Shown one piece after another: positions 1 to 64,000 of a stretch of 64,000 nucleotides of DNA. The stretch comes from Limnomonas spitsbergensis. Its lineage: Eukaryota; Chlorophyta; Chlorophyceae; Chlamydomonadales. Where the stretch lies: assembly GCA_037349105.1 (NCBI GenBank), contig JAYJMM010000009.1, forward strand, positions 2,170,001 through 2,234,000. Reading direction: 5' to 3'. Under the pieces are notes generated by a model. That model saw only the letters and a program-made list of their open reading frames with translations. It did not search any database and was not told the DNA's origin. The first letter of the stretch is position 1; every line of letters begins with the position of its first letter. The position numbers were made by a program, and so were the translations under genes.

Positions 1-57
1 TGCACCTGATCCCTGCATTGGCCGCATTCCCCCATGAATCATCCCCTACCCCTGCAT

Positions 58-415
58 CAGCCGCCCCCCCCTGCACCTAGCCCCTGCATCAGCCGCCCCC
101 CCCTGCACCTAGCCCCTGCATCAGCCGCCCCCCCCTGCACCTAGCCCCTGCATCAGCCGCCCCCCCCTGCACCTAGCCCCTGCATCAGCCGCCCCCCCCT
201 GCACCTAGCCCCTGCATCAGCCGCCCCTTCCTGCACCTAGCCCCTGCATCAGCCGCCCCCCCCTGCACCTAGCCCCTGCATCAGCCGCCCCCCCTGCACC
301 TAGCCCCTGCATCAGCCGCCCCCCCTGCACCTAGCCCCTGCATCAGCCGCCCCCCCCTGCACCTAGCCCCTGCATCAGCCGCCCCCCCCTGCACCTAGCC
401 TCTGCGTCAGCCCCT
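58..415. repeat. 32-bp GC-rich tandem array, about 11 copies
   Basis: Near-identical units with a 32-bp period; the core is CAGCCGCCCCCCCCTGCACC followed by TAGCCCCTGCAT. Copies differ mainly in the length of the C run and a few substitutions. No protein-like frame is visible. It lies downstream, in minus-strand sense, of the last gene 1 exon seen, so it may still be intronic. Confidence 0.9.
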
Positions 416-1289
416 CACTCACCCCCCGCACCTGATCCTGCATTAATCGCATTCCCCCCTGCATCAGCCCCTACCCCTGACACCCACACCAGACCCCCCC
501 TTGCACCTGCACCTGCTGCCTCCGTCCCGGCACCCGCACCTGCTCTCTGCGCCTGCCCTGCACTCTGCACCCACGCCAGCCTCTAATCCCCTCACCCGCT
601 CCCTGCAGCCTGCTGTCCTGCCCCTGCCCTTGCACCTGCTTCCTGCGCCTACCCTGCTCTCTGCAACCACGCCAGCCTCCACCCCTGATCCTGACACCCA
701 CCCCTGCTCCTTGCAACTGTTCCCTGCACCTGCTGCCCTTGCACCCAATCCTGCTGTCGACTGTCGTACTGACGTACTCCCTAAACTTGCTGCATCTGCC
801 CTCGCACCTGCTCCCTGCTGCCCATGCCCTCACACCTCTCTGTGCCCTGCCCTGCCCCCTGCCCCCCCTCCCCCCCCCCCCGCCGGCTAGCTCCTTTACC
901 CTGCTTCCCTATACCTATTTTCTTATCCCCCCACTTGTTCCCTCATCTGGGCTCACTGCAACTGCTGTACTCCCTGCTCCTCCTGTCCCTGCCCCTGCTC
1001 CCCTATACCTCTTTTCTTATCCCCCCACCTGCTCCCTCATTCGAGCTGCGGTTGTAGGAGTCCCTGCACCTGCTATCCCTGACCCTGCCCTCGTACATGC
1101 TCCCAGCGCCAGCCCTGCTGCATGCACCCAAACCAGACCCTAACCGCTGCCCCTGCCATCCTCCCTCTATTCCTGGTCCCCGCCCCTGCCCCATTACCCC
1201 CCCCCCCCCCCCCCTCCCTGTCTGCTAGTTCCTTCCTCCTGCTAAACTGTACCTATTTTCCTATTCCCGCCCCTGCTCCCTTATCTGAG
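416..1289. other. C-rich low-complexity stretch with decayed copies of a splice-donor region
   Basis: Pyrimidine-rich sequence built on CCTGCTCCC and CCTGCACCTG words. On the minus strand, around 930-960, 1,023-1,045 and 1,272-1,292, I see short copies of the 3' end and donor of gene 1 exon 9 (core AGATGAGGGAGCAG then GT or a decayed dinucleotide). Open frames here are short and compositionally biased; I do not call a gene. Confidence 0.55.
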
Positions 1290-4200
1290 CTTGCACCTGC
1301 TCTCTCTTTTCCTGTTCTCGCCCCTGCTCCCCTGTATCTATTTTCCTGTTCTCGCCCCTGCTCCCCTGTACCTATTTTCCTGTTCTCGCCCCTGCTCCCC
1401 TTTACCTATTTTCCTGTTCCAGACCCTGCTTCCCTGTACCTATTTTCCTGTTCCCGCCCCTGCTCCCCTGTACCTCCTTTCCTATTCCCACACCTGCTCC
1501 CCTGTATCTATTTTCCTGTTCCCGACCCTGCTCCCCTGTACCTATTTTCCTGTTCCCGCCCCTGCTCCCCTGTACCTCCTTTCCTATTCCCACACCTGCT
1601 CCCCTGTATCTATTTTCCTGTTCTCGCCCCTGCTCCCCTGTACCTATTTTCCTGTTCCAGACCCTGCTTCCCTGTACCTATTTTCCTGTTCCCGCCCCTG
1701 CTCCCCTTTACCTATTTTCCTGTTCCCGACCCTGCTCCCCTGTACCTATTTTCCTGTTCCCGCCCCTGCTCCCCTGTACCTCCTTTCCTATTCCCACACC
1801 TGCTCCCCTGTATCTATTTTCCTGTTCCCGACCCTGCTCCCCTGTACCTCCTTTCCTATTCCCACACCTGCTCCCCTGTATCTATTTTCCTGTTCTCGCC
1901 CCTGCTCCCCTGTACCTATTTTCCTGTTCCCGACCCTGCTTCCCTGTACCTATTTTCCTGTTCCCGACCCTGCTTCCCTGTACCTATTTTCCTGTTCCCG
2001 CCCCTGCTTCCCTTTACCTATTTTCCTGTTCCCGCCCCTGCTCCCCTGTACCTCCTTTCCTATTCCCACACCTGCTCCCCTGTATCTATTTTCCTGTTCC
2101 CGCCCCTGCTCCCCTGTACCTCCTTTCCTATTCCCACACCTGCTCCCCTGTATCTATTTTCCTGTTCCCGACCCTGCTCCCCTGTACCTCCTTTCCTATT
2201 CCCACACCTGCTCCCCTGTATCTATTTTCCTGTTCTCGCCCCTGCTCCCCTGTACCTATTTTCCTGTTCCCGACCCTGCTTCCCTGTACCTATTTTCCTG
2301 TTCCCGACCCTGCTTCCCTGTACCTATTTTCCTGTTCCCGCCCCTGCTTCCCTTTACCTATTTTCCTGTTCCCGCCCCTGCTCCCCTGTACCTCCTTTCC
2401 TATTCCCACACCTGCTCCCCTGTATCTATTTTCCTGTTCCCGCCCCTGCTCCCCTGTACCTCCTTTCCTATTCCCACACCTGCTCCCCTGCACCTCCTTT
2501 CCTGTTCTCGCCCCTGCTCCCCTGTACCTATTTTCCTGTTCTCGCCCCTGCTCCCCTGTACCTCCTTTCCTATTCCCGCCCCTGCTCCCCTGTACCTATT
2601 TTCCTGTTCTCGCCCCTGCTCCCCTGTATCTATTTTCCTGTTCCCGCCCCTGCTCCCCTGCTCCTATTTTCCTGTTCTCGCCCCTGCTCCCCTGTACCTA
2701 TTTTCCTGTTCTCGCCCCTGCTCCCCTGTACCTCCTTTCCTATTCCCACACCTGCTCCTCTGTACCTATTTTCCTGTTCTCGCCCCTGCTCCCCTGCACC
2801 TCCTTTCCTGTTCCCACACCTGCTCCCCTGCACCTATTTTCCTGTTCCCACACCTGCTCCCCTTTACCTATTTTCCTGTTCCCGCCCCTGCTCCCCTGTA
2901 TCTATTTTCCTGTTCTCGCCCCTGCTCCCCTGTACCTCCTTTCCTATTCCCACACCTGCTCCTCTGTACCTATTTTCCTGTTCTCGCCCCTGCTCCCCTG
3001 CACCTATTTTCCTGTTCTCGCCCCTGCTCCCCTGTACCTATTTTCCTATTCCCACACCTGCTCCCCTGTACCTATTTTCCTATTCCCACACCTGCTCCTC
3101 TGTACCTATTTTCCTGTTCTCGCCACTGCTCCCCTGCACCTATTTTCCTGTTCCCGCCCCTGCTCCCCTGTACCTATTTTCCTGTTCCCGCCCCTGCTCC
3201 CCTTTACCTATTTTCCTGTTCCCGCCCCTGCTCCCCTGTACCTATTTTCCTGTTCCCGCCCCTGCTCCCCTGTATCTATTTTCCTGTTCTCGCCCCTGCT
3301 CCTCTGTACCTATTTTCCTGTTCTCGCCCCTGCTCCCCTGCACCTATTTTCCTGTTCTCGCCCCTGCTCCCCTGTACCTATTTTCCTGTTCCCGCCCCTG
3401 CTCCTCTGTACCTATTTTCCTGTTCTCGCCCCTGCTCCCCTGCACCTATTTTCCTGTTCTCGCCCCTGCTCCCCTGTACCTATTTTCCTGTTCTCGCCCC
3501 TGCTCCCCTGTACCTATTTTCCTGTTCTCGCCCCTGCTCCCCTGCACCTCCTTTCCTGTTCTCGCCCCTGCTCCCCTGTACCTATTTTCCTGTTCCCGCC
3601 CCTGCTCCCCTGTACCTATTTTCCTGTTCCCGCCCCTGCTCCTCTGTACCTATTTTCCTGTTCTCGCCCCTGCTCCCCTGCACCTATTTTCCTGTTCTCG
3701 CCCCTGCTCCCCTGTACCTATTTTCCTGTTCTCGCCCCTGCTCCCCTGTACCTATTTTCCTGTTCCCGCCCCTGCTCCCCTGTTTCTATTTTCCTGTTCT
3801 CGCCCCTGCTCCCCTGTACCTATTTTCCTGTTCTCGCCCCTGCTCCTCTGTACCTATTTTCCTGTTCTCGCCCCTGCTCCCCTGCACCTATTTTCCTGTT
3901 CCCGACCCTGCTCCCCTTTACCTATTTTCCTGTTCCAGACCCTGCTCCCCTGTATCTATTTTCCTGTTCCCGCCCTTGCTCCCCTGTACCTATTTTCCTG
4001 TTCTCGCCACTGCTCCCCTGCACCTCCTTTCCTATTCCCACACCTGCTCCCCTGTACCTATTTTCCTGTTCTCGCCCCTGCTCCCCTGTACCTATTTTCC
4101 TGTTCCAGACCCTGCTCCCCTGTATCTATTTTCCTGTTCTCGCCACTGCTCCCCTGCACCTCCTTTCCTATTCCCACACCTGCTCCCCTGTACCTATTTT

Positions 4201-4961
4201 CCTGTTCTCGCCCCTGCTCCCCTGCACCTCCTTTCCTATTCCCACACCTGCTCCCCTGTACCTATTTTCCTGTTCTCGCCCCTGCTCCCCTGTATCTATT
4301 TTCCTGTTCTCGCCACTGCTCCCCTGCACCTCCTTTCCTATTCCCACACCTGCTCCCCTGTACCTATTTTCCTGTTCCCGCCCCTGCTCCCCTGTATCTA
4401 TTTTCCTGTTCTCGCCACTGCTCCCCTGCACCTCCTTTCCTATTCCCACACCTGCTCCCCTGTACCTATTTTCCTGTTCTCGCCCCTGCTCCCCTGTACC
4501 TATTTTCCTGTTCTCGCCACTGCTCCCCTGCACCTCCTTTCCTATTCCCACACCTGCTCCCCTGTACCTATTTTCCTGTTCTCGCCCCTGCTCCCCTGTA
4601 TCTATTTTCCTGTTCTCGCCACTGCTCCCCTGCACCTCCTTTCCTATTCCCACACCTGCTCCCCTGTACCTATTTTCCTGTTCTCGCCCCTGCTCCCCTG
4701 TACCTATTTTCCTGTTCTCGCCCCTGCTCCCCTGCACCTATTTTCCTGTTCTCGCCCCTGCTCCCCTGCACCTATTTTCCTGTTCTCGCCCCTGCTCCCC
4801 TGCACCTATTTTCCTGTTCCCGCCCCTGCTCCCCTTTACCTATTTTCCTGTTCCAGACCCTGCTCCCCTGTATCTATTTTCCTGTTCTCGCCCCTGCTCC
4901 CCTGCACCTCCTTTCCTATTCCCACACCTGCTCCTCTGTACCTATTTTCCTGCTCCCGTAC
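1290..4961. repeat. 34-bp tandem array, about 108 copies, starting at a splice donor
   Basis: Units of 34 bp (plus-strand core CCTATTTTCCTGTTCTCG then CCCCTGCTCCCCTGTA) repeat for 3.7 kb with point variants. 34 is not a multiple of 3 and the unit lacks stops, so frames stay open for more than 1,200 codons in two plus frames with a 34-residue period. I regard these as non-coding. On the minus strand each unit carries GGGGAGCAGG, and the array abuts the gene 1 exon 9 donor (GAGGGAGCAG then GTACGG). The subset with CACACCTGCTCC on the plus strand keeps a GT after AGCAG, making many decoy donors. Confidence 0.93.
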
Positions 4962-5135
4962 CTGCTCCCTCATCTGGGCCCGCTCCGAAGCCCGCTCCGC
5001 CTCATCCGCCAGCTGCCCTACAGCCGCTGCATCGGCTGCGCTGGATGCAGCGTTCGCCAGCGCCTCCTCCTCCGCGGCCAACGCGCGATTCATCTCAGTC
5101 TCGGTGTCAACCAGTGCAAGCTGTGCCTCGCGCAG
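4962..5135 (-). CDS. Gene 1 exon 9, coiled coil
   Basis: Acceptor GTAGGGTCAG, donor AGGGAGCAG before GTACGG, 174 nt = 58 codons, phase 0. It encodes LREAQLALVDTETEMNRALA, an Ala/Glu-rich middle, and ends ERASERAQMREQ. Its first 50 nt recur as three decayed upstream copies; its last 10 nt are the core of the 34-bp array. Confidence 0.8.
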
Positions 5136-8100
5136 CTGACCCTACGCATGCGTTCAACAAGTATTGAGGGAATGCTGCCAGGTCCCGGCATCAGCCAGCA
5201 TCAACTGGGCCTGCAATCAGACTTGCACACTGTTTTACGTAAGGTGCGGTTCATCTCAGTCTCGGTGCCACCCAGCGCCAGCAGTGCCTCATGCAGCTGG
5301 CCCTACGCATTTCAACATGTTTTAAGGTTTAGGGTTTAGGGGGGACACCATCAAGTCTCAGCATCAGCCATCATAATCTGGGCCTGCACCAGGGCCCACA
5401 CATTGTGTTGTGTAAGGCGTGGTTCATCTCGGTTTCAGTGTCCAACAGCGCTCGCTCTGGCTCGTGCAGCTGACCCTGCGCATGAATCAGCATGTATTGA
5501 GGGCACACCATCAGGGCTCGGCAATAAGGCGACATATTATGTCACGTAAGGAATGGTTCATCTCAATCTCAGTATCTTTACAGCGCTAGCTCTGCCTCGT
5601 GCACATGGCCCTACGCATGGACAGGGGGAGCCACGGGGGGTCGATCCAGGGTTTAGGGTTTAGTATTTAGTTTTTCCAGAGGGAAGGCCACAAGGGTGTG
5701 ACAAGGTTAACCTCAGGGGCTAATCCAGGGTATAGGGTGTAGGATTTTTCTGTCTCTCTCTGCCTTCAGTCCCCCCTGCATGGCAATGCATGTACCCTAC
5801 CCTATGTTATGTACCTTATAACTATGCACCTACATACCCATACGGCCATACCCAAGCGCCCCCCACTTGCATGTTATCTCCTTCTGCTTCTTGTTCCCGC
5901 TACGTGGCAAGACCTGTGCGGCTGAACTGTACCCTACCCTATGCTATGTATGCTATTCACATCCCCTACATACCAGCGTGCCCCCCACCTGCATACCATC
6001 TCATTATACTTCCTGTTCCCGCTACGTGGCAAGACCTGCACCCCACCCTTATGTCATGGATCCTACAACCCACAGTACCCCACCCTATTCTCCTACCCTG
6101 ATCACTAGTACCCTTCTACCTGCAAGTTATCCCGTCCAGCCTCCAAGTCCCACTGCAGGGCACGACACTATTCCCCCGCACACCCGTACCAGTGTCCCTA
6201 CCCACAATTTGGGGCACGACCCTATTCCCCCGCACACCCGTACCCGTGTCCCTACCCACAATTTGGGAGACGATTTGTAGTCTTTGGAATGGCTGTTGAT
6301 AAAGAGGTTTGATGACAGGTCGTCTCTTTCTGCCTTTAGTTGCCACTGTACGGCACATGCGTACCCTACCCCAAATCATAAGCCGTAAACCGGAATCCAC
6401 ACCCAATCCACATGCCCCCGCACACCCGCACCACCTGCAAGTCGTATCTTTCTGCCTCCAGTCCCTCCTGCACGGCACACCTGCACCCTAACCCCTGTCA
6501 TGGATCGTACAACCCCATTTTATTCTCATGCCCTATTCATAGCTGCCCCTCTACCTACAAGACATCCCGTCCAGGCTCCATCCCCCCTGCACGAAACGCC
6601 CATTCCTATCTCCATGCCACAAAACCTATACCGAGACCCACACTCCCTCCTCCCATGCCCTTCCACCTGCCAGTCGGAGGCAACCTATCCAGCCTACGTT
6701 TCCTGTTGCAGGACACGGCCATATTCCCCGGCACACCCGTACCAGTGTCCCTGCCCCACCTGCAAGGCGTCTCTTTCTACTTCCAGTTACCACTACGTGG
6801 CACACGCGTACCGAACCCCAAGTCATAAACCCTATACCAGAATCCACAGCTCCACACCCTATTCACATGCCCCCATACACCCGCACCAGTGTACTGCCCC
6901 ACCTGCAAGTCGTCTCTCTCTGCTTCCAGTTCCCGCTGGACCTTCCCAACAGCGGCCTTGACGGCGTTGTTGAACACCCGCACGCGCCGCTCTCCATCCT
7001 GTCACAAATCAGAAGCGGTAATTCTTCGGGGGCATACAGGCATGCCAGTGCTACCAATCCCTTTTGTTAAGGTACCTGGCAATTATGTTTTGAAGAAATA
7101 GCTCTCCATCCTGAGATAAGTCATAAGCGGAAATTCATGAAGGTGGCATTCAGTCTTACGCTCAATCTCTTTTTTCCTGTCACTGGTAGTTCTGTTTTGA
7201 AAAGATAGCTCTCCATCTTGAGATACTGGTAAGTCAGAAGCGGCATTTTATCAAGGGGACATTCAGTCTTACGTTTATTTTGTGTGGTCGCGGTTGCTGG
7301 CAATTTTGTTTTGAAGAAAAGCTTGTTTCCATAACCGGTAAAATAAATGCTGGAAATCTAAGGAGATTTAACCTAAACCAAAATTTCGGCTTACAAAACG
7401 AAACTTGTTGTGTCACAATCCAGGGGTCAATCCTGGTCAATCCAATGCTCTGAGACCCAAGACTAAAGGGTTTAGGTTTATTGCAAAAACGCACCCACGA
7501 CTCTCCAGTCTGATCTATGATAACGAAACCCAACTTTGGGGTTACTGAGCCAAACGTGGTTCAGCGACCACACTCCTCATGCAGCCGACACACTAGTGGT
7601 AACAGAAAACCCGAGGCTTTTGCCACGAGCCGACCGCCCCCTTCATTACAACTCGGGAAGTAGCATTATTCCTTTCCCTCCTTTGACGTATATGCGTCAT
7701 TCTTTCAGACACTTCCACATTGATAGTAATTTACCCCTGATTGCGGTCATTCGCTCTGTTGTTGCATCCCCACCTGGCGCAACGACTCGCTCAGCCCCTC
7801 TGCCTGTGCGCGCGTCGATCGTTCCGCATCGGCTGCCGAGACCGCAGCGTGCGCCTCCGCCTGTGCCTCACGCCTCAGCCTGTCCGCCTCATTGCGCGCC
7901 GCCTCAGCCTTCAGATTGCAAGAACAAGGGCAGCAAAGTGGCGGCAGAACTGCTGTGTGGCGAGCGTAGCGGTTTTAGGGATCTGGGTTAATGATGTAGG
8001 GTTCAGGGTTTCGAGAGTGCTTCAAATCAGCCCTCCACATCGACCTTTGCATGATCTATTTGGGGTGACTAACCCTCCTCCACCTGTGTGGCTGGTTGGA

Positions 8101-11100
8101 GAGTCGAACCGCCACCAGCGGCCCAATATGAGCCATCAGATCTTTGACCAATTTTGCTTATTGGCTGAACTCAGGCTGCAGATCCAGCTCTCCAAATTAC
8201 CTCATTTGGAGCATTTGAGCAAACAGAAAAATACCGCAGCAACTCCACATACTCTCACCTTCCCCCCCCTCCCATGCACCATCTTCACATTCACTTCTTA
8301 TGCAGGCACCCTATGCACTCCTATACAAAATGTCCCAGTTGCAGTGCAGCTCGTGCCAATCCCCATTCTGATCATTAGCCTTGTCAGAATGAGGACTGAT
8401 ACTGCTGTATGAGCTGCATCACGCCTAGGACATCTTGTAACAATGTGTCAGTGGCAGTGCAGCTCATACCAATCCCCATTCTGAAACTACTCTCACTTCT
8501 CTCCACTACGCCACCTCAGCTGCACTCTTTCACTCCTCTCACTTCTCTCACTCTTCTCATTCTTTCACTGCTCACACACCTCTCACCTGTCCCCTGGCTG
8601 CCTCTGCCGCCTTGGCCCTGGCCTCCGCCGCCTCCCCTGCCACGACGGCGGCAGTTGCCTTGCGCACAGTGTTGGCCAGCTCAAAGCGCAGGGTCTCGAA
8701 CTCAGCTGTACCAGCCTCCTGTCAGAGGGGGGGCGGATTGAGACGCAGCGTTCTTCAAGCGTATTTCAGCCACAAGCCAGCTACAACCTGCCGCAGCGGC
8801 AGCAGTCGCATTCGTTTTTGACAGGAAATGGTGTTGAAAATATCTCTCACCTATCAACAAAATCGCTTATGAGGGAAAGCAAAGCACGGCTACATTCTTA
8901 AGTACCGTACACTGTTCATTTCCCTCCGGTATCAAACAATGATTTATTTTAATGCTGTGCAAACTATCGACAAAAACTCTAAATGCCCCATGAGAACTGG
9001 CGTCGAGAATCAATACCGTAAATAGTTTTTGCATGGATCCCTAAACAACGTTAATTATGAGGAAAGGCAAATTAAGGGAACCCGGTAACAAATACCGGTT
9101 TGCAAGAAACATGGTTTCAGCATGCCTCAGCATTCCACTCCCGCTCCTGCCACAGCTCTCCCTACAGGCTGACCAGCAGTGGCTTCCTCGCATCCCCGCG
9201 GCCCCCTAAGGCTGCTCTGGCCCACACTTCACATACCGTAGACGCACTGGGTGTAGGGCTTAGGGTTTAGGGCTTAAGGTTGAGTGTTTAGGGATTAGGG
9301 TTTTGGCTACAAGCCAGACACCTCACCTCAGCATGTCGCTCCCTCTCCTCCTGGAGCTCTCCCCGAAGACGCACCAACGCCCGCTCCGCGTCCTCTGCTC
9401 CCCGCTTTACCGCAGCCAGCTTCGCGGCAGCTTCCATTGCCTGCTTGGCCGCCTGCTTGCCCTCTTCCCGCGCCGCCGCCGACTCCCGTCTAGCTGCGCC
9501 CGCCTCACCCTCCAGCCTGACGACCTCCTCGGACTGACGGACGCACTCGGCCATGCTCTTGCGCAGCAAGGCCTGTGCACATACGGAAGTGGTCAGATGC
9601 ACACATACAGGTTCAAACGGAAGGGCCTTTGTGCCTCAAAGTCCCAGTGTCACTAGGCAGGTTAGATCAAGTGGCTAGACAGGCAACAAAACTCGTGCCT
9701 CAGAGGCTTGCTGTTCCAGGTTTAACATTCAACCCAGCCGAAGAGTGAAGCTCATGCCTCAGAGGCATAGGGTCACAAGTTGAACCTTCAACCCAACCGA
9801 AGAGCGGGCTCATGCCTCAGAGGCGTAGGGTTACAGGTTGAGCCTTTAACCCAGCCGAAGAGCGAACTCATGCCTCAGAGGCGTAGGCATACAGGTTCAT
9901 CCTTTAACCCAGCCGAAAAGCGGGCTCATGCCTCAGAGGCGTAGGGTTACAGGTTCACCCTTCAACCCAGCCGAAGAGCGAGCTCATGCCTCAGAGGCGT
10001 AGGGTTACAGGTTGAACCTTCAACCCAGCCGAAGAGCGAAGCACATGCCTCAGAGGCATAGGGTCATAAGTTGAACCTTCAACCCAACCGAAGAGCAAGC
10101 TCATGCCTCAGAGGCGTAGGGTTACAGGTTCACCCTTCAACCCAGCCGAAGAGCAAGCTCTTGCCTCAGAGGCGTAGGGTTACAGGTTGAACCTTCAACC
10201 CAGCCGAAGAGCGAAGCTCATGCCTCAGAGGCATAGGGTCACAAGTTTGACCTTCAACCCAACCGAAGAGCGAGCTCATGCCTCAGAGGCGTAGGGTTAC
10301 AGGTTCACCCTTCAACCCAGCCGAAGAGCGAGCTCATGCCTCAGAGGCATAGGGTCACAAGTTGAACCTTCAACCCAGCCGAAGAGCGAGCTCATGCCTC
10401 AGAGGCGTAGGGTTAAAGATTTAACCTTCAACCCAGCCGAAGAGCGGGCTCATGCCTCAGAGGCATAGGGTTACAGGTTGAACCTTCAACCCAGCCGAAG
10501 AGCAAGCTCATGCCTCAGAGGCATAGGGTTACAGGTTCACCCTTCAACCCAGCCGAAGAGCGAGCTCATGCCTCAGAGGCGTAGGGTTACAGGTTTAATC
10601 TTCAACCCAGCCGAAGAGCAAGCTCATGCCTCAGAGGCGTAGGGTTACAGGTTCACCCTTCAACCCAGCCGAAGAGCGAGCTCATGCCTCAGAGGCGTAG
10701 GGTTACAGGTTGAACCTTCAACCCAACCGAAAAGCGAGCTCATGCCTCAGAGGCGTAGGGTTACAGGTTGAACCTTCAACCCAGCCGAAGAGCGAAGCTC
10801 ATGCCTCAGAGGCATAGGGTCACAAGTTGAACCTTCAACCCAACCGAAGAGCAAGCTCATGCCTCAGAGGCGTAGGGAAATCTTCAACCCAGCCGAAGAG
10901 CGGGCTCATGCCTCAGAGGCATAGGGTCATAAGTTGAACCTTCAACCCAACCGAAGAGCGGGCTCATGCCTCAGAGGCGTAGGGTTACAGGTTCACCCTT
11001 CAACCCAGCCGAAGAGCAAGCTCATGCCTCAGAGGCGTAGGGTTACAGGATGAACCTTCAACCCAGCCGAAGAGCGAAGCTCATGCCTCAGAGGCATAGG

Positions 11101-13968
11101 GTCACAAGTTGAACCTTCAACCCAGCCGAAGAGCGAGCTCATGCCTCAGAGGTGTAGGGTTACAGGTTGAACCTTCAACCCAGCCGAAGAGCGGGCTCAT
11201 GCCTCAGAGGCATAGGGTTACAGGTTGAACCTTCAACCCAGCCGAAGAGCGAAGCTCATGCCTCAGAGGTGTAGGGTCACAAGTTGAACCTTCAACCCAG
11301 CCGAAGAGCGAGCTCATGCCTCAGAGGCGTAGGGTTACAGGTTGAACCTTCAAGCCAGCCGAAGAGCGGGCTCATGCCTCAGAGGCATAGGGTTACAGGT
11401 TGAACCTTCAACCCAGCCGAAGAGCAAGCTCATGCCTCAGAGGCGTAGGGTTACAGGTTCACCCTTTAACCCAGCCGAGGAGCGAGCTCATGCCTCAGAG
11501 GCGCAGGGTTACAGGTTGAACCTTCAACCCAGCCGAAGAGCAAGCTCATGCCTCAGAGGCGTAGGGTTACAGGTTCACCCTTCAACCCAGCCGAAGAGCG
11601 AGCTCATGCCTCAGAGGCGTAGGGTTACAGGTTTAATCTTCAACCCAGCCGAAGAGCGAGCTCATGCCTCAGAGGCGTAGGGTTACAGGTTTAATCTTCA
11701 ACCCAGCCGAAGAGCAAGCTCATGCCTCAGAGGCGTAGGGTTACATGTTGAACCTTCAACCCAGCCGAAGAGCGGGCTCATGCCTCAGAGGCGTAGGGTT
11801 ACAGGTTCACCCTTCAACCCAGCCGAAGAGCGGGCTCATGCCTCAGAGGCGTAGGGTTACAGGTTGAACCTTCAACCCAGCCGAAGAGCGAAGCTCATGC
11901 CTCAGAGGCATAGGGTCACAAGTTGAACCTTCAACCCAGCCGAAGAGCGAGCTCATGCCTCAGAGGCGTAGGGTTACAGGTTGAACCTTCAACCCAGCCG
12001 AAGAGCGAAGCTCATGCCTCAGAGGCATAGGGTCACAAGTTGAACCTTCAACCCAACCGAAGAGCGAGCTCATGCCTCAGAGGCGTAGGGTTACAGGTTT
12101 AACCTTCAACCCAGCCGAAGAGTGAAGCTCATGCCTCAGAGGTGTAGGTTTACAGGTTGAACCTTCATCCCAGCCGAAGAGCGAAGCTCATGCCTCAGAG
12201 GCGTAAGGTTATAAGTTTGACCTTCAACCCAGCCGAAGAGCGAGCTCATGACTCAGAGGCGTAGGGTTGAAGGTTAAGTGACCCTTAACCCAGCTGGAGA
12301 GCGAGCTCACAACTCAGGCTTGTCTTAAGCACCTCCATGCCACCGTACACACGCTGCATATACGGGTACTGACTACAGAAACTAACGTTTGGGTGTTTGC
12401 GCCTTGCTACCCCATTATTTAACATGATGAGCAAGTAATCCGTGAACAAGTTCATTAACCTCACAACAGCGATTCCCACGCGCCTTCATGTCGTCATAAG
12501 CGCGCTTCATTTCAGCATAAGCCCGGCGTATCTCCTCGCTTTCGTTCGCCGATGGGGTTGGGGCAGGCGATGGAGCGGGCGGCCGTGCATGTACGGAGGA
12601 TGCAGAATTGGGAGCCGGCGGCAAATGCGGTGCTGGGGCTGGTGCAGGAGTTGGAGCTGCGACAGGGACATCAGGTTTGAGCACAACCAGGACCTGCTGT
12701 TGTTGCTGTTGCTGCTGCTGTTGCTGTTGTTGCTGTTGCAAGGTACCTTGACGGGTGGCGCTTCCTTCCACCGCTGCCGCACGTGTTCCGGTAACATCTT
12801 CGGGGGCGGGGACGGCGGTGGATCCGCTCGGCCCGTCAGAGGCGGGCTGGTAGGCTACACTGGGCCTATCCATGTTTCCTGTCCGACTACTTTCCAGAGA
12901 CCGCGTGTTGACAGAGTAGTGAGAGGCTATCTCCTGCTGCGAGTTCCCAGTTGGGTCTGCAATCTTTACATGTGGTGAGCCGCCGGTCGGCTCAGCAAGA
13001 GGAGTCGCTGCGGCTGACGGCGAGAGCTGCACTCCGTCTGCTGCCTTGCTCGCTACAATATCTGCGTGGGTGCCACTGTTACGAGAGCTTGCAGCTGACC
13101 CTGCTGAGTCTGGCTCTGACTCGAATGTGCTCTATGCCGCATGCTGCAGGTGATACTGCGCATGGCGACATAGGTGCCGCGGCATACAAGAGCTGTCGCC
13201 ATGCATGCTCACGTGCGAGATGGGTTGTCGACATGCATGCTCATGTACCAGATACACACTTGCCATGCATACCCATGTATGAGATGTGCTGTCCCATGCA
13301 TGCCCATGCATGAGGCAGGTGCGGTAGGGATGCGCCCTTTCAACCTGTGCCTTGCTTGCCTGCACCGAGTTCCGAGCTGTTCGTCGCCAGTGAGATGGCT
13401 GAAGCTGCACCGGCCTGTCTGATGCCAGCTTGGCCTGCGTCAGCCATGGCCAGTGTTTGTGCCAGGCTGAGGGAATGAGAAGACCCAGGGCCCGCATGGG
13501 CATCACTGGCTAATGGTGCTGCTCTGGACAAATCAAGATTGTCGCCTCTTCGTGTCGCAGCGTTCGATTCAAGCCTGCTGAGTCGCAAAGGGGTTGGGCA
13601 CCGGTCAGGTAGGCAAAAGCAGGATGGGTAAGCCGCAATCCATGCGGGTCAGGAGGGCGCGGACTTGACGTCTGACCTGTCCAGCAGGTCGGGATCTAAA
13701 GGCGAGTCTGTGGAAGGCTCGCCAGATTCGCTTTGCTGTGCCTGCATCGGTCACGGGGCAGTGATGAGGCGACATCGGCATGTAGCTCCCCTCTTCAACT
13801 GACAGCTGGGGGCGTCAGAGCTCGCGGCAGCGCGAGGGGATCTCAAACTTGTTCATTCGATTCGATCGTCACCTTGAGGTCTCTGACGCCATCGATGGCA
13901 ACCTGCGCAAACTCCTTCGCCCCGTCCTCCACGTGCCTCCTGAATTCGGAAGCCAAGTTCTTCCACAT
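4962..13968 (-). CDS. Gene 1: long coiled-coil protein with disordered, polyQ N-terminal region (3' end not seen)
   Basis: Minus-strand gene assembled from exons 13968-13873, 13741-13677, 13577-13345, 13109-12460, 9572-9327, 8718-8587, 7908-7774, 6998-6903 and 5135-4962. Phases fit throughout and the sum is 609 codons. It starts MWKNLASEFRRHVEDGAKEF, a probable amphipathic helix. About 315 Ser/Ala/Pro-rich residues follow, including a run of 15 Gln, then roughly 260 residues of Ala/Glu/Arg-rich heptad-type coiled coil. From exon 5 on, every exon is a multiple of 3 and phase 0. The layout resembles golgin-type or other tethering/structural coils, but I cannot assign a family. Introns are long and filled with boundary-derived repeats. 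The acceptor of exon 4 and donor of exon 3 are the least certain joins. More exons probably lie left of the window. Confidence 0.65.
5136..5612 (-). pseudogene. Three decayed copies of the 5' part of gene 1 exon 9
   Basis: On the minus strand the acceptor plus roughly 50 nt of exon 9 recur with the shared CATCTCAGTC word (plus strand) at 5,091 (exon), 5,252, 5,425 and 5,559. The copies read LHEALLALGGTETEMNR and LHEPERALLDTETEMNH; the last has in-frame stops. They could be unused relics or alternative cassette exons. TTTAGGG-like words sit at 5,327-5,341 and 5,649-5,664. Confidence 0.7.
5613..5770. other. Short spacer with interstitial TTTAGGG words
   Basis: Purine-rich sequence containing GGGTTTAGGGTTTAG at about 5,650 and a degenerate repeat about 70 bp on. 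No coding signal seen. Confidence 0.5.
5860..6860 (-). repeat. About eight diverged copies of gene 1 exon 8 3' end and donor
   Basis: Plus-strand blocks beginning CACCTGCAAG or similar, then TCTTTCTGCTTCCAGTTCC-like sequence, recur near 5,864, 5,988, 6,116, 6,322, 6,430, 6,552, 6,668 and 6,757, ahead of the intact exon at 6,903. On the minus strand each is a version of RELEAERDDLQ plus donor, with frameshifts and stops. Between them lie CGTACCCTACCCC and CCCGCACACCCGTACC spacers. Confidence 0.7.
6903..6998 (-). CDS. Gene 1 exon 8, coiled coil
   Basis: Acceptor TTGTGACAG, donor GACTTGCAG before GTGGGG, 96 nt = 32 codons, phase 0. It encodes DGERRVRVFNNAVKAAVGK then VQRELEAERDDLQ. About eight decayed copies of its 3' end lie downstream (5,860-6,800), and two copies of its 5' end lie upstream (7,103 and 7,210). 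Confidence 0.77.
6991..7320 (-). repeat. Three tandem copies (about 110 bp) of gene 1 exon 8 5' end and acceptor
   Basis: TCTCCATCCTG (minus CAGGATGGAGA, the exon 8 acceptor and first codons) recurs at 6,991, 7,103 and 7,210, each followed by AAGCGG and a TTTTGTTTTGAAGAAA-like block. Only the leftmost copy continues into an intact exon. Confidence 0.75.
7774..7908 (-). CDS. Gene 1 exon 7, coiled coil
   Basis: Acceptor AATCTGAAG, donor TTGCGCCAG before GTGGGG, 135 nt = 45 codons, phase 0. The translation is AEAARNEADRLRREAQAEAH then AAVSAADAERSTRAQAEG and so on. It has no in-frame ATG, so start-based ORF calling misses it. Confidence 0.75.
8327..8483. repeat. Direct repeat, 44 bp twice, 113 bp apart
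   Basis: Segments at 8,327-8,370 and 8,440-8,483 share TGCAGTGCAGCTC and CCAATCCCCATTCTG with few mismatches. They lie in gene 1 intron 6, next to a CT-rich stretch (8,490-8,585) just after the exon 6 donor. Confidence 0.75.
8587..8718 (-). CDS. Gene 1 exon 6, coiled coil
   Basis: Acceptor CTGACAG, donor GGGGACAG before GTGAGA, 132 nt = 44 codons, phase 0. It encodes EAGTAEFETLRFELANTVRK then an Ala/Glu/Lys-rich helix. The intron after it is GA-rich and repeats GTGAGAGG-like words of its own donor. Confidence 0.8.
8918..9071 (-). mobile_element. MITE-like element, family A (reverse copy)
   Basis: Read on the minus strand it starts TTTGCCTTTCCTC and ends near GGAGGGAAAT, with internal ACGTTGTTT, AGGGATCCAT and ATACCGGAGGG blocks shared with the copies at 31,815 and 55,259. 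It is short, non-coding, has terminal inverted repeats and sits in gene 1 intron 5. A broken end of a second copy is visible at about 8,858-8,878. Confidence 0.6.
9327..9572 (-). CDS. Gene 1 exon 5, coiled coil
   Basis: Acceptor TATGTGCACAG, donor CATGCTGAG before GTGAGG, 246 nt = 82 codons, phase 0 at both ends. The translation runs from ALLRKSMAECVRQSEEVV to GELQEERERHAE with heptad-like Leu/Ala/Val spacing and no Pro. Clear coding composition and canonical sites make this the best-supported exon of the gene. Confidence 0.85.
9690..12300. repeat. 58-bp tandem array, about 45 copies, in gene 1 intron 4
   Basis: Units of 58-60 bp share CCAGCCGAAGAGCG, CTCATGCCTCAGAGGCGTAG and GGTTACAGGTT, with a one-base AAGC/AGC indel class and scattered substitutions. 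On the minus strand each unit reads CGGCTGG then GTTGAAGG, resembling the end of a possible exon and donor at its right edge (12,290). Short open frames come from the repeat. Confidence 0.93.
12290..12353 (-). other. Exon-like segment at the edge of the 58-bp array
   Basis: Acceptor-like TATATGCAG, then a frame containing GGMEVLKTSLSCELALQLG, then CAGCTGG before GTTAAG. The residues suit a coiled coil, but 64 nt would shift the frame into exon 5, so it is either skipped, a relic, or spliced differently. Its last 30 bp match the array unit (GAGCTCGCTCT shared). Confidence 0.35.
12460..13109 (-). CDS. Gene 1 exon 4 with polyglutamine tract
   Basis: Open from about 13,133 and used here from 13,109 (phase 1) to TGTGAG before GTTAAT (phase 0). 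It encodes Ser/Ala/Pro/Thr-rich disordered sequence, 15 consecutive Gln at about 12,695-12,740, a Pro/Ala linker, and at its end the first helical segment (ESEEIRRAYAEMKRAYDDMK). The exact acceptor is uncertain: several AGs in the same frame lie between 13,100 and 13,130. Confidence 0.6.
13168..13322. repeat. CATGCATGC-rich degenerate tandem repeat, about 4 units of 33 bp
   Basis: Units centred on CATGCATGCTCA or CATGCATGCCCA recur between gene 1 exons 3 and 4. No coding signal. Confidence 0.65.
13345..13577 (-). CDS. Gene 1 exon 3
   Basis: Acceptor GCGACTCAG, then C AGG CTT in phase 2, matching exon 2. It encodes 77 codons rich in Ala, Ser, Gly and Leu (RLESNAATRRGDNLDL and on). I used donor CACAG before GTTGAAAG (phase 1). 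A GC donor at 13,360 (GTGCAG before GCAAG) has the same phase and is a real alternative. Confidence 0.5.
13677..13741 (-). CDS. Gene 1 exon 2
   Basis: Acceptor CCGATGCAG precedes GCACAGCAAAGC; the donor is CTGGACAG before GTCAGA. It is 65 nt, phase 0 in and phase 2 out, encoding an acidic Ser/Asp-rich piece (AQQSESGEPSTDSPLDPDLL). The AG left at its end is completed by the C that starts exon 3. Confidence 0.55.
13873..13968 (-). CDS. Gene 1 exon 1 (start codon)
   Basis: ATG at 13,968-13,966 opens 32 codons, MWKNLASEFRRHVEDGAKEF and on to RDLK, ending at CTCAAG before GTGACG (phase 0). The mix of hydrophobic and charged residues suits an N-terminal amphipathic helix. If read through, the frame meets a stop 9 codons later, which supports the donor. 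Confidence 0.6.
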
Positions 13969-16248
13969 TGTAACAGCAGAGGTAGAGCGAAATTGTCATA
14001 CACTAGCGTGAGTTAGCGGGGTGGAGGGAGGTTGATCAAATTGTACCCCGGGAGATCACTCCCAAGATCACTACCTGCAACATGGCAACATTCCTGCAAC
14101 CAGAGATCTCAGGATCGGATCCCCTGCAACACCAAATTGTTCCCAATGGTGACTCGTCGACTTGTCGTGCAGGAAATGCAGAGGCAAGGCACAGGGCTAC
14201 TAACACGTTTCAGTGATTTGCCGCTGGAAGGGTTCAATTCGATACATGTACCGGTATGTGCAACCCCAACACTGGCCTCGTTCTTGAGTGGTGACATTGA
14301 CCCGTACCGTATATAGCCATCGTTCCCACGTACCGTATTGAGACAATGAAACCTGCCCCAGTAGCCCCAGCAGGGGAGCCCCAGTGTCATGGTCACATAT
14401 GCGGCCATATGTTATGCTACCAGGGCGCTAAGAAGAAGGTTTGTTTGCACCCCAGCCATCATCAGAGCTCAAGTCATGATGAATTGGTGATACCGTGTTC
14501 CTTGAATTGCCTCTGAGGCCCATTTGCTTATAGTTGTTGAGGCAAAGTCTTGTAGTCATTTATTGCTGCCATGAGTTCAAGCACGCTGCAGCTCACATTT
14601 GGCATGCACCTTGCTCACCTACCACTCTACCAGGGAACCCCCCAAGAAGGAATCTTAAGTCGATCAGGATCATAGCTGGTCATGAGGACCTCGTGATGAG
14701 GTTCCATTTGATTTGCTCATGCAGGTCAAGAAAGCCCTTTTTTGGCATGCTCGGTACCCAACTACCAGATGACTGAAGCAGCTTGGCTTTCGTAATGGCA
14801 CATCAGAGCATGCTGATCAATAGCCTTGACCACTGATGTACCTACGAGAAACAGCTGTGAAACACAAATCTGCACCCCATATTGCGTTTCTATTTCCAGC
14901 ACCAGCCGGTAAATGTGAGTCCTCTACATACTCTCGAGGACCAGTCACTTCTCAGCATGGCAGCTGTACCATAACATTGACATTACACCAGTCCATCTAG
15001 AAATGACAGGGCCAGCGTCTAGGAAGTTTGACAGGGGGGGGGAATGCTGTAAACCGTGTCCCCTATCCTGCCCAGGTAGGCCGATGAGGACAGCCACCCA
15101 GTCCATGTTTTGAAACTGCCATTGTTATAGACAAAGGGAGAGACCTCGTTTCATGAAACAGGGGATCCTTGAGTCAGCTCTCATATGCCCAAGGCTCAGC
15201 CCTGTGGTCAAGCCCATCCCAGCAATTTGTGCTACCAGGATATTACCTGCACAGACGACTGAGACTGTGCACCTCCTACACTCTGATGTTTCAATGCTGT
15301 ACTTGGTTTCCTGACTGGCCTTTATCTGGCTCTTAATGCAGATGATACACACAAGGGGAGCAGGAAAATTGTAAAGCTTAAGGGGATCAGGTGGATGATA
15401 CAGGTTGAGGGGGGGAGGTGGATGTTTAGGGTTTAGGGGAGCAGGTGACTGTTAGGGTCTTGTCATATATCGCAACGTCTGTCCGTGTATCGATTGACAA
15501 CTGCGCCTTGGCATTGATTACAAGATAGCACGTCAATGGATTGCATCCAAACATGGAGATGTTGAACAAACATGAATCAGTGGACTTGAATTTCGAATGG
15601 CATAAATTGTGGAAGTGTAGCGAAGCTTCAAGCATGAGACGGACGCCCGGTTGAGAGAAAGCCAGTTTAAGAACATCACATCATCAGCTTCAAGAACGAA
15701 CTGAAATGCATCTAATAGCGGTAAATATTGTACAAGACGATTATTTAATTTAATGCAAGTACCAGTACCGGTACCGTGCTTGTAATCAAATCAAATTGAA
15801 AAAGCCGGGCTCCCCTAAAAAATAGTTAAAATACAAAAAACTTCGCCACACCATTGTCTTCACAAATTTAATGCAGGAGATGGACCCTGAATGAGGCTTT
15901 ACTTTGTTCACATGATTGAAAAAAGGTGAAAGCGGCAGTGACGACAAGCAGCAGGTTACAAACTCAAAAAATTGTGGTCCAAAACCACTAGTCACCTCCC
16001 TCCCCTTGGGTGCAAGAATGGCACTTGGCCACATGTCAGACAATCCAACCAACACAAAAGTTCAGCTTGGTCAGGCACGCGCACGCAATGCTGAAAATAA
16101 GCCAGGAAGCAATGCAAATCAAATGCGATCGCATGAAATGCGCATTTATGCAAGCAAACCTGGAGCCGCACTCTTCCAATCTGTATCCTGTGATCCAAAC
16201 TCTGATTTCCCTCAAACCACTAGGTGAGGTAGGTTGCAAGCTCCTGTG
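13969..16248. other. Intergenic region between genes 1 and 2
   Basis: No frame with exon-like composition found on either strand. It contains palindromic TACCGGTA-type words (about 14,248 and 15,762), a G run at 15,030, and a TTTAGGG word at about 15,424. It should hold the gene 1 promoter (right of 13,968) and the gene 2 3' end (left of 16,249). No convincing TATA box or poly(A) signal seen. Confidence 0.4.
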
Positions 16249-17583
16249 TCAGACCAGGGCAGCCAGAGGGCATCCCTCCACAGCTGTTCCCTGGGGGGCA
16301 CTGGGCCCTGGATTTAAGGGCCACGGACCTCCTGCTTGTACCCGCGGGTCTGGCAGATGTACCGGATCTGGCGGATCGACTGGGTCTGCAGATTCTAGAG
16401 GGGCCCACGGGCCTCCTACAAGCACGTGCGGCAACGGAACCGAGGAGGTGGAAGCACCCTCATCGACAGCAGGCGCATTGATCGCGGTGCCCCCTAAGGA
16501 GCTGCTGCCCTGCCTTGGCCGCCAAGTGTCCCTCCCTGCCATGGCCACAGCCATGGCCACCGAGGCCGCCCTGCGCTGGCTGGTAGGGCTAGGCGCATCT
16601 GGCAGAAGCAGCAAGGGCTGGTGTTGCTGGGGAGAGGAGTAGGGGGCAGGGGAAGACGGGGGGTGCAACAGAGGCAGCCAGGAGCTGGTGTACTGCGAGC
16701 GTCCTCGCGGAACCGGCGCGGGGCCTGCAGGCGCGGGGGGTGTTGGGGCGGCAGCGCTGCCTCTGTCCGCCATAATCCCCTGCAGCAGCAGCTGGTGCCG
16801 GTGGAGCGTCGACGCCGGAGCGGCAAGCGTGGAAGGTAGCGTGGCGTCCAAGACGGAAATCCTAGGAGATGGCGCAGGCAAGGCGCGTGGCAAGTAGAAC
16901 GAGAAGCCAGCAGCGGCAGCGGCAGCGGCGACGCTGCCAGGGTCGCTTGTGGTCAATGGATGGATTAATTCAGTTGCATCTGGCAGCTGATGCGGCTGCA
17001 ACGTCTTGCATGATAGATCGGGCTCATGTTGTTGCTGCTGCGGCTGCTGCGAATGGCTGCTACTGCTGGTCCCTGAAACATAGAGCTCTCTCAAGCTGCT
17101 GGCGAGGCGAGTGGCCATGCGCTGGCCACGGGGGCGCAAGGAGGTTCCAGATCCTGCAGATCCGGCTGGTCCAACCGCCGCGGCGGTACTTCCCGGCACA
17201 ACCAGGAGTCTGGACAGGAGGTAGTTCGCCCCGTCATGCTTGAAAGCGGACCCCAGTGTCATGATGGGATCCGCTTGAGCGCCGGGAGGGGGGGCAGTGC
17301 TGGCAGCTTTCAACGTCGAAGGAGCGGGAACGCCGGGTCGTGCTACGGGGATTCCATGAACAGGTACTGGGGCTCTCAAAATCGGGATGCTGCTGGCGGG
17401 TAAGCGCAAACCCGCCGTGGCTGCTGCTGCGGCAGCTTTCAACACTGCAGGGTCAACGGGTGGTGCCGACAGCAGCAACGGGTCGAGGCGGGAGGCCTGG
17501 CGTTGGCGCCACAGGAGGTTGCGAGCCGGGAAGGAATTCTTGCTGCAGGCCCCCAAACCCCAGCTGAGGTCATCCAAAGCAGG
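16249..17583 (-). CDS. Gene 2 exon 2 (terminal)
   Basis: Acceptor TTTCACGCACGCAG, then CCTGCTTTGGATGAC (PALDDLSWGLG) in phase 0, running 444 codons to TGA at 16,251-16,249. The tail is Pro/Asp/Gly-rich (PVDPPDPVHLPDPRV). Confidence 0.68.
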   Translation of the reverse strand, partial: PALDDLSWGLGACSKNSFPARNLLWRQRQASRLDPLLLSAPPVDPAVLKAAAAAATAGLRLPASSIPILRAPVPVHGIPVARPGVPAPSTLKAASTAPPPGAQADPIMTLGSAFKHDGANYLLSRLLVVPGSTAAAVGPAGSAGSGTSLRPRGQRMATRLASSLRELYVSGTSSSSHSQQPQQQQHEPDLSCKTLQPHQLPDATELIHPLTTSDPGSVAAAAAAAGFSFYLPRALPAPSPRISVLDATLPSTLAAPASTLHRHQLLLQGIMADRGSAAAPTPPAPAGPAPVPRGRSQYTSSWLPLLHPPSSPAPYSSPQQHQPLLLLPDAPSPTSQRRAASVAMAVAMAGRDTWRPRQGSSSLGGTAINAPAVDEGASTSSVPLPHVLVGGPWAPLESADPVDPPDPVHLPDPRVQAGGPWPLNPGPSAPQGTAVEGCPLAALV

Positions 17584-19180
17584 CTGCGTGCGTGAAATGT
17601 GCCAGCAAGTCAGGTTCAACGTGTGGCATCACATTTTTCTTGCAATTTCAAATCAGGTTCAGCGTGTGGCATCACACATGTTCTTGCATTTTCAAAGCTT
17701 TGGATTCACCTGCAGCAGGCTCAACCTACAGATACCGGCAGATGGTCAAAGGAGCGGATGCGAGGGGAGGGGAGGGGGATTCCCCTTATCATTGTTTACC
17801 TCACTACCTTGAGAATTGAACATCCCAGCCCATCCCTAGTTGGACACAATACCTTACCTGAGTAGGATGCACCAGGGATATGCCGTCAGGCTCCTCTTCA
17901 GCAGTAGGCGACACCTGCAGGCATCCTGAAGCCTCCGCGCACTCCTCGTCGTGCGCCTCCTCCCCCATGGCGACCTGGGCAGGTCTGATGCCACACCCCT
18001 TGACGAGGATGAGCCTCTCCGGGAACGGTCGTGAGACCTTTGAAACATCTTGGTTCTTGGCCTCGTATTCCAGGGCCATCTCCGCCTTCAACTCTGCCTC
18101 AGGCTGCGGGTAGGCGCTGTCGCGCAATCGGGTCATCATCCAGTCGCTCGCATCGTATAGTCCACGGTGCATCCGTGGAAGCTGCGACGGCTCCGGTCCC
18201 CCAGCTACGACCCTCAGCAGGGGGGCGGAGGCGGAGGCGGGGGCGCCGGCATCAGCCTGCGGCCCGCCGCCACTGCTGCTGCTGCTGCTGGTACCTGCTG
18301 CTGCCCGCTGCGGAGCTCGCACCTCCAGAACCACCACGGGGCGCCGGGGCTGCGGCACTGGTGGTGGACCTTCAATATGTGCACGCAGGCTGGCCGCCCG
18401 GTGATGAGGAGAGCCTGGCTGAGGCAACGGCAGCAACGCAACGTTTGTGCAATCGGAGAACGAGGAAAGTAGGGGAGCAGGCGCAAACTGCGAGCTATCG
18501 GCCCTACAGGGGGCGACTGACCACTTTGAGGTGAGCGAATCGGCGCGGGTCCTACTTCTCGAGGCAGAAGCGTCCTTGCTGGTGTCCGAGCCGCAGGACC
18601 CGCCGGCCTCGGAGGCGACCCTGCCGGCGGCATCAGACGCCTCGTCGGCGTCGGCGATGTCATCAGCCGTGAGGTCCCCTTCGGTGGACGCTGCGTAACT
18701 CTGTGGGTTGCTCCTGAGGCGATCGGATACGAGCAGGCCCGCCCAGTCCACTGAGCGCTTGGGCTTACCGTCGCTTCTTCTTCTGTAGCCGGCAAGGCTG
18801 CTTGCCTCAGTGTTGGCCATGCAAGGCTCCACCAGGGTCGGGCCAGGCGTGCCAGGGCTGGAGCGCTGCTGCCGCTGCCACACATCAGTCTGCTGCTGCT
18901 GTTTCTGCTGCTGCTCCTGTTTTTGCTGCTGCTGCTTATGATGGAAGGATTCCAGGGCAGTGCTCCAGCCTCCTCCTCCTTTCTCTGGCTGTGTGACAGG
19001 CTCCATTAGGGTGTGCTCGTGTACCGGGGCGGGTGTGGTTCCGCAGGGCGCAACACGAATGAAGTGCGCGGGGCCGGTTACTGGCTGCCATGGGGGAGCT
19101 ACTATTGGCTTCCAGGTGTGGTATAGCTTGGGGTTGCTGGCAGCCAGCAGCAGCAGCAGGGTATCCCCTTGGCCTGCCAT
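16249..19180 (-). CDS. Gene 2: large Ser/Ala/Pro/Gln-rich protein of unknown function
   Basis: Two exons (19180-17858 and 17583-16249) joined in phase 0 give 885 residues. The start is ATG in GCCCTGAATGGCAGG. Exon 1 has a polyQ/Lys-Gln tract (KQQQQKQEQQQK), an acidic Ser/Asp patch (DLTADDIADADEASD), and a more ordered, charged stretch near its end (DASDWMMTRL, SRPFPERLILVKGCGIR). Exon 2 is Ala/Pro/Ser-rich with a His/Gln segment and ends at TGA. I recognise no domain. It is most likely a largely disordered regulatory or scaffold protein, but nothing in the sequence fixes a role. A later undetected donor before the TGA cannot be excluded. Confidence 0.7.
17600..17705. repeat. 46-bp tandem duplication next to the gene 2 acceptor
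   Basis: TTCAACGTGTGGCATCACA and TTCAGCGTGTGGCATCACA are followed by matching TTTCTTGCAATTTCAAA-type sequence, twice in tandem, 15 bp from the exon 2 acceptor in the 274-bp intron. Confidence 0.75.
17858..19180 (-). CDS. Gene 2 exon 1
   Basis: 1,323 nt, 441 codons, from MAGQGDTLLLLLAAS to LVHPTQ, closed by the canonical donor CTACTCAG before GTAAGG. A frame this long outside a tandem repeat, with mixed residue use, supports coding. Confidence 0.75.
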
Positions 19181-22100
19181 TCAGGGCTAGGCGGCAGGGG
19201 GCTCACGAGGCGTTGGCATGACGGATGTCTGGCTGCATGGGATTCATGCCCGCCAAGCGTGGCTGATGGCAGGGGCAGGGGTGGAGGACTTTGGCACGTA
19301 CTAGACAGATACGGCTGCGTACACACCACCGAGCGGGGTGGGTCATGCAGATGGCATGGGGCTTGTTCTGACCTGCATCGGAAGTTTCAGCAACGGATCA
19401 CTTGGGTGGCTAGGAACACAATTGCGACATCCAAGGCGACATGAGGAGTGCCCGAGGGGGATGTTGGAGGATGGTGTCTGGCTCGCAACAGCCTGAGAGA
19501 GGACTGAGCAACACGCAACAGGTGCATGCAACATGCAACTGCAGGTGGGCAGGCGCTGAAAAAGGCCAGCGCCACAGGCAGCAAGATAAGCCACTGTCAG
19601 GCCCGATGTTTAGAACGCAGACTTGCAACATAGGACTGTGCGGGACGGAGTGCATTAGGTAATGGCAGCACCATGTCTTTGCAGACGGCTGTAGTTCATC
19701 TGCCAGGTGCGGTCCATAGCTGAATCGGTCAATTAACTTATATGTCGGCACCTGATGCACCCAATTAGCTCTTTATTTTGGAAACGTGCTGATAATCCTG
19801 CTCACCAGCACTCAGTCGAAGGCGATGTAAACTTCACCCTGGCTCAGAGTCTCTCAAATCCAGAATTTAGTAGGAATAGAAGGGGTATATGCATGTGCCG
19901 TTAAGATGAGCAAGCCAGGAATCGGTGGGGTGTTGTGAGGTTGCGACCTTCGTCGTACGGCTTTGCGAAGGGTCGCGTAGATGCCTTCCTCAAATTCCGC
20001 AACGGGATTGCAACGGTTCGAAATTCTTGTTTTTTTCCATCTCTGATCAGGGAGACCAATGGGAGTCCCCTTGTCATTCCTTTGCCCCACATGGCCTTTT
20101 TATTTCCGATTGTGCCAGGCTCCTCAGTCTCCCCCTCGTGTCTGGGGTGCGACATCAAGGCCACATCAAGGGGGATGTGGGACTCGTCACCCTGCATCAT
20201 CCCACGTAGAGATTTTGTATTGCCATTTTACACTGCTCCACACCACGTCAAATGATGCTCCTGCCCAGTTGATCAGATGCTATACCTCCAGAAGTACCGG
20301 TACGAAATATGAAAATATCAGCTCGGGATGCTGCCGCTGTTGGCGTTGTCCACGTCGCCACGTCAGCGTGAACAGGACCCTTGCCATTTCAACCTCCCAC
20401 ACCCCATGGCCTGCCCCAAGTACCTCCAATGTCACCACGAACAGGCAGCTGCATCAATCAGTTCTGACTCAAAACACCCAGACAGGGCCAGTGTTCAATT
20501 GAGTGTACATTAGACTACTTTGGGGGGCCACAACAATGCCACACAGTGCCCATAGGGACAAAATCTGGATGCCTGTCAAATGAGGTATGGTTCAGTGGTG
20601 TGCGCTAAAATACCTGGTATTCTCTCAGGGCTCCTCAATGTCTTGAGTGGACTGGAAAATGCAAGTGCATGTCCTTCCAGAGCTATTGGCAGCTTCATGG
20701 AGATGGGCTTGCAGCCTCTTCCATGTGGCCCCTGTCCACATGCAAGCAGCATGGGTTCCATGCAGCACCTGTACCCATGCAAGTAGCATGAGTACCATGC
20801 CACCCCCATGCCCATGCAAGCAGCATGGTTCCATGCAATTTGAGACCATTCATGCCAGCGTTCCAGCAGCCATGAAATCATGCAGAGATTCACCATGCAA
20901 CCATGCGCACCCAGTGATTTCACGTTAAATGTTTCTATATTTGATGGGTGTGTCTGACCATTCCCGCACGGTCGATGTACTGTTGTTTGACAAATGCCTG
21001 TTTCCTGAGCAGGTCCTGGCTTCTGAAGTTGATGCTCTCAGAGTGCATGCACGTCCGTTGTGTTTCCCGCATTTGTTACGATTCAGAGGGCGTCAAGAAG
21101 GTGCAAGAGACTCGAACACGCAAACCATGTGGGGACGAATAAAACACACAAACACAGCCTCGCTATCCCTCCGTGGATCTTCACCAACCCTCTCAAGCAA
21201 TGTGTGACATCAGTAGTTGGGATGCTGGTGAAGGCCGTCGGCGAAATAGAGAAACTATGGCTCCTAAGGTCCTATAACACCATGAGAGATGAGTGATCAG
21301 CGCGCCTAGTGGGGCCGCATATATGATGATCGTGTCTATGAGGGCTCTTGATCCAGGCTGTATCAGCAGGAGTTGACTGATGATTCAGCAGATCCAGAAA
21401 ATATAAATGACCTTGCAGATCTGGCAGGTGCAGCAGTACTAGCAGAATTTGACAGATCTACACTTTTCCAGGTGGCGGCACTGGCACAAGGGCCTAGCCT
21501 ACCTCACCAGTCACCACGTGAGCATTGTATGATTTAGTGCGCACAAGACCTGCACAAGACCATAAACCTTTGGTGGGCCGCTGTGAAGCCCTTGGTGGGA
21601 AAATTTGAATTTTAGTTGGATCGACCTACAGCCGCAGGTCCAAGCAGAAAGCTTGCAGCACCAGCCCCTACCTCCTAGCTGTATATAAGCCGTGACGTAG
21701 CTGAACTGCGGGCTCTCTTGGCATCAAATCTAGGGTCTTATCGCAGGTTTCGGTTTCACCCACCACTTTGAGCGCACTCCAGCTACAGTAATATGGAAAA
21801 TTGTCAAGTTTGGCTGAGTTGATCCTGGTGTTCATGCCTTCAAGGCATCTAGGCTTGATGGTACCGGTACCTGACTACCTGTCTTGTATGTTGGTATGAG
21901 CCATGCACTGCATGCCCTTCTGTATGCATTTAGGTACCAGTCATGTGACTGGATAACTTGTCCGGCTGAGTGCTTCATGGGCACACACATGGCCACATGG
22001 GTCATACCGGTAGTAGTTGACAATCTATATTTTCCGGGGGACATGGCGAAACTTACTGGTATCACTGTCCGGGATATCACCTCTCCGGGGTATCACCTCT

Positions 22101-22756
22101 CCGGTTGGCCGACTGTCCGTGCAGACGTATCCGCGCACGCACGATCTCGAATATTGTTGGTGACGTGCAGAGCATGAGAATGGGCATAGGACTTCGGGTG
22201 TAAGAGGCTTTCTAGATGGTGGTGTTGGCGATAAGTGTGGAGGCTGTTAACTAGACGTATCGGCAGGATTGGGAAAGTGCCCACCCGCTTGCGTAGGGAT
22301 AGTGCAAGGCAGCTGGCCAGCTGCTTCCTTCTAGGCAACGTCGCGACGTTTGTCAGGCTCCGAAACCTGGTCAACTTCCGGTTTCATGCCAGTCTTGCCT
22401 TGCCTGGTACTCTTAGAGAGTTGCGCACGGTGAGGCATCATCTGCAATTGCGCTTTAGATCGTAGCAACTCAGCTCTTGATTCCGAGAATTCTTCACCGG
22501 TCGGTTTCCGTGCATCCATTGGATACACCTTCCCGTCTTACTCATCTCCATGCTGCCATGCTGTTGTTAAATGTTTCTAAAACAAATATCAAGTTGTTTG
22601 CCAACCATGCCAGCAGTCCCCTAGGAAAGCCTGCTGTTAGCGCAACTGATGGTAATAACCGGCGGGCGTGGGCGACCGCGTCGATAATTCCTGATTTCGC
22701 TTTGTTGCCCACTCGTAGGAACATCAGAAGAGCATGCTTCAGTAACTTCATCTGAG
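19181..22756. other. Intergenic region, no confident gene
   Basis: Scattered short frames only. The most protein-like is minus 22,528-22,331 (MDARKPTGEEFSESRAELLR, ending DKRRDVA), possibly a fragment of a transposon or a small exon; not supported further. CATG-rich degenerate repeats occupy 20,735-20,850. TACCGGTA palindromes lie at about 20,295 and 21,857. Confidence 0.4.
20735..20850. repeat. CATGCAAG-rich degenerate tandem repeat
   Basis: About three units of 30-50 bp with CCATGCAAGCAGCATGG or close variants. Non-coding in appearance. Confidence 0.6.
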
Positions 22757-24256
22757 ATGCCTCCTTCGACTGGTAGCGATGACTCGTCACGCATAAACCG
22801 ACATCGCTTGTTAAACGCGGTGCACACCGACCGCATGCCACCTAGACAACGACACTTCAACAGCAACTGTGCGTTCCCAGCCAGCGCCCGAAAATACCTC
22901 GAACCACGGGACGGGGATCCTAACAGGCTTCCCCCCCAGCACCAGCATGCAGCAGCAGCACCACCACCAACTGCGTCCTCAGCACCAGCAGTTCATGGAG
23001 CAGGAGCATGGCCTCTCCATCCAATAACTTTGAACTTCATTCTGCGCAGGACTCCCAGCAGCTGCCCGTATCCCAAGCAGCGAGAGCAGCTGCTTGACAG
23101 CTGGATGCGGCAGACGTGCCCTGCAGAGCCCAGCCGTGAGTCCTCTCCCACCAGCACATCTGGCAGGCCCAGCCAGGCGCCCACCCACGCCCTTGGTGCC
23201 ATGCCCGAGCGCCCGGCTCCAAGCGCTGGCCGACGCTCATCACACACCGCCGCCGCCGCGATTTCTGCAGTAACTTGCTGCCGCAGCGGCAGCAGCCGTG
23301 GCGGCAACAAGCCGCCTGGTTCAAAACCTCGGCAAGCGTCCAGCCAGCAGCAGCAGGAGCTGCACCACCACTTTGCCGAGCTCACCGGCCAATGTTTCAC
23401 CACGAGGAATTGTGTAGCTGGGGCGTCGAGACCAGAAACCTCAACCTCCACCACACCCTCAGCAGGCCGACAGCACGAGCCCAGCCAGCAACAACCGGGG
23501 CAGCACCACCATCATGCAGAGGTGTCCAAAACGCTCTCTGCATGCCAGCCATCGTCCAACGACCTGCAGCAACAGAGGCATCGACACCATTCTGCAGATC
23601 GATCCTGCCAGGTATCATCAGCGCCCTCGCCTTGCCGCCAGCATGCGTCCAACCAGCAGCTTCAGCACCATCAGCCTGCGGAGGGGACCTGCAAGGGTTG
23701 CAGAGCCCTCTCAGCTTGCTGTCAGCACGATTCCAGCCAGCAACAGCCGCAGGGCCGGCACCAGTCTACAGAGGGGACCTGCAAGGCTTCCATATCGCCC
23801 TCAACATGCCAGCAACCGTGCAACCAGCAGCAACAGGGTCAGCAGCAACAACAGCAGCAGGGGCAGCAGCAACAGCAGGGGCAGGGACAGGGGCAGCAGA
23901 GGCACCGGAGACCCACAACTGCCAGGCCAGCTGCCTCACGGCGGTCTAACGGTCCCCGTAGAGGCGAGGACACCCAAAGTGCCAACACCACTGCAACAGC
24001 AGAAGCGGCAGCACCTGCAGCAGAAACTGCCGTGGCACGTACAGAAGTAAGAACTGCAGTATATGCAACAGCACGTACAGCGGTACACGCAACGGTTCCT
24101 GCAGCAGCACCTGTAACAGCATCAGCAACAGTACATATGCCGGTACCTGCAATGGTACCTGCAGCAGCAGTACCTGCACCAACAGTACCTGCAACAGCAA
24201 CGTCTGTACAGATCCGCACAAGCAGCAACATCTGCAGCGGCAGGACGCCGACACTG
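22757..24256 (+). other. 500-codon open frame with His/Gln/Cys repeats, continuous with gene 3 exon 1
   Basis: Open from ATG at 22,757 into the gene 3 signal peptide frame. It carries about five imperfect units of roughly 36 codons with the pattern SQQQ, HHH, AEGTCK, SACQQH, then a CAG-type polyQ tract (23,820-23,900) and an Ala/Thr/Val-rich stretch. It may be an N-terminal extension of gene 3, a separate exon, or a CAG-rich 5' leader. The well-formed signal peptide at 24,257 argues against its being part of the mature gene 3 protein. Confidence 0.35.
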
Positions 24257-24462
24257 ATGATGAGGTCACGGCAGCGGTCCCACAGGCAAGCCTCGCCTCC
24301 CGGCCTGGCGTTCACATTAGTGTGGGCTCTCGTGGGCCTGCTGCTGCCCCTGGCAGTGACCGCCCAGACATGCCCGCATCTCGTTGTGACAGCTAACATC
24401 TCCAAGTCATGCACCATCCCCAGCCTGGACATGCAGTGCATCATTCGCACGTGGTGCTTGAG
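24257..24462 (+). CDS. Gene 3 exon 1, signal peptide
   Basis: Two adjacent ATGs (24,257 and 24,260). A basic n-region, hydrophobic core and VTA-QTC cleavage site are followed by PHLVVTANISKSC. Donor GCTTGAG before GTGGGT, phase 2. The start is chosen because it puts the signal peptide near the N-terminus; the frame is also open upstream. Confidence 0.7.
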
Positions 24463-27400
24463 GTGGGTCTTGTAGAAACTTGGCTTGCCACCGGGCGGCC
24501 ACCGTGCCTGGGCGCTGTGACTGGGTGCCGGCCAAAAGTCAAAATCCACCATGCCTGGGTGCTGGGTGCTGTGACTGGGTGCCGGCCAAGATTCAAAAAT
24601 CAAAATTCACCATGACTGTGTTGCTGTACCTAGGTGCTGGCCAGAGTCAAAGTCAAGATTTGCCATGCCTGGGTGCTGTGACTGGATGCTGGCCAAGATT
24701 CAAATGTCGAAATTTACCATGACTGGATGCTGTGCCTAGGTGCCGACCAAAATTCAGAAGTCAAAATATACCATGACTGGATGTTGTGCCAGGGTGCCAG
24801 CCAAATCCAGAAGTCAAAATTTACCATGACTGGGTGCTGTGCCAGGGTGCCGGCCACGATGACAGGGTGCCGTGGGCAACCAAACCTTGACCGTCATACG
24901 ATCTGACAGCTGGCTGCATCAGGCCCCCACGGCCTCAGGCTGTGATGCAGCTGAGCTGAATGGTAGCCTCCTAAATGCTACGGCCAAACAGGAGGCTTCC
25001 TTAATCCACGCTTCAGCGCATAGTCTTTATTTATTTCCTGTCTGTAGCTGAGCTGTAGCTGAAGCTTCCAACAATAACTGATCCATACTGCATTTCTCGT
25101 ACCCGACGGGTGGATCTGCCTGTCTGGGCCTGCCAGAGACGGGTAGGCATGCTTGTCTAGGCTTGTCCTACACAGGTGGGCCTGCCTGTCTGGACCTGAC
25201 TGAGGTGGGGCATCTGCCTACATGGGCCTGCCAGAGATGGGTGGATCTGCCTGCATGGGCCTGCCAGAGACAGGTGGATCTGCCTGCCTGGGCCTGCCTG
25301 AGACAGGTGGATCTGCCTGCCTGGGCCTGCCTGAGGCAGGTGGATCTGCCTGCCTGGGCCTGCCTGAGACAGGTGGGTCTGCCTGTCTGGGCCTGCCTGA
25401 GACAGGTGGGTCTACCTGCCTGGGCCTGCCTGAGACAGGTGGGTCTGCCTGTCTGGGCCTGCCTGAGACAGGTGGGTCTGCCTGCCTGGGCCTGCCTGCA
25501 TGGGCCTGCCAGAGACCAGCGTATATGCCTTCATGGGCCTGTCTGATAGGGGTGGGCCTGTCAAAGATAGGTGGCCCTGCCTGCATGGGCCTGTTTGGCT
25601 GGCCACACCTGGGACCTCCGGCTGGAGGCTGACATGTAGATGAGTCACAAAAAAATCAACACTGCTCCCTTATTATATCCTCTCCCCCCCACCACGCACA
25701 GCTCGGATGACCCGCCCATGACCATCTTTTCCTATATCGACTTAACCGAGTGTCCGTCCAACATCGTTGACGTCGACTTCACTGGCCGTGCCTTTTGCGC
25801 CAATGGCTTCCCGTCGCCACCCCTTCCGCCGGTGCCACCCCCCGCCCCGCCGCCCCCCTCACCGTCACCTCCCCGGCCTCCCCCCGACCCACCCGGTCCT
25901 GCTTTACCCCCAAGACCCCCGCCCCCCCGTCCCCCATCCCCCTTCCCGCCCCCCCTCCCGAATCCCCCATCCCCCCCGCCATCATCCCCTCGACCGCCTT
26001 CCCCAATTCCACCCACACTTCCCCCACCCCCCTCTCCCCCGCCGAGCCCTCCCCCTTCCCCCAGACCCCCACCTCTCCCCCCTCCCCCCGTCCCTCCCCC
26101 CAGCCCCCCTCCGCTCCCCCCTCCTCCCTCCCCTCCCCCTTTCCCCCCTCCTTCCCCACTCCCCCCTAGCCCGTCTCCCTCGCCTCCTCCATCACCTCCA
26201 TCCCCGCCCCCGTCCCCCTCGCCGAGTCCTCCGGGTATCCCTTTCCCACCCTCTCCCAGCCCCCCCCCGAGCCCCCCTCTCCCCACTCCCGGTCTTCCTC
26301 CACGTCCCTCGCCCTTCCCTCCCCCCCCTGATCCCCCAAGTCCGCCCCAGCCCCCGCCTCCTCCATCCCCCTCACCCCCTCCGCAAAGTCCATCGCCTCC
26401 AGTCCCCATGCCACCAAACCCGCGCCCCCCGCAGCCCCCCCAGCCCCCGCCCCCGCTGCCGGCTCAAACCATCAGCATCCCAGTGGGGCAGCAGCTGGCC
26501 GCATTCACTCAGGTGAGGTCAGGGGTGCGGTCCATTTTTTCAGAGAATCTCTCAGGATACTTCATTCAGCTACAATTCAGCTACATCATAGCCTACAGCC
26601 AGGACTGAGGGCCTGGGGTAGAGCCTGGCAGAGTGGGCCCTGCTGCTTGTGCCATATTCCGGTCATGATTTGGTTCCCATCGGCCTAGTATTGGCATGGA
26701 TCCGAGTCCAGCCAAAGGTGGCCTGGTCATCTGGTACACGCAAAAAACATGAAATAAATTAGCAATCGCATTTCCTAGTTCCACCCAAAATATTTGAAGT
26801 GCGTGAACGGCTAGCCATGAGGCTTGTCTGAAGCCGGTAAATAGAAAGGAAAGCATGCAGCCGTTGCAAAAGTTCTTGGGACAGAAAGGCCCTCATTCAA
26901 AGTGGGGGAAAGTCTCTGGAAATACCTAACTAACACATTTTATGCCCGATTGAAACCGTTCAGTGGTGCATCACATATCAGTCAAGCATTCCGATCCCCT
27001 CGTCGGTGAAAAAACAACCAACCGTACATCTAACTGATGAGGACTAAGGTTCAAAGGTTTGGAAGATAGCGTTTAAATTCAAGACAAGCCGCAAGCCCCA
27101 CTTGCCAGTGGTGCCCACATGGACAGAAACAGGATCCGGGCAGGCTTCTTTATTTTGGACATGCCAGCGGTAACATGAACCAATGCATGGTGCAGATTCA
27201 GTCGCTTGAAACCTGGGCACCAACATGTTACCCTGCTCGCATGGTGATGGTTAAAGGAGATTTCGTGGCTAATCACTAGCAGATAACCCTGCACGCATGG
27301 TGCAGGTTCACTCGTTTTAATTATGAGCACCAGCGGGTAACCAAGCAGTGATGGTTCAGAACTTTTCAAAACCTAAACACAAGCGTGCTTTCATGCTGTC

Positions 27401-30400
27401 ACAGTGCTGGCATGCAAGTTTTCAAAAGCCTAAACATCAGCGTTATCATGCATATATACTGGCAACAACCACATGAGTCTCACCGTTTGCCCTTCATTGC
27501 CGGCTTGCCGCCGTACGTTGCTGACTACAGGCCTATCACAGACAGCCACCATCATTTGTTTTTCATCCTTGCTACCTCCCCTGCAGGTCCCTGGACAGGT
27601 GACAGCGCTGCAGCTCAGACAGATTCGGGTGAGTGGACTGTTGGATACTTTGGATAGGATTACGGGAGCTGGGTGAGTGGACTGTTGGATGCTTTGGATA
27701 GAATTGCAGGAGTTGGGTGAGTGGACTGTTGGAGAGTATTACAGGGGGTGGGTAGGTTCACTGTTCGATGCGATCTCGGGCGGTGTTTCTGTTTTAGGCG
27801 AGTGGTAGCCATTTGGAGAGTACAGGGCGAGTAGAAAGTATGTCGGGGCGCCCACCCCCGCACCACCCCACGAGGCCTGGTGGCCTCGCTTTCAAGGTCA
27901 CACTTTTCCCACCACTTCACACTGTTTCATACACCGGTGGCTTCAAGGAAAGTAAGTCCCAAATTTGAAAACATAAACACTGATTACGAGGGTTGGGTAA
28001 GTTGACTGTTGAACAGGATTCAGGGAGTAGGGCAAGTTCTCTACTGGATAGGATTCAGGGGATTCATGGGATTCATAGGATTCAGGGGATTTTGGTAACT
28101 TCTCCGTTGAACAGGATTCAGGCAGATTCGGTTACATACTTATATTTTCGGTTGGATAGGATTCAGGGAGTTGATAAAGTTCTATTCTGGACAGGCTTCA
28201 TGGAGATTTAGGTAAGGCCTCTGTTGGACAAGGGCAAGTTCTCCATTGCATACAATTCGATGGAGTAGGGTAAAGTCAGTGTTCGACAGGATTCCGCCCA
28301 TTCACCAAGTCCCTGAATTAACTTTGCCTCTCGGGCAGATCTGGGCACATGGGTTGCTGTGAATGCTTTTCCTCTTGCCCGAGCCTTGTCCCTTTCATTG
28401 CTGTCCTAGCGTAGTTAGTGCCTGTTCCGGTTTACGGGCACAAGTCCCATGCATCAAATGTGATGCCCCGCTAGACTGAAACACCTTCGCAAACTTCACG
28501 TGTGAGAAATTTCCTGTGTAAGCGCATCACCCCCCAAGAATCAGGGCACCCTGCCCTGCTGCTTGGTTCCGAATCAGAACTTCTGATCCAGATCGCGACC
28601 TCGGACTTCTCGACCCGGGTTGTATTGCTGCTGCTGCTCTGTATAGATCCAGATCGCGACCTCGGCTTCTCGATCCGGGTTGTATTGCTGCTGCTGCCCT
28701 GTATAGATCCAGATCGCGGCCACTACTGGACTCCCTCTGTCGGCCATCAATGTCACAGAGAGCAACGGCTATGTGGCAACTGTCTACACAATCACGTCCA
28801 ATCAGGTGTGATGATGCGTGGAGGCATAAGAACACGGGTGGCAATCGTTAATAACCGTGTGTCCACTGTCAACAAAATAAAATCCAACCAGGTGTGACTG
28901 ACGCCTCAAAGGAATATTAGAACAACACACGAATAGCACCATGACATCTACCGGTAGATGGGTGTGATCCTCCTGCAGGTCACAAATAAAATTCAGCCAG
29001 GTGTGATTGAAGCCTCAAAGGAATTATAAAACAACACATAAATTACACCATGACATCTACCGTAGATGGGTGTGATCCTCCTGCAGGTCGAAATACAATA
29101 ATTGATAGAGTTTTAACAGCACAAATGATAGCACTTATTTGATTGCTCATTTCATGATCTATCGAATTGGTTGAGATTATGATCTACCACCTTGATAGCA
29201 CATTTTATGTTACAGAATTATGATATATACCGTAATAATTGCACGTTGATAGCACGATTTACAGCACAACTTAGGATGGCATCCGTGATCACCTTTAACC
29301 AGATGAGATGTCCACCTTATTACATGAATCTCTCCCTCCCCGTTCTATTTTTGGCTTGCAAACCATGGACCCCAAGGTCCCCCCCAGTCCCCGCATTGTC
29401 TTCTCTGCGTGTAATCCCTAAACCCTAACGGCCTATCCCATGTTCCCATTCATCCCTTTCTTCTCTGCGTGTGATCCCTAAACCCTAAACCATGCCTCTC
29501 CCCCCCCTCTTTTTCTTTGCATGTTAACCCTAAACCCTGCCCCCTTTCACTCTTGACCCCTGGACCTGTCCCCCCACAACATCTTGCCCTGTCTCGCCTG
29601 CCTGCAGTCCGGCTCCCTGGTCTGCAACAGCTTGCTGGTGGGCCTCAAGGAGCAGCTGTGTGCATCCCTCATCACCATAGACGTAGGTACCGGTGCATCC
29701 TTGTAATTTAAATAAGATAATTTATTTATTTACATTTTTAACTTTTGTTTTATTTATCCAAATAATCTCGGAATAACCTTGTTGTTGTAAGGAAAAGGCG
29801 GTTGGCTGGGTGGATGCTAGGTGCTGCAGCATCAACTCTGTTACTCCCCCTTGTCTGTGCGGCTGGCCTCAGCGCATGCATTTAGCTGCACCCAATGATC
29901 CTTGCCACTGCTCTCATGGTTTGACATTCTTGGCGTCTCTGTTTGCTCTCTGGTGCTTGTTTCACTTTTTGTTTGTGGTTTACTCCCGGTTCGCTCTGCC
30001 TGGCCCTGTCGCTAAAGGCTGTGGGTGGTTGCGTCAACTTTGTAAGAACAGCATTCTTTCAAAATCCGTACGTCAGCTTCCTTTGCCACTCCAAGTCTTG
30101 AGGGCCACATGCGCACCCAGGCTGCTTCTTGTGTTAGCGTGTCAGGTTTTCAAGGGTTGTGCGGCCGGGCTCGCACTTTGTTAAGTCCAAGCAAGAGAAA
30201 GTCTCATTGCCTGGACAATGTCTAGACCATTTAAGCCTGGACAATGTCTGGACCATTTAAAATGGCTATGATATTACTACTTACGACTGCTGAACGACTC
30301 TGCCCCCACAGCCCCCCTTTTGTGCAACTGGTATAAACCATCGATCTATGACTCTTCTTAGGCTTCTTTCATTCAATTGTGCAAATGAAGTCCCCTCCCC

Positions 30401-33400
30401 CTCTGCCGATTGTGCGACATGCCTCAAAATCTTATCCTTGGATTCGCACAGGCAATTCTCACACCGTAAGTGTCATTGTGTTATTCCCTCCCTCCACCCA
30501 TCTGGATTCAAAAACAAATCCCTAACCCCACCCCTCCTACTTGCAGCTTGCCTTAGTAATTGATCCTTGGATCAGCCTAGGCTTCTTCCACAATATGAAT
30601 GCCCTTATTTAGGCCCGACTCTCGACATCTGGATTCAAAAATTGATCCCTGACTTGCGCCCCCCCCTCTGTGCCGCTTGCCTCAGTAATTGATCCTGAGG
30701 TCAGCCTAGTCTTCCTCCTCAATATGATTGCCCTTGTGTATTCCACCCCCTCACCCGTCTGGATTCAAAAACTGATCCCTGCCAATGCCCCACCCTCTGT
30801 GCAGCTTGCCTCAATAAGTGAGTCTTGGATTCACACAAGCTGCTTCCAAAGTATGAATGCCCCTATTTTAGTCCCTCATCTCAACCATCTGGATTCAAAA
30901 ACCGACCCCCGACCCTGCCCCCCCCTCTGTTCAGCTTGCCTCAATAATTGATCCTTGGATCAACAAGTGCTGCTTCCACGGTATGAATGCCCTTAATAAT
31001 TTAGTCCCTCCCCTCACCCATCTGGATTCAAAAACTGACCCCTGACCCTGCCCCCCTCCCTTGCTGCTTGCCTCAGTGCGCCCTGGTGTCCGTGGAGTGC
31101 GTCAAGGGGTTCGGATCGCCCGATGACATGGACGTCGTGAATTTCATCCCCATGGCGGTAGGTGCATGGGGGTCGGGGAATAGGGCAGGCGAATTACGAA
31201 ACGTACGAAATGTAGGTTCGAAAAACCAAGACTCGGAAAGCTCGCCCCTGCCACCACAGTACCACACTACCACCGGCTGTCCTTGCCAAGCTCAACAGCT
31301 TGACGATTTATACCGCCCGAACTGGAAAATAGCATTCAAAGGAGTTTTGAACCAGTCAGTGTTCATGAGTCTGTCCCTGCCTCAGCAGCAATTCAGTCCA
31401 GATTGCTGTGCATGTGAAGATTTCACCTGGCATAGACAGGACCCAGATCGCAGCAACCTGAAAACGTTCATTCCAGAACAAACAAAAAACTAAATCCCGG
31501 AATTTCGGAGCGTCATCTACAATCCTGTTCCTGCCCCTCCACAGGCTGTCCTCACCACCCTCAACAGCTCCACCGTCCAGATTGCTGCACAAGTGAAGCT
31601 CACGTCCGAGACAGACAGTGCACAGACAGCACTGCAGCTGCTGCCACCGTCCCTCAGCTTTTCGGTCTACACCGTGACGGCTCCGCCCATCCCTCGGGTA
31701 CGTCAAAGGTTTCATGAGCTGCTGTACATGTGCTTTGCCTTCCCTCATAATTAACATGCTTGAAGTGCAAGTAATACCATACATCAAAATTCAGTTTATC
31801 AATCGTACTGTAGATTTGCTTTGATTTCCTCATAATGAACGTTGTTTGGGTTGAGGGATCCACAAAACTTCTAATTCTCCATTATCAACGCCGGATTTCA
31901 GTCAGAACATAAGAGTTCGGGTCGACAGTTGCCCTGAGGACAGCGTACAAAGTTATCATTTTTCATACCCGAGGGAAGGCAAATGAAATCCATGGTAACA
32001 TAGACACCAGCCTTGGGTCAGAAATCAAGAGTTCTGCTCGTAATTTCGCCTTGAGGGCAGGATTAAATGTGTTGATTAATTGAAGCTTGTGGGAAGGCAA
32101 ATCAAGCCAACGGTGAATTGTTTTGAAAATGAACTAGTACTATGTGAGCTGGCTCCGCCCGGTCCCTGGGGCACAGAGTACCTGGTGATGTGTTGGTGAT
32201 GTACTTCTCGGAAGCTGCTGCTGCTGGAACTCCGGCCTAAACCCTAGGACACCTCGACAGTTGTCAGGGCACACACGTTACTCGGGGGCTGTGCCAAAGG
32301 TACTTTTACAGATACCTGGTGACCTGTTGGTGATGTACTTCTGGCAGGTACTTCTGGTCAGCAGCGCCACAGCAGGCATGTCATCAGCCGCTGCACCTGT
32401 TATATTAGCTACTGCAAGTTTGTATCGTACTTTGAAAAAAAATACAACTACCAAGTCGGATATACAGATCCCCCAAATGAAGGTATCCCTCAGATCTACA
32501 TATCCATGGGCCATGGTGTTGACTAGGGTCTATTCGCTGGGATTCACTCAGATCTACGTATCCCTCGGATCTACCTATCCCTGAGGCGCGGTGGAGACTG
32601 TTGACAGTGGTCTATTTGCAAAGCTTCCCACCAGCAGCACTCAAGCAGGGGCGCTAGATTTACCAGCAAGATTTCTTACCAGCTAGATTTGACTTCAGCT
32701 AGATTGTCCCGTTAGCCCCAAAACCTTAAAACACTGGCTGCTGTACAGGCCCTAATGTCGGCAATGCTGGAGGTTGGCTCCAGTACACACCCTAAGCTCC
32801 CAGACCTCAACCCTTGCTTCAACCCTAAGCTCCAGACCCTGAACCCTGGCTTGTACCCTAAGCTCCCAACCCTAAGCCCTCGCTTCCAACCTGTGCTTCA
32901 TACTCCGAAGCCTCACTTTCACCCAAAGCTCTGAACCCTACACCCCCGCCTATACCCCGAGCTCCAATCCTAAACCCTCGCTCATACCAAGAGTTCCAAA
33001 CCCTTAACCCTCACTTCTACCATGAGCTCCAAACCCTTCACCCTCGCTTCTAACCTGAGCTCCAGACCCTAAATTCTTTCTATCGACTTAAGCTCCAAAA
33101 CCTAAAAATCATCCTTTACCCTAAGTTGCAAACCCTAAATCGTCGCCTCTACTCTGAGCTGCAAACCCTCAAGCCTTGCTTCCATCCTTAGCTCTGAAAC
33201 CTGAACCCTCGCTTCCAACTTCTGCTTCACACCCCAAACGCACGCACCCGCACAGGCCCTGATCTCAACTGTGCTAGAGGAGGTCCTAACCAACCCCTCT
33301 GGCACCAGCCTGCAAGTCTTCGACCAGCAGCTGATCGACGCGACCACCAAGGCGCTGGGCCTTTCACCCCCCCAGGCTGCATCGGCCCTGAGCCTGCCCT

Positions 33401-34602
33401 GGGACGTTGCGGTCCGGCCAACGTTGTACACTGCAGCCGCGGCACCCTGCAGCGGGAACGGGCCAAGGCTGGGCAACCTGTGTGGCAAGGATGCCGTTGG
33501 CGCTATCGTTGGGATTGCCGTCGGCGTTGTGGCGGCGCTGGTGCTGCTGACGATCTTTACAATGTACATGTTTGCTGGAAGGGTGAGTGCTATTTAAGGG
33601 GGCATGAGGGGGGGGGCATCAGGTTGGGAGGAGGCCGGCTGGGTTGCATGGGGAGGAGGAGGGTTTAGAGGGTGAGAGCTGGGAGGGAATCAGCAGGGGG
33701 GCATCAGGTTGGCAGGAGGATGGCTGGGTTGCACGGGGAGGGGGAGGGTTTGGAGGATGAGAGATGGGAGGGCATCAGCAGGCCGCATCACCGCCTCAGG
33801 TCAGGAGGGTGGGTGCTGGGTTGAACGGGGTGGGGAAGAGTTGGGAAGGGGGGATTGCAGGGTGGGGGTAGTGTTTGGGGTTTGGTGTGCTGGCTTGCAC
33901 AGGAAGAGGAGTCACACAGATAGGGGAGGGCAAGGCAACAGGGGGGAGGGTCATAGTAGAGCTGGCTTGCTAGGCATCAGTCGGATACGTTGCTAACTGG
34001 GACCGCACCTGCTTCAACCAACATCTGGGAGCCATCTGAAAACGATTGGGTTGCCTGAGGCTGTGGGAGGTACTAGGCAGGTGCAGCCTGTCAAAGACAA
34101 AGACAGGATTTCTGCGGACCAGAAGCCCCGTTTCTGGAACGCAACATTCCCCTCACATCACGCCCTCCAACGCCATGAACCCTAAACCCTTAGCCCATCT
34201 GATGCCCCTACCATCCCCCTCTGCAGCATATAACGGTAGTTGCTGTCGACGACGCCACTTAAACACAATCCTACACCCACATCCCCCCCGCCAACAGCGG
34301 AAACCCCACACTTTAACGGATCTTAAGTCTCTTCCCCACATCCCACCTTCCAACGTAAACCCTGAACCCTGAATATCCCGCCTTCCACATCCCGCCTTCC
34401 AACGTAAACCCTAAACCCTGAACCCATCTAAAGCCTCTCCCCCCCCCCCTTTCCGCAGCCCTCAACTGTGGTCGCTGTTGACGATGCTACTTGGACACTG
34501 CGCTACGCTCACATCATGCCTTCCAACACCGTCACATCGCCGTACTACTCAAAGCAGTACGGTGTCCCTGAGGGCGGGGCGGTGGGCGCCGGCAACGCAT
34601 AG
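24257..34602 (+). CDS. Gene 3: type I membrane protein with Pro-rich extracellular linker
   Basis: Nine exons (24257-24462, 25702-26512, 27587-27628, 28707-28805, 29608-29682, 31077-31157, 31545-31697, 33256-33582, 34459-34602) total 1,938 nt, 645 residues plus stop, with all phases matching. Residues 1-36 form a signal peptide (Arg-rich start, LVWALVGLLLPLAVTA, then QTC). About 104-323 is a PPSPPP-type linker typical of green-algal extracellular hydroxyproline-rich proteins. 325-567 is an ectodomain with paired Cys (LVCNSLLVGLKEQLC, CALVSVEC) and N-glycosylation sequons (NVT, NSS). A membrane span lies at about 570-595 (GAIVGIAVGVVAALVLL). The 50-residue tail ends YYSKQYGVPEGG then GAGNA. 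The ectodomain (QLRQIRIQIAATTGLPLSAI) loosely resembles SEA-like modules; that is inference. Likely a surface or wall-linking protein. Confidence 0.82.
24480..24870. repeat. 53-bp tandem repeat, about 7 copies, after gene 3 exon 1 donor
   Basis: Units with GTGCCGGCCAA, AAGTCAAAAT, CACCATGCCTGGGTGCTG (or ACCATGACTGG) recur every 51-57 bp beginning 20 bp after the exon 1 donor. Confidence 0.82.
25110..25590. repeat. 33-bp tandem repeat, about 13 copies, in gene 3 intron 1
   Basis: Units read GGCCTGCCTGAGACAGGTGG then TCTGCCTGCCT. 33 bp is 11 codons, so three frames stay open (WACLRQVDLPA type); not considered coding. Every unit carries CAGGT. Confidence 0.9.
25702..26512 (+). CDS. Gene 3 exon 2, Pro-rich linker
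   Basis: Acceptor CCACGCACAG, then C TCG GAT, completing the AG of exon 1 (Ser). It encodes SDDPPMTIFSYIDLTECP, AFCANGFPSPP, about 220 residues of Pro with Ser, Arg, Ile and Leu, then TISIPVGQQLAAFTQ. Donor CACTCAG before GTGAGG, phase 0. The other five frames across the C-rich block are shadows. Confidence 0.85.
27120..27460. repeat. Degenerate 55-60-bp repeat in gene 3 intron 2
   Basis: GCATGGTG, CAGGTTCA, ACCAGCGGGTAACC-like words recur about five times with heavy divergence. Weakly supported as a tandem repeat. Confidence 0.45.
27587..27628 (+). CDS. Gene 3 exon 3, 42-nt micro-exon
   Basis: Acceptor CCTCCCCTGCAG, encodes VPGQVTALQLRQIR, donor AGATTCGG before GTGAGTGG. Phase 0 both sides. 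Its donor region is repeated downstream at 44-bp intervals. Confidence 0.75.
27629..28295 (+). repeat. Tandem copies of the gene 3 exon 3 splice donor
   Basis: GGGTGAGTGGACTGTTGGA occurs with GT at 27,629 (true donor), 27,673 and 27,717, exactly 44 bp apart, then as GGGTAGGTTCACTG at about 27,752. Diverged copies with GTAAGTTGACTGTTG and AGGATTCAGGGAG continue to about 28,290. Confidence 0.88.
28586..28706 (+). repeat. Two extra upstream copies of the gene 3 exon 4 acceptor and exon start
   Basis: ATCCAGATCGCG starts at 28,586, 28,647 and 28,707 (true exon), the last two preceded by TTGCTGCTGCTG and CTGTATAG. The period is 60-61 bp. Using an upstream acceptor would put the in-frame TAG of the next CTGTATAG into the message. 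Confidence 0.9.
28707..28805 (+). CDS. Gene 3 exon 4
   Basis: Acceptor TGCTGCCCTGTATAG, encodes IQIAATTGLPLSAINVTESN then GYVATVYTITSNQ; donor CCAATCAG before GTGTGA. 33 codons, phase 0. Two upstream copies of the acceptor and first codons exist at 60-bp spacing. Confidence 0.78.
28806..29095 (+). repeat. Copies of the gene 3 exon 4 donor region
   Basis: TCCAATCAGGTGTGA (true donor, 28,798) recurs as TCCAACCAGGTGTGA (28,883) and TTCAGCCAGGTGTGA (28,992). The later two are followed by a shared CCTCAAAGGAAT, CACCATGACATCTACCG and GATGGGTGTGATCCTCCTGC block. Confidence 0.85.
29385..29600 (+). repeat. CCCTAAA-containing repeat before gene 3 exon 5
   Basis: About three units of 60-70 bp with TTCTCTGCGTGTGATCCCTAA or variants, each bearing plant-type telomeric CCCTAAACCCT, lead into the exon 5 acceptor tract. 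Confidence 0.7.
29608..29682 (+). CDS. Gene 3 exon 5
   Basis: Acceptor GCCTGCCTGCAG, encodes SGSLVCNSLLVGLKEQLCAS then LITID; donor CATAGAC before GTAGGT. 25 codons, phase 0. Two Cys could form a disulfide. Confidence 0.8.
29683..30419. other. Gene 3 intron 5, repeat-poor part
   Basis: AT-rich then mixed sequence with no tandem structure of note and no exon with matching phase. Short plus-strand frames (for example 29,810-30,184) lack splice or composition support. Confidence 0.4.
30420..31076 (+). repeat. Six tandem copies (about 130 bp) of the gene 3 exon 6 acceptor region
   Basis: Blocks of CATCTGGATTCAAAAAC, CTGACCCCTGACCCTGCCCC and GCTTGCCTCAG end at about 30,427, 30,556, 30,685, 30,814, 30,944 and 31,076 (true acceptor), 129-132 bp apart. 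Only some decoys keep the AG (30,556 and 30,685); others read TCAA. Confidence 0.92.
31077..31157 (+). CDS. Gene 3 exon 6
   Basis: Acceptor TGCTTGCCTCAG, encodes CALVSVECVKGFGSPDDMDV then VNFIPMA; donor ATGGCG before GTAGGT. 27 codons, phase 0. Five upstream copies of its acceptor region occur about 130 bp apart. Confidence 0.8.
31279..31430 (+). pseudogene. Relic fragments of gene 3 exon 7
   Basis: GGCTGTCCTTGCCAAGCTCA at 31,279 parallels the exon start GGCTGTCCTCACCACCCTCA. GTCCAGATTGCTGTGCATG at about 31,395 parallels the exon's GTCCAGATTGCTGCACAAG. Frame and splice sites are lost. Confidence 0.7.
31545..31697 (+). CDS. Gene 3 exon 7
   Basis: Acceptor CCCCTCCACAG, encodes AVLTTLNSSTVQIAAQVKLT and on to VTAPPIPR; donor CCTCGG before GTACGT. 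51 codons, phase 0. Decayed fragments of it precede it at about 31,279-31,305 and 31,391-31,425. Confidence 0.82.
31815..31983 (+). mobile_element. MITE-like element, family A (forward copy)
   Basis: Shares ACGTTGTTT, GAGGGATCCA, AGAGTTCGGGTCGA, TTTTTCATACCCGAGGGA and terminal AAGGCAAA with the element at 55,259. Ends form an imperfect inverted repeat. No coding capacity. It lies in gene 3 intron 7. Confidence 0.65.
32010..32098 (+). mobile_element. MITE-like element, family A (3' fragment)
   Basis: GGGTCAGAAATCAAGAGTTC, then GCCTTGAGGGCAG and GGGAAGGCAAATCAA repeat the right half of the neighbouring element. Confidence 0.5.
32749..32781 (+). pseudogene. Relic of gene 3 exon 8 start
   Basis: CTGTACAG then GCCCTAATGTCGGCAATGC reads ALMSAMLEVGS, parallel to the true exon start ALISTVLEEVL. 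It then dissolves into the CCCTAAGCTCC repeat. Confidence 0.7.
32782..33250. repeat. Degenerate 36-40-bp CCCTAA-type repeat before gene 3 exon 8
   Basis: About twelve units containing AACCCT, CGCTTC and GAGCTCCA words, resembling diverged telomere-like CCCTAAA sequence, fill the end of the intron up to the exon 8 acceptor. Confidence 0.75.
33256..33582 (+). CDS. Gene 3 exon 8, membrane span
   Basis: Acceptor CACCCGCACAG, 109 codons from ALISTVLEEVLTNPSGTSL through CGKDAVGAIVGIAVGVV to MYMFAGR; donor AGG before GTGAGT, phase 0. It holds the single transmembrane helix, followed by a positive residue on the cytosolic side. Confidence 0.87.
33600..33880. repeat. G-rich tandem repeat after gene 3 exon 8 donor
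   Basis: GCATCAGGTTGG starts at 33,616 and 33,701 (85 bp apart), with matching GGCTGGGTTGCA and GAGGGTTT blocks and a third, weaker copy. Confidence 0.75.
34227..34290 (+). pseudogene. Relic copy of gene 3 exon 9
   Basis: CCTCTGCAG precedes sequence whose aligned frame reads TVVAVDDAT, stop, TQSYTHI, against TVVAVDDATWTLRYAHI in the true exon. The Trp codon TGG has become TAA. It sits 232 bp upstream, between CCAACGTAAACCCT-type repeats. Confidence 0.82.
34459..34602 (+). CDS. Gene 3 exon 9, cytosolic tail
   Basis: Acceptor CTTTCCGCAG, encodes PSTVVAVDDATWTLRYAHIM, then SPYYSKQYG and a Gly/Ala-rich end at TAG. 47 codons plus stop. A relic copy with TAA in place of the Trp codon lies at 34,227-34,290. 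Confidence 0.83.
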   Translation, partial: PSTVVAVDDATWTLRYAHIMPSNTVTSPYYSKQYGVPEGGAVGAGNA

Positions 34603-34617
34603 TGGATCCATGATGAT

Positions 34618-34720
34618 GTTACACCTCTGGGCCCTGATCAAAGAGGCTTGGCCGCGAGGGCGCCCAACCGTCTGGTCAGGAGGGAAGAGGGAAGGCAAAG
34701 AGTGAACGCAGAGCGGGTGC
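34618..34720 (+). mobile_element. Family B dispersed repeat copy, just after the gene 3 stop
   Basis: GTTACACCTCTGGGCCCTGA, then GGCTTGGCCGCGAGGGCGCC and a purine-rich tail. Shares head and tail with copies at 37,011 (reverse), 37,366 and 61,703. Confidence 0.6.
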
Positions 34721-34740
34721 AGCACCTCCCCAATGTCCGG

Positions 34741-35300
34741 ATTGCGCTTGCCAGGAGGAAGAACCGTGGGAGCAGAGTCGGAGAGTGACCATGCGTCCGG
34801 ATTGCGCTTGCCAGGAGGAAGAACCGTGGGAGCAGAGTCGGAGAGTGACCATGCGTCCGGATTGCGCTTGCCAGGAGGAAGAGCCGTGGGAGCAGAGTCC
34901 GAGTGACCATGCGTCCGAATTGCGCTTGCCAGGAGGAGGAGCCATGGGAGCAGAGTTGGAGAGTGACCATGCGCCGGCGTTGCGCTTGCCAGGAGGAAGA
35001 ACCGTGGGAGCAGAGTCGGAGAGTGACCATGCGTCCGGATTGCGCTTGCCAGGAGGAAGAACCGTGGGAGCAGAGTCGGAGAGTGACCATGCGTCCGGAT
35101 TGCGCTTGCCAGGAGGAAGAACCGTGGGAGCAGAGTCGGAGAGTGACCATGCGTCCGGATTGCGCTTGCCAGGAGGAAGAGCCGTGGGAGCAGAGTCCGA
35201 GTGACCATGCGTCCGAATTGCGCTTGCCAGGAGGAGGAGCCATGGGAGCAGAGTTGGAGAGTGACCATGCGCCGGCGTTGCGCTTACCAGGAGGAGGAGC
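34741..35300. repeat. 60-bp tandem array, 10 copies, with a five-unit higher-order repeat
   Basis: TGCGCTTGCCAGGAGGA starts at 34,743, 34,803, 34,863, 34,921, 34,981, 35,041, 35,101, 35,161, 35,219 and 35,279. Two steps are 58 bp and the rest 60. Units 3-5 recur as units 8-10, a 298-bp higher-order repeat. Near-multiple-of-3 units keep frames open on both strands (up to 267 codons); not treated as genes. Confidence 0.93.
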
Positions 35301-36649
35301 TGAGGAATCAGAGTCTAAGCGGCCGTGCGCCCAAGCCGTCGCTGCCCTGGATGGCATGATGGCAACAGGCTGTGATGTGAGGCATGAAGGAGCCACAAGC
35401 GCCAGGGCTGGGGGGGGACGATTTGGGGCTGGGGAGGGCATTTGGGGCTGAGGGCACGATTTTGGGTTGAGGGGTAAGCCGCAGGGGCCTTTCGCAGTCC
35501 ACAGGGCGCCCAGGAAATGCAGGGATACTGAGGGGTGCTATCAGGCTTGCATGATGAGTCCACAATCATGCTAGCAGCGATAAGTATCCACCTGCACGGG
35601 GAAGCCCTAAATGAGCGAATCAAGAGGAAAGGGATGAGAGAGTCTGACTGTGGGTTTGCATGAAGGTAATCGGGCTGGTTTGACCCTTGGCCCTGAGAAT
35701 GAGGGTGGGAACGGGGGATTGACTCACCAGGGGGCAATTGGGCTGCCTTTGTTTCTCTTTGGTGTTGTATGCTGGTATGCTTGCTTTATTTTCACCACTT
35801 GCCGCCTTTTCAAGGTGGTCATTCATATTTCAGGGGGGGCAGTCAATTTTCTCGCCACGTAGGCGCATGGACACCAGTAAGTAATATCATGTTATTCTGT
35901 ATGGACTTTGAATTGATAAGTGGCGACGTGCAATTGCACTCGGGTGGTATAAATGGGGCAACCTGGACATCAAATTGGAATTTTCAGGGTGCTCGTTTTG
36001 AATAGTACATTTTTGTGGTTCTGAGAGGTACTGACCCCGCCTTTGCGACCCAGATGGATGCTGAAGAAAATTCCTCGGCAGTTGAATCTATATGGCCCTC
36101 GCAATCATTCTGGTTACATAGCCTTGAGCTTATACCAAAGTGCCATCAAGCAAAAAATAGTAGTTGCTAAGTTAGCCTGGAGCCTGCGTACAAATGGGAG
36201 GGGCAAGCCAGGGCAGCCGGGCGACGAATAATGCCCCACAAGAGGGCCCGAGCCGCGCTGCTCCCTTTACCCGCATGCTTCTAGGGGGCGTAGTTTTCTT
36301 TCTTTGTTTCTTTGCCCCACAAGAGGCGACAGGGCCTTGCAAAGCTGACTCACCCTCATATTCCCTCTCATCTCCATAGCAACGCTGCAGCAATTTTGTG
36401 TGGAAATACTGAAGCCCAGTAGAGCACCAGATTAAAGGGATGTTTTCGTAACCCCCTTCCTCGCTCAGATCTCAAAAGAATCCCGTATGGACTATCATTG
36501 GATCGAACTACGAAGCCAAGAGCTGCCACCTCTTGCGAATCCGGGAGCGTGCTTGCTCCATAACTCCATAGTGTTTTCAGTACGTTACAGACGCCCCTTG
36601 ACAGGCCGCTGATAAGCCACCTTTGCCACCACCCATGTGGATACAACCT

Positions 36650-36706
36650 TGACATGAAACCTTCAGCTCAAAAAGGCTCCGCCACGTGGATGCCCGACTG
36701 AAAGGG
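36650..36706 (+). mobile_element. Family B dispersed repeat copy, diverged
   Basis: CAGCTCAAAAAGGCTCCGCC then ACGTGGATGCCCGACTG matches the head of family B with several mismatches. Confidence 0.45.
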
Positions 36707-36789
36707 ATTTGAGGTTGCTATGTTTTAGACCAGGTAGGGGGATTCAAATATCCCCCCCCCCCCCCTCTTCAGTTTCCAACCATGCACTT

Positions 36790-36845
36790 GGACACCGGCG
36801 CGGCCGAGCCTTTTTTTGTCGGGCCAGAAGGGTGAACCACTGGAA
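36790..36845 (-). mobile_element. Family B dispersed repeat copy, reverse, diverged
   Basis: GCGCGGCCGAGCCTTTTTTT, GTCGGGCCAGAAGGGTG is the reverse complement of a family B head; faces the copy at 36,650. Confidence 0.45.
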
Positions 36846-36949
36846 CGTCTTGACATGCCCCCTGATGTTACAAGGGGTCCCCCAGCTTGCAACTGTCCAC
36901 TATGCAGTCCACAACCACTTAACGGCAGTACATGGCCTTTATTTCCCAC

Positions 36950-37077
36950 TTTCCCTCGTTTTTTTCCTGCCCCCTTGTGCTTGTTCCATCTTTCCTCCCA
37001 ACTCTCGAGTTAGGCGCCCACGCGGCCGAGCCTGTTTGAGCAGGGCCCAGAGGTGTAATGTCATTGACCTGGACTAC
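36950..37077 (-). mobile_element. Family B dispersed repeat copy, reverse
   Basis: GGCGCCCACGCGGCCGAGCC, GAGCAGGGCCCAGAGGTGTAA, followed leftward by the pyrimidine-rich (purine on minus) tail. It is oriented opposite to the copy at 37,366. Confidence 0.6.
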
Positions 37078-37365
37078 GAAATGGCCTTGAGAGGGATCAG
37101 TCTGCACATAAACACATGGTGAAGAAAAAAAATAGGGACACAATTATTATGTGCAAAATGCAATACGCCCGATATTGCATGATAGTTGCCACTACTGCAT
37201 GCCGCTCTTGCTGATGAGCAGCCATCGCTGGTAATGCTGAACGCTTGTTGGGGGCCATCCGCTGGACCCCACTGGAACCACGAGCCTGAATGAATAGCCG
37301 AGTCAATAAGGAGAAACAATCAAATATCGAGGATCAAAAATCTTTCTTCAGCATTGCACACATGC

Positions 37366-37520
37366 CGTGTCCATGACATTACAGCTCTGGGCCCTGCTCA
37401 AAAGGCTCAGCCGCGTGGGCGCCCAACTGTCCCGCTGGGAGAAAAGAAACACAAGGTAAGAGGGAAAGAAGGAGAAAAAGACAAAGGAGAATGAAATAAC
37501 TCCCCCGAAAGGAAAAGGCA
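37366..37520 (+). mobile_element. Family B dispersed repeat copy
   Basis: CATTACAGCTCTGGGCCCTG, GGCTCAGCCGCGTGGGCGCC, CAACTG then a long purine-rich tail (GGGAAAGAAGGAG). Confidence 0.6.
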
Positions 37521-38187
37521 TTCCTAAGACATGCCGTGTAAGATGCCCTGCAAGCCACAGGAGTTTGCTGACATAAAACCAGTCGTATATTTGCATGTCC
37601 CGACCACATATCAAGCATGCATGACTGCTCCTACAGGGAGAGAAGAAAACAGCACCCAGAAATAGCTGGAAGCCAGTGGATGCTATCATGGGCTTCACGT
37701 GACATGCCGTAAATTAGGATATAATAGCAGCGCTTTACTGCGCTGTTGACAGGGTAGAGCACTGTTGGCATTAGGAGAATGCTGATGTTCATACCGTCTC
37801 CCCCTGCCCCCCGTACCGAATCATTATTACTCCTGAATTAGTCGTCATCCAACATTGCCAAGCTGGCATGCCCTCATGCTCTCAGCAGTCCCATGCATTA
37901 ATGTCATGCTCTGCCGGACTGTATAGACTTCAAAAAAAAATCTCAGCCCCCATCGGCCCCCAGAAAACCCGTCAGCCTCTGAGCCCATCAATCCTTCAAA
38001 ACTCAAAACCCACAGGACTCACTCGAGTTGAAACCGCAACTCAACCCATAAACCTGTCACAAAACGCTCGAAAGGAGTCCGCTCCCAAGCCCATCAACAT
38101 CACGCAACATTCACCACCCTCCCCACAGCCTACAAAGCTGTGACCCACTTGAGCTGAGACCACTTGAGCTGAGACTGCTCCCCACTC

Positions 38188-39341
38188 TCAGCTCTCCGCT
38201 GCAGGCGCACCCTCCATCCCACCCTCCCCACACTCTGCCACCGCCGCGCCGTCGGGCGCCGTCCGCCAAGAAGGCCGCCCTTCAGCGCCCTCGACCCCAT
38301 CGCCGCTGCCGCTGCCCATGCCGCCTCCTTGCCCCGCACCCGTACGTGCACTAGAGGGACCCGCCTCCCGAGACGTCCGCACCTCAGCACCTCCCTCGCC
38401 CGCGCTTGTACACGCGCCGGCAGGGCCCATCTGCCGAGATGGCGGCCCTTCAGCGCCTCCCCCCCCCGCGCCCGTACAAGCGCCAGGCCCTCGCCCCGCA
38501 CCCGACGTACGCTCTGCACGGTCGAGAGCAGACGCAGCGCCCCGCGAGCCCCCGCTCCCTCCCCCAACTTGGCGAGCTGAGCCGCCACCGATCCGTCTGG
38601 CTATACTGTGGGGGACTTCACTTCCGCTGCTTCGCCCAATGCTTCGCGCTGAGCCGCCCCCGCTCCCGCCGCCGCCATGGCGGAGCGCGCCATGGCCGCT
38701 GCCGCGTGCACTGCCGCTTCCGCGTGCACTGCTGAGATCACGCTCTGTACTACCACCGCTGCCGCGCGCATCCCCCTCTCCCCCGACTTGGATCGCGGTG
38801 CTGCCGCCGCTGCCGCACGCAACGCCCCTGCTGGCCGCCACCTCACCTCTTCGACCCGCAGCTAGCTCCCGAGCCCGCAGCAACGAAGAGGGCAAATCCT
38901 CCGCGTAGCCACCGTCCCTGCCAGCGCCCTGCACCGCCGCACCAGACGCTGCACCCACCCCTGAGCCTCTCAGTTGCCCTGGGGAGGGGCGAGCGGCTGC
39001 AGCCGCACCCTCAGCAGCCCGTTCGCTACCCCCATCTACTGCAACAGCACTGCTAGGCTCAAACACATCAGCAACAGCGGCTGCATCGGTCTCCGTAGTG
39101 GGGACTGGAGCAGGCCAATCCCTCTCTAGACCCGTACCAGACGTCGAAGGCGTCAGCCCTGCCCCAAACCGACCGCCAGTGTCGTCATCGCCACCCAGTC
39201 TTGCTGATGCGGCGCGGCCGCCAGCTTCCTGTGCAACTTCAGCCGCCACAGCCGCCACCGCGGCGCCCGCGGCCGCCTCACGCCCCCCCACCTCCCCATC
39301 TGCCTCCCCGCTCTCTGAAACCCGAGGGAGCACCCGAGATC
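38188..39341 (-). CDS. Gene 4 terminal exon: Gly/Ala/Ser-rich protein
   Basis: Acceptor GTCCTTGACAG, then GA TCT CGG in phase 1, 384 codons to TGA at 38,190-38,188. The frame is open further right, but the acceptor and its duplicated relic (about 39,440-39,480) suggest the exon begins here. Composition is Gly/Ala/Ser/Arg-rich, with an acidic patch (TTETDAAAVADVFE) and about three repeats of roughly 25 residues near the end (GGAEGPPSRQMGPAG, GGAEVRTSREAGPSS). No domain recognised; probably disordered. A Pro/Ala-rich plus-strand frame (38,318-38,908) competes, so strand is not certain. Confidence 0.45.
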
Positions 39342-39348
39342 CTGTCAA

Positions 39349-39517
39349 GGACAACCTTGGGCTGTGCTTCTGGCTGCCAATGATCGTGGCCAGCCTGCTC
39401 GTTTGAACACGGGGAGAAGACAACAAGGACACAGTGAGAATGGGTGCACAAGATTGCCCGTCATGATCGACCTTGGGCTGTGTCTCTGGCTGCTGAAGAT
39501 CGTGGCTAGCCTGTAAC
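39349..39517 (-). repeat. Duplicated acceptor region of gene 4 exon
   Basis: CCTTGGGCTGTGCTTCTGGC (39,354) and CCTTGGGCTGTGTCTCTGGC (39,472) start matching blocks 120 bp apart. In the far copy the acceptor position reads GACGG instead of GACAG. Confidence 0.75.
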
Positions 39518-39521
39518 AATA

Positions 39522-41672
39522 CCATGCGATACCGGCAATGCTACCATGCGATACCGGCAATGCTACCATGCAATACCGGCAATGCTACCATGCGATACCG
39601 GCAATGCTACCATGCGATACTGGCAATGTTACCATGCAATACCGGCAATGCTACCATGCGATACCGGCAATCCTACCATGCGATACCGGCAATGCTACCA
39701 TGCGATACCGGCAATGCTACCATGCGATACCGGCAATGCTACCATGCGATACCGGCAATGCTACCATGCAATACCGGCAATGCTACCATGCGATACCGGC
39801 AATGCTACCATGCAATACCGGCAATGCTACCATGCGATACCGGCAATGCTACCATGCAATACCGGCAATGCTACCATGCGATACCGGCAATGCTACCATG
39901 CAATACCGGCAATGCTACCATGCGATACCGGCAATGCTACCATGCGATACTGGCAATGTTACCATGCAATACCGGCAATGCTACCATGCGATACCGGCAA
40001 TCCTACCATGCGATACCGGCAATGCTACCATGCGATACCGGCAATGCTACCATGCGATACCGGCAATGCTACCATGCGATACCGGCAATGCTACCATGCA
40101 ATACCAACAATGCTACCATGCAATACCAACAATGCTACCATGCAATACCGGCAATGCTACCATGCAATACCGGCAATGCTACCATGCAATACCGGCAATG
40201 CTACCATGCAATACCGGCAATGCTACCATGCAATACCGGCAATGCTACCATGCAATACCAACAATGCTACCATGCAATACCGGCAATGCTACCATGCAAT
40301 ACCGGCAATGCTACCATGCAATACCGGCAATGCTACCATGCAATACCGGCAATGCTACCATGCAATACCGGCAATGCTACCATGCAATACCGGCAATCCT
40401 ACCATGCGATACCGGCAATGCTACCATGCAATACCGGCAATGCTACCATGCAATACCGGCAATGCTACCATGCAATACCGGCAATGCTACCATGCAATAC
40501 CGGCAATGCTACCATGCAATACCGGCAATGCTACCATGCAATACCGGCAATGCTACCATGCAATACCGGCAATGCTACCATGCAATACCGGCAATGCTAC
40601 CATGCAATACCAACAATGCTACCATGCAATACCGGCAATGCTACCATGCAATACCAACAATGCTACCATGCAATACCAACAATGCTACCATGCAATACCG
40701 GCAATGCTACCATGCAATACCGGCAATGCTACCATGCGATACCGGCAATGCTACCATGCAATACCGGCAATGCTACCATGCGATACTGGCAATGTTACCA
40801 TGCAATACCGGCAATGCTACCATGCAATACCGGCAATCCTACCATGCGATACCGGCAATGCTACCATGCGATACCGGCAATGCTACCATGCGATACCGGC
40901 AATGCTACCATGCGATACCGGCAATGCTACCATGCAATACCGGCAATGCTACCATGCAATACCGGCAATGCTACCATGCAATACCGGCAATGCTACCATG
41001 CGATACCGGCAATGCTACCATGCGATACCGGCAATGCTACCATGCGATACCGGCAATGCTACCATGCAATACCGGCAATGCTACCATGCGATACCGGCAA
41101 TGCTACCATGCGATACCGGCAATGCTACCATGCGATACCGGCAATGCTACCATGCGATACCGGCAATGCTACCATGCAATACCGGCAATGCTACCATGCG
41201 ATACCGGCAATGCTACCATGCGATACCGGCAATGCTACCATGCGATACCGGCAATGCTACCATGCGATACCGGCAATGCTACCATGCAATACCGGCAATG
41301 CTACCATGCGATACCGGCAATGCTACCATGCGATACCGGCAATGCTACCATGCAATACCGGCAATGCTACCATGCGATACCGGCAATGCTACCATGCGAT
41401 ACCGGCAATGCTACCATGCGATACCGGCAATGCTACCATGCGATACCGGCAATGCTACCATGCGATACCGGCAATGCTACCATGCAATACCGGCAATGCT
41501 ACCATGCGATACCGGCAATGCTACCATGCGATACCGGCAATGCTACCATGCGATACCGGCAATGCTACCATGCGATACTGGCAATGCTACCATGCGATAC
41601 CGGCAATGCTACCATGCGATACCGGCAATGCTACCATGCAATACCGGCAATGCTACCATGCGATACCGGTAA
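39522..41672. repeat. 22-bp satellite array, about 98 copies, with 15-unit higher-order repeat
   Basis: ACCATGCGATACCGGCAATG plus CT recurs without indels for 2.15 kb. Variants are GCGATAC/GCAATAC, CCGGC/CCAAC/CTGGC and GCT/GTT/CCT. The rare CTGGCAATGTT variant recurs 330 bp apart (15 units) at 39,621 and 39,951, and again 836 bp on (38 units). All three plus frames are open for about 715 codons because the unit lacks stops; non-coding. Confidence 0.95.
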
Positions 41673-41679
41673 TAATTTA

Positions 41680-42012
41680 AATAAATAAACGCAACACCTT
41701 CAGACGTGAATTAGGAAGCCACCTGTTCGACCGTAGCACTAGGTGAGCTACCATGCTGGTAATAATCCCATGCAACGCCGGCAATGCTACCATGCAATAC
41801 CGGCAACACCACCATGCCATGCCGGTGATAATACATGCAGTCATGCAACTCCGGCAATCCAACCATGCAGCCATGCAGGTTGATTCACACTTGGGCATCC
41901 TCAAATACAGCCATGCTACCGTGCACCGCCGGCCATGCTCATACGCAGTCTTGCACAACCAGCCATACTACCATGCTCCGATAACGCTGCCATGCAGCCA
42001 TGCAGATTCGCT
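41680..42012. repeat. Degenerate edge of the 22-bp array with relic donor copy
   Basis: CATGCAGCCATGCAG, CCGGCAAT and CACCGCCGGCCATG words grade from the array into single-copy sequence. CACTTGGGCATCCTCAAA at about 41,889 copies the end of the candidate exon at 42,016 (CCCTTGGGCATCTTCAAA). Confidence 0.75.
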
Positions 42013-42015
42013 CAC

Positions 42016-42078
42016 CCTTGGGCATCTTCAAAGGAGTAGGTCTTCGCGAAGTCTCCCGCCTCCACAGCATCTATCCGC
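42016..42078 (-). CDS. Candidate upstream exon of gene 4
   Basis: Acceptor GAGTCACGCAG, donor GCCCAAGG before GTGAGC. One frame reads RIDAVEAGDFAKTYSFEDAQ; another, starting at an internal ATG, would phase directly onto the exon at 39,341 (phase 1). The first frame looks more protein-like but needs another exon between. Relation to gene 4 is inferred from strand and position. Confidence 0.35.
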
Positions 42079-42359
42079 CTGCGTGACTCAGCATGTACAG
42101 CAAGGATAGTAAACATGTGCGATGGGTGGAACATCTTGAGGTTTCCTCACTCCATGCCTCAGGCATTTCTGATCGACAGCGCGAGGAAGGTTCAATTTTC
42201 GATGGTGCCATGGTGCCCTTATCCATGCCCCTGGCTGTATTTTTTATTTGTCAGGACGATTAACATGTGTATCTATTCTCCCTGAGCCACTGTTCAAATT
42301 ACAACACTTGCACAGTCTCCCTTTTCGACAGCATCTATATCCTCTAGCGTCAAGCCCTA

Positions 42360-42830
42360 AACAGGGTGAGAACAAACGTGTACAGCACAAAACAGTGTTT
42401 GAACAAAAGTATCAGGAACAATGCATGCATGAACAATTACGTCAGGCCCAATGCAGGGTGTAAAAAAATGTGTGAATGTGTCAGGCAGAGCCAGGTGTGA
42501 AGTGTTTAGCAGTCACGTGCAGTCTCTTAATTAGAGGATTTATTCCACGTCGAACAAGTTCTTGCCTAAACCGTATCGATCCGCCCGCTTCAGTAACAGT
42601 GCGGGGTGTGAACAAACCAGTCAGACACAGGATCAAGTGTGAACTAACGTGTCCAATTCATAGCAGGGTGTGAACAAGTGAGTCAAGCTTAGGGCTGGGT
42701 GTGAAGGGTTCAGCAGTTACAAGCAGTTACAAGCAGTTTCGTGACTGCAAGGTTTCCTTTTTATTCGATTCAAAAGCCTCCAGCCTCGGCAGCATCTCAC
42801 CGCATGCATCAAGCGCAGTGCCAGGTTAAA
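42360..42830. repeat. Degenerate GGTGTGAACAA repeat
   Basis: CAGGGTGTGAACAA, GTGTGAACTAACGTGTC and CAGGTGTGAAG words recur 8-10 times at irregular 35-70-bp spacing. No coding call. Confidence 0.55.
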
Positions 42831-43179
42831 AACATATCAGGGTTCAGGTCAGGGTTCAGGTCAGGACTTAACTTTGAAGTGATCAGCAATGAGCAGTCCT
42901 GTGCCGTGTGGAACAAAGGGGGGCAGGGTTCAGGCTTCAAGGGGACGACAGGTGTAAATCCCGGGTGCTTTCTTCCATTCTCAAGTGCCTTTGTTTCATT
43001 GGTGTGTGGGAGGAAAGCGAGAAACCAGCGTCCCCTTGGGGCAAGAAAGAAAGAAAGAAAGCTACGCCCTGTGGGGGGCGTGTGAGGGAAGAAACAGCGC
43101 AGCCTGGGCCGAAGCCTCATCCGCGCCGTTACCGTAAGATGGGTAGAGCTAGGGGAGCAGGGCAGCCTAAGGGTTCAGG

Positions 43180-46100
43180 GTTTGAGTTTCAATACTCAGG
43201 GTCTATGATTCAAGGTTCAGGGCTGGACTTTCAATACTCAGGTTCTAGGGTTCAAGGTTCAGGGTTGGACTTTCAATACTCAGGTTCTAGGGTTCAAGGT
43301 TCAGGGTTGGACTTTCAATACTCAGGGTGTAGGGTTCAATGTTCAGGGTTGGACTTTCAATACTCAGGGTGTAGGGTTCAATGTTCAGGGTTGGACTTTC
43401 AATACTCAGGGTGTAGGGTTCAAGGTTCAGGGTTGGACTTTCAATACTCAGGGTGTAGGGTTCAATGTTCAGGGTTGGACTTTCAATACTCAGGGTGTAG
43501 GGTTCAAGGTTCAGGGTTGGACTTTCAATACTCAGGTTCTAGGGTTCATGGTTCAAGGTTGGACTTTCAATACTCAGGGTGTAGGGTTCAATGTTCAGGG
43601 TTGGACTTTCAATACTCAGGGTGTAGGGTTCAAGGTTCAGGGTTGGACTTTCAATACTCAGGGTGTAGGGTTCATGGTTCAGGGTTGGACTTTCAATACT
43701 CAGGGTGTAGGGTTCAAGGTTCAGGGTTGGACTTTCAATACTCAGGGTGTAGGGTTCAATGTTCAGGGTTGGACTTTCAATACTCAGGGTGTAGGGTTCA
43801 ATGTTCAGGGTTGGACTTTCAATACTCAGGGTGTAGGGTTCAAGGTTCAGGGTTGGACTTTCAATACTCAGGGTGTAGGGTTCAAGGTTCAGGGTTGGAC
43901 TTTCAATACTCAGGGTGTAGGGTTCAAGGTTCAGGGTTGGACTTTCAATACTCAGGTTCTAGGGTTCATGGTTCAAGGTTGGACTTTCAATACTCAGGGT
44001 GTAGGGTTCAATGTTCAGGGTTGGACTTTCAATACTCAGGGTGTAGGGTTCAATGTTCAGGGTTGGACTTTCAATACTCAGGTTCTAGGGTTCATGGTTC
44101 AAGGTTGGACTTTCAATACTCAGGGTGTAGGGTTCAAGGTTCAGGGTTGGACTTTCAATACTCAGGGTGTAGGGTTCAAGGTTCAGGGTTGGACTTTCAA
44201 TACTCAGGGTGTAGGGTTCAATGTTCAGGGTTGGACTTTCAATACTCAGGGACTGGGGTTCAAGGTTCAAGGTTGGACTTTCAATACTCAGGGTGTAGGG
44301 TTCAAGGTTCAGGGTTGGACTTTCAATACTCAGGGTGTAGGGTTCAAGGTTCAGGGTTGGACTTTCAATACTCAGGGTGTAGGGTTCAATGTTCAGGGTT
44401 GGACTTTCAATACTCAGGGACTGGGGTTCAATGTTCAGGGTTGGACTTTCAATACTCAGGGTGTAGGGTTCAAGGTTCAGGGTTGGACTTTCAATACTCA
44501 GGTTCTAGGGTTCAAGGTTCAGGGCTGGACTTTCAATACTCAGGGTGTAGGGTTCAATGTTCAGGGTTGGACTTTCAATACTCAGGGTGTAGGGTTCAAT
44601 GTTCAGGGTTGGACTTTCAATACTCAGGTTCTAGGGTTCAAGGTTCAGGGTTGGACTTTCAATACTCAGGGTGTAGGGTTCAAGGTTCAGGGTTGGACTT
44701 TCAATACTCAGGGTGTAGGGTTCAATGTTCAGGGTTGGACTTTCAATACTCAGGGTGTAGGGTTCAAGGTTCAGGGTTGGACTTTCAATACTCAGGGTGT
44801 AGGGTTCAAGGTTCAGGGTTGGACTTTCAATACTCAGGTTCTAGGGTTCAAGGTTCAGGGTTGGACTTTCAATACTCAGGGTGTAGGGTTCAAGGTTCAG
44901 GGTTGGACTTTCAATACTCAGGTTCTAGGGTTCAAGGTTCAGGGTTAGACTTTCAATACTCAGGTTCTAGGGTTCATGGTTCAGGGTTGGACTTTCAATA
45001 CTCAGGGTGTAGGGTTCAAGGTTCAGGGTTGGACTTTCAATACTCAGGGTGTAGGGTTCAATGTTCAGGGTTGGACTTTCAATACTCAGGGTGTAGGGTT
45101 CAAGGTTCAGGGTTGGACTTTCAATACTCAGGTTCTAGGGTTCAAGGTTCAGGGTTGGACTTTCAATACTCAGGGTGTAGGGTTCAAGGTTCAGGGTTGG
45201 ACTTTCAATACTCAGGTTCTAGGGTTCAAGGTTCAGGGTTGGACTTTCAATACTCAGGGTGTAGGGTTCAAGGTTCAGGGTTGGACTTTCAATACTCAGG
45301 GTGTAGGGTTCAAGGTTCAGGGTTGGACTTTCAATACTCAGGTTCTAGGGTTCAAGGTTCAGGGCTGGACTTTCAATACTCAGGGTGTAGGGTTCAATGT
45401 TCAGGGTTGGACTTTCAATACTCAGGGACTGGGGTTCAATGTTCAGGGTTGGACTTTCAATACTCAGGTTCTAGGGTTCAAGGTTCAGGGTTGGACTTTC
45501 AATACTCAGGGTGTAGGGTTCAATGTTCAGGGTTGAACTTTCAATACTCAGGGTGTAGGGTTCAATGTTCAGGGTTGGACTTTCAATACTCAGGGACTGG
45601 GGTTCAAGGTTCAGGGTTGGACTTTCAATACTCAGGTTCTAGGGTTCATGGTTCAGGGTTGGACTTTCAATACTCAGGGTGTAGGGTTCAAGGTTCAGGG
45701 TTGGACTTTCAATACTCAGGGTGTAGGGTTCAATGTTCAGGGTTGGACTTTCAATACTCAGGGTGTAGGGTTCAAGGTTCAGGGTTGGACTTTCAATACT
45801 CAGGTTCTAGGGTTCAAGGTTCAGGGTTGGACTTTCAATACTCAGGGTGTAGGGTTCAATGTTCAGGGTTGGACTTTCAATACTCAGGTTCTAGGGTTCA
45901 AGGTTCAGGGTTGGACTTTCAATACTCAGGGTGTAGGGTTCAATGTTCAGGGTTGGACTTTCAATACTCAGGGTGTAGGGTTCAAGGTTCAGGGTTGGAC
46001 TTTCAATACTCAGGGTGTAGGGTTCAAGGTTCAGGGTTGGACTTTCAATACTCAGGGTGTAGGGTTCAAGGTTCAGGGTTGGACTTTCAATACTCAGGGA

Positions 46101-49100
46101 CTGGGGTTCAAGGTTCAGGGTTGGACTTTCAATACTCAGGTTCTAGGGTTCAAGGTTCAGGGTTGGACTTTCAATACTCAGGGTGTAGGGTTCAAGGTTC
46201 AGGGTTGGACTTTCAATACTCAGGGTGTAGGGTTCAAGGTTCAGGGTTGGACTTTCAATACTCAGGGTGTAGGGTTCAATGTTCAGGGTTGGACTTTCAA
46301 TACTCAGGGTGTAGGGTTCAATGTTCAGGGTTGGACTTTCAATACTCAGGTTCTAGGGTTCAATGTTCAGGGTTGGACTTTCAATACTCAGGGTGTAGGG
46401 TTCAAGGTTCAGGGTTGGACTTTCAATACTCAGGGTGTAGGGTTCAATGTTCAGGGTTGGACTTTCAATACTCAGGGTGTAGGGTTCAATGTTCAGGGTT
46501 GGACTTTCAATACTCAGGTTCTAGGGTTCAATGTTCAGGGTTGGACTTTCAATACTCAGGGTGTAGGGTTCAAGGTTCAGGGTTGGACTTTCAATACTCA
46601 GGGTGTAGGGTTCAATGTTCAGGGTTGGACTTTCAATACTCAGGTTCTAGGGTTCAATGTTCAGGGTTGGACTTTCAATACTCAGGGACTGGGGTTCAAG
46701 GTTCAGGGTTGGACTTTCAATACTCAGGTTCTAGGGTTCAAGGTTCAAGGTTGGACTTTCAATACTCAGGGACTGGGGTTCAATGTTCAGGGTTGGACTT
46801 TCAATACTCAGGGTGTAGGGTTCAAGGTTCAGGGTTGGACTTTCAATACTCAGGTTCTAGGGTTCAAGGTTCAGGGTTGGACTTTCAATACTCAGGGTGT
46901 AGGGTTCAAGGTTCAGGGTTGGACTTTCAATACTCAGGGTGTAGGGTTCAATGTTCAGGGTTGGACTTTCAATACTCAGGTTCTAGGGTTCATGGTTCAA
47001 GGTTGGACTTTCAATACTCAGGGTGTAGGGTTCAAGGTTCAGGGTTGGACTTTCAATACTCAGGGTGTAGGGTTCAAGGTTCAGGGTTGGACTTTCAATA
47101 CTCAGGTTCTAGGGTTCAAGGTTCAGGGTTGGACTTTCAATACTCAGGTTCTAGGGTTCATGGTTCAGGGTTGGACTTTCAATACTCAGGGTGTAGGGTT
47201 CAAGGTTCAGGGTTGGACTTTCAATACTCAGGTTCTAGGGTTCATGGTTCAAGGTTGGACTTTCAATACTCAGGGTGTAGGGTCCAATGTTCAGGGTTGG
47301 ACTTTCAATACTCAGGGTGTAGGGTTCAAGGTTCAGGGTTGGACTTTCAATACTCAGGGTGTAGGGTTCAATGTTCAGGGTTGGACTTTCAATACTCAGG
47401 GTGTAGGGTTCAAGGTTCAGGGTTGGACTTTCAATACTCAGGGTGTAGGGTTCAATGTTCAGGGTTGGACTTTCAATACTCAGGGTACTAGGGTTCAAGG
47501 TTCAGGGTTGGACTTTCAATACTCAGGGTGTAGGGTTCAAGGTTCAGGGTTGGACTTTCAATACTCAGGGTGTAGGGTTCAAGGTTCAGGGTTGGACTTT
47601 CAATACTCAGGGTGTAGGGTTCAATGTTCAGGGTTGGACTTTCAATACTCAGGGTACTGGGGTTCAATGTTCAGGGTTGGACTTTCAATACTCAGGGTGT
47701 AGGGTTCAAGGTTCAGGGTTGGACTTTCAATACTCAGGGTGCTAGGGTTCAAGGTTCAGGGTTGGACTTTCAATACTCAGGGTGTAGGGTTCAATGTTCA
47801 GGGTTGGACTTTCAATACTCAGGGTACTAGGGTTCAATGTTCAGGGTTGGACTTTCAATACTCAGGTTCTAGGGTTCAAGGTTCAGGGTTGGACTTTCAA
47901 TACTCAGGGTGTAGGGTTCAAGGTTCAGGGTTGGACTTTCAATACTCAGGGTGTAGGGTTCAATGTTCAGGGTTGGACTTTCAATACTCAGGGTGTAGGG
48001 TTCAATGTTCAGGGTTGGACTTTCAATACTCAGGTTCTAGGGTTCAAGGTTCAGGGTTGGACTTTCAATACTCAGGGTGTAGGGTTCAAGGTTCAGGGTT
48101 GGACTTTCAATACTCAGGTTCTAGGGTTCAAGGTTCAGGGTTGGACTTTCAATACTCAGGGTGTAGGGTTCAAGGTTCAGGGTTGGACTTTCAATACTCA
48201 GGTTCTAGGGTTCAAGGTTCAGGGTTGGACTTTCAATACTCAGGGTGTAGGGTTCAATGTTCAGGGTTGGACTTTCAATACTCAGGTTCTAGGGTTCAAG
48301 GTTCAGGGTTGGACTTTCAATACTCAGGTTCTAGGGTTCAATGGTTCAGGGTTGGACTTTCAATACTCAGGGTGTAGGGTTCAAGGTTCAGGGTTGGACT
48401 TTCAATACTCAGGGTGTAGGGTTCAATGTTCAGGGTTGGACTTTCAATACTCAGGGTGTAGGGTTCAAGGTTCAGGGTTGGACTTTCAATACTCAGGGTG
48501 TAGGGTTCAAGGTTCAGGGTTGGACTTTCAATACTCAGGGTGTAGGGTTCAAGGTTCAGGGTTGGACTTTCAATACTCAGGTTCTAGGGTTCAAGGTTCA
48601 GGGTTGGACTTTCAATACTCAGGGTGTAGGGTTCAATGTTCAGGGTTGGACTTTCAATACTCAGGGTGTAGGGTTCAAGGTTCAGGGTTGGACTTTCAAT
48701 ACTCAGGTTCTAGGGTTCAAGGTTCAGGGCTGGACTTTCAATACTCAGGGTGTAGGGTTCAATGTTCAGGGTTGGACTTTCAATACTCAGGGTGTAGGGT
48801 TCAAGGTTCAGGGTTGGACTTTCAATACTCAGGGTGTAGGGTTCAATGTTCAGGGTTGGACTTTCAATACTCAGGGTTCTAGGGTTCAAGGTTCAGGGTT
48901 GGACTTTCAATACTCAGGGTGTAGGGTTCAAGGTTCAGGGTTGGACTTTCAATACTCAGGGTGTAGGGTTCAATGTTCAGGTTGGACTTTCAATACTCAG
49001 GGTGTAGGGTTCAATGTTCAGGGTTGGACTTTCAATACTCAGGGACTGGGGTTCAAGGTTCAGGGTTGGACTTTCAATACTCAGGTTCTAGGGTTCAATG

Positions 49101-52100
49101 GTTCAGGGTTGGACTTTCAATACTCAGGGTGTAGGGTTCAAGGTTCAGGGTTGGACTTTCAATACTCAGGGTGTAGGGTTCAATGTTCAGGGTTGGACTT
49201 TCAATACTCAGGGTGTAGGGTTCAAGGTTCAGGGTTGGACTTTCAATACTCAGGTTCTAGGGTTCAAGGTTCAGGGTTGGACTTTCAATACTCAGGGTGT
49301 AGGGTTCAATGTTCAGGGTTGGACTTTCAATACTCAGGTTCTAGGGTTCAAGGTTCAGGGTTGGACTTTCAATACTCAGGGTGTAGGGTTCAAGGTTCAG
49401 GACTTGGACTTTCAATACTCAGGGTCTAGGGTTCAAGGTTCAGGGTTGGACTTTCAATACTCAGGGTGTAGGGTTTCAAGGTTCAGGGTTGGACTTTCAA
49501 TACTCAGGTTCTAGGGTTCAAGTTCAGGGTTGGACTTTCCAATACTCAGGGTGTAGGGTTCAATGGTTCAAGGGTTGGACTTTCAATACTCAGGGTGTAG
49601 GGTTCAAGGTTCAGGGTTGGACTTTCATACTCAGGGTGTAGGGTTCAAGGTTCAGGGTTTGGACTTTCATACTCAGGGTGTAGGGTTCAAGGTTCAGGGT
49701 TGGACTTTCAATACTCAGGGTGTAGGGTTCAAGGTTCAGGGTTGGACTTTCAATACTCAGGTTCTAGGGTTCAAGGTTCAGGGTTGGACTTTCAATACTC
49801 AGGGTGTAGGGTTCAATTTCAGGGTTGGACTTTCATACTCAGGGGATTCAAGGTTCAGGTGGACTTTCAATACTCAGGTGTAGGGTTCAAGGTTCAGGGT
49901 TGGACTTTCAATACTCAGGGTTGTAGGGTTCAAGGTTCAGGGTTGGACTTTCAATACTCAGGGTGTAGGGTTCAATGTTCAGGGTTGGACTTTCAATACT
50001 CCAGGGTGTAGGGTTCAATGTCAGGGTTGTGGACTTTCAATACTCAGGTTCTAGGGTTCAAGGTTCAGGGTTGGACTTTCAATACTCAGGGTGTAGGGTT
50101 CAAGGTTCAGGTTGGACTTTCAATACTCAGGTGTAGGGTTCAAGGTTCAGGGTTGGACTTTCAATACTCAGGGTGTAGGGTTCAATGTTCAGGGTTGGAC
50201 TTCAATACTCAGGTTCTAGGGTTCAAGGTTCAGGGTTGGACTTTCAATACTCAGGTGCTAGGGTTCAATGGTTCAGGGTTGGACTTTCAATACTCAGGGT
50301 GTAGGGTTCAAGGTTCAGGGTTGGACTTTCAATACTCAGGGTGTAGGGTTCAATGTTCAGGGTTGGACTTTCAATACTCAGGGTGTAGGGTTCAAGGTTC
50401 AGGGTTGGACTTTCAATACTCAGGTTCTAGGTTCAAGGTTCAGGGTTGGACTTTCAATACTCAGGGTGTAGGGTTCAAGGTTCAGGGTTGGACTTTCAAT
50501 ACTCAGGGTGCTAGGGTTCAAGGTTCAGGGTTGGACTTTCAATACTCAGGGTGTAGGGTTCAATGTTCAGGGTTGGACTTTCAATACTCAGGTGTAGGGT
50601 TCAAGGTTCAGGGTTGGACTTTCAATACTCAGGGTGTAGGGTTCAATGTTCAGGGTTGGACTTTCAATACTCAGGGACTGGGGTTCAAGGTTCAGGGTTG
50701 GACTTTCAATACTCAGGGTGTAGGGTTCAAGGTTCAGGGTTGGACTTTCAATACTCAGGGTGTAGGGTTCAAGGTTCAGGGTTGGACTTTCAATACTCAG
50801 GGTGTAGGGTTCAATGTTCAGGGTTGGACTTTCAATACTCAGGGACTGGGGTTCAATGTTCAGGGTTGGACTTTCAATACTCAGGGTGTAGGGTTCAAGG
50901 TTCAGGGTTGGACTTTCAATACTCAGGTTCTAGGGTTCAAGGTTCAGGGCTGGACTTTCAATACTCAGGGTGTAGGGTTCAATGTTCAGGGTTGGACTTT
51001 CAATACTCAGGGACTGGGGTTCAATGTTCAGGGTTGGACTTTCAATACTCAGGTTCTAGGGTTCAAGGTTCAGGGTTGGACTTTCAATACTCAGGGTGTA
51101 GGGTTCAAGGTTCAGGGTTGGACTTTCAATACTCAGGGTGTAGGGTTCAATGTTCAGGGTTGGACTTTCAATACTCAGGGTGTAGGGTTCAATGTTCAGG
51201 GTTGGACTTTCAATACTCAGGTTCTAGGGTTCAAGGTTCAGGGTTGGACTTTCAATACTCAGGTTCTAGGGTTCATGGTTCAGGGTTGGACTTTCAATAC
51301 TCAGGGTGTAGGGTTCAAGGTTCAGGGTTGGACTTTCAATACTCAGGGTGTAGGGTTCAATGTTCAGGGTTGGACTTTCAATACTCAGGGTGTAGGGTTC
51401 AAGGTTCAGGGTTGGACTTTCAATACTCAGGTTCTAGGGTTCAAGGTTCAGGGTTGGACTTTCAATACTCAGGGTGTAGGGTTCAAGGTTCAGGGTTGGA
51501 CTTTCAATACTCAGGTTCTAGGGTTCAAGGTTCAGGGTTGGACTTTCAATACTCAGGGTGTAGGGTTCAATGTTCAGGGTTGGACTTTCAATACTCAGGG
51601 TGTAGGGTTCAAGGTTCAGGGTTGGACTTTCAATACTCAGGTTCTAGGGTTCAAGGTTCAGGGCTGGACTTTCAATACTCAGGGTGTAGGGTTCAATGTT
51701 CAGGGTTGGACTTTCAATACTCAGGGACTGGGGTTCAATGTTCAGGGTTGGACTTTCAATACTCAGGTTCTAGGGTTCAAGGTTCAGGGTTGGACTTTCA
51801 ATACTCAGGGTGTAGGGTTCAAGGTTCAGGGTTGGACTTTCAATACTCAGGGTGTAGGGTTCAATGTTCAGGGTTGGACTTTCAATACTCAGGGTGTAGG
51901 GTTCAATGTTCAGGGTTGGACTTTCAATACTCAGGGACTGGGGTTCAAGGTTCAGGGTTGGACTTTCAATACTCAGGTTCTAGGGTTCATGGTTCAGGGT
52001 TGGACTTTCAATACTCAGGGTGTAGGGTTCAAGGTTCAGGGTTCGACTTTCAATACTCAGGGTGTAGGGTTCAATGTTCAGGGTTGGACTTTCAATACTC

Positions 52101-54660
52101 AGGGTGTAGGGTTCAAGGTTCAGGGTTGGACTTTCAATACTCAGGTTCTAGGGTTCAAGGTTCAGGGTTGGACTTTCAATACTCAGGGTGTAGGGTTCAA
52201 TGTTCAGGGTTGGACTTTCAATACTCAGGTTCTAGGGTTCAAGGTTCAGGGTTGGACTTTCAATACTCAGGGTGTAGGGTTCAAGGTTCAGGACTGGACT
52301 TTCAATACTCAGGTTCTAGGGTTCAAGGTTCAGGGTTGGACTTTCAATACTCAGGGTGTAGGGTTCAAGGTTCAGGGTTGGACTTTCAATACTCAGGTTC
52401 TAGGGTTCAAGGTTCAGGGTTGGACTTTCAATACTCAGGGTGTAGGGTTCAATGTTCAGGGTTGGACTTTCAATACTCAGGGACTGGGGTTCAAGGTTCA
52501 GGGTTGGACTTTCAATACTCAGGGTGTAGGGTTCAAGGTTCAGGGTTGGACTTTCAATACTCAGGGTGTAGGGTTCAAGGTTCAGGGTTGGACTTTCAAT
52601 ACTCAGGGTGTAGGGTTCAAGGTTCAGGGTTGGACTTTCAATACTCAGGTTCTAGGGTTCAAGGTTCAGGGTTAGACTTTCAATACTCAGGGTGTAGGGT
52701 TCAATGTTCAGGGTTGGACTTTCAATACTCAGGGACTGGGGTTCAAGGTTCAGGGTTGGACTTTCAATACTCAGGGTGTAGGGTTCAAGGTTCAGGGTTG
52801 GACTTTCAATACTCAGGGTGTAGGGTTCAAGGTTCAGGGTTGGACTTTCAATACTCAGGGTGTAGGGTTCAAGGTTCAGGGTTGGACTTTCAATACTCAG
52901 GGTGTAGGGTTCAATGTTCAGGGTTGGACTTTCAATACTCAGGGTGTAGGGTTCAATGTTCAGGGTTGGACTTTCAATACTCAGGTTCTAGGGTTCAATG
53001 TTCAGGGTTGGACTTTCAATACTCAGGGTGTAGGGTTCAAGGTTCAGGGTTGGACTTTCAATACTCAGGGTGTAGGGTTCAAGGTTCAGGGTTGGACTTT
53101 CAATACTCAGGGTGTAGGGTTCAAGGTTCAGGGTTGGACTTTCAATACTCAGGGTGTAGGGTTCAATGTTCAGGGTTGGACTTTCAATACTCAGGGTGTA
53201 GGGTTCAATGTTCAAGGTTGGACTTTCAATACTCAGGTTCTAGGGTTCAAGGTTCAGGGTTGGACTTTCAATACTCAGGGACTGGGGTTCAAGGTTCAGG
53301 GTTGGACTTTCAATACTCAGGGTGTAGGGTTCAAGGTTCAAGGTTGGACTTTCAATACTCAGGGTGTAGGGTTCAAGGTTCAGGGTTGGACTTTCAATAC
53401 TCAGGTTCTAGGGTTCAAGGTTCAGGGTTGGACTTTCAATACTCAGGGTGTAGGGTTCAAGGTTCAGGGTTGGACTTTCAATACTCAGGGTGTAGGGTTC
53501 AAGGTTCAGGGTTGGACTTTCAATACTCAGGGTGTATGGTTCAAGGTTCAGGGTTGGACTTTCAATACTCAGGTTCTAGGGTTCAAGGTTCAAGGTTGGA
53601 CTTTCAATACTCGGTGTAGGGTTCAAGGTTCAGGGTTGGACTTTCAATACTCAGGTTCTAGGGTTCAAGGTTCAGGGTTGGACTTTCAATACTCAGGGTG
53701 TAGGGTTCAAGGTTCAGGGTTGGACTTTCAATACTCAGGGTGTAGGGTTCAAGGTTCAGGGTTGGACTTTCAATACTCAGGGTGTAGGGTTCAATGTTCA
53801 GGGTTGGACTTTCAATACTCAGGGTGTAGGGTTCATGGTTCAAGGTTGGACTTTCAATACTCAGGGTGTAGGGTTCAAGGTTCAGGGTTGGACTTTCAAT
53901 ACTCAGGTTCTAGGGTTCAAGGTTGGACTTTCAATACTCAGGGTGTAGGGGTCAAGGTTCAGGGTTGGACTTTCAATACTCAGGGTGTAGGGTTCAAGGT
54001 TCAGGGTTGGACTTTCAATACTCAGGTTCTAGGGTTCAAGGTTCAGGGTTGGACTTTCAATACTCAGGGTGTAGGGTTCAATGTTCAGGGTTGGACTTTC
54101 AATACTCAGGGTGTAGGGTTCATGGTTCAAGGTTGGACTTTCAATACTCAGGGTGTAGGGTTCAAGGTTCAGGGTTGGACTTTCAATACTCAGGTTCTAG
54201 GGTTCAAGGTTCAGGGTTGGACTTTCAATACTCAGGGTGTAGGGTTCAAGGTTCAGGGTTGGACTTTCAATACTCAGGGTGTAGGGTTCATGGTTCAAGG
54301 TTGGACTTTCAATACTCAGGGTGTAGGGTTCAAGGTTCAGGGTTGGACTTTCAATACTCAGGGTGTAGGGTTCAATGTTCAGGGTTGGACTTTCAATACT
54401 CAGGGACTGGGGTTCAAGGTTCAGGGTTGGACTTTCAATACTCAGGGTGTAGGGTTCAAGGTTCAGGGTTGGACTTTCAATACTCAGGGTGTAGGGTTCA
54501 AGGTTCAGGGTTGGACTTTCAATACTCAGGGTCTAGGGTTCAAGGTTCAGGGTTGGACTTTCAATACTCAGGGTGTAGGGTTCAAGGTTCAGGGTTGGAC
54601 TTTCAATACTCAGGGTCTAGGGTTCAAGGTTCAGGGTTGGACTTTCAATACTCGGGATCT
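43180..54660. repeat. 42-bp satellite array, about 270 copies, 11.5 kb
   Basis: Unit core GTTGGACTTTCAATACTCAG, then GGTGTAGGGTTCAAGGTTCA (or GTTCTAGGG, GGACTGGGG, TTCAATGTT, TTCATGGTT variants). 42 bp is 14 codons, so two plus frames stay open for up to 1,500 codons (QYSGCRVQGSGLDF and FNTQGVGFKVQGWT). This is a by-product; the unit's third frame has stops and there is no start or splice context. TAGGGTTCAGGGTT resembles diverged TTTAGGG. The block at 49,380-50,430 has many single-base indels. Confidence 0.95.
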
Positions 54661-54719
54661 AGAGTTCAGGGATCGGATTTCAGGGTTCAGGGTCTAGGGA
54701 TCAGGTTTGAGGGTTTATG

Positions 54720-55012
54720 AGAAGGGGATACTGTCACATGAGCGACTGAATCAGGGCAGAGTCATCAGATGCCAAGGATACCATGACAGTGGGTTCTAGG
54801 GTTCAGGGTCTAGGAATCAGGGCTGAGGGTTAAGTGGAGGGGGATCCTGTTACATGAGCGACTGACACAGGGCAGAGTCACCAGATACCGCGGACAGCAT
54901 GGCAGCAGGGTCTAGGGTTTAGGGTTTAGGGTTTAGGGGAAGGGGATTCTGTCACATGAGCGACCAGCTCAGGCAGAATCATCGGAGACCGAGGACACCA
55001 TGACAGCAGGCA
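54720..55012. repeat. Three copies of a 100-120-bp repeat with TTTAGGG tract
   Basis: CTGTCACATGAGCGAC, CAGGGCAGAGTCATCAGAT and CCATGACAG blocks recur at about 54,730, 54,848 and 54,950. GTTTAGGGTTTAGGGTTTAG lies at about 54,911-54,935. No coding frame. Confidence 0.82.
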
Positions 55013-55258
55013 TGCGATGTTCTCTTAGGTAGGGGCACATCAAATCATTTGGTCAGATACGAGTATGAGACACATCTTACCATGTAGGCCTACTGCTATA
55101 CGGCTATTACCAGGACACAACAAAATACGGAACATGACCACTTAAGCGTCACAAATCATGTTACAAGCCGCACCAGGATGACGTATCAGCATTTGGCTCA
55201 TGACCACTCACACGCCACAAGATCATAACATATCGGTATAGCCATACCGTCAATTTCC

Positions 55259-55433
55259 TTTGCCTTCCCTCGAAATTTACGTTGTTTCGGCTTGAGGGAT
55301 CCATTCATGTACTAAATACCGGAATCCATTGTCCACGCCACTTTCTAGTCAGAAATTAAGAGTTTGGGTCGAAAATTTGCCCTGAGGGCAGACCAATAAA
55401 AGAAATCGTTTTTCATACCCGAGGGATGGCAAA
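55259..55433 (+). mobile_element. MITE-like element, family A (best copy)
   Basis: Starts TTTGCCTTCCCTCG and ends CGAGGGATGGCAAA, a 14-bp terminal inverted repeat with one mismatch. 175 bp, non-coding. Internal blocks match the copies at 31,815 and (reverse) 8,918. A flanking duplication is not obvious. Confidence 0.72.
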
Positions 55434-55476
55434 TCAAATGTACAGTACAAAACATCAAGAAAGGGCACGCTAACAC

Positions 55477-55574
55477 TTACACGTCACAAATTGGACAGCA
55501 GAAACCGCGTGTCTTGAGGTCATCCGCGCACATCACGCACAACGCTGCATGGAGACAGGGTTTCAGGCGACACC
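55477..55574 (-). CDS. Gene 5 exon 6, rest of RING and stop
   Basis: Acceptor CTCCTGCGCAG, then GG TGT CGC in phase 1. Encodes CRLKPCLHAALCVMCADDLK, then RGFCCPICDV and TAA. Confidence 0.88.
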
Positions 55575-58500
55575 CTGCGCAGGAGGGAGAAACATATTGA
55601 GGGGGCACTAGACTCCGGGTTGGGGGGAGTGAAGCATGGGTGCTGAGGTGCTGCGGGTGCTGAGGGGAACTCACGTCAAGCGAAACGCCGCATGTAGAAA
55701 GGGGTTGAGGTGAAACCTTACTAGGGAGGGAGGGAGGCATACTGTATTGAGGGTGAAGGGTTAAGGGTTTACCCATACCGCACTCAACCCATACTGCATT
55801 GAGGACTGGAGGGCAAAAGTTTGTAAATTTGGAATGTTTGCAGGCTATGCACAAAAGGGGGAGTCGGTAGGCAAGCGCTGGGATTCAAGAGATTGTTGAG
55901 GGTTTATTTTCAGAAACAGATGGCCTTGAGCTGGCAACATTCTTGAGGGAGATGTAAACAACGGGAGGGAGGTGGGCTTGCTGGGATTGAGGTAAATCCA
56001 TTTCACAAAATTGCAAGAGGTCGAAATTTTGAAGGTATTTTCCCGAGGACAGATAGCGCCCTTAAACGACAAAGAACTTGGAGGAGGACATGCCTTGACG
56101 GGGGGGGGGGCATTGGGGCAAGAGCTGGGATATTAGGAACTTCATTGAGCTTTGAGGGGATTGCAAGAGGTTGCATTATTCGTAGAATATACGGCTTGGA
56201 GGCGACAATGCACTCGGAGGAGATCAGTCGAGGGGGGTCACTAGCCCCCCTTGCCGTTTACCCCCACCCCACCACCCACATCATCCATTAAACTCTCCTA
56301 CAGTCCATGGACCCCAACCCGCCACCCAACACATGTCTACCCCCTCCCCATACACTCGCACAGTCACCCCGCATACCGTCCATCCCTCCACCACCTTCCA
56401 CCCACCTCTCGTACCCCCCCCCCTTCCCCATACACTCGCACAGTCACCCCGCATACCGTCCATCCCTCCACCACCTTCCACCCACCTCTCGTACCCCCCC
56501 CCCTTCCCATACACTCGCACAGTCACCCCGCATACCGTCCATCCCTCCACCACCCTCCGCCCACCTCTCATACCCCCCCCCCCCCTTCCCCATACACTCG
56601 CACAGTCACCCCTCATACCGTCCATCCCTCCACCACCCTCCACCCACCTCTCGTACCCCCCCTCCCCCCCCCCCCCCCCCCCCCCTCCCTGTACACTCAC
56701 TCATTCACTCCTCATGCGATCCATCTCTCCTCCATCCACCTACCCTTGTACCATCCATACCTCCACCACTATCCATTAAACCCTCGTATTTCCCCCCCTC
56801 CCACCCTTCACCTACCTCTTGTATGACCCCCCCCCCCCACACACACACACACCAGCCACTCACCCCTCGTACGGTCCATGCAGACCATGCACAGCTTCTT
56901 GGCAGCTCCTGCGCCCGACGTGGGCGTGTCCAGCCCAGAGAAGGGATCCCCGGAATCGGAGTCAGCCCGCGTCGTCGCGACAGACAGGGGAGTCCCGCGG
57001 GGGAGCTCGCTGGGTGACACTGCGCGGGCACGTGCCCGCTGGATGTCTTCTTTCAAAGCCTGGAGCTGCCCGTTCTCTGGACAAGCATACAAAGTGCGGG
57101 CAGATGTTCAACGAGTTGTAATTTGGATGGTGTAAGGGCATTTGGGGCGCACAGTCATCCCTCATACCGTCCATCCCTCCACCACCCTCCACCCACCTCT
57201 CCCCCCCCCTCTCCCCCTCCACCCCCCCCCCCCCCTCTCCCACCCCCCCCTCTCCCCCTCCCCCTCCCCCTCCCCCCCCCCCCCCCCCTGTCTCTCCCTC
57301 TCCCCCTCCCCCTCCTCCTCAGGCCACAAACAAACCTGGATTCAATTTTGAAGCCTCCCCATTATATTTGCTAGCCTTGCCCCCCTCCCTGCGCCTCCCC
57401 CCTTCCCCTCTACCCCCCCCCCCCCCCCTCCCTGCCCCTCCCCCTCTGACTCTGGTCACTCAAACTTACCTGGATCCAGTTTTGAAGCCTCTCCATAATC
57501 CTTGCTGGCCTCCTCCAGCTGACCTAGGTCCAAGTGGGCGCGAGCACGGAGGTGGAGCGCTACAGGGAGCAGGCAAAAATAACTATATTAAATAATCATG
57601 TTAAATACCGGGGAAAAGGAAGAGAAAATCGAAACGCAGTTCCAAAGGCTCCCCTGCGGATCTCCAGAGCATGATTTCAGTTCGAGCTACTCGTGGGTCT
57701 CATTGGCCAGTGCTCACCGCCCTAAACAACAACTAAATTAAATAAAAAGGAAAACAAAAATTGAAACACAGCTCCAAAGGCTCGGCTCCTCGGCAGGTCT
57801 CCAGAGCATTCTTTCAGTGCAAGCTACTCGTGGGTCTCATTGGCCAGTCCTCACCACCCTCAACAAAGAAAATATATTTAGCTCTGTCAAAGCTAAGCAA
57901 CCATAATGTGAATGAGTAATGCTGCACCGGATAGGGGTTGGAGGGCATGCCCCTTCGGGGCTCGAGCAAAAAATTGCGTTGGTAGTTGATGCTAAGAACG
58001 CTCATTTCCCTCATTCAGTGACAAAATAAAGGTTGTGGTCACAGCCAGCACCACCACTGCTATTTTTAGCCAGCACTACCATTGCTACCAGCAATGGTAG
58101 TGCTGACTAAAAATAATACACGACAACAGGCATGCTACCGCTACAAATCCACAAAACAACCTGCAGCCGTAGGGGCTTGGAGCAGCATGCCCTGCCGCTG
58201 GCGCTGTCGGCCGGTCATAGTTTGATCCTTATTGGCCCAGTGGTGGTAGTGGTGGCTGCACAAGATCCACCCAAAGGTGGTCTAGAGGGCCATAAGGCCA
58301 ACATTGTCCGACTCATCACAACACAAAGCACCCGTCCCTGCTCTCCCCAGTTTTGTTTTTGCGGCTATCCCTGCACCTTTGGCAAGCCGCCAACCACCGA
58401 AGGCCCAATGGGGAGTTTACCTGGAGCGACCAACAACTGGTGGCCAAAGAAGTATGGCTGGCCACAAATGGAGCCTCCGGCCAGAGTCATGAGTGTGGCT

Positions 58501-60690
58501 GACGTGTAGCTGATTCATGAAGAAATTAGCCCTGGCTCTTTCAAAATGCAACACGCACCCATCATGTAATCTGATTGCAATTTGAGCGCCGTGGAGAAGT
58601 CAGAGACGGCAGACTGCAGCTGGTTTCGCTCAGCGCGGATCTTGCCGCGGGCCACAAGCGCTGCGCATGGGACAGCATGGAGCAGCAGCATGAGGCATGG
58701 ACAGCATTAGGGCGCATGGGGCAGCATGGGGATACATGGGGCAGTATCGAGTATCATGAAGCAATATCGTGGTGTATAGGCAGCATTAGGGCACATAGGG
58801 GGTGCATGGGGCAGCATGGGGCAGTATAGGGTATCATGAACCAGGATCGTGGTGCATGGACAGCATTAGGGCGCATGGGGGGTGTATGGGGCAGCTTGGG
58901 GCAGTATGGGGATGTGTGGGACAGCATGAAGCAGGATCGTAATGCATGGACAGCATTAGGGTGCATGGGGCAGCATGGGGTTGCACGAAGCAGGATAAAG
59001 TTGCATGGACTGCATTAGGGTGCATGAGGATGCATATGGCAGTATGGGGTGTGCATGGACAGCATTAGGGCGCATGGGAAGTGCATGGGGATGCATGGGG
59101 ATACATGGGGATGCATTGGGCAGTATGAGGTTGTATGAAGTAGGATACTGGTGCATGGACAGCATGAGCGTGCATGGGGCAGCTAAGGGATGCATGGGGC
59201 AGTATAGGGGTGCATGGATAGCATTAGGGCGCATAGGGGGTGCATGGGGCAGCACGGGGATGCCTGGGGCAGCATGCGGCAGTATGGGGTCGCATGTAGC
59301 AGGATCGTGGATCATGGACAGCATTAAGGCGCATGGGGGATGCATGGGGAAGCATGGGAATGTATGGGGTGGTACGGGGTTGCATGTAGCAGGATCGTGG
59401 TGCATGGACAGCATTACAGCGCATGGGGGGTGCACAGTGAAGCATAAGGATGCATAGGTCAGCATGGGGATGGACTGAGCAGTATGAGGGTGTATGGGGC
59501 GTTCCGGTGGTGCATGGGAAGCATGGGGATGCATGGGGATGGATGGTGTTGTATGCATGGTCCTGACGTGTCATGAATGCTGGTGAATGCATGGGGAGGT
59601 ATTGCATGGGGAGCTTGCTTGGGGACGTTTCAACCCATCGCAGCCCTGGCCCATTCTGGTGCTGGTGCACTGCAGGTAAATCAAATGCATGTGAATTGTC
59701 TACTGCATACACTGATCTCAATCCCATGCATGCGGGCGCGTCTCATGGCCCAAGACCTGATTTCACCCTAATGCTTACATGCGCATGGGTGTATCTGGTG
59801 GCCTTATCTACCTTCCTGCCTATATGGGAAGTGGGCATGTCTGGTGGCCCAAGGCTCGACTCTGCCCTGTCACTTGGAGGTTCTTGATACAGCATCTATG
59901 CTTTAGGGCGGGGTGCTTGAAGTCCCTCTCCTCTCCATCTTTCTCCACTACCCCCTAGGCCATCCCTTCCCTCCCCCCTCTCCTCTGCCTCTAACCATTA
60001 TCCATATACAAAGCTGCCAATACCCTCGCTTCCTCCTCCTCTCCCCGCCCTTCTCCCATTCAGTCGCACCATGTGCAGTGGTGCAAGGTTACAGAACTGT
60101 CATGCAGGGGGCTACCTGGGGGGAGTACAGCCCTTCCTGACCAGATGCCCTAACACCAGTTCACACATCCCCCACATGACGTGCACGCATAGCCATCTCC
60201 AATTCTCCATGCCATGGGCATGTCCAGTTGTCCACCCATGCCATGGGTGGGCATTTCTGGTAGGGCTCGTGGACAGTGTCGCACCTCGGGCGCAGCTCGG
60301 CCAATCCGAAATCACCCCGTCCAGCTCAGAAAGCGCCCCGTCTACGTTGCCGCTCTGGTACAGTGCCTCAGCGCGCAGCACCCTCGGGGCAGCTGCTTTG
60401 GCTGGCTGCTTGGGTCGCGGCGCTTTCCCGTGGACACCTGGCAAGGTGCGGTTAGGTAGTTGTTACACAGCTTGCTTTCTCTTTCTTTTTCGCCGAAAGT
60501 TACCCTAAGGTGGGTGAGGGGGGGGATCCAGAGCAAGGGGCAGCGGAGCCCTAACGAGCGGAACAGCAACATGGCGGCAAGCTGCTCTCCATAGGGATTT
60601 CACAAATAAACGAAACGCTGTTTAGCGCCTACCTTCCGGCTATCCCTACGTACCTTCATCTGCAGCGCACATGGACGCGGAGCATCCCAT
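55477..60690 (-). CDS. Gene 5: N-acylated TPR-RING protein, probable E3 ubiquitin ligase
   Basis: Six exons (60690-60654, 60437-60285, 58660-58559, 57559-57470, 57076-56864, 55574-55477) total 693 nt, 230 residues plus stop, all five introns phase 1. It begins MGCSASMC, fitting N-myristoylation at Gly2 and palmitoylation at Cys3. TPRs lie at about 31-64 (RVLRAEALYQSGNVDGALSE), 64-97 (ALVARGKIRAERNQLQSAV) and 98-131 (ALHLRARAHLDLGQLEEASK, ending KLDPEN). A helix and Ser/Asp-rich linker follow. The RING (C3HC4) uses Cys190, Cys193, Cys205, His207, Cys211, Cys214, Cys225 and Cys228. RING proteins usually recruit E2 enzymes, TPRs bind protein partners, and the acyl group would place it at a membrane. 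The particular family is not known to me. Confidence 0.9.
55671..55830 (-). pseudogene. Relic copy of gene 5 exon 6 start
   Basis: Minus-strand CCCTAG, then a segment aligned to the exon start; CTACATGCGGCG parallels CTCCATGCAGCG. It reads VSPQPLSTCGVSLDV, having lost the RING Cys pattern. A further CAACCCATACTGCATTGAGG duplication lies beyond. Confidence 0.65.
55831..56230. other. Gene 5 intron 5, non-repetitive part
   Basis: Mixed sequence with a GAGG and TTGAGG bias (minus-strand CT tract) and a short G run at 56,100. No exon seen. Confidence 0.45.
56296..56850 (-). repeat. 85-90-bp tandem copies of gene 5 exon 5 donor region
   Basis: CATACCGTCCATCCCTCCACC, CCACCCACCTCTCGTACC, C runs and CCATACACTCGCACAGTCAC repeat about six times. 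On the minus strand TGGACGGTATGCGGGGTGACT parallels the true exon end and donor TGGACCGTACGAGGGGTGAGT. One more copy is at 57,150-57,200 in intron 4. Confidence 0.82.
56864..57076 (-). CDS. Gene 5 exon 5, helix, linker and first RING cysteines
   Basis: Acceptor GCTTGTCCAG, donor ACGAGGG before GTGAGT, 213 nt, phase 1. Encodes NGQLQALKEDIQRARARA, a Ser/Thr/Asp linker, then KKLCMVCMDRTR. Confidence 0.88.
57180..57335. other. Poly-C tract
   Basis: Runs of up to 16 C interspersed with TCTCC. On the gene 5 sense strand these are G runs with quadruplex potential. No coding content. Confidence 0.7.
57336..57376 (-). pseudogene. Relic copy of gene 5 exon 4 end and donor
   Basis: Reads ASKYNGEASKLNP before GTTTGT, against ASKDYGEASKLDP before GTAAGT in the true exon. 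The donor has decayed. Confidence 0.82.
57470..57559 (-). CDS. Gene 5 exon 4, TPR 3
   Basis: Acceptor GCTCCCTGTAG, donor GGATCCAG before GTAAGT. Encodes LHLRARAHLDLGQLEEASKD then YGEASKLDP, the canonical TPR end with the Pro of position 32. 90 nt, phase 1. Confidence 0.9.
57625..57855. repeat. Tandem duplication, about 100 bp twice, in gene 5 intron 3
   Basis: GAGCTACTCGTGGGTCTCATTGGCC-type sequence occurs at about 57,682 and 57,813, both preceded by CTCCAAAGGCTC and CTCCAGAGCAT blocks, about 130 bp apart. Confidence 0.8.
58061..58115 (-). ncRNA. Near-perfect 26-bp hairpin in gene 5 intron 3
   Basis: Left arm TATTTTTAGCCAGCACTACC continuing ATTGCT (58,061-58,086), 3-nt loop, right arm 58,090-58,115. 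Only one position mismatches, and in minus-strand (transcript) sense it becomes a G-U pair. It could be a small-RNA precursor, a foldback element, or chance duplication. The loop is short for a typical pre-miRNA. Confidence 0.4.
58559..58660 (-). CDS. Gene 5 exon 3, exactly one TPR
   Basis: Acceptor CCATGCGCAG, donor ATGATGG before GTGCGT. 102 nt equals 34 codons, the TPR repeat length. Reads LVARGKIRAERNQLQSAVSD then FSTALKLQSDYMM. Phase 1 both sides. Confidence 0.85.
58664..59580. repeat. GCATGGGGCAGCATGGGG-type array next to gene 5 exon 3 acceptor
   Basis: About 20-bp words (GCATGGGGCAGCATGGGG, GGATGCATGGGG) are organised in larger units of about 100-130 bp carrying GCAGGATCGTGGTGCATGG and ACAGCATTAGGGCGCATGG. 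On the minus strand it is pyrimidine-rich, and CATGCTGTCCATGC resembles the true acceptor tract CATGCTGTCCCATGCGCAG. Confidence 0.85.
59581..60284. other. Gene 5 intron 2, right part
   Basis: Single-copy-looking sequence with CT-rich stretches (59,925-60,060) and no exon of matching phase. CCATGCCATGGGCATGTCC at about 60,208 is a short palindrome-rich spot. Confidence 0.4.
60285..60437 (-). CDS. Gene 5 exon 2, TPR 1
   Basis: Acceptor CACCTTGCCAG; 153 nt with a Lys/Pro/Ala-rich lead (VHGKAPRPKQPAKAA) and a TPR ending DWPSCAR; donor GCCCGAG before GTGCGA, phase 1. Confidence 0.88.
60654..60690 (-). CDS. Gene 5 exon 1, acylation motif
   Basis: ATG at 60,690-60,688 in CTTGCCATGGGATGC. It encodes MGCSASMCAADE; donor GATGAAG before GTACGT, phase 1. 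An in-frame TAG follows directly in the intron. Confidence 0.8.
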
Positions 60691-60735
60691 GGCAAGTGTG
60701 CGTGTGTGTGCTGTTGCAGCGTAAGCGCAGTCACC

Positions 60736-60750
60736 CTATATATTTTTTTT
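60736..60750 (-). promoter_or_regulatory. Possible TATA box of gene 5
   Basis: On the minus strand AAAAAATATATAG lies about 50-60 bp upstream of the ATG. This fits a short 5' leader. Only the motif supports it. Confidence 0.3.
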
Positions 60751-61690
60751 CAAGGACCTCGCCGCTCCTGGCAGCACAATGGTGGGGACGCTAGAAAGAG
60801 AAGCTAAAATGGTGTGTGCGTGTCATGATGTGTGTGTGTGTGTGTTTCCTTCGAGCTGTACGACGAATGCTGGTGAGCAGTTATGTAAGCGTGGTTTATG
60901 ATTTGGCTGCAACAATCGCATACGCGCATCGCAACATGCTGTGTCACCTGTCGCTGTCGTATCCTCGCCGAATCCAGGACTGGTGTGTAGCTGACGGATG
61001 TGACGCCGCCTTGTAGCAGAACTTGAACCTCAGCTCAAGAAATGGATCAGATAAATCTCTGAATGGATTGAGGCAGGAACCCCTCACTTCCATTTATATT
61101 TCTTCCTTTTCCTGCCCCTCTCTTTCATTACAAATCTTCAGGGAAAGAAAAAGAAGGGGAATATATTTAGTGCACAGACAACTGAAGGGACAAAAGGCTG
61201 CAAAAGTGAGGACACTCCATTGAAAAAATGAGGACACTCAAGTGAAGGCACTGAGAAGTCTATGTCTCAACCAAATCTCCCACGTCTTGCACAGATGCTA
61301 GGGCATCCTACCCATGCGGCCATGCCCACGTGTTCGAGAATTGTATACCGGTACCGTACTGCCACGATGTTTTGGGCGTTTGATGCCTATGGGGGTCCGT
61401 TTTGAGGCCTTGTAAACTATCCTGGGGGTTCGCTTTGGGGATTCGCTGAAGCCTTCAATATATTCCTGTATTATGAAGTTGGGGGTAGCTTTCTCCCCAG
61501 AATTAACAGCAATTAATGGCATTGGCGTGTCCCTCAGTGGTCATCTCATCGGGAAACTGTACCGTAAGCTACGGGTGGTCGGGGAGGAGGGGTGGTGCCC
61601 TCCATAGTGAAGAACCCGATTTGTAGACGGCACAGAAGAGTGTCGGCGGTGTGTCACTGAAATGCCACACTTGGGTTGAAAATGTGTGGT
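60751..61690. other. Upstream of gene 5, no gene found
   Basis: GT microsatellite (60,811-60,845), mixed sequence and a TACCGGTACCGTAC palindrome cluster at about 61,346. No supported coding region. Confidence 0.4.
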
Positions 61691-61707
61691 GATTCGAATC
61701 ATAAGGT

Positions 61708-61949
61708 CAATAACGTTACACCTCTGGGCCCGCTCTAAGCTCGGCCGCGTGGGCGCCCAACTGTTCAGAAGGGAGTTGAGGAGGCACTAAAAGGAAGAGA
61801 GTGGGAAAGGAACAAAAGGAGAGGCCGGGAAGGCTAAGCAGACCAAGTCCAACACTTGAGTTCCACTAGAGACTACCCCTCAACAAAGCCTCTAAGAAAA
61901 GAAAAGTCCAGGAAAGCAAGCGTATCCCACCCCTACTTGGCCGCGAGGG
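61708..61949 (+). mobile_element. Family B insertion with 13-bp flanking direct repeats
   Basis: CGAATCATAAGGT occurs at 61,695-61,707 and 61,950-61,962, flanking a 242-bp segment. The segment starts with the family B head (GTTACACCTCTGGGCCC, CTCGGCCGCGTGGGCGCCCA), has a purine-rich middle, and ends CTTGGCCGCGAGGG, itself like part of a family B head. A 13-bp target duplication would fit a retroposed (SINE-like) element; no poly(A) tail is seen. Confidence 0.55.
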
Positions 61950-61962
61950 CGAATCATAAGGT

Positions 61963-63600
61963 AATCTAACATGTCCGCTGCATTTGCTGGATTATTCTTG
62001 CTGCTGTCCTCTGATGTTTTGAGCAGATTTTGAGTGAGGTTCCCTGGTTGTTTGCAGCAACTTGCACCATTTCATCTTCCCAGGGCGTTGGTCGGTTCGT
62101 CCCCCGGATGGCTTATGAGGTATGTAGCGGCCGCGGTGTCTGCAAGGCGGCATCAAGCAAAGACTGATGAAGACTGCGGCGATGATGAACATATGTCATG
62201 TGAAGGTCATGGCCTCACTCAGGCCGTGATGTAGCTGAATTGTTGCGTAGGCCGTTCCTAATATGAAAATATGTTTACTTCCTTAGAAGTAAGTGGACTA
62301 GCTCAGCGTTATGCCTAGCGCCACACAAGGCCTAGACATGCTTTGGGCTCTTGATTTCCTGAAAAGACTCTCCTAGCCAGGTCGTAGGGCGCCTTAATGG
62401 CCAAAAGAGCATGAGGGGGGGCGGGGATTTTTCACCCCGGCAAATCAACACGACAGCTCAGGAGCAGAGATTCCTAGCCAAGGAAGACTGCGCCAAGCAA
62501 AACGATCAGAAGTAGAGGTAGGTTGACAGTATGGCCTCTTGGCGATGTGGTAAGGCCTTCGTTCACATGACTGATGACTCATCAGCTCTAGTTGTTTTGT
62601 GATTCTGTGACGCACAGTCACCTCATTGGTCCGAATCGAAGACAAACAGCTGGTGTGGAAAACGTGAGAAGTGAAGCAAATGGTTTAAGTTTAAAACGGT
62701 GCATGCTCGCTGGGCCCTGCTGAACGCTCGACTGCGTGGGGCTGGTAGGTAATGACTAAGGTCGATTCCAGCGACCATGCACAGCCCAGCGGGACCATGC
62801 CATGTGCAGCCATGTTCTACCCTCCTATATGAAGGGGCAGGAACATGAAAACCAGCGATCTCGACAGGGGGAGAGAGAAGCTTGTGTGGCAGATTCGATC
62901 TCCCAAACTTTGAGTATTAGTAGCTCGCACAATTCAAGGAATGCAGTTCCCACAATCATGCAAGCCACCCAGCAGTGTGGACTGACTCAGCCGGAAGCTG
63001 GTGAGTAGCTAGCTGACGTCACCCAGGTTCGCGAAGCTTTGCTTCCTGTGGTGATGGAGCAAGCGGTGCAAAACAACAGCGACAAACTATTTTCAGAGTG
63101 CGTCGCGACAGCGCCAGTGGACAGCATCGGTGTCAGACAGCACTTGAAGTTCGAAACGAACCTCCGCGGAAATCTGCGGAAGTACCGTTGATGCTTGATA
63201 GATCGATCGTCAGTTATGAAGCTTTAGAAACCTACCAGTATCCCAGCACATAGATATAGAACGCCGTAATAACATTCTGTCATTCTCACCTCTCGAGCAC
63301 AGCCTACGTGCCAATTGCGCGCTCACGTGCGGTGCTTACATGGCATTTTCGAATTCGCCTCTTCTTTGAAATTCGGTCGAAACCCCGCCCATTTCCCTCC
63401 GCCTCGCGCGAGGGCATGCTCGTTTGCTGCAAGATTGATTGCTGGCAACCTTGACCTCATTCTCAAGCACGTGAAACAAAAGCCCTTCCGCTCCAACTTG
63501 AAATCTCTGGTCTTAATACTGGGAGCAATATCAACTGCTTGATTGCACTCAGGCGGCAGGCTGCTCACACTTCATTTGAAATCCACAGGAGAGGTCGGTT
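61963..63600. other. Region with no confident gene; one protein-like short frame
   Basis: The plus frame 63,009-63,191 reads LADVTQVREALLPVVMEQAV and ends FETNLRGNLRKYR then TGA. Its composition is protein-like, but it has no start codon or clear acceptor; CACCCAG at 63,021-63,026 could be one. A diverged family B piece is at 62,703-62,745 (GCTGGGCCCTGCTGAACGC). Confidence 0.35.
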
Positions 63601-63787
63601 CAGTCCAACTGCCCGCCCTCATCTTCCATGCTGAACGCCACAGCGACTCCTGGCCTCCACCCGATGCTTTCACCAAGGCCACATTTTGGACCAGCAGGAA
63701 GCGGTGCTAGCTCAAGGGCCTCATTCGGGACAACCCGTCCCCAACTGGGTAGGACTACTCCAACTCCTACCAGTCCTGCCCGGAGGC

Positions 63788-64000
63788 TGCAGCCATCACA
63801 TCATCACGCTCTCCGCCCCTCCAGCGCCTCAATTGGAGGCATTGCCATCCGGAGGACGCATGGCACAATCTGCAACAAAATCCTTGTCAGCTGGGGATGG
63901 CCCCGCGGCCACCATCTTGCCCTCAGCCCCTCCAGCTGTTCATTCGGAGGCTTGGATATCAGGAGGAAACATGGCACAAACGGTGACGAAGTCACCGTCA
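63788..64000 (+). CDS. Possible partial exon with 37-residue repeats, cut by the window end
   Basis: After a possible acceptor GGAGGCTGCAG the frame reads HHIITLSAPPAPQLEALPSG, GRMAQSATKS, then a second unit SAPPAVHSEAWISGGNMAQ. The units are 111 bp (37 codons) apart. In this frame 10 of about 23 differences between copies fall in third positions, many synonymous, which mildly favours coding. Other plus frames are also open, one from ATG 63,628. Confidence 0.35.

Follow-up and report, generated by a model that had tools for sequence, protein, structure and literature searches.

Why should the introns of several unrelated genes, lying close together in one green-algal genome, carry repeats that resemble their own exon-intron boundaries? 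The question is raised by a 64,000-nt stretch of contig 9 (positions 2,170,001-2,234,000; hereafter, the window) of the snow alga Limnomonas spitsbergensis, for which an earlier sequence-only reading had proposed that introns are built from tandem copies of adjacent splice junctions. The assembly searched comprises 124 contigs and 260,226,709 bases; the published assembly is given as 260,248,090 bp in 124 contigs (longest, 10.736 Mb; GC content, 54.15%), with a mean intron length of 788 bp (PMC11228838). We find that many introns of this genome hold decayed tandem copies of the adjoining exon edge together with its splice site.

The junctions were taken from predicted exon models for genes 1, 3, and 5 (Table 1), which keep a single open frame through the modelled introns and have AG or GT at 34 of 35 junctions; the last donor of gene 5 (55482) is modelled one base off a GT and was negative at both neighbouring GTs. 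The spliced model of gene 5 matched the Pfam family TPR_2 (E = 1.1e-13), and a TPR_16 match (residues 21-79) spans a splice, while a search of gene 5 for the CGH part of a RING finger did not find it. Protein searches with genes 3 and 5 returned zero relatives at E <= 0.001, Pfam searches with ten long open reading frames gave a single match below threshold, and scoring with a Chlamydomonas-like codon usage table recovered few exons. Exact patterns drawn from a repeat dispersed in the window had no match in the viral and prokaryote contigs searched, from which near records were possibly omitted. A strand bias of the telomere motif was present in the window introns and did not recur in the kinase loci described below.

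For each of these 35 junctions, 50 nt on each side were compared on the same strand with 1.5 kb in both directions, and a junction was called positive if the best alignment crossing it scored at least 50. Fifteen junctions were positive (5 of 10 in gene 1, 6 of 15 in gene 3, and 4 of 10 in gene 5), comprising seven donors and eight acceptors, whereas none of 1,300 control comparisons (700 Markov-shuffled and 600 cross-gene) reached even 45; the call at the gene 1 exon 2 donor, one of the 15, involves low-complexity sequence and is doubtful. The best copy lay on the intron side in 15 of 15 cases, that is, downstream of donors and upstream of acceptors. A longer query, confined to the adjacent intron and with no control of its own, gave 48 copies at 18 junctions scoring at least 45 (nine donors and eight acceptors in one tally), and at 13 of these 18 some copy included at least 15 exon nt. 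The repeats next to exons in genes 1, 3, and 5 were thus correctly described as holding the neighbouring donor or acceptor plus exon sequence, and the estimate of at least twelve affected boundaries agrees with both counts (15 and 13). Gene 4 had been named as a probable further case, and among six additional, less certain junctions in genes 1, 2, 3, and 4 the one positive was the gene 4 acceptor at 39342. Arrays with 34-, 44-, 60-, 80-, or 130-bp units occur at some junctions and a single copy at others, with offsets of ~35-450 bp in the clear cases. Of the 15,332 intron bases, at least 2,872 (19%) belong to junction-spanning copies, which are present in 13 of the 15 introns, so that "built from" boundary copies was too strong a description.

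Table 1. Modelled genes, exons, and junction copies in the window (positions counted from its first nucleotide)
Feature	Position	Strand	Remarks
Gene 1, five modelled exons	within 4962-9572	-	coiled coil by eye; probable start codon 13968
Gene 1 exon 5	4962-5141	-	coiled coil by eye; open frame, AG..GT; one repeat family stems from its acceptor, another from its donor
Gene 1 exon 5 acceptor, three copies with 53-62 exon nt	5241-5327, 5414-5535, 5557-5619	-	AG kept in 3/3
Minisatellite, 3.66 kb, 34-bp unit	1307-4969	-	starts within the final bases of gene 1 exon 5; donor included
Gene 1 exon 4	6903-6998	-	open frame, splice-site model
Gene 1 exon 4 donor, five copies with 35-39 exon nt	5822-5901, 5953-6023, 6070-6155, 6402-6473, 6720-6794	-	GT kept in 5/5
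Gene 1 exon 4 acceptor copy, 10 exon nt	7101-7153	-	junction alignment
Gene 3, nine exons	24257-34602	+	by eye, secreted, proline-rich membrane protein
Gene 3 first exon	24257-24462	+	signal peptide by eye; donor negative
Gene 3 proline-rich exon	25702-26512	+	both junctions negative
Gene 3, 44-bp repeat including donor of exon 27587-27628	27627-27733	+	
Gene 3, 60-bp repeat including acceptor and first bases of exon 28713-28805	28585-28718	+	56/59 identical
Gene 3, donor copy of exon 28713-28805, 34 exon nt	28858-28924	+	weaker alignment beyond is below threshold
Gene 3, ~130-bp repeat ending at acceptor of exon 31077-31157	30476-31077	+	
Gene 3, probable relic of exon 31545-31697, 85 exon nt	31352-31452	+	65/100 identical, score 48; outside the 15
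Gene 3, weak acceptor copy of exon 33256-33582	32868-32941	+	14 exon nt, AG lost
Gene 3, relic of last exon 34459-34602	34178-34299	+	73 exon nt; in-frame TAA; acceptor AG retained
Gene 4 acceptor (less certain model)	39342	-	junction copy 116 bp upstream, score 66
Gene 5, five exons	60437-55482	-	spliced translation matches Pfam TPR families
Gene 5, relic of exon 55482-55544	55672-55732	-	acceptor decayed to GG, 16 exon nt
Gene 5, 80-bp repeat with donor and 16-24 exon nt of exon 56864-57076	56340-56752	-	
Gene 5, relic of the end of TPR exon 57470-57559	57270-57377	-	42 exon nt and donor GT, 83/102 identical
Gene 5, 10/80/90-bp repeat abutting acceptor of TPR exon 58559-58660	58665-59472	-	AG lost in copies
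Gene 5 first modelled exon	60285-60437	-	both junctions negative

Elsewhere in the genome, protein-kinase exon matches served as loci, being chosen by homology and not for their repeats. The first 20 loci were picked mostly because their matches were collinear, a criterion biased towards short introns, and the next 24 in roughly table order, passing over some matches (with an internal stop, with an edge outside the domain, or from paralogues). The first set consisted of 13 mostly short introns between collinear matches, four of 17 exon pairs (L012, L013, L016, and L017) having been dropped as poorly resolved, and gave 1 positive in 26 junctions (4%) vs 59 of 371 interior positions (16%). In the second set (edges of 31 exon matches), 9 of 47 junctions (19%) were positive with a flanking intron cover of 16%, and in the third (12 more loci under the same rule), 4 of 20 (20%) with a cover of 25%; sites scoring below 3.5 were left uncalled in both. 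Five sites being common to the first two sets, the total was 13 positives among 88 distinct called junctions. Single-match edges are less sure than the rest, the donors of L003 and L008 were each called at two places (so that one call in each pair must be wrong), L010 and L012 seem to be paralogous, and the L011 acceptor is doubtful. The best copy was again on the intron side in 13 of 13 positives, bringing window and kinase loci together to 28 of 28 (15 + 13; p = 7e-9), and the 4 of 600 kinase cross comparisons that reached 50 are read as kinase homology. The copies include one of most of the DFG exon at L021 (120/144 identical, 86 exon nt, no stop in the aligned exon nt) and one of the HRD exon at L010, in which HRD is changed to HPD, DFG and HRD being kinase motifs. 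The window and the kinase loci, judged from their DNA, support duplication across splice junctions that leaves putative decoy splice sites and relic exons. The suggestion that this is a general mode of intron growth fares less evenly: copies do recur in unrelated kinase genes, but the window is richer than the single-edge kinase sets (15 of 35 vs 13 of 67, p = 0.019), and the claim must therefore be scaled down.

Growth specifically at boundaries is not supported, by the very comparison that the sequence-only reading had named as able to refute its proposal. In the window, 446 of 909 interior intron positions (49%) passed the same test vs 15 of 35 junctions (43%), and enrichment of boundaries over intron interiors was looked for in the window and the three kinase sets and was not found. 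Coverage is no higher at junctions than inside introns, and the duplication looks junction-blind. Local duplication of some kind is concentrated in the window introns, though it is also seen outside them, and the junctions share in it. It covers 49% of intron positions in genes 1, 3, and 5 vs 6.4% of 959 positions in the stretches taken as intergenic, a contrast that is not clean because the region upstream of the gene 3 start codon (22680-24255), which may be transcribed, has 45% of its positions in local duplications and the gap 34603-38170 has 18% once the array at 34735-35295 behind gene 3 is counted. Among individual gaps, four stand at 2-4%, the short piece 54950-55420 at 12%, and 41700-43160, which is probably inside gene 4, at 29%; a block test used the four gaps after trimming and omitted the array at 34735-35295 as well as 54950-55420, 41700-43160, and 22680-24255.

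We consider that blind short tandem duplication, combined with selection on exons, accounts for the junction copies on the intron side, with a probability of roughly 0.7. Short tandem duplications would arise in and around introns irrespective of splice junctions, possibly through slippage, unequal exchange, or break repair, and a duplicated segment that happened to straddle a junction would yield a transcript with two equivalent splice sites. We infer that the exon-proximal site is the one used; the mRNA would then be unchanged and the event therefore nearly neutral. An equivalent duplication within an exon would alter the protein. What is left over, a second junction with its exon tail, would stay in the intron, decay there, and might also amplify into minisatellites. 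The copies themselves, their place on the intron side, the exon sequence they hold, and their decay are direct observations, as is the similar frequency with which junctions and intron interiors are hit. Three points count against blind duplication: (i) units dominated by exon sequence are nearly absent, the exon part measuring no more than half the best copy's offset at 17 of the 18 positive junctions, whereas blind breakpoints would go both ways, although this ratio is lowered because the best copy is not always the nearest; (ii) the gaps at 2-4% are poor in duplications, and intergenic DNA should tolerate them at least equally; and (iii) tandem arrays end at junctions in excess.

This last point also speaks for an account in which splice junctions themselves seed the duplication, with introns growing from their ends; breaks near the donor that are linked to transcription or R-loops would be one example. 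A junction lies within 10 bp of an edge in six of 19 merged tandem arrays (one being low-complexity) vs 1.2 expected (p = 0.0008), a statistic that hinges on how far random arrays are allowed to enter exons (10 bp), and five of the 19 span a junction vs 0.6 expected. The excess is a hint of some targeting of boundaries, and the duplication-poor intergenic gaps, like the greater frequency of tandem repeats near intron-exon junctions reported especially for C. reinhardtii and V. carteri (PMC3887541), point the same way. Array edges could, though, come to lie at junctions merely through exon protection, and seeding sits poorly with a junction coverage that does not exceed that of intron interiors in the window or in any of the three kinase sets. 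We regard it as unlikely, yet worth keeping in mind.

If the copies were instead functional, as tandem alternative exons or alternative splice sites, their signals and reading frames should bear on the matter. Half of the 28 donor copies (14) retain the GT, a share that rises to 14 of 16 when the 34-bp array is set aside, and 9 of 20 acceptor copies retain the AG; together with the stop-free DFG copy at L021, this could be taken in favour of function. The exon parts differ from the real exons by 0.237, 0.228, and 0.292 substitutions at codon positions 1, 2, and 3, and the intron parts by 17.4%, figures in which the 34-bp array weighs heavily; this pattern is close to neutral, the slight third-position excess being expected from the real exon's own change. 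Such near-even changes argue against function, as do the change to HPD at L010, the replacement of the donor GT by GG in the 12 best copies of the minisatellite, and in-frame stops in two copies (34178-34299 and 5557-5619). The stops had been anticipated by the sequence-only reading, and some copies also hold frame breaks. The accompanying claim of decay with distance holds weakly at best: the five copies of the gene 1 exon 4 donor are 84, 75, 76, 82, and 72% identical at 143, 468, 783, 914, and 1036 bp, respectively. A functional role for the copies is improbable.

Introner-like or transposable elements would make introns repeat-rich, as they are here, and introners have been reported in ~5% of species searched (PMC9860276). 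Such an origin was rejected for genes 1, 3, and 5: each repeat family is private to its own junction, and related introns in unrelated genes were not found (0 of 600 cross-gene comparisons at a score of at least 45), leaving this source very improbable. That the copies are artefacts, whether of misassembly, low complexity, or faulty exon models, is hardly credible either, since the low-complexity gene 1 exon 2 donor, some C-rich stretches, and the less sure or doubly called kinase edges stand against open frames, Pfam TPR matches across splices, the same copies at kinase exons fixed by homology, and identities of 65-95% for most copies, which are too diverged for assembly echoes.

Junction copies of this kind have a known precedent in the "mirages" of amphioxus (lancelet), tandem units that span an exon-intron boundary. 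We advance only tentatively the broader view that duplication of this type is pervasive and still active in the alga, with a sizeable fraction of all splice junctions carrying spare copies, much intron length derived from them, some decoys used, and relics occasionally becoming exons or introns. Were that view true, intron growth and birth would be observable at all stages within one genome. With about 1 in 7 called junctions affected in the homology-chosen sample, the alga would allow intron growth, the use of decoy splice sites, and the birth of exons and introns to be measured as opposed to inferred from single cases, and relic exons call for caution in gene prediction.

As in mirages, the units here consist of an exon edge and a splice site with intronic copies, 5' as well as 3' boundaries are affected, units range from 10 to 160 bp, AG or GT is kept in many but not all copies, and some junctions carry minisatellite-like arrays with several units per locus. 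The present case differs in its host, a green alga and not a lancelet, in its extent (15 of 35 junctions in the window and 13 of 88 elsewhere, vs a few genes), and in offsets of up to ~450 bp and an array of 3.66 kb. In the lancelet, RT-PCR suggested that splicing is undisturbed by mirages. Intron gain by tandem duplication is likewise an established model (PMC3443670, PMC4974935). In the potato RdRp case (PMC4974935), as here, a tandem duplication crossing the intron-exon boundary supplies spare splice signals, but in the alga it is existing introns that lengthen. No report of mirages in an alga was among the literature matches listed, whose coverage is incomplete. The closest algal parallel is a survey in which the tandem repeats of C. 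reinhardtii and V. carteri are densest in introns, with an excess near junctions (PMC3887541); its relevant passages do not state that the units contain exon sequence or splice sites, and it suggests a splicing role for the repeats, whereas we read the duplication as blind. Mirages are thus a kind already known, and this alga is a further case at unusual density, in which tolerated duplications straddling junctions would join the two earlier reports, of intron repeats near junctions in algae and of mirages in the lancelet.

Intron phase is uniform within each modelled gene, the first intron of gene 3 excepted: in the exon models, which were made from sequence, all four introns of gene 1 are in phase 0 and all four of gene 5 in phase 1, while gene 3 opens with a phase 2 intron and its remaining seven are all in phase 0. 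Within the introns of these three genes, the telomere-like motif CCCTAA favours the sense strand (32 occurrences vs 6 of TTAGGG); no such strand bias was found in the kinase loci, the protein-kinase exon matches elsewhere in the genome (35 vs 39).

The end of gene 5 carries a cysteine pattern that we take to be RING-like, and this pattern had no match in a Pfam search of the gene. A CGH segment of the pattern was sought in gene 5 and not found, which could mean that a small exon is missing or has been lost. Between the modelled portions of genes 4 and 5 lies an 11.5-kb tandem array in which a 42-bp unit is repeated in 274 copies with 94% matches. On the 5' side of the gene 3 start codon, a stretch falling within a long open frame has 45% of its positions in local duplications (positions with a nearby similar copy); it could be transcribed, or belong as an exon to a different model. 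The window holds four occurrences of a dispersed repeat whose core is GGCCGCGTGGGCGCC, and longer exact patterns of this repeat were not found in the viral and prokaryote contigs searched.

Coordinates of the features described
Feature	Position	Basis
Gene 1	4962-9572	exon model
Stretch upstream of gene 3	22680-24255	
Gene 3	24257-34602	exon model
Dispersed repeat, core GGCCGCGTGGGCGCC	34650, 37013, 37409, 61743	pattern match, at most one mismatch
42-bp array	43172-54668	
Gene 5	55482-60437	exon model
RING-like end of gene 5	55482-57076	
Kinase exon, locus L021	~2090-2430 (L021)	

At L021, one of the kinase loci, the exon with the DFG motif has a duplicate 251 bp upstream. The copy, possibly a young alternative exon, includes the acceptor, and its aligned part is free of stop codons.
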